Shown: positions 1-21,293 of the stretch, piece by piece
Layout: the number at the start of each line of letters is the position of its first letter
Numbering within the stretch: the first letter of the stretch is position 1
IMG/VR virus record: IMGVR_UViG_3300043427_000876
Span: 1 to 21,293 of that record
Length of the DNA stretch: 21,293 bases
Reading direction: 5' to 3' (one strand)
Source of the DNA: a virus
Made by a program: the position numbers and the translations under genes
The notes under the pieces: generated by a model
The model's database searches: none
Told to the model about the DNA's origin: nothing
The model's input: the letters and a program-made list of their open reading frames with translations, nothing else

Positions 1-1378
1 TAGTCCCTGTTGCAGTCACCACATAATTGTCGGTGTTATTATTAATAGTGACCGACGCGGAGGTGCCTGATGACCCCGAACTACCAGATGTACCTGAACT
101 CCCACTATTTCCTGACGTGCCGTTTGCTCCACTGGTGCCAGAAGTACCCGTAGTACCTGATGTGCCCGCCGTACCACTTGACCCAGAACTACCACTTGTA
201 CCTGTCGTACCAGAGGTTCCGGTGGTTCCTGATGTTCCCGTAGTGCCTGAGGTGCCGCTGGTTCCTGCGGTACCCGATGTGCCAGAAGTTCCCGCTGGTG
301 TTAATGCATACGATGCGGTTCCAAAGAAGCCCACGCCATTCGCAATAGAACTACTAAAGACTGATGCGGAAACCGAGCCTTGGATTTGAACTTGTGACCC
401 ATTGTCGATGATGATGGAGTCAACTAAATGTTCTAGTCCTGCACTCTTGACCACTCGATTTTGCGTTAAGAAAGTTTCATTTCCTACACTATCAAAGGTA
501 GGTGGGCCCATCATTACAATAGAGGAAGTGACTCCACCTACGGTATTTTGATGAACGAAAATCCATTGGTCATTTACTGAATCAAATAAGAGCGAACCAC
601 TGCGTTGTGGTGATGAACCAGAATCGATGACCGCAAGACCACCAAGCGTAACACCAGGCGTATTCGTATTGACGGTAATGATATTGGTTCCAACATTCAA
701 TGTACTTTGGGAAAGGTATTGAATGGATGATGACCCCAACACAACAAAGTTTTGGGTTACCGTCAATGACCCCGACACTGCTAATAGATTACCATCAAAG
801 GTAAGATTATTTTCAACGGTGGCGTTTGGTGCGGTACTATCTAATGTAAGTAAACCATTATTGGTGGTTCCACTTAATGTCAAGAGTCCACTCGTTCCTG
901 CCGTACCACTCGTGCCACTTGTACCAGTAGTCCCCGAGGTACCGCTGGTGCCAGACGTACCTTCGGTTCCACTTGTCCCACTTGACCCCGAACTACCGCT
1001 TGTACCAGAGGTGCCTTCTGTTCCACTTGTGCCGCTGGTTCCAGTAGTTCCACTCGTACCCGCAGTTCCTGATGTACCACTGGTTCCTGCGGTTCCCGAA
1101 GTACCCGCTGGGGTCAACGCATAGGATGCGGTTCCGTAGAAGCCAACATCATTCGTAATCGAACTACTGAATGCGGTGGCGGTGACAGTTTGTGGAAATT
1201 GAAATGCGGCATTGGAGAACGTGGTCCCGCTGACCGCATCTAATTGAACTTGGGCAGAACTACTGAGGACTCCGGTGGGGAGTGAGGCAGAGAGTTCTCC
1301 AGAGAAATTGGCAATTGCGGTGACGGCAATACTCCCACTTTGTATTACTCCACCGTCAAGTCGTGTTTGTAGCGTCAT
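1..1378 (-). CDS. Tail fibre protein with two collagen-like blocks (3' end outside window)
   Basis: This is a partial gene: the frame is open from an ATG at 1378 to the left edge, giving 459 codons without a stop, so the C-terminus is missing. Residues 1-91 carry an SSSAQV motif and a VGFYGTASYALTP segment. Residues 92-163 are 24 Gly-X-Y triplets. Residues about 203-317 are a globular module (TQNFVVLGSSS to SAGLEHL) shared with the gene at 4497-6719. A second VGFFGTASYALTP segment follows, then 26 Gly-X-Y triplets at residues 363-440, and an ASVTI start of the next module that matches the neighbour at 1415-4495. The start is supported by a GAG element in the leader and the upstream stop 36 bp away. 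Family knowledge: such proteins are trimeric phage fibres; receptor binding is an inference. A C-terminal chaperone or tip domain may lie beyond the edge. Confidence 0.85.
   Translation of the reverse strand, partial: MTLQTRLDGGVIQSGSIAVTAIANFSGELSASLPTGVLSSSAQVQLDAVSGTTFSNAAFQFPQTVTATAFSSSITNDVGFYGTASYALTPAGTSGTAGTSGTSGTAGTSGTTGTSGTSGTEGTSGTSGSSGSSGTSGTEGTSGTSGTSGTTGTSGTSGTAGTSGLLTLSGTTNNGLLTLDSTAPNATVENNLTFDGNLLAVSGSLTVTQNFVVLGSSSIQYLSQSTLNVGTNIITVNTNTPGVTLGGLAVIDSGSSPQRSGSLLFDSVNDQWIFVHQNTVGGVTSSIVMMGPPTFDSVGNETFLTQNRVVKSAGLEHLVDSIIIDNGSQVQIQGSVSASVFSSSIANGVGFFGTASYALTPAGTSGTSGTAGTSGTSGTTGTSGTTGTSGTTGTSGSSGSSGTAGTSGTTGTSGTSGANGTSGNSGSSGTSGSSGSSGTSASVTINNNTDNYVVTATGT
59..292 (-). repeat. 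Collagen-like Gly-X-Y repeat, 26 triplets
   Basis: Every third codon is Gly for 26 triplets (residues 363-440 of the partial fibre). X is Thr, Ser, Asn or Ala; Y is Ser, Thr, Ala or Asn. No proline is present. GTS dominates, mixed with GTT, GTA, GSS, one GNS and one GAN. At DNA level the unit is a degenerate 9-mer. A trimeric collagen-type stalk is inferred. Confidence 0.9.
890..1105 (-). repeat. Collagen-like Gly-X-Y repeat, 24 triplets
   Basis: Twenty-four consecutive Gly-X-Y triplets (residues 92-163 of the partial fibre) are composed of GTS, GTT, GTA, GTE and GSS. No proline occurs; the only charged residues are two Glu in the GTE triplets. The block is introduced by the same ALTPAGTSG segment that introduces the second block. 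Confidence 0.9.
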
Positions 1379-1401
1379 AAGTGCTCAATCGAAAGGTATG
1401 T

Positions 1402-1411
1402 CTATAAATAG
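1402..1411 (-). promoter_or_regulatory. Late-promoter-like motif before the fibre gene starting at 1378
   Basis: The coding strand reads CTATTTATAG; the plus strand reads CTATAAATAG. The site lies in a 36 bp gap, with 24 nt between motif and start codon, and is one of a recurrent set. Promoter function is inferred from position only, and the orientation relative to T4 late promoters is reversed. Confidence 0.35.
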
Positions 1412-1414
1412 AGT

Positions 1415-4400
1415 TTAGCGTTCTTCTAAATCAGTTATGCGTGACCGCAAGTGGTCATTATCCATTTTGAGTTCTTTGATTGCTTCAATAAGGAGTGCGG
1501 TGATATTACCATACGCAACGGAGTACTGGTCCTTATCAGCCACATAACTAACCAACTCTGGTGCTATTTCAAGAATTTCTTGTGCAATTACACCAACTTT
1601 ACGGGTCTTGTCTTGGTCATCAATCATATTGTAATAGACCCCACGCATATCAACGACCTTTTGAAGTGCATTACTAATGGTGATGATATTTTCTTTTGCT
1701 CTACGGTCAGAATATGCGATAACGTCTGCGGTTGCTCTAATGGTACCCGTGACATCTAATGCGTATGATGGTCGTGTCGTTGTTCCAATACCAACCGATG
1801 CTTTGAATATCTTTTCACCAGGTTGACTGACCTTCGTGACCTTCCATCCAGAAATGATACACGTACCACTATTGGAATAATTGAATAATGCTTGTGGTGT
1901 CCAATACTTTGTACCACTTGCAAATTGTCCAGTACTAGACCCAAATCCCTTGATATATCCAGATACTTTTGTCCATGACGTACCCGGATTAGCATTTAAC
2001 ATGACCCAATATCCGAATGACCCTGGATTACCACCTAAACTAGAGAACGATTCGTTATAATCAATCGACCCCATATAGTGTTGGTTGTTTGTACCCGTGG
2101 TATTTCTAATCCAACATTCCATATAGAAGGTATCATCTTGGTCTACTGGAATGTATGGGAATCCACTATTATAAACCCCACCAACGGGAATATAACCTGC
2201 AATTTGGATTGCGTATCCACCTGGTGAAGTAGAATCTGCTGTCCACGTAACACTAGTACTTCCAAAAAATTCTTGAAGTTCAGCTTGAGTCCATGTGGGG
2301 TCAATTTCAAATACCACATCGCCTGGAGTATAGTGTCCTACTGGATAATTTTGAGAATCGGATACTCGGCTATTACTTCGTAGAATTCCACCACGAACGT
2401 CTAAAGCTGCTTGTGGACTTGACGTTCCAATACCGACATTACCTGCTGCAGTGAGTTTCATGCGGTCAGCTCCGGCCCCCGCATTCCATGTGCTAAATAT
2501 TATATCTCCAGTGTCATTTCCCCCCGCTCGTACACCGGCGATTTGTGCAATACGTTTATCAGTACCACTTCTATTCAAATTATTGAAAGCCACTGCACCA
2601 CCATGACCATCAGTAGTAGAACTAGTACCCAAATCTAACCATGCACTAAAGGAAGAATTATGCACTGATAAGAATGTTCCACCATTAGTATTAAACGCCG
2701 GACTTGTAGTGCCGATGCCGACGTTGCCGCCAGTCGTGACAATAAACTTTTCTGTCGTAGAACCGTTGGTATAAATACGAACGTTGTAGCCCGTTTCAGC
2801 GGCAACACATAAATCATTTGTGGTATCACCAAACCATGACCCCTTGTTAAGCAAATAGCCAATGGCGGAACCTTGTTTGCGAACGGCGAACGCACCACCG
2901 CCAGTTGTTGTGGAGTTATCACAAGCAATTGTTCCATAGTTTCCGGAAGCCTTTGCAACAAGTAACGCATTAGGTGAAGTTGTTCCAATACCGACGTTAT
3001 TGCTAGAATTTACAAACACTCCCGTTCCAGAAGCTCCACCCCGCAAAAGCACACCTTTTGACGCCACGGATCCGAGAACTGTACCCCCTTCACCGTTACC
3101 GAGGTCGCTTGAGTATGTTAGAAGCCCTTGCGTGGACATAAAAACCGTATCTCGAAACGTTGTTGTTCCGTTTACATCAAGTTTCGTACCCGGACTCGTC
3201 GTGCCGATGCCGACGTTGCCGCCATTTAAGTATGAGTTGCCACTAGTGTGCAAAAATACCTTGGTATCCAAACTGCTGTCAAGTATTCCGAAATAAGTGT
3301 TTGACCCTTCCAAAAAGGCGCAGTATTTATCGTTGTTTGCGAAGTGAATCGTGCCGTTGCTTCTTAACACTTGGTAAGTGTTTGCTGAATACCCAGGAAG
3401 GTTGCCAGATAGTTCAAGCCATCCACCACCAGACAGACCCGTGATACGCATCGCGCCTTGATACACATCGAGCTTGACCGACGGACTCGTCGTGCCGATA
3501 CCGACATTACCCTTAACAATTAAATCATTTCGGCCGGGATCTGCATATGAATAAGTGTCTGAGACTAGAAGTCCGCCAACTTTCAATCCACTTGCAGCAC
3601 CAGAATTAAGTAACTGTAGATATCGGTGGGTCGAGTTTGTCCCAATTCGGAACGATACATTACCCGTTTCTGTGGTTCCAAATCGTATGTCGGAAGAATT
3701 TACATCCAATGCGTATTCAGGATTCGTTGTACCGATACCGATGTTACTTCCGGTGGTTACTGTGATTATGTCATTTGTACCTAACGAAGAATATCTAGAT
3801 AACTTAAACGCATTTCCATTGGAAGTATCAATCCCCATAGCCCAATCAGCCGCACCATTAAAGTATATATATTGGTCCGTGGCCCCGTTATTACCCAATC
3901 TAAAAACTGTATCTGCTGATGTTGTAGATACGTGTAGTTTTGCGGTTGGATTTGTCGTACCGATGCCAACGTTACCGCCATTCAATATTGTCATCAACGT
4001 TGCAGCATTTGACGAGTTATTAAATGTAGTAGATGTTGAACCACCTTGTATCGTTAGATTTCCTGCTCCTTGGTCACCACGAATATACCCTTGGTCGTTC
4101 GCACTAAAATATGATGTAGCTTTAGATATGCCAGTGACGTTTAATGTTGTTCCATCAAACGTAAGATTCGCTTCACCTTGTAATGTATTCGTAGTTCCTG
4201 TAGCGGTGACTACATAGTTGTTCGTATTAGCGTTAATGGTGACAGATGCTGATGTACCCGATGACCCCGAACTACCAGATGTACCTGAGCTACCACTGTT
4301 TCCTGATGTGCCGTTTGCTCCACTGGTGCCAGAAGTACCGGTTGTTCCAGATGTGCCACTCGTTCCGGCAGGAGTTAATGCGAAGGCGGCATAAGACGAA

Positions 4401-4495
4401 CTAACCGCAAAACTCGCGGTACCAAAATACCCCACTCCACTCGCTAGTGAACTGGTATAAGATGAGCCCGAAACTGTCGTGGTAAAAATTGCCAT
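1415..4495 (-). CDS. Long tail fibre with GIGT ladder and C-terminal S74 intramolecular chaperone
   Basis: 1026 residues. An N-terminal VGYFGTASFA segment (about 21-43) leads into 13 Gly-X-Y triplets (44-82). Eight [NS][VI]GIGTxxP motifs follow near residues 175, 251, 330, 427, 500, 591, 686 and 900, most followed by a LDV-type strand. Between the seventh and eighth lies a compact region (about 710-895) rich in Trp, Tyr and Gly that looks like a carbohydrate-binding jelly-roll; that fold is inferred. The C-terminus (928-1026) is a peptidase S74 domain: the YSDRRAKENI start has the Ser-Asp-x-Arg-x-Lys signature, and the end is a helical TALLIEAIKELK segment. Family knowledge: this domain trimerises fibres, then cleaves itself off before the Ser, here Ser929. 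The ATG at 4495 has a GAGGAG ribosome site inside the last codons of the upstream gene, which ends 1 bp before, so translation is probably coupled. Confidence 0.9.
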   Translation of the reverse strand: MAIFTTTVSGSSYTSSLASGVGYFGTASFAVSSSYAAFALTPAGTSGTSGTTGTSGTSGANGTSGNSGSSGTSGSSGSSGTSASVTINANTNNYVVTATGTTNTLQGEANLTFDGTTLNVTGISKATSYFSANDQGYIRGDQGAGNLTIQGGSTSTTFNNSSNAATLMTILNGGNVGIGTTNPTAKLHVSTTSADTVFRLGNNGATDQYIYFNGAADWAMGIDTSNGNAFKLSRYSSLGTNDIITVTTGSNIGIGTTNPEYALDVNSSDIRFGTTETGNVSFRIGTNSTHRYLQLLNSGAASGLKVGGLLVSDTYSYADPGRNDLIVKGNVGIGTTSPSVKLDVYQGAMRITGLSGGGWLELSGNLPGYSANTYQVLRSNGTIHFANNDKYCAFLEGSNTYFGILDSSLDTKVFLHTSGNSYLNGGNVGIGTTSPGTKLDVNGTTTFRDTVFMSTQGLLTYSSDLGNGEGGTVLGSVASKGVLLRGGASGTGVFVNSSNNVGIGTTSPNALLVAKASGNYGTIACDNSTTTGGGAFAVRKQGSAIGYLLNKGSWFGDTTNDLCVAAETGYNVRIYTNGSTTEKFIVTTGGNVGIGTTSPAFNTNGGTFLSVHNSSFSAWLDLGTSSTTDGHGGAVAFNNLNRSGTDKRIAQIAGVRAGGNDTGDIIFSTWNAGAGADRMKLTAAGNVGIGTSSPQAALDVRGGILRSNSRVSDSQNYPVGHYTPGDVVFEIDPTWTQAELQEFFGSTSVTWTADSTSPGGYAIQIAGYIPVGGVYNSGFPYIPVDQDDTFYMECWIRNTTGTNNQHYMGSIDYNESFSSLGGNPGSFGYWVMLNANPGTSWTKVSGYIKGFGSSTGQFASGTKYWTPQALFNYSNSGTCIISGWKVTKVSQPGEKIFKASVGIGTTTRPSYALDVTGTIRATADVIAYSDRRAKENIITISNALQKVVDMRGVYYNMIDDQDKTRKVGVIAQEILEIAPELVSYVADKDQYSVAYGNITALLIEAIKELKMDNDHLRSRITDLEER
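1418..1711 (-). other. Peptidase S74 (intramolecular chaperone of endosialidase) domain
   Basis: Codons for residues 929-1026 of the fibre. Ser929 begins the SDRRAK motif, and GVIAQEILEIAPELV and SVAYGNITALLIEAIKEL match the conserved blocks of the family. The predicted released chaperone fragment is about 98 residues. Cleavage itself is inferred from the family, not shown. Confidence 0.88.
4192..4342 (-). repeat. Direct repeat of 1-151 in the neighbouring fibre gene
   Basis: Positions 4192-4342 align without gaps to 1-151 (constant offset 4191). Over the collagen part, 4258-4340 against 67-149, only six mismatches were counted. Both encode GAN-GTS-GNS-GSS-type triplets followed by SASVTI and a YVVTATGT strand. 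The copies lie in adjacent paralogous genes in the same orientation. Confidence 0.85.
4250..4366 (-). repeat. Collagen-like Gly-X-Y repeat, 13 triplets
   Basis: Thirteen Gly-X-Y triplets at residues 44-82 of the S74 fibre, again proline-free and dominated by GTS and GSS. This is about half the length of the blocks in the downstream gene. Confidence 0.9.
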
Positions 4496-4496
4496 A

Positions 4497-6719
4497 CTAG
4501 GTTATCTCCTCAAGGGTAAATCTGAATTTCTTCCCCGATTTGTTATTAATAATATATAAATATTCTTCCCCTTCTTGGATGGTCCAGTTCCCCGTGGTAC
4601 CATCTACGGTGTTACCAGATGACCCCTCGTTGGAGAGATTTAAGTCACCCGTATAGAGATTTGCCCATCGCTTAGACGTTGACCCTAAATCATACAAATT
4701 ATCAGAACTTGGGAAGATATTACCTGCAACATCTAATTTTGCTGCTGGGCTTGATGTACCTATACCAACATTAACGTTATCATCATATATTACTGATGAT
4801 GTTACGTGTTCTAATCCTGCGGATTTTAATAATCTGTTTTGTGTAAGAAGGATTTCACTACCAACATTATTAAACGTTGGTGGCCCCATTAATACCACCG
4901 ATGAGGTGACTCCACCGGTAGTATTTTGATGAACAAATATCCAATGGTCATTTACTGAGTCAAATAAGAGCGAGCCACTGCGTTGTGGCGACGAGCCAGA
5001 ATCGATAACTGCCAATCCACCTAATGTTAATCCTGGGGTGTTTGTATTAACCGTAATGATATTTGTTCCAACGTTCAATGTACTTTGTGATAAGTACTGA
5101 ATAGAGGACGACCCCAGTACAATGAAGTTTTGTGTAACTGTAAGTGACCCCGATGTTACTTGGTCGCCAATGTATATATTTGACCCCGTAGTAGCGAGTG
5201 CACCAATGCCCGTGGTGTTCTGTACTACAACCTGTGATGATTGTGAAATTAGGGTAGGCTTATTACTGATTGTTGCAAAGTCTACTTGGGTAGAACTTGA
5301 TACTGTACCTGTGGGTAAAAATGCTGTAACTTGAGCGGATGATGATATCGTATTTGGTGGAAGTAATTCTGCGACTTGTGCTGCACCAGATACAATTCCC
5401 GAAGGAATATTACTAAGTGATGGATATGATACTTGCGATGAAGCAGATACTAATGTTGGTTTATTTACCACATTTGTATAGTCTACCAACGAAGCAGTTA
5501 ATGCATTCCGTGCCCAACTACTGGTGCCGAAGAATGACCCCGTAAAAGCACCCGAGATAGGTAAATTGTCTCCAGATTGATTAACAACCGTAAAGTTTCC
5601 ACCGTTATCCTTAAGTTGTAATGTACCTAAATAAATGGTGGACCCACTAACGTAGAGCGAACGCCACTTTTTATCTGGAGAGCCCAAGTCATAAATGTCT
5701 GTCGTCGATGGGACGATATGTCCACTAGCGGTAATCGTACTTGGTGTAATGACCGCCCCACTAATTGCGGTTAGTACTTGGGCGGAACTACTGTATACTC
5801 CGTCGAGGTCTAAGTATGTATTAATTTGAGCGGAACTACTGATGACTCCAGATGGTAATCCCGAAGGTAATACATATGACGCGGTAGTTGCGGTTCCGAT
5901 GAATGACCCACTAAATGTACCAACCGACCCAGAGCTAACGGAAATCAACGATTGAATTAAAATAATAGACTGCGACGCTGGTGCTTGTGTAAATTGTATA
6001 TTTGACGCTGACACCGTAAAATCATTATCATTAATATAACGCAAACCCCCTACGGTTACTAATAATGATTTTGGATTATATGATGAAGATAATGCATAAT
6101 TTTGTGTTATACCATCACCGACATATAAATGATTATCTATTGCGAGATTTGTTTGTAAATCAGTAAGCCCACTACCATTTCCAATAAATGACCCCGTAAA
6201 ACTACTACTAATTCCAGTCCCAACACTTAATGGAACCCGAATATAAATGTTTGACTCTGATGGTGGAGCTTCAACGAAATTTACTTCTTTTGTACTACTG
6301 GTAAATGTATAGTCAATATTTGGGGCGTAAGTAATACCACCAACCGAAATTAATAAACCTTCTGCATTATAATATGATTGAGAAAGTACATATGTTTTGG
6401 TCGTACCATCCCCATCAAAGTTATATGATTCGACTGCAACCGATGTTTTAAGATTTGTAAGTTGACTACCATCACCCTTAAAATACGAAGCAGTCACCGC
6501 CTGGGTTACATTAAGTGACCCGGTGATGACTGCGTTACCTGTGTATGGGAAAGCTCCTGCACCTCCTGCTGCGTTTAATGCATAGGAAGCGGTTAACGCA
6601 TAAGAGGAACTAACGGCGTTACTTGCGGTACCATAGAAGTTATACGCTGTAACCGAGCCAGAAATATTTGCACTGCCAGAGACTATCAGTCCTTTTCTGG
6701 CTACGAATTCATTTGCCAT
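4497..6719 (-). CDS. Tail fibre or appendage protein, MANEF-type N-terminus
   Basis: 740 residues. It begins MANEFVARKGLIV, shared with the next gene upstream, and continues with a YALTASYAL six-residue repeat and a GDGSQLTNL motif. Residues about 90-290 contain two tandem related modules, each opening with a DGxTxxYxLSxSY strand and containing a VGG[IL]xY turn, and each ending in SFTGSF or TFSGSF. A stretch with seven SSSxQV-like motifs lies near 290-510. Residues about 524-638 are the module also found in the partial fibre at the left edge. One NVGIGTSSP motif and a DNLYDLGSTSKRW segment precede the C-terminus, which ends in a GNWTIQEGEE and IINNKSGKKFRF strand pair. Family knowledge: these segments are common in marine T4-like phage structural proteins of unknown exact role. 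An AAGGGG ribosome site precedes the ATG. Confidence 0.85.
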   Translation of the reverse strand: MANEFVARKGLIVSGSANISGSVTAYNFYGTASNAVSSSYALTASYALNAAGGAGAFPYTGNAVITGSLNVTQAVTASYFKGDGSQLTNLKTSVAVESYNFDGDGTTKTYVLSQSYYNAEGLLISVGGITYAPNIDYTFTSSTKEVNFVEAPPSESNIYIRVPLSVGTGISSSFTGSFIGNGSGLTDLQTNLAIDNHLYVGDGITQNYALSSSYNPKSLLVTVGGLRYINDNDFTVSASNIQFTQAPASQSIILIQSLISVSSGSVGTFSGSFIGTATTASYVLPSGLPSGVISSSAQINTYLDLDGVYSSSAQVLTAISGAVITPSTITASGHIVPSTTDIYDLGSPDKKWRSLYVSGSTIYLGTLQLKDNGGNFTVVNQSGDNLPISGAFTGSFFGTSSWARNALTASLVDYTNVVNKPTLVSASSQVSYPSLSNIPSGIVSGAAQVAELLPPNTISSSAQVTAFLPTGTVSSSTQVDFATISNKPTLISQSSQVVVQNTTGIGALATTGSNIYIGDQVTSGSLTVTQNFIVLGSSSIQYLSQSTLNVGTNIITVNTNTPGLTLGGLAVIDSGSSPQRSGSLLFDSVNDHWIFVHQNTTGGVTSSVVLMGPPTFNNVGSEILLTQNRLLKSAGLEHVTSSVIYDDNVNVGIGTSSPAAKLDVAGNIFPSSDNLYDLGSTSKRWANLYTGDLNLSNEGSSGNTVDGTTGNWTIQEGEEYLYIINNKSGKKFRFTLEEIT
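4555..4562 (-). promoter_or_regulatory. TATAAATA-type motif inside the end of the 4497-6719 gene
   Basis: The coding strand reads ATATTTATATATT, encoding Tyr-Leu-Tyr-Ile-Ile near the C-terminus. It lies 59 nt before the ATG at 4495, further than the other copies, and is constrained by coding, so it may be coincidental. Confidence 0.2.
4808..5151 (-). repeat. Duplicated fibre module, copy of 430-773
   Basis: Positions 4808-5151 align to 430-773 at a constant offset of 4378, checked at both ends and in the middle, so no net indel is present. The encoded protein is nearly the same (LGSSSIQYLSQSTLNVGTN, then DSGSSPQRSGSLLFDSVND). Differences seen are mostly at third codon positions. A more diverged relative lies in the gene at 6782-8614 (SSQYVVGVSRIILNDDD). 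Confidence 0.85.
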
Positions 6720-6781
6720 AGTTCCCCTTCTTCATTATCCAAAGGTGATGTGTTTAAGTTGTACGAAACCTACTACTATAA

Positions 6782-8614
6782 TTAGAGAGCGCGAACTGCT
6801 ACCTTAATAATCCAGTTATCTGAAGCGACAGTTGCTTTTAATCGTGCGGTGTTTGATAAGAGGTCTACAGAAAATACTACGTCTGTAGTATTGCCTAAGT
6901 CATTTGTAGAGAAATCAGTAAATTCAGTAGTGCCTAGTGCCACATTCCATACTGCCATTACAGTTCCTGCACGATAATCATTGGATTTCTTAATGACATA
7001 ATCAAAGAAGACTGCATCATATGTTGTTGCAGAAATTGTTGCGACAACTTCAGTACCAGTGTCTACATCGGTATTACTACCCGATGTGAAGAGAACACCG
7101 TGAATGATAGCCCCACCTTGTAAATTAACTTGGTCAGGTGTTGATGCGTTTTCTGAGGTAATATTTTGTAAACCGAACGAGTATGCTGACCCAAGATTGA
7201 GCGGAACACTATTGAAAGTGATTGGCTTGGCTGCTACGTCACCATTCGTTACTGTAAAGTTTGAACCAGTGAATGATGCGACACCGATACTTGATGTGGT
7301 TGCGTTACTACCACTAATGGTGATAGTTTGACCACTGACCGTTGCGGTAAGTCCATTTGTACCATCAATAGTAAGTGCTTGTGTCTTAAGAGATACAGTA
7401 CCGGTACCGCCATCCGACCCCGTGATATTAAGATTGGTGACAATTCCAGTAAGATTACTACCATCACCAGAGAATGCCGATGCGGTGACGGAGCCCGTTA
7501 CATATTGACTACTTTCTACGTGGAATACTCCACCATCAATACGAAGTGGGGTAAGTAACGGATTGGTATCAATGTTATGGTCACCAGATGCGACTGGAAT
7601 ACGACCGGTTGTCAATCCAACTTCATCACCCAATGAACCAGTGTTTTTTGGACCTGCGATAAAATATGCACTTTCGTATGTAGAACCACTTATTGTATCA
7701 TATATGAAGTGGTGATTTAGACTATCCCAGAGGATAGATGCGGTTGTAAATGATGAACCAGAATCTTCAATTGAAATACCCGCAAATCGTACAATGTCGT
7801 CGTCATTAAGAATAATACGACTTACACCAACCACATATTGTGATGATGTAACATATTGGGTAGACATAGATATTGCGGTCAATAGACCGATAACATTCAA
7901 ACTACCAGAAATGTTTACATCTTTTGCAATTCCAACACCACCGTCTACAACTAACGCACCATTTGAAAAAGTTGTACTGTTGGTAGTATTACTGATGGTT
8001 TGGACGCCAGTAAAGGTATTTGAACCCGTGGTTGCTAAGGTTGAGTAATTAGTAGTTTGGGTAACGTCAACTTGTACTGAACTACTGATTACTGATTCTG
8101 CATTTAACTTACGCTTAACTCCATCAGTAAAGTGTACTGAAGAAGTATCGAGTGTTAATGTACGAGTAGTGGTAATATCACCACCGCCACTCAAACCACT
8201 TCCTGCGGTAATATTTACCGTACTGTGGTCGATGTGTTGATCTGCTACATAATTTGTTGTAGCATTGTGGTCAACTTGTGATGAAGCGGAAATCGTACCT
8301 GCTGGAATACCAATCGTAACAGTATTGTCAGTAACAACTGTGGTAACCCCGTTTGACCCTAATAAGCTTAAGGAATCGGTAAGAAGGCTTATGGTATCAC
8401 TACCAGTAGACCCACTAATACGAAGGTCAGTAACAAGCCCCGTAAGTTGTGACCCATCACCTTTGAATGAGCCAGTAAACGAACCAGTTGCTCCCGCCGA
8501 TGCGGTAACTGGTCCATAAAATATACTATCACTGGATACGCTGAACGACCCAGTTATCTTTGCACCGTTATTAAGGACTATCAGGCCTTTACGGGCAATA
8601 AATTCATTTGCCAT
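6782..8614 (-). CDS. Tail fibre or appendage protein, MANEF-type N-terminus
   Basis: 610 residues, starting MANEFIARKGLIV like its neighbour. The N-terminal third has SFTGSFKGDGSQLTGL and a GLSGGGDITTTRTLTLD strand, a pattern seen in trimeric fibre shafts. SASSQV and SSSVQV motifs occur near 110-180. The middle (about 255-350) is a diverged copy of the SSSIQYLSQS module of the neighbours. A second GDGSNLTGI motif follows. The last 95 or so residues are related to the C-terminus of the gene at 8662-9261, sharing an AGTVMAVWN strand and a TDFSTNDLGNTTDV turn with the MIMATWS and TDVSTADIGDTKDI of that protein. No enzyme motif is visible. The ATG follows a TTGGGAGAAATGT leader with a good ribosome site. 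A virion appendage role is inferred from context. Confidence 0.83.
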   Translation of the reverse strand: MANEFIARKGLIVLNNGAKITGSFSVSSDSIFYGPVTASAGATGSFTGSFKGDGSQLTGLVTDLRISGSTGSDTISLLTDSLSLLGSNGVTTVVTDNTVTIGIPAGTISASSQVDHNATTNYVADQHIDHSTVNITAGSGLSGGGDITTTRTLTLDTSSVHFTDGVKRKLNAESVISSSVQVDVTQTTNYSTLATTGSNTFTGVQTISNTTNSTTFSNGALVVDGGVGIAKDVNISGSLNVIGLLTAISMSTQYVTSSQYVVGVSRIILNDDDIVRFAGISIEDSGSSFTTASILWDSLNHHFIYDTISGSTYESAYFIAGPKNTGSLGDEVGLTTGRIPVASGDHNIDTNPLLTPLRIDGGVFHVESSQYVTGSVTASAFSGDGSNLTGIVTNLNITGSDGGTGTVSLKTQALTIDGTNGLTATVSGQTITISGSNATTSSIGVASFTGSNFTVTNGDVAAKPITFNSVPLNLGSAYSFGLQNITSENASTPDQVNLQGGAIIHGVLFTSGSNTDVDTGTEVVATISATTYDAVFFDYVIKKSNDYRAGTVMAVWNVALGTTEFTDFSTNDLGNTTDVVFSVDLLSNTARLKATVASDNWIIKVAVRAL

Positions 8615-8640
8615 ACATTTCTCCCAACGGGGTTATCAGT

Positions 8641-8650
8641 ATATAAATAT
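8641..8650 (-). promoter_or_regulatory. Late-promoter-like motif before the gene starting at 8614
   Basis: The coding strand reads ATATTTATAT, with TATAAATA on the plus strand at 8642-8649. It sits in a 47 bp gap, 27 nt before the start codon. It belongs to the recurrent set; its activity is inferred. Confidence 0.35.
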
Positions 8651-8661
8651 TAAATACTTTT

Positions 8662-9261
8662 TTAAGGATTCAAATTTGGAAACAATTTAAATAGACTTTG
8701 TACAGTCCAGGCCCCACTTCCTGACCCACTACTGTTTACCCGCAATTTGAATAAACTTGCGGATTGAATAAAGGTAAATGAAATGTCTTTAGTATCCCCA
8801 ATATCCGCTGTAGATACGTCCGTAAAGACGATGTTACTTCCAGACCAGGTAGCCATAATCATACCGATTCTGGTTGCTCCTGGACGTTGGGCGACATATT
8901 CTATGGTGGTGCCGGCATATTCGGTAGTTGAGATATATGGATATACATCTTCCGTAGCCCCGAAAATACCACTATTAATTGACCCCGTAAAGGTCATCGA
9001 TACCGTACCAGCGTCTAACTTAAATTCGCTGGATTCTACCGACCGAGGTTGAATGTCCGTATTGACAATTAATGCGACAACTTGCGCACTACTGGATACG
9101 AAATTGGTAGTATCATTAAGTGCGACAATGGCAGACCCACTCTTTGTATATAGTTTTCCATCGGAGATATTAACCGCAAGTTCACCATCGTACATGGCAC
9201 TGGCGGTCGGGACTGCTCCATATTGGGTATTATAAAGAGGTATAAAACGATTTGCTGGCAT
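8662..9261 (-). CDS. Small fibre-tip or adaptor-like structural protein
   Basis: 199 residues. The N-terminus has an AMYDGELAVNISDGKLYTK segment (about 22-40), a motif common at the N-terminus of phage fibre and receptor-binding proteins. One SSSAQV motif follows. Residues about 104-199 form a beta-rich domain shared with the C-terminus of the 6782-8614 product. The gene starts 2 bp after the stop of the upstream gene and its own ribosome site is weak (TTTTAAAG), so translational coupling is likely. The pairing of a short and a long protein with the same C-terminal domain suggests a shared docking or binding domain; this is inference. Confidence 0.8.
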   Translation of the reverse strand: MPANRFIPLYNTQYGAVPTASAMYDGELAVNISDGKLYTKSGSAIVALNDTTNFVSSSAQVVALIVNTDIQPRSVESSEFKLDAGTVSMTFTGSINSGIFGATEDVYPYISTTEYAGTTIEYVAQRPGATRIGMIMATWSGSNIVFTDVSTADIGDTKDISFTFIQSASLFKLRVNSSGSGSGAWTVQSLFKLFPNLNP

Positions 9262-9263
9262 CT

Positions 9264-10118
9264 TTAAAATCCGACTGATTGTTGAATACGTGTTACAAAA
9301 TTGTCCACTACTGTTTTACATTCTGCTGCAGTTACTTGTACTCCCGATGCTTTACTTAATAACGTATTGATTGCTAAAACATTACTGGTGTTTGAACCTG
9401 TCGCTAAGAAACGAACACCGCATCCACCAAGATTCACAAATTCGGACCCACTAATAATTGCTCCAAATGATGAATTCCAGTTCGGATGTCCTAATAATAT
9501 TGTTAATGTACAGTGTGATGGGTCGGTTGCATTATATGTTTGGCGATAGTGCGCATGAACTGTAAATCCATTTACTATACTTCCAGTATATACACTTCCT
9601 GATGCAAGTAAACCACCACCGTCAGCGCCAGAATTTCCACCAACCTGCCAACCCACAGGTCCTGGATTTTCTCGTGACCCGATTACAGTTAATGGATGGA
9701 ACGTTGCACTTTGTGTCACTCCATATTGTACATAACCTAAACTAATATAATGAAAATCTCCATCTAAAATAGCACTAGAACCTGTTTGTGTGTAATTACT
9801 TGCCGAAGGGTATACTGCGGCGGAATATGCCGCTGAACTGGTGTATATATTTCCTGCTCTAATCGCAGGTGATGTAATATTTCCACCGTCATACATATCA
9901 AACCCACCATCAAGAATCTGAAACCCCGTTCCGTCTAAGCGATATGTATAAAAACTTGGATTACGAAATTCACTCATATAATTACGAAGATATTCTGCAA
10001 TCGTTTGTAATTGTTGATATGGAACTCCTCTACCTTGTAATACAAATTTTCCTAAATTACTTTGATTTATAAGTTTCAATCCGCCTTCATTACCAGAATT
10101 TACAAGTGTTAATGGCAT
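9264..10118 (-). CDS. Structural protein of unknown family
   Basis: 284 residues, not recognised. The N-terminal 75 residues are partly helical (QTIAEYLRNYMSEF) after a short beta start (GGLKLINQSNLGKFVL). The middle is Gly/Ser/Tyr-rich with FQILDGGFDMYDGGN and a TSSAAYSAAVYPSASNY stretch. A His/Tyr-rich segment (FTVHAHYRQTYNATDPSH, about 190-207) and two later Cys residues are unusual for this locus. The C-terminus (about 250-284) is helical, with AAECKTVVDNFVTRIQQ. It lacks the SSSxQV, GIGT and GDGS motifs of its neighbours. It lies 1 bp from the gene before it and 2 bp from the gene after it, so it is probably part of the same appendage operon. A receptor-binding or baseplate role is possible but unsupported by motifs. 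Confidence 0.75.
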   Translation of the reverse strand: MPLTLVNSGNEGGLKLINQSNLGKFVLQGRGVPYQQLQTIAEYLRNYMSEFRNPSFYTYRLDGTGFQILDGGFDMYDGGNITSPAIRAGNIYTSSAAYSAAVYPSASNYTQTGSSAILDGDFHYISLGYVQYGVTQSATFHPLTVIGSRENPGPVGWQVGGNSGADGGGLLASGSVYTGSIVNGFTVHAHYRQTYNATDPSHCTLTILLGHPNWNSSFGAIISGSEFVNLGGCGVRFLATGSNTSNVLAINTLLSKASGVQVTAAECKTVVDNFVTRIQQSVGF

Positions 10119-10119
10119 A

Positions 10120-11961
10120 TTAAACTAAACTCGCACTACGATATTGAGTTCCAGTATACACATAAATAAACGAACCACTAAAGTACATCGACCCAGTTTG
10201 TGGAGTAGTCGGTGCAGCTGTTGGTAGTATAAAATTCGTTGCTTGTAACGACCCCGTAACTGCGACACTACCACTAGTATACATTGACCCACTAAATATT
10301 AATGTATCAGCATTTGTGAGTAATGACCCCGTAATTGTTTGGTTGCCATTAAACGTATTTGATGCAGTGGTAGCAAATCCAAACGCACTAACTTGAGTTG
10401 AACTAGATACGGTTCCCGTTGGAATTGATGCGTTTGACGCAAAACTTGCGGTCAATGCAAAACTAGATGTTACTGCTCGACTTGCACTTGTTGCAAAAGA
10501 TGCAGATGTTGCTATCGATGATGTTACTGTAAAGCTTGACGTTGTTGCTAGTGCAGAGTTTAATGCAAAACTTGAAGTCGTAGCTCTACTTGCCGATGTA
10601 GCAAATGACGAAGATATTGTGAAGCTAGATGTAGTACTAAGTGATGCGGTTGCAACGGTCCATGTAGTTGCTTGTACAGAACTAGAGACTAATCCAGCTG
10701 GTTTATTGGTAATAGAATCCCAATCACTTGCACCACCTCCGCCACCATTCATTGCGTACGAAGCGGTAAGTGCATAACTTGCACTCACCACATATGACAA
10801 TCCACCCGATGGGGTAGGAATGATGATACTACTACCCGTTTCATATTCGCCCGCAAAGATAACATCGATACCATCTGCTACACTTGCGGTACCGTATAAT
10901 GACCCCGTAAATTCTGTTGCTATTACTGGAACGTTTACTTGTAATGATGCCGTATTTAATTCGAGTGTTTCAACGTTATCGGTTACCCACACCCATGTAT
11001 TATCAATTCCATCATAATATTGACGAATATTTGATTGGCCATCGGATACAACGATAAAATTACTACCGGTACGGAAGTCGTATCCACCTTGATTACCATT
11101 AAATGTACCAACGAATACATTATAACTACCGCTGATATATCGTGCTGCTTCTGTACCTATCGCAATATTGCTGTCACCACGTGAATATTCAAGTGTTCTC
11201 TTACCTATAGCAACATTATTACTACCGCTTTCATTTCGTAAAAGTGCGAACGCACCGAGTGCGGTATTATAATTTCCCGATATATTGTAGAACATCGATG
11301 CTGCGCCGATGGCGACATTTTGTGTACTATTAATATCCCGAGTTAATGCGAAAGAACCGATAGCAATATTACTACTTCCACTGTAACTGGAACTAAGTGC
11401 ATTATATCCGATAGCGGTATTATCAAACCCAATTGTATTTGATGCTAATGCTTCGTGACCAAGCGCAGTATTATATACACCAGTTGTTAAATTGGAAAGT
11501 GCATTATTACCGAATACAAGATTAAATCCTTCACTAATGGACCCATTTGGACCAGCACCGATTCTGACCCCACGAACATAAATGTCTGACCCAACAACGG
11601 TTAATGATGGGCCTTGGATTGAGCTGGTAATGAGCAGCGACCCTGTAATAACTGCGGAACCACTGTATGGGAATCCACCCTTTTCAGCTACTAATGCGTA
11701 TGATGCGGTAAGCGCATATGAGGATGATACAGCATTTGCAGATGAACTTACATAAGATGCTGTATACGCTAATAATGCAACGTCAGCAAAACGTTGATAT
11801 GACCCCGTGCGCATTGGAACTACTGACGCAGGAGTTACATTAACATTATAGTCTGAGTCTTTTTCAACTTTTACAATTATATTCGGTACGTCTAACGTAA
11901 GATTTTCATCTTCAGCTTCCCGAATGATAACCCGTATATTGGGAAATCCCGAAATCGTCAT
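10120..11961 (-). CDS. Fibre or adhesin protein with YadA-head-like and six-residue repeats
   Basis: 613 residues from the ATG at 11961; a TTG codon directly before it (11964) touches the upstream stop and is less likely as the start. Residues 1-60 form a compact, non-repetitive head (NIRVIIREAEDENLTLDVPN) that may attach to the baseplate. A YALTASYAL repeat and an AVITGSLLITSS strand follow. Residues about 147-286 are nine repeats of about 17 residues with NxAIGxxAL cores, the pattern of the YadA head beta-roll. Residues 447-512 are eleven six-residue units. SSSVQ and SSSTQV motifs flank that array. The end is a beta-rich region (PQTGSMYFSGSFIYVYTGTQY) typical of phage fibre C-termini. The gene abuts the stop of the gene at 11965. 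Adhesion is inferred from the resemblance to trimeric autotransporter heads. Confidence 0.85.
   Translation of the reverse strand: MTISGFPNIRVIIREAEDENLTLDVPNIIVKVEKDSDYNVNVTPASVVPMRTGSYQRFADVALLAYTASYVSSSANAVSSSYALTASYALVAEKGGFPYSGSAVITGSLLITSSIQGPSLTVVGSDIYVRGVRIGAGPNGSISEGFNLVFGNNALSNLTTGVYNTALGHEALASNTIGFDNTAIGYNALSSSYSGSSNIAIGSFALTRDINSTQNVAIGAASMFYNISGNYNTALGAFALLRNESGSNNVAIGKRTLEYSRGDSNIAIGTEAARYISGSYNVFVGTFNGNQGGYDFRTGSNFIVVSDGQSNIRQYYDGIDNTWVWVTDNVETLELNTASLQVNVPVIATEFTGSLYGTASVADGIDVIFAGEYETGSSIIIPTPSGGLSYVVSASYALTASYAMNGGGGGASDWDSITNKPAGLVSSSVQATTWTVATASLSTTSSFTISSSFATSASRATTSSFALNSALATTSSFTVTSSIATSASFATSASRAVTSSFALTASFASNASIPTGTVSSSTQVSAFGFATTASNTFNGNQTITGSLLTNADTLIFSGSMYTSGSVAVTGSLQATNFILPTAAPTTPQTGSMYFSGSFIYVYTGTQYRSASLV
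10426..10623 (-). repeat. Eleven-copy six-residue repeat
   Basis: Residues 447-512 divide exactly into 11 hexapeptides of the form [FIRL]-[AT]-x-[ST]-x-[SA], for example FATSAS, RATTSS, FALNSA and IATSAS. The large residue recurs every sixth position with no break. The DNA unit is 18 bp but degenerate. Single copies of the same unit (YALTAS) occur in most neighbouring fibre genes. Confidence 0.85.
11104..11523 (-). repeat. YadA-head-like NxAIGxxA repeat array, nine copies
   Basis: Residues about 147-286 contain nine units of 16-17 residues with cores such as NTALGHEAL, NTAIGYNAL, NIAIGSFAL, NVAIGAASM, NTALGAFAL, NVAIGKRTL, NIAIGTEAA and NVFVGTFNG. In trimeric autotransporters of the YadA type, AIGxxA-like units build a left-handed beta-roll. 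A trimeric roll here is inferred from the pattern. Confidence 0.82.
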
Positions 11962-11964
11962 CAA

Positions 11965-12303
11965 TTATCTCGTAGCAGTAGGACGAACTACAAAATACCC
12001 TTCAAGAATACGACGAGTGACAGAACCACTGGTCATATTAATGTCGTATACATATTTTCTTTGTGTAAGAGAAAGTGTTTGTGTTGGAGTTAATTCAATG
12101 GTAATACTACCCGATACATTGGGAGCAAGCTTGGTAACATTGATAGTTGCCGCTACCTCATCGGTGGTAAAATTTTCTCTGACTTGACCACTAAATGTAT
12201 ATTCCGTGGTATCTAAGTATCCACCCGTATCAGCATTTTCTAATGTTGCTAATACTTTGAAAGTTTCCCCTTGTCCAATATTAAATTCAGTAATTTCTGC
12301 CAT
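11965..12303 (-). CDS. Small beta-sandwich virion protein, BppU N-terminal-like
   Basis: 112 residues, starting MAEITEFNIGQGETF. The pattern of strands (SGQVRENFTT, then SGSITIELTPTQTLSL, then KYVYDINMTSGSVTRRILEGYFVV) resembles the N-terminal domain of phage baseplate upper proteins and related immunoglobulin-like virion domains: a Gly-x-T/S-F opening, a QVR strand, an LTxxQT turn and a YDI strand before the closing VxPxxT end. It is the first gene after the tube terminator and directly precedes the large adhesin gene, so it may be an adaptor joining a fibre to the baseplate. Family assignment is by pattern only. A GAGAGAAACT ribosome site precedes the ATG. Confidence 0.7.
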   Translation of the reverse strand: MAEITEFNIGQGETFKVLATLENADTGGYLDTTEYTFSGQVRENFTTDEVAATINVTKLAPNVSGSITIELTPTQTLSLTQRKYVYDINMTSGSVTRRILEGYFVVRPTATR

Positions 12304-12330
12304 AGTTTCTCTCGGAAAAAATACACCTTA

Positions 12331-12340
12331 TTATAAGTAT
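12331..12340 (-). promoter_or_regulatory. Late-promoter-like motif opening the appendage operon
   Basis: The coding strand reads ATACTTATAA followed by TAAGG; it also contains TATAAT. It lies between the tube terminator and the ATG at 12303, with 28 nt of spacing. As the first site after a terminator, it is the most plausible promoter for the appendage genes. Confidence 0.4.
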
Positions 12341-12371
12341 CACAAACTATTGGTATATAGTAATTTCCAAT

Positions 12372-12399
12372 AAAAAACCCCACCTTTTGAGTGGGGTTT
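12372..12399 (-). terminator. Rho-independent terminator after the tail tube gene
   Basis: The coding strand has AAACCCCAC, a 7 nt loop, GTGGGGTTT, giving a perfect 9 bp stem (12375-12383 with 12391-12399), and the run continues as TTTTTT. It lies 19 bp after the tube stop codon and separates the tail operon from the appendage genes. Confidence 0.92.
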
Positions 12400-12418
12400 C
12401 TTGTTCTGCTTGAGTCTC

Positions 12419-12907
12419 TTAGTAGTTGAGGATGCAGTAGTCTGGTTGGATGGTGAGTGAAATACTCATTGGGTCATCCTTTTCCCAAGCCATTTCACCG
12501 AATTCTACCTTGGTGATTTGTGCGCCCTTCAAAATCCATTCTTCAACCTTATCACCTACTGGACCAAGAACGTTGATTACGATGTCCTTCTTGTAGAATT
12601 CTGCGTAACCGTCACGACCTGTGACTGATTCGTGATGTAAACGAACCCATTCCATTACTGCTTGTGCGCCAGATGGAACTACTGGGTCGTATAAGTCGAG
12701 TACCATTTCGTCCCATACAGTCTTTCCCTTGACATAGCGTTGAAGATTAATATGGTCTAAACGCTTCTTTTCTTGGGTTAACTTTGGACGGTCTGCCTTC
12801 TTGATAAGATAAGCAGGTACGCCTTCGATATACATCACATACCGATTTTGAGTCTTTGGTTCAAATGCGGTGAAAAATAGTTCTTGTTCGTTGACCAAAT
12901 TTGCCAT
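12419..12907 (-). CDS. 19: Tail tube protein (T4 gp19-like)
   Basis: 162 residues, close to the 163 of T4 gp19. The protein begins MANLVNEQELFFTAFEPKTQNRY, with the FEPKxxNRF/Y-type start and a following VPAYLIKKADRP segment common in gp19-like tubes. It continues with a WDEMVLDLYDPVVPSGAQAVMEWVRLHHE block and ends with EFGEMAWEKDDPMSISLTIQPDY, the conserved C-terminal strand of the family. It forms stacked hexameric rings around the DNA channel inside the contractile sheath. The gene follows the sheath gene after 58 bp, has its own promoter-like motif and a GGAGAG ribosome site, and is followed by a strong terminator, as expected for a highly expressed product. Confidence 0.92.
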   Translation of the reverse strand: MANLVNEQELFFTAFEPKTQNRYVMYIEGVPAYLIKKADRPKLTQEKKRLDHINLQRYVKGKTVWDEMVLDLYDPVVPSGAQAVMEWVRLHHESVTGRDGYAEFYKKDIVINVLGPVGDKVEEWILKGAQITKVEFGEMAWEKDDPMSISLTIQPDYCILNY

Positions 12908-12937
12908 ATGGCTCTCCAGAAATAGAGTAGTACTTTA

Positions 12938-12946
12938 AATAAATAG
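12938..12946 (-). promoter_or_regulatory. Late-promoter-like motif before the tube gene
   Basis: The coding strand reads CTATTTATTTAAAGTAC, of which 12 bases (TATTTAAAGTAC) recur before the scaffold gene near 21059-21070. It lies 30 nt before the ATG at 12907. Confidence 0.4.
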
Positions 12947-12965
12947 TGGTTATTGAAAAAACTGA

Positions 12966-15266
12966 TTAGATGGTATCGAAGGTTGCACCAGTTGGGAGAA
13001 TGTTGAAATCCAACTTGATGAATTCTGCGGTACGGGTTGGTTGGAGATAGATTGCACCAACCAAGATATTGCGGTCAATAATATCTGGAGTGTTGTTAGT
13101 TTCGTCCATAACCACACGGAATGCGGTCAAACCAGAACGTTGTTGGATACCTGCGAGGTATGGATTGACAATGTTCAAGAAACGATTACGTGTTGCTTCG
13201 GTATTTTGTTCGAAAACAAGGTAACGTGCTGAACTTGCGATGAACTTCTTGACAGTGATGAGAAGACGACGAACGTTTACACGGTCAAGTGCTGATGAAC
13301 GGCGTTGTAAGGTCTTTTGTCCCCATACACAGATACCTTGTCCTGGGAATTGTGCGATTGGGTTGACCTTTGATTCGTACAATTCATCACGTTGTGCTTG
13401 ATTTAAGCGAGTCTTGACACCGACTGCACCTGGAATTCCACCACGATTCAAGCCTGCTGGTGCAAACCATTCTGCACCAACATTATCACTATATGCGTAG
13501 ACTTCTGGAAGTACGACTGATGGTGGTGCCCAGAGGAACTTGTTAGTGTTGGTATCTACGACACGAACCCAAGGATAGTAGGATGCTGCGTAATTGGTAT
13601 CTAATGATTCTGCTAAACCGGTAACACTACTGATGGTTGCATCAAGAGTTGATAAGTCGAGGAGGTAGAAGCAATCTCCACGGGTTTCACAAAGGTCAAT
13701 TGCTGATTGAGCGATATAACTGTGTTGTGAGTAGAGAACGCCTGGAACCACCAAGAGGTTAAGGTCTACACTATCTGGATTACTTAATGTATTAAGTGCT
13801 CTCTTAAATTCAACGGAACCAGATGCGGTAGCGTTTGAAAGATTAAATCCTTGTGTATTAGTTGAAGTAATTGCTCCACCCAATGCGATATATCGTGCTG
13901 GGTTTAATCCATCGAATCCACTTTGGAAAGGAACAGTGAATCGACGATAAGATACTTGGTCACGGTTAGTAAGTGTAAGAGGACTACCAGCAACTTCAGT
14001 TGATGAAAGTGAACTACTGAGGTTAAATTCAGAGCCAACTGCTAATCCACCAACGGTTGGTGCAAGAAGTGATAAGTTGGTGGTCTTTGAGAAATCATAT
14101 CCGTAGTATGCACGGGTGTCGATAGCATTTACATTGTATCCAAAAGTACTACCACTTAACCAACGACTGGTTACATACGAACCACTAGTGACTTGACCAG
14201 CGGTGGTACTGAATACTGAAGTTAGTGCGGCGAATCCATAAGGTACTGCATTTTCTGGAATGACACTATCACTCATTTCTACACGGATATACTTTGAAGT
14301 GTTTGGATAATCACCTTCGTAGTATGTTTCACCTGTTGCTGAATTATATGTTGGAACTGCATTACCGATACGGCGTGCAATATAATTTGGACTGTCTGGG
14401 TCAAGGTTCAAGTTGTCATAACTTTCAAGAACGTTTGTTGATGTATCAGTATCATTGAAGTCACGAACAAGTAATGAGAATGAACCAAAGTTACTATCTG
14501 GGTCAAGACTTGGTGAAATACCAGTGATAGAAATTTTGATTTCCTTATTTGCTGCAGTTCCATCACTTAATGTGTGAACCTTGAATAAGTCAGTAGCTGC
14601 CCCTGCGATTGGTTGTGAACGAATCCAAGGAGTAGTTGCATTATCGTATTGAGTATTAAGTGTGAGTGATGCGGTAACTGCACTAAGAGTTACTGTATCA
14701 CCAGCTTGTGTGAGTGCATCTGGGAAGATAGCGTAGACATATGCTGGATATGATGAGTCACTTTGTGCATTAGTACCGAAGTATGTACCGATAAATGAAG
14801 TACTACCTTCGATTGCACTTAAGTTACTTGCTGATGTGTGTACACTGGTTGAACTACTGAGTAGCAAGTTAAAGCTTGCGGTAGTACCACCAATTGCTAC
14901 ACTAGTAAGACTACTTCCCGATACAGTTGGGTGTAACACTGCGAACAACTTACTACCAGCTGAACCAGTAGCGAAAATAGTTGCCGCGGTCGTGGTGTAT
15001 CCGCCTAATCCAAGAACACGAACAATGGTTGCACTTCCTGCTTCTTGAAGGTAGTTCTTAACTGCATAACTCATGTAAGAAGTACCGTTTGGTTCGCCGA
15101 AAGTCGTGACGAACCCATCGATACCATCTACCGAAGTAGGAATAAATGCTGGTCCTTTAGTGGTTGGACCAACAAACGCCGCACCAATTTGTGCTACTCC
15201 TTGTGCGAGGAATGATTGGTCGCGTTCTTGTGTAAAGACACCAGGCGACACGATTCTTTCTGCCAT
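12966..15266 (-). CDS. 18: Contractile tail sheath protein (T4 gp18-like)
   Basis: 766 residues, longer than T4 gp18 (659). The N-terminus MAERIVSPGVFTQERDQSF and the AAFVGPTTKGPAF segment are the classic sheath start. Residues about 30-120 and the C-terminal third (about 560-766) are conserved: LWAPPSVVLP, NRGGIPGAVGVKTRLNQAQR, PGQGICVWGQKTL, NVRRLLITVKKFI and the closing FIKLDFNILPTG. The middle (about 120-500) is Ser/Thr-rich and variable, and probably holds the outward domains. Hexamers stack around the tube and contract at infection. The gene lies 25 bp after the small coiled-coil gene and has a GGAGAATA ribosome site. Codons look smoother (many AAC and AAG) than in the fibre genes, which fits high expression. 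Confidence 0.95.
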   Translation of the reverse strand: MAERIVSPGVFTQERDQSFLAQGVAQIGAAFVGPTTKGPAFIPTSVDGIDGFVTTFGEPNGTSYMSYAVKNYLQEAGSATIVRVLGLGGYTTTAATIFATGSAGSKLFAVLHPTVSGSSLTSVAIGGTTASFNLLLSSSTSVHTSASNLSAIEGSTSFIGTYFGTNAQSDSSYPAYVYAIFPDALTQAGDTVTLSAVTASLTLNTQYDNATTPWIRSQPIAGAATDLFKVHTLSDGTAANKEIKISITGISPSLDPDSNFGSFSLLVRDFNDTDTSTNVLESYDNLNLDPDSPNYIARRIGNAVPTYNSATGETYYEGDYPNTSKYIRVEMSDSVIPENAVPYGFAALTSVFSTTAGQVTSGSYVTSRWLSGSTFGYNVNAIDTRAYYGYDFSKTTNLSLLAPTVGGLAVGSEFNLSSSLSSTEVAGSPLTLTNRDQVSYRRFTVPFQSGFDGLNPARYIALGGAITSTNTQGFNLSNATASGSVEFKRALNTLSNPDSVDLNLLVVPGVLYSQHSYIAQSAIDLCETRGDCFYLLDLSTLDATISSVTGLAESLDTNYAASYYPWVRVVDTNTNKFLWAPPSVVLPEVYAYSDNVGAEWFAPAGLNRGGIPGAVGVKTRLNQAQRDELYESKVNPIAQFPGQGICVWGQKTLQRRSSALDRVNVRRLLITVKKFIASSARYLVFEQNTEATRNRFLNIVNPYLAGIQQRSGLTAFRVVMDETNNTPDIIDRNILVGAIYLQPTRTAEFIKLDFNILPTGATFDTI

Positions 15267-15291
15267 ACGGTATTCTCCAAACTAAATTTGT

Positions 15292-15558
15292 TTATCTCTC
15301 TGGGGTGAATTCGCCGGTTTCAAAATTAATTGACCCGACGCCATATTTTTCAGATAACCTATTGATTAAATCTTGTTCTTCTACAAGTAAACTTTTAAAT
15401 AGTTTGGCTTGTTCACCAATCTTTGATTTTAGTTCTGCGACATCCAGTTCCAACATCTCAACTTGGAGTTGGAACTGACCTGTATCGGAGACTACCGTTG
15501 CTAATTTGTCACGCAGTCCGTTAATCTCATTCAATTCATCTTTGGTAATTTCTGCCAT
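15292..15558 (-). CDS. Small coiled-coil protein between tail terminator and sheath
   Basis: 88 residues from the ATG at 15558. A longer reading from 15579 adds seven residues, but 15558 is preferred because a GAGG ribosome site lies 5 nt before it and because the product then starts MAEIT like its neighbours. Residues about 10-70 are strongly helical with heptad-like leucines (MLELDVAELKSKIGEQ and LVEEQDLINRLSEKYG), and the end is INFETGEFTPER. No known enzyme motif is present. Its place between gp15-like and gp18-like genes suggests a tail assembly or virion role; this is inference. The family was not recognised. Confidence 0.7.
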   Translation of the reverse strand: MAEITKDELNEINGLRDKLATVVSDTGQFQLQVEMLELDVAELKSKIGEQAKLFKSLLVEEQDLINRLSEKYGVGSINFETGEFTPER

Positions 15559-15590
15559 AATAACCTCTTTTGTGTACATTACAACTCGTA

Positions 15591-15600
15591 TTATAAATAT
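15591..15600 (-). promoter_or_regulatory. Late-promoter-like motif before the coiled-coil, sheath and tube genes
   Basis: The coding strand reads ATATTTATAATACG, with TATAAATA on the plus strand at 15592-15599 and a TATAAT hexamer on the coding strand. It lies 33 nt before the ATG at 15558. Confidence 0.4.
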
Positions 15601-15623
15601 CTGTTTTTTTACCTAAACATCAA

Positions 15624-16406
15624 TTATTCACTTTCTATTTCGGTGAAAGTTACCACTTTTTTAACAGAATATCGTTTCTTTGTGGTACTACTTCTATTGT
15701 TCTGTTTATTTAACATATTCTCAGGTAACAAGTATGCGTAAATGGTCATATCAAATTGAGTACGCACCACACGGTCCTCTGAGGTGGGTAATTCAGTCAA
15801 CGGTTCAAATGACTTTACCGAAGTACGGAATTTATAGTTATTTTGTTCACCCCAATATTGGTCTGTTTCGAAAGAAATGTTTTCTACCACCGCATTCATT
15901 TGTTCCATATATTCAGTCCAAATAATGCATCGGTAATTTATTTCATAATAGTCAGGTACCGTGGTAACTATATACTCTCGACTTGGGGTGATATTATTTT
16001 TGACGGCAAATTGGTCATACGGTGTACGACGATTCCACCCCGTTTCAAATGTCCGTTCTAAATACTTGTTAACAGGAGAATTAATCATAGACTTCTTCAT
16101 CCCTGTTCGACGAATCATAATCATTGGAAGTTGAATCTTTCCGATAGAATCACGCATAACACCATCACGTTGCGCAGACTTCCAGCGTTCTGGGTCACCA
16201 TAAATGACCGGTACTTTTACTTCATTTCCATTTTGTGTTACAATAGGTTTAATACGAGTATTCATGTAACTTAAAATCGCATTATCAATTGTAAAAAGGG
16301 TAACTGCGATAGGTGGTGTGTTACCTAATGGGATATCATTTGCTCGATTTTCTACAGCCTTTTGTTGTTGTACATCAACACGTTGTACTATTGGCTTTTC
16401 GCTCAT
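15624..16406 (-). CDS. 15: Tail terminator / sheath stabiliser (T4 gp15-like)
   Basis: 260 residues against 272 in T4 gp15. The segment EVKVPVIYGDPERWKSAQRDG (about 63-83) matches the family's VPxxYxxxExxx start, followed by IGKIQLPMIMIRR. The central PDYYEINYRCIIWTEYMEQM (about 172-191) matches the conserved YELxIxTxYxxxMxxxVE block of gp15. In T4, gp15 hexamers cap the finished tail and join it to the neck. The start overlaps the stop of the upstream neck gene by 4 bp (ATGA), showing translational coupling, which fits the head-tail junction role. The C-terminus is basic (RSSTTKKRYSVKK). Confidence 0.82.
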   Translation of the reverse strand: MSEKPIVQRVDVQQQKAVENRANDIPLGNTPPIAVTLFTIDNAILSYMNTRIKPIVTQNGNEVKVPVIYGDPERWKSAQRDGVMRDSIGKIQLPMIMIRRTGMKKSMINSPVNKYLERTFETGWNRRTPYDQFAVKNNITPSREYIVTTVPDYYEINYRCIIWTEYMEQMNAVVENISFETDQYWGEQNNYKFRTSVKSFEPLTELPTSEDRVVRTQFDMTIYAYLLPENMLNKQNNRSSTTKKRYSVKKVVTFTEIESE

Positions 16407-16861
16407 ACTTGTGCCTCTTCGATATCAATACTTGTACGGCGAGTTAAGTGTGCCATACAAATGATTGCGGTATTAAACCCTGGCTTACCTGCGATGAGTT
16501 GTGTTTCTGTAATATTATGAATTTCGTAGAAATGATTGTTATATCCGATTACGTCACCAATTTCTGGATAGGTGTTAACCTCTTGTAACATACGACGAGC
16601 AAATCTAAATTCAGTTTGTTGGTCTTGATTGACACCGAATCCTTCTTCTTGTACTGGTGTATTTTTGTTGTATTTGACAATCGCATTAACTACAACAGGT
16701 GTATATCGTGGCTTAGTGACGCTTTCACCATAGATATTCACTTTAGCAGATTCAACTACAATCTTGTAAAGAACAACCGCAACATCCATTGTTTCATCAA
16801 TCAATTCCCGAGTGATGTGTTGGATGAATTCAAAATCACGTTGTGTGACGAAGCGTGCCAT
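16403..16861 (-). CDS. 14: Neck / head-closure protein (T4 gp14-like)
   Basis: 152 residues, shorter than T4 gp14 (256). Visible features are a VNIYGESVTKPRYTPV segment (about 57-72), EFRFARRMLQE (about 103-113) and YPEIGDVIGYNNHFYEIHNI (about 118-137), with the GDxIxYNxxxYEI pattern of small head-closure or neck proteins. The gene lies between the gp13-like and gp15-like genes, the same relative order as in T4, and this context carries much of the weight. The gap to the upstream gene is 3 bp and the overlap with the next is 4 bp. A different head-closure family of similar size is the main alternative. Confidence 0.62.
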   Translation of the reverse strand: MARFVTQRDFEFIQHITRELIDETMDVAVVLYKIVVESAKVNIYGESVTKPRYTPVVVNAIVKYNKNTPVQEEGFGVNQDQQTEFRFARRMLQEVNTYPEIGDVIGYNNHFYEIHNITETQLIAGKPGFNTAIICMAHLTRRTSIDIEEAQV

Positions 16862-16864
16862 TGA

Positions 16865-18019
16865 TTAACCTATGTAAATGAGAGTAGGAATATTCTTGAA
16901 CATTTCTTGCATGTTCTTAGAATTTTCCGCTTGCTTTTTCATTTGTGCTTGCATTCCAGTTTCTTCGAGTGTTTCACGAAGTTCTTTAATTAACATTTCT
17001 TTTTCAGTGACTGCTTCGCGGCGAAGTAATTCACCATCCAAACGAATTTGTCCATCTGGGTATGGAATGTTTTCGAACTTTGAACGAATAATACCTAATA
17101 ATTCTTTTGCTAGTGCAAGCGTATATTTGAATATCCACGTGCGGGACATATCATTTGTATTTGCGTACGTTATATGGGTATATGGCACATTCGAGAGGTC
17201 ACCTGCGACATTAGACCCCGATTGGAATATATTTGCTTGTTTATCGTTTACTACCATATAATCAAAGTATATTACTTTACTTTCTCTGAAGATTGGTTGG
17301 AATCGTACCACGTTATTTGCGATTTCAAATCCATATTGACTCTTACGAATCATATCATTGACTTCAATTGCTTGAATACGGAGAAGGTCTTCGTAAGCTG
17401 GCATCATCACGAATGTAACTGGTGGTGAATATCCATCGAATCCGAATTCACTCATCAAATTCGTTAAACCAAGACCCGTGGTTGCAAATGGGTCATAGTA
17501 ACGTGCGATTGCTGGTGGCATATAGTGATACAAACGACGAATTTCAATAGCTGACCCACTTTCATATGGGTCTGCCCACAGTGCCTTCAAATCATATGAT
17601 TGAGTATATGCGGATGCAGAAATCCATCCTCTCTTTACATTCACATTACCACCAGATTGAGCTTCCGTACCATAATCAGATGCCAACTTAACCAATTGTG
17701 GTAGTGCTGACCCAACGATGTTTCTTTGTGTTGCCGATGTCGCTGTACTTACTCCTTGAAGCGACATCATATGTTCACGTGCATTGAATTGATTAACTTG
17801 ATTACCGTAGGTGGTAATAGCTTCTTCAAAACATGCATAGATTTGCTTATCTATCAATTCAACTTCTACGACAGGGTATCCCAATTTTCTTGCAACGAAT
17901 TCCGCAGCACGTGGAGCATCTGCTTGAAACGCCACATCATTGTCAAAAAATCCAAATGGGGTTATACCTAATGGATTTGTAGGACTTCCATCGTAAAAAA
18001 TTGGTTCTTGTGTTTCCAT
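16865..18019 (-). CDS. 13: Neck / head-tail adaptor protein (T4 gp13-like)
   Basis: 384 residues against 309 in T4 gp13. The N-terminus has FGFFDNDVAFQADAPRAAEF and ARKLGYPVVEVELIDKQIY (about 22-62), followed by a helix with EEAITTYGNQVNQFN. Helical and strand segments include MPAYEDLLRIQAIEVND, and RTWIFKYTLALAKELLGIIR near 295-314, a well-conserved helix in neck proteins of distant T4 relatives. The last 65 residues are a charged coiled coil (EKEMLIKELRETLEE). It is first in a tightly coupled set with the gp14- and gp15-like genes, and immediately follows the capsid terminator. The assignment rests on remembered relatives and gene order rather than on a clear signature. Confidence 0.62.
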   Translation of the reverse strand: METQEPIFYDGSPTNPLGITPFGFFDNDVAFQADAPRAAEFVARKLGYPVVEVELIDKQIYACFEEAITTYGNQVNQFNAREHMMSLQGVSTATSATQRNIVGSALPQLVKLASDYGTEAQSGGNVNVKRGWISASAYTQSYDLKALWADPYESGSAIEIRRLYHYMPPAIARYYDPFATTGLGLTNLMSEFGFDGYSPPVTFVMMPAYEDLLRIQAIEVNDMIRKSQYGFEIANNVVRFQPIFRESKVIYFDYMVVNDKQANIFQSGSNVAGDLSNVPYTHITYANTNDMSRTWIFKYTLALAKELLGIIRSKFENIPYPDGQIRLDGELLRREAVTEKEMLIKELRETLEETGMQAQMKKQAENSKNMQEMFKNIPTLIYIG

Positions 18020-18042
18020 AAAACTCTCTGTTTAAGGACTAC

Positions 18043-18052
18043 TAATAAATAG
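18043..18052 (-). promoter_or_regulatory. Late-promoter-like motif before the neck operon
   Basis: The coding strand reads ACTATTTATTAGTAG, lying between the capsid terminator and the ATG at 18019, with 24 nt to the start. The order terminator, motif, ribosome site (GAGAG), gene supports a new transcription unit. Confidence 0.4.
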
Positions 18053-18090
18053 TTTTATTAAATCATTAACTCATATTTTGACCGACCGGA

Positions 18091-18118
18091 AATAAAAAGG
18101 GTGACCTTTCGGCCACCC
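18091..18118 (-). terminator. Rho-independent terminator after the major capsid gene
   Basis: The coding strand has GGGTGGCC, a GAAA tetraloop, then GGTCACCC (8 bp stem with one G-T pair, 18099-18118), followed by TTTTTATTT. It lies 28 bp past the capsid stop codon. Confidence 0.9.
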
Positions 18119-18146
18119 AATTTATTTACTCAGTTACCCTATCGAA

Positions 18147-19733
18147 TTAAACGAGGTTTAATCCGTCGATGTAAATCTTACCGAAGAATTCGGGTCTGAC
18201 CACCTTCTTAGCGTAACGAGTCATCACGCCACGGCGTGGTGTGAAGTTCGTTGGGTCATAGACCAATGGGGTAAGGATGAGTGGGATGTATGGTGCGTAG
18301 ACTGCACCAGTTTCGAGGAAGTTACTTCCACGGAAGCCCATCAACATTACGTTTTCCTTCATGTATGGGTTCTTGTAGATGGTGTAACGGTTTTGGAATG
18401 AACCAACCTTGGTTACGCCACCTGCGAATTCCATCTTGTCACCATCGGTGCCAGCCATAAAGCCAGGGATGGTTTCGAGGATGGTTGCTACTGAAGGTGA
18501 GACAACTGCGAAGTTTGCACCACCACGCATGGTGAGTTGGTGAATCTTGTTACTTACCTTTTGCATCTTTTGACCGAGGGTTTGGTACCAGGTCATGTTG
18601 GTCCATGCAGTTCCAGTGAATGAGGAAGCTGCGAATGCTGAACCGTTCCAGGTCTTGCCGATTTCTGCTGACCAGAATTCGGTGGTGACTGATGGAGCTG
18701 CTTGGATTAACATATCAAGGATTTCGAGGTCGATTTCTGCTGAGATGTAATCACTTAACATTGCTGTTAATTCAGCTTCTGCATCAATACTGTGGTATGC
18801 GTTCAAGTCTTGTGCAAGTTCTGGTGACCATACTGCCTTCAACTTACGAGTCTTAGCAACGATGGTTTCTGACTTGAGTTCAAGATTGAGTTGTGGGATA
18901 CCGATGTCGGTGCCGTCACCAGTACGATCTTCGAAGTCACCGCGGGTGGTGTCAGTTGGTTGCTTGACGTAGCTAAGACCAGTGAGTGAACCAGTTGATA
19001 CGGTGTTAAGAATGAAGGTGATGTTGGTGCCGTCGTACTTAGTGAATTCTGGGAGTACAACTGAAGCTGCACTTACTGAACCACTGAGTGAACCACTTGG
19101 AACGAATGTACGGACTGAGAGGAAGTCTGCACCTGAAGCACTTACTGCTGGTACTACGAACTTTACAAGACTACCAGTTACTACGAAGTCTTGGTTGTAG
19201 TTAACGTCTGCGAAAGTTACAGATGCGTTTGCTACTGGATTGATGGTTACTGATGCATCATTGATGGTGTAACCGAAACGTCCTGCACCATAGAGGCCGC
19301 CTTCGTTGGTGTTACCGAAGGTACTGAATGGTGATGAAAGGGTGTTACCATAGATTGAGGTGTTTGCGGTTTGACCGTTTACGGTTGTGCCGTACTTGAA
19401 GTCCATGTAGAACACAAGTCCTGAAGGAAGGTTCATTGGTTGGACTGATACGAAGTTCTTACTTGCGATTGAGCCCATTACCTTACGGACTAATGGAAGT
19501 GCAACGCCTGCCCATTGTTCACCTGCAGTACCAGCTTGGTTGGTTACTGAGTTTTCTTGGAGGAGTTGTGATGCTTGGTTTTCAAGCATTACTGCCATTG
19601 CTTGCTTGTCGTAACTCTTAAGGCCTTCGAGAAGACCTGACTTTTCCCACTTGCCTGCTAACTTGCGGGCTTCTTCAGTGATTACCTTGTGTGCTGAACC
19701 GGCTTCACTGATAAGGTTCATTACTTCTGACAT
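18147..19733 (-). CDS. 23: Major capsid protein (T4 gp23-like)
   Basis: 528 residues against 521 in T4 gp23. Conserved blocks are clear: GEQWAGVALPLVRKVMGS and SVQPMNLPSGLVFYMDFKYG (about 72-115), then RKLKAVWSPELAQDLNAYHS and DYISAEIDLEILDMLIQA (about 296-345), RGGANFAVVSP, and a C-terminus with RYAKKVVRPEFFGKIY. The fold is the HK97 type; about 135-260 is a Gly/Ser-rich variable part, likely the insertion domain. In T4 the prohead protease gp21 removes an N-terminal piece after an L-x-E site; LQE at residues 58-60 fits, giving a predicted mature start at Asn61 (inference). An AGGAGAACAGCAAT leader, nearly the same as that of the scaffold gene, gives a strong ribosome site. Gly-Thr-Gly and Lys-AAG codons are regular, as in abundant proteins. 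Confidence 0.95.
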   Translation of the reverse strand: MSEVMNLISEAGSAHKVITEEARKLAGKWEKSGLLEGLKSYDKQAMAVMLENQASQLLQENSVTNQAGTAGEQWAGVALPLVRKVMGSIASKNFVSVQPMNLPSGLVFYMDFKYGTTVNGQTANTSIYGNTLSSPFSTFGNTNEGGLYGAGRFGYTINDASVTINPVANASVTFADVNYNQDFVVTGSLVKFVVPAVSASGADFLSVRTFVPSGSLSGSVSAASVVLPEFTKYDGTNITFILNTVSTGSLTGLSYVKQPTDTTRGDFEDRTGDGTDIGIPQLNLELKSETIVAKTRKLKAVWSPELAQDLNAYHSIDAEAELTAMLSDYISAEIDLEILDMLIQAAPSVTTEFWSAEIGKTWNGSAFAASSFTGTAWTNMTWYQTLGQKMQKVSNKIHQLTMRGGANFAVVSPSVATILETIPGFMAGTDGDKMEFAGGVTKVGSFQNRYTIYKNPYMKENVMLMGFRGSNFLETGAVYAPYIPLILTPLVYDPTNFTPRRGVMTRYAKKVVRPEFFGKIYIDGLNLV

Positions 19734-19753
19734 ATTGCTGTTCTCCTATGAGG

Positions 19754-20974
19754 TTAGATAAGTCCTGCGAGTTGTTGTAGACGCTTTGCAACTGAGTTTT
19801 CTGCGATTACTTCAGCTGCCTTTGGTGCGGTACTTGGGGTTGCCTTACTTGCGAACCCTTCAGTCACGACCTTGGTTGTCTTTACTGCCTTTACTGCCTT
19901 TGCTGTTGAAGTTAATGTTTCAACAAGAACTGTGTATACCATCTTGACTTCACGAACTGTTGATGCGCGGTCGAAGTTTTCTACAACCGTCACCATTTGT
20001 TCACTGGTCAAACCTTCCTTACGGAAGATTTTGTTGGTATAAAGGAGTTTTGCGTTGAGAAGATTGACTTCGTGTAGCTTGCCTCGTAGGAGTTGTACAG
20101 CCTTACGATATTCTGCGAGCTCTTTTTCAAGGGAAGCCATTTTTTCAGACTTATGCTTTTCCATTTCGTCTTCGGCTTCTAATTCCTTGAGGATTGCTTC
20201 TAAATCCAATTCTTCTTCGCCTTCTTCTTCGTGACCCTTTTCCATTTCTTCACCTTCCATCTTGTTTACATCTGATGGTTCGGTTACGAAAGTATTTACG
20301 TCAGCTGCTGTTTCTGCAGCTTCTGTTCCGATGTGTGAGGTCTTAGCTGGAATTTCTGGCTTTTCGACACCAGCTTCTGGATCTTCTGCTGGATATGCTT
20401 CGTCTGCCTTTTCTTCCTTTTCGCCTTCCATTTCTTCTTCGTGCTTCATTTCATCAAGTTCTTTTTCGCCTTCTTCCTCTTCTTCGTGCTTCATTTCTTG
20501 GAGGTCAGCTTCTAATTCCTTGATTACTTCGTCGAGGTCGAAATCTGCTTCGGTCCAATCTTCGTACCATTCAGTTTCGCCTTCACCTGCGTCTTCACCA
20601 CTTTGGTCATCTTCTGCTGAATCAAATGCTGAAGCGGAAGGTTCCTTGTTATCTGAAGCGCCGATGTCTGAGGTTGCTAAATCCATATCCGACTTGCCAG
20701 TTGGTTCTGCTTCTGAAGCGTCCATTTCGACTGCTTCTTCGGTTTCTACTGGCTTCTTTTCCATTTCTGGTGCCTTTTCCATGTCCTTTTCTTCTTCGTC
20801 GTGTTCCATGCCTTCTGCTTCTGCACGGAGTCTACGAGAAATCATGGACTTGATTTGGGGTGTGAACGATTCTTCTAATGCAAGCTTTGCATTTTCGATA
20901 GCAGTTTGACGTACTGCTTCTGCATCTGCAATTGCTTCCTTTAAAAGCTTGTTCGTAAATTCGAACTCTGCCAT
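19754..20974 (-). CDS. 22: Prohead core scaffold protein (T4 gp22-like)
   Basis: 406 residues, extremely acidic. Residues 1-50 are helical (LLKEAIADAEAVRQTAIENAK and TPQIKSMISRRLR), and about 55-265 is a Glu/Asp/Lys-rich low-complexity stretch with a repeated EMKHEEE...EGEKE unit (about 165-190). About 250-330 is a coiled coil (LEAILKELEAEDEMEK, SLEKELAEYRKAVQLLRGKL). The C-terminus carries SVAKRLQQLAGLI. T4 gp22 forms the temporary core of the prohead and is degraded by the gp21 protease during maturation; the low-complexity acidic middle fits that fate. The gene lies 20 bp before the capsid gene, the same pairing as gp22-gp23 in T4. It is larger than T4 gp22 (269). Confidence 0.85.
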   Translation of the reverse strand: MAEFEFTNKLLKEAIADAEAVRQTAIENAKLALEESFTPQIKSMISRRLRAEAEGMEHDEEEKDMEKAPEMEKKPVETEEAVEMDASEAEPTGKSDMDLATSDIGASDNKEPSASAFDSAEDDQSGEDAGEGETEWYEDWTEADFDLDEVIKELEADLQEMKHEEEEEGEKELDEMKHEEEMEGEKEEKADEAYPAEDPEAGVEKPEIPAKTSHIGTEAAETAADVNTFVTEPSDVNKMEGEEMEKGHEEEGEEELDLEAILKELEAEDEMEKHKSEKMASLEKELAEYRKAVQLLRGKLHEVNLLNAKLLYTNKIFRKEGLTSEQMVTVVENFDRASTVREVKMVYTVLVETLTSTAKAVKAVKTTKVVTEGFASKATPSTAPKAAEVIAENSVAKRLQQLAGLI

Positions 20975-20998
20975 AAAATTGCTCTCCTATAAGGATAG

Positions 20999-21017
20999 AA
21001 TGGCTATTCAAGCCATT
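20999..21017 (-). repeat. Hairpin in the leader of the scaffold gene
   Basis: A perfect 7 bp inverted repeat (AATGGCT / AGCCATT) with a 5 nt loop lies 25 nt before the scaffold ATG, just upstream of the AGGAG ribosome site. There is no T-run after it, so it is not a terminator; mRNA stability or processing is possible. Confidence 0.6.
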
Positions 21018-21035
21018 AACGAGTATACATACAAC

Positions 21036-21060
21036 AAAAATCACACCCCAGCAGAGGTGT
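21036..21060 (-). terminator. Probable terminator after the bS21-like gene
   Basis: The coding strand has ACACCTC, loop TGCT, GGGGTGT (7 bp with one G-T pair, 21043-21060), followed by GATTTTTG. This separates the bS21-like gene from the scaffold-capsid unit. The T-run is short, so termination may be partial. Confidence 0.7.
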
Positions 21061-21074
21061 ACTTTAAATATATA
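21059..21074 (-). promoter_or_regulatory. Late-promoter-like motif in the scaffold upstream region
   Basis: The coding strand reads TATATATTTAAAGTAC, sharing TATTTAAAGTAC with the site before the tube gene. It sits 5' of the terminator hairpin and about 85-100 nt from the scaffold ATG, so if active its transcript would start in or near the hairpin. A TATACT hexamer nearer the gene (on the coding strand around 21024-21029) is an alternative -10. Confidence 0.28.
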
Positions 21075-21085
21075 TTATCTATTTT

Positions 21086-21105
21086 CTAAAAACATCAATT
21101 TTTAG
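21086..21105 (-). repeat. AT-rich inverted repeat directly after the bS21-like stop codon
   Basis: CTAAAAA / TTTTTAG, a perfect 7 bp stem with a 6 nt loop, begins directly after the TAA at 21106-21108. It could be a weak terminator or an mRNA 3' end stabiliser, and is followed within 40 nt by the stronger hairpin. Confidence 0.5.
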
Positions 21106-21293
21106 TTAAAACGTATTATTGTTCTTCTTTTGCGCCTTACTCTCTTCACGCTTCCGGCGGCGGAGGGCGTCTTGACTTTTCTTTGCGAGTCTCTTGGACT
21201 TCTTCAAATAGAATTCCTTCTTCTTTAAATCTTCCATCAATTCAGCCCGCTTGACTTGCTTGACGAATTGTTGGAGTGCTCGTTCTAAATCTG
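21106..21293 (-). CDS. rpsU: Ribosomal protein bS21-like (5' end outside window)
   Basis: Partial: 61 codons and the TAA stop are inside; the start lies beyond the right edge, probably by fewer than ten residues. Visible residues begin DLERALQQFVKQVKRAELME and continue LKKKEFYLKKSKRLAKKSQD before a basic tail. This matches bS21: an acidic-hydrophobic ALxxFKxxxxKA start, then the basic [KR]xxEFYxKxSxR block and Arg/Lys-rich helix. bS21 sits on the 30S platform near the anti-Shine-Dalgarno end of 16S rRNA. Phage-encoded bS21 genes are known from cultured and uncultured aquatic phages and are thought to enter host ribosomes to favour phage messages. A generic basic DNA-binding protein is the alternative; the EFY block in the right place argues against it. 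Confidence 0.78.
   Translation of the reverse strand, partial: DLERALQQFVKQVKRAELMEDLKKKEFYLKKSKRLAKKSQDALRRRKREESKAQKKNNNTF

Follow-up and report, generated by a model that had tools for sequence, protein, structure and literature searches.

Why does one short AT-rich word, TATTTAT, recur at a nearly fixed distance ahead of genes in a viral fragment with T4-type structural proteins? The stretch of DNA analyzed here (the window) is an IMG/VR virus fragment of 21.3 kb, in which the minus strand holds all substantial genes and T4-type family matches were obtained for the capsid, head-tail adaptor, tail sheath and tail tube. Judged by the capsid, its closest cultured relatives are Flavobacterium phage immuto (54%) and Microcystis phage Mel-JY01 (50%). 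The original prediction described the word as an inverted T4 late promoter word and offered three options: TATTTAT is the box of another late factor of sigma type, the sites fire antisense, or the resemblance is incidental to an AT-rich -10 region.

Six gap sites had been claimed. Five of them carry TATTTAT exactly on the coding strand, and the sixth, at 12332, is a one-base variant, TACTTATA (Table 1); the closest relatives have the same variant form at this site and more distant orthologues the exact word. The original prediction also proposed a comparison of gaps with a shuffled control and a scan of both strands. In the gaps, five exact words were found against 0.33 expected from dinucleotide shuffles of these gaps (P=0.0002), and the reverse word did not occur there (0 cases). 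The scan of the whole window on both strands gave 9 words against 5.96 expected, which is not significant; only placement and orientation are. Among the further candidates, the one at 4555 contains the exact word (4556-4562), but it is genic, lies 60 nt from a start and is unproven. The weak candidate at 6771-6788 lacks the exact word and is not supported. The candidate at 21059 coincides in part with the 5' arm of a terminator-like hairpin (21061-21042), is kept in 2 of 62 scaffold orthologues and was rejected as a box, as it belongs to the terminator flank. The motif is indeed missing from tightly coupled junctions and does follow two terminator-like hairpins, near 18118-18099 and 12375-12399. 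Our scan placed the latter hairpin on the plus strand, and reading of the letters revealed an inverted repeat followed by T on the minus strand too.

Table 1. Positions of putative late promoter boxes, genes and terminator-like hairpins in the window.
Feature	Position	Strand	Exact TATTTAT	Distance to start codon (start position)	Remarks
Putative late promoter box CTATTTATA	1403..1411	-	1404-1410	25 nt (1378)	Ahead of ORF ending at 1378
Possible box ATATTTATA	4555..4563	-	4556-4562	60 nt	Within 3' end of ORF 4497-6719, ahead of ORF 1415-4495
Putative late promoter box ATATTTATA	8642..8650	-	8643-8649	28 nt (8614)	Ahead of ORF 6782-8614; 4/4 alignable orthologues
Putative variant box TACTTATA	12332..12339	-		28 nt	Ahead of ORF 11965-12303
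Terminator-like hairpin	12375..12399	-			3' of tail tube gene, ahead of variant box 12332
Tail tube gene	12419..12907	-			T4-type family match
Putative late promoter box CTATTTATT	12938..12946	-	12939-12945	31 nt (12907)	Ahead of tail tube gene; 17/17 orthologues
Tail sheath gene	12966..15266	-			T4-type family match
Putative late promoter box ATATTTATA	15592..15600	-	15593-15599	34 nt (15558)	16/19 orthologues
Head-tail adaptor Ad2 gene (T4 gp13-like)	16865..18019	-			T4-type family match
Putative late promoter box CTATTTATT	18044..18052	-	18045-18051	25 nt (18019)	Ahead of head-tail adaptor gene; 36/45 orthologues
Terminator-like hairpin	18099..18118	-			3' of capsid gene, ahead of box at 18044
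Major capsid protein gene (gp23-like)	18147..19733	-			T4-type family match; tight junction, no box (0/68 orthologues)
Scaffold gene	19754-20974	-			

Two other features of the window were observed. At the end of the fragment, ORFs 1-1379 and 1415-4495 (minus strand) contain stretches that are repetitive, Gly-Thr-Ser-rich and collagen-like, as read from the sequence, and they probably encode tail fibre proteins. In addition, a 7-bp stem-loop at 20996-21020 (minus strand), about 20-45 nt ahead of the scaffold gene, occupies the place where a TATTTAT box is missing and recurs at the same place in relatives, with AATA invariant in the loop and stem sequences that vary among relatives. In the alignment, 88% of cells are paired versus 67% in shuffles, two-sided changes occur in 32 cells versus 13, and covariation is 0.62 versus 0.26, all for sequences that were selected on the basis of this stem, a choice that works in its favour. 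A search of Rfam gave no match at this position. The stem-loop is perhaps a 5' UTR element for translation, stability or processing of the scaffold-capsid operon.

We then analyzed 80 IMG/VR loci of relatives, retrieved via the capsid protein; gene calls came from a simple in-house routine, and no motif was preselected. The commonest 7-mer 15-65 nt ahead of genes was TATTTAT. In the close set, once similar regions had been removed (80% identity), it was present in 41 of 111 non-redundant gap regions (reverse complement, 1; TATAAAT, 2) and in 4 of 142 tight junctions (binomial 2e-11, Fisher 5e-13), and the other permutations of five T and two A averaged 6, that is, they were on average 7 times rarer. 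The more distant set gave 117 of 421 gap regions (reverse complement, 25; TATAAAT, 25) and 8 of 322 tight junctions; because relatives are non-independent samples, all these counts overstate the evidence somewhat. The box is kept ahead of orthologues of the tail tube gene (17/17), the small gene before the sheath (16/19) and the adaptor gene (36/45), and it is found ahead of 0 of 68 capsid, 2 of 62 scaffold and, for two tightly coupled genes, 0 of 17 and 2 of 53 orthologues. As the capsid and scaffold genes have no box, expression of the strongest late operon must be driven from a more distant upstream site or in some other way. Of 42 cases, 41 have the box oriented towards the gene that follows it. 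The distance of the box to the downstream start has a median of 30 nt (IQR 25-33), near that of T4, and is thus fixed as expected of a promoter for that gene; the distance to the end of the upstream gene is looser (IQR 20-64). Enrichment is weaker in immuto (8:1) and Mel-JY01 (11:5), and 50 kb of the huge phage LR756508 contain no excess of the box.

A logo built from 34 non-redundant sites has A (54%) or C (38%) before the box and often A after it, and 12 nt beyond the first base of the box there is a purine; upstream there are only weak positions and no conserved -35. The main tolerated variant is T-to-C at box position 3 (8 cases), and the consensus can be written as [AC]TA[TC]TTATA, placed 22-40 nt ahead of late genes. 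Start distances and the purine put this TATA-type box at the -10 position. Three long close relatives also have a second promoter class, CTTGACA, which is nearly exclusive of the box class and whose genes include DNA ligase, SSB, DNA polymerase and endonuclease. The box genes of recognisable function encode an Ig-domain structural protein, baseplate hub, tail tube and adaptor, so that among such genes, on the evidence of sequence, use of the box is limited to structural genes. The UvsX gene has CTTGAC plus a box close to its start. Other words were also observed ahead of genes in single relatives. In the immuto genome (L087, L089, L090), 7-mers of a second motif, TATATTTAGGTAT, occur in 12-19 of 108 regions ahead of genes and may represent a host-type Bacteroidota promoter, and in G018 (L118-L126) a second motif, GTATATTAGTA, precedes about 10 of 106 gap genes and is probably another promoter class.

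The window fragment contains no sigma gene, and the link to a reader of the box is made via relatives (such as G002, 76% capsid identity). In immuto, gp118 (232 aa, annotated as hypothetical) gave a faint single-sequence gp55 match (phrog_234, E=0.008), and no other member of its family gave a significant one. The family, of about 250 aa and annotated as hypothetical, is present in five of seven long relatives (immuto, Mel-JY01, G002, G013 and G018); each of the five longest clade genomes in the analysis (146-190 kb) has a member. It also occurs in LR756508 and, as homologues, in 288 IMG/VR stretches. Comparison by hhalign with seven T4-type gp55 proteins gave a probability of 91 (E 1.1e-6, 102 columns), confined to sigma domain 2. 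The predicted model has a mean pLDDT of 71 (about 73-86 in domain 2), and almost all rows of its structure search were sigma factors. Its domain 2 superposes on T4 gp55 in a promoter complex (7d7c_F) with Z 10.2 and rmsd 2.8 A over 104 residues, although the aligner warns that middling Z values are common for helical folds. Searches of Pfam and PDB sequences with the family gave chance matches only. The kinship with gp55, as judged from these comparisons, is remote.

The gp55 plan consists of domain 2 and a short helix-loop-helix without domain 4, and the clade protein departs from it by a predicted second helical domain after domain 2 (pLDDT up to 97 when modelled alone), which T4 gp55 does not have. 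The best rows for this C-terminal domain in a second look were residues 530-611 (domain 4) of E. coli sigma-70, with Z 5.6-5.7 and 3.4-3.6 A, which is within the chance range. The closest members end in DPSMxFVY, which resembles the clamp-binding tail PSLDFLYE of T4, and such a tail is absent from immuto, Mel-JY01 and L211-L218. A sliding clamp of gp45 type was identified in G018 (phrog_223, E=1.2e-11), with homologues in G002, G013 and Mel-JY01 and none found in immuto. In the seven long relatives, no multisubunit RNA polymerase family was matched; a search for single-subunit RNA polymerase gave no match either, with its control silent too.

T4 gp55 has pockets for A-12 (Y97), A-9 (N13, H95) and A-8 (T99) (PMC7892883). 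Among 37 gp55-like members, Y97 is kept in all 37, T99 is replaced by S and H95 by F in all 37, and N13 is replaced by T in 34 (rarely N or S is found instead), the last position lying in a weakly conserved segment on whose alignment two methods agree. A-12 and A-8, the bases with kept contacts, are also retained by the box, and -9, where the pocket is altered, has changed, a match that is a correlation between two clades. Because cyanophage gp55 has F at position 95 yet keeps A-9, H95F alone cannot explain the change, and N13 or other residues must matter.

How, then, should the boxes be read? Taken together, we consider it very likely that they are late promoters recognised by a re-specified gp55-type sigma factor in a diverged T4-like branch, which is the first of the three options offered originally. 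The antisense option holds that the boxes are true T4-type late promoters firing into the upstream gene, and the plus strand does read TATAAATA, or a word one step away from it, at five sites of the window. In this sense the word is literally inverted: scored with the clade box matrix, forward and reverse hits are 13:0, 13:0 and 8:0 in G001-G003, 3:10 in T4 and 0:6 in a marine T4-like genome. The description is mechanistically misleading, since TATTTATA and the T4 word TATAAATA, read in the same direction, have six of eight bases in common and differ only at -10 and -9; the apparent inversion is a coincidence that arises because the word is near-palindromic. Strand bias, the fixed start distance, the persistence of the boxes in orthologues and their confinement to structural genes speak against both antisense firing and an incidental AT-rich -10 region. 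Against the antisense reading there are, moreover, the looser spacing to the upstream gene, the polarised [AC] before and purine after the box, and the opposite direction of the same word in true T4-type genomes. It was rejected on this polarity and is highly improbable.

Plain AT-richness was rejected by the composition-matched permutations and the shuffles. A more specific explanation, in which ordinary host sigma-70 promoters have the boxes as their -10 elements, AT-rich by necessity, draws on the -10-like position, on TATAAT-like extensions of some boxes, and on T-12 and A-11, which TATTTAT retains. However, position -7 would hold A instead of T, the logo has no -35, the permutations are far rarer than the box, and CTTGACA promoters form a separate class ahead of replication genes that hardly overlaps the boxes; a sigma-70 consensus scan at the boxes was at chance level (45 vs 52.6). 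We regard this explanation as unlikely. The -7 box of Bacteroidota hosts, TAnnTTTG, is out of register with the boxes of the window and was discarded. An equally unlikely explanation is that another phage factor (a different sigma, an activator or a phage RNA polymerase) reads the box and the gp55-like protein acts otherwise. It would agree with LR756508, which has the protein without the box, and with the distant relative RM378, whose different sigma (phrog_1740) implies that the lineage can swap factors. On the other side, the gp55-like protein is in all five of the longest genomes, no multisubunit polymerase was matched (the single-subunit search having no positive control), and no sigma-70 region 2 over the cut-off was found in the records searched other than RM378. 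Searches with phrog_234 (standard gp55), phrog_12791, phrog_1740 and phrog_1190 gave no clear match beyond RM378 and the weak one in immuto.

Under the preferred reading, that of a re-specified gp55-type sigma, the boxes would act as -10-like elements of late promoters, to which the diverged sigma would direct host RNA polymerase late in infection, with RNA starting at a purine about 5 nt past the box. Where a member has a T4-type clamp, this may assist through the C-terminal tail of the sigma. Relative to T4 TATAAATA (-13 to -6), the word retains A-12 and A-8 and has T in place of A at -10 and -9; the matching sigma retains Y97 for A-12 and T99, as S, for A-8, and its -9 pocket is altered (N13 to T, H95 to F). 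A bolder proposal, which we hold only tentatively, is that the split sigma of T4 is here a single protein, in which gp55 is joined to a domain-4-like module replacing gp33, in some members with a clamp-binding tail, and that the box went from TATAAATA to TATTTATA by drift, with the -9 pocket changing alongside. If so, the gp55 family would possess a second, natural specificity.

These results provide a putative consensus for the late promoters, and a candidate for the late sigma, of a large, mostly uncultured T4-like branch, which comprises metagenomic contigs and phages of Flavobacterium and Microcystis and in which the sigma gene is annotated as hypothetical. Operons and late genes may thereby be called from sequence. 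Moreover, a natural pair of gp55 specificities two bases apart would make it possible to test, by comparison, the structural account published for how the bases at -12, -9 and -8 are read (PMC7892883). In a literature search, with subscription journals outside it, no report of TATTTAT as a late promoter was found.

Among known systems, the T4 late promoter TATAAATA (gp55, gp33, gp45), whose box is numbered -13 to -6 (PMC2988020, PMC7892883), is alike in having an 8-bp AT box at -10 without a conserved -35, about 20-30 nt ahead of late structural genes; our routine, applied to the T4 late region as a control, recovered TATAAATA 14-28 nt ahead of genes. The gp55-type domain 2 is shared, and a T4-type clamp is present in four of the five gp55-bearing relatives. 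In contrast to T4, the window clade has TATTTATA, with T at -10 and -9 in place of the T4-type consensus, and its putative sigma carries an extra helical domain at the C-terminus and differs in the -9 pocket. Late promoters of the cyanophages S-PM2 and Syn9 are NATAAATA (PMC2984593); they also precede structural genes, and the gp55 homologue there has F at position 95, but A is retained at -10/-9 together with N13, whereas the window clade has T at both bases and T at the N13 position. A separate observation in the marine virus AG-345-O18 (L229), where TAATAAATA-type words stand ahead of genes and ATAAATA occurs 7 times forward and 0 times in reverse, is consistent with a cyanophage-type NATAAATA box. 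Rhodothermus phage RM378, a distant relative by capsid and sheath, has a weak bias for TTATTTAA ahead of genes, possibly a further late promoter variant. It differs in its clear sigma-70-like factor (phrog_1740, E 7.5e-34, at L096:28329-28928, minus strand, near the capsid gene), with which the gp55-like family showed no match in a profile comparison, and the clade gp55-like protein was not found in its genome. That a T4-like phage can have an altered late box has already been published for Aeromonas phage Aeh1, which has a/gC at -13/-12 (PMC2988020); Aeh1 alters -13/-12, and the window clade alters -10/-9. The system of the window is thus probably a variant of a known one, a T4-type late promoter with a changed word that would be read by a diverged gp55-type sigma factor.
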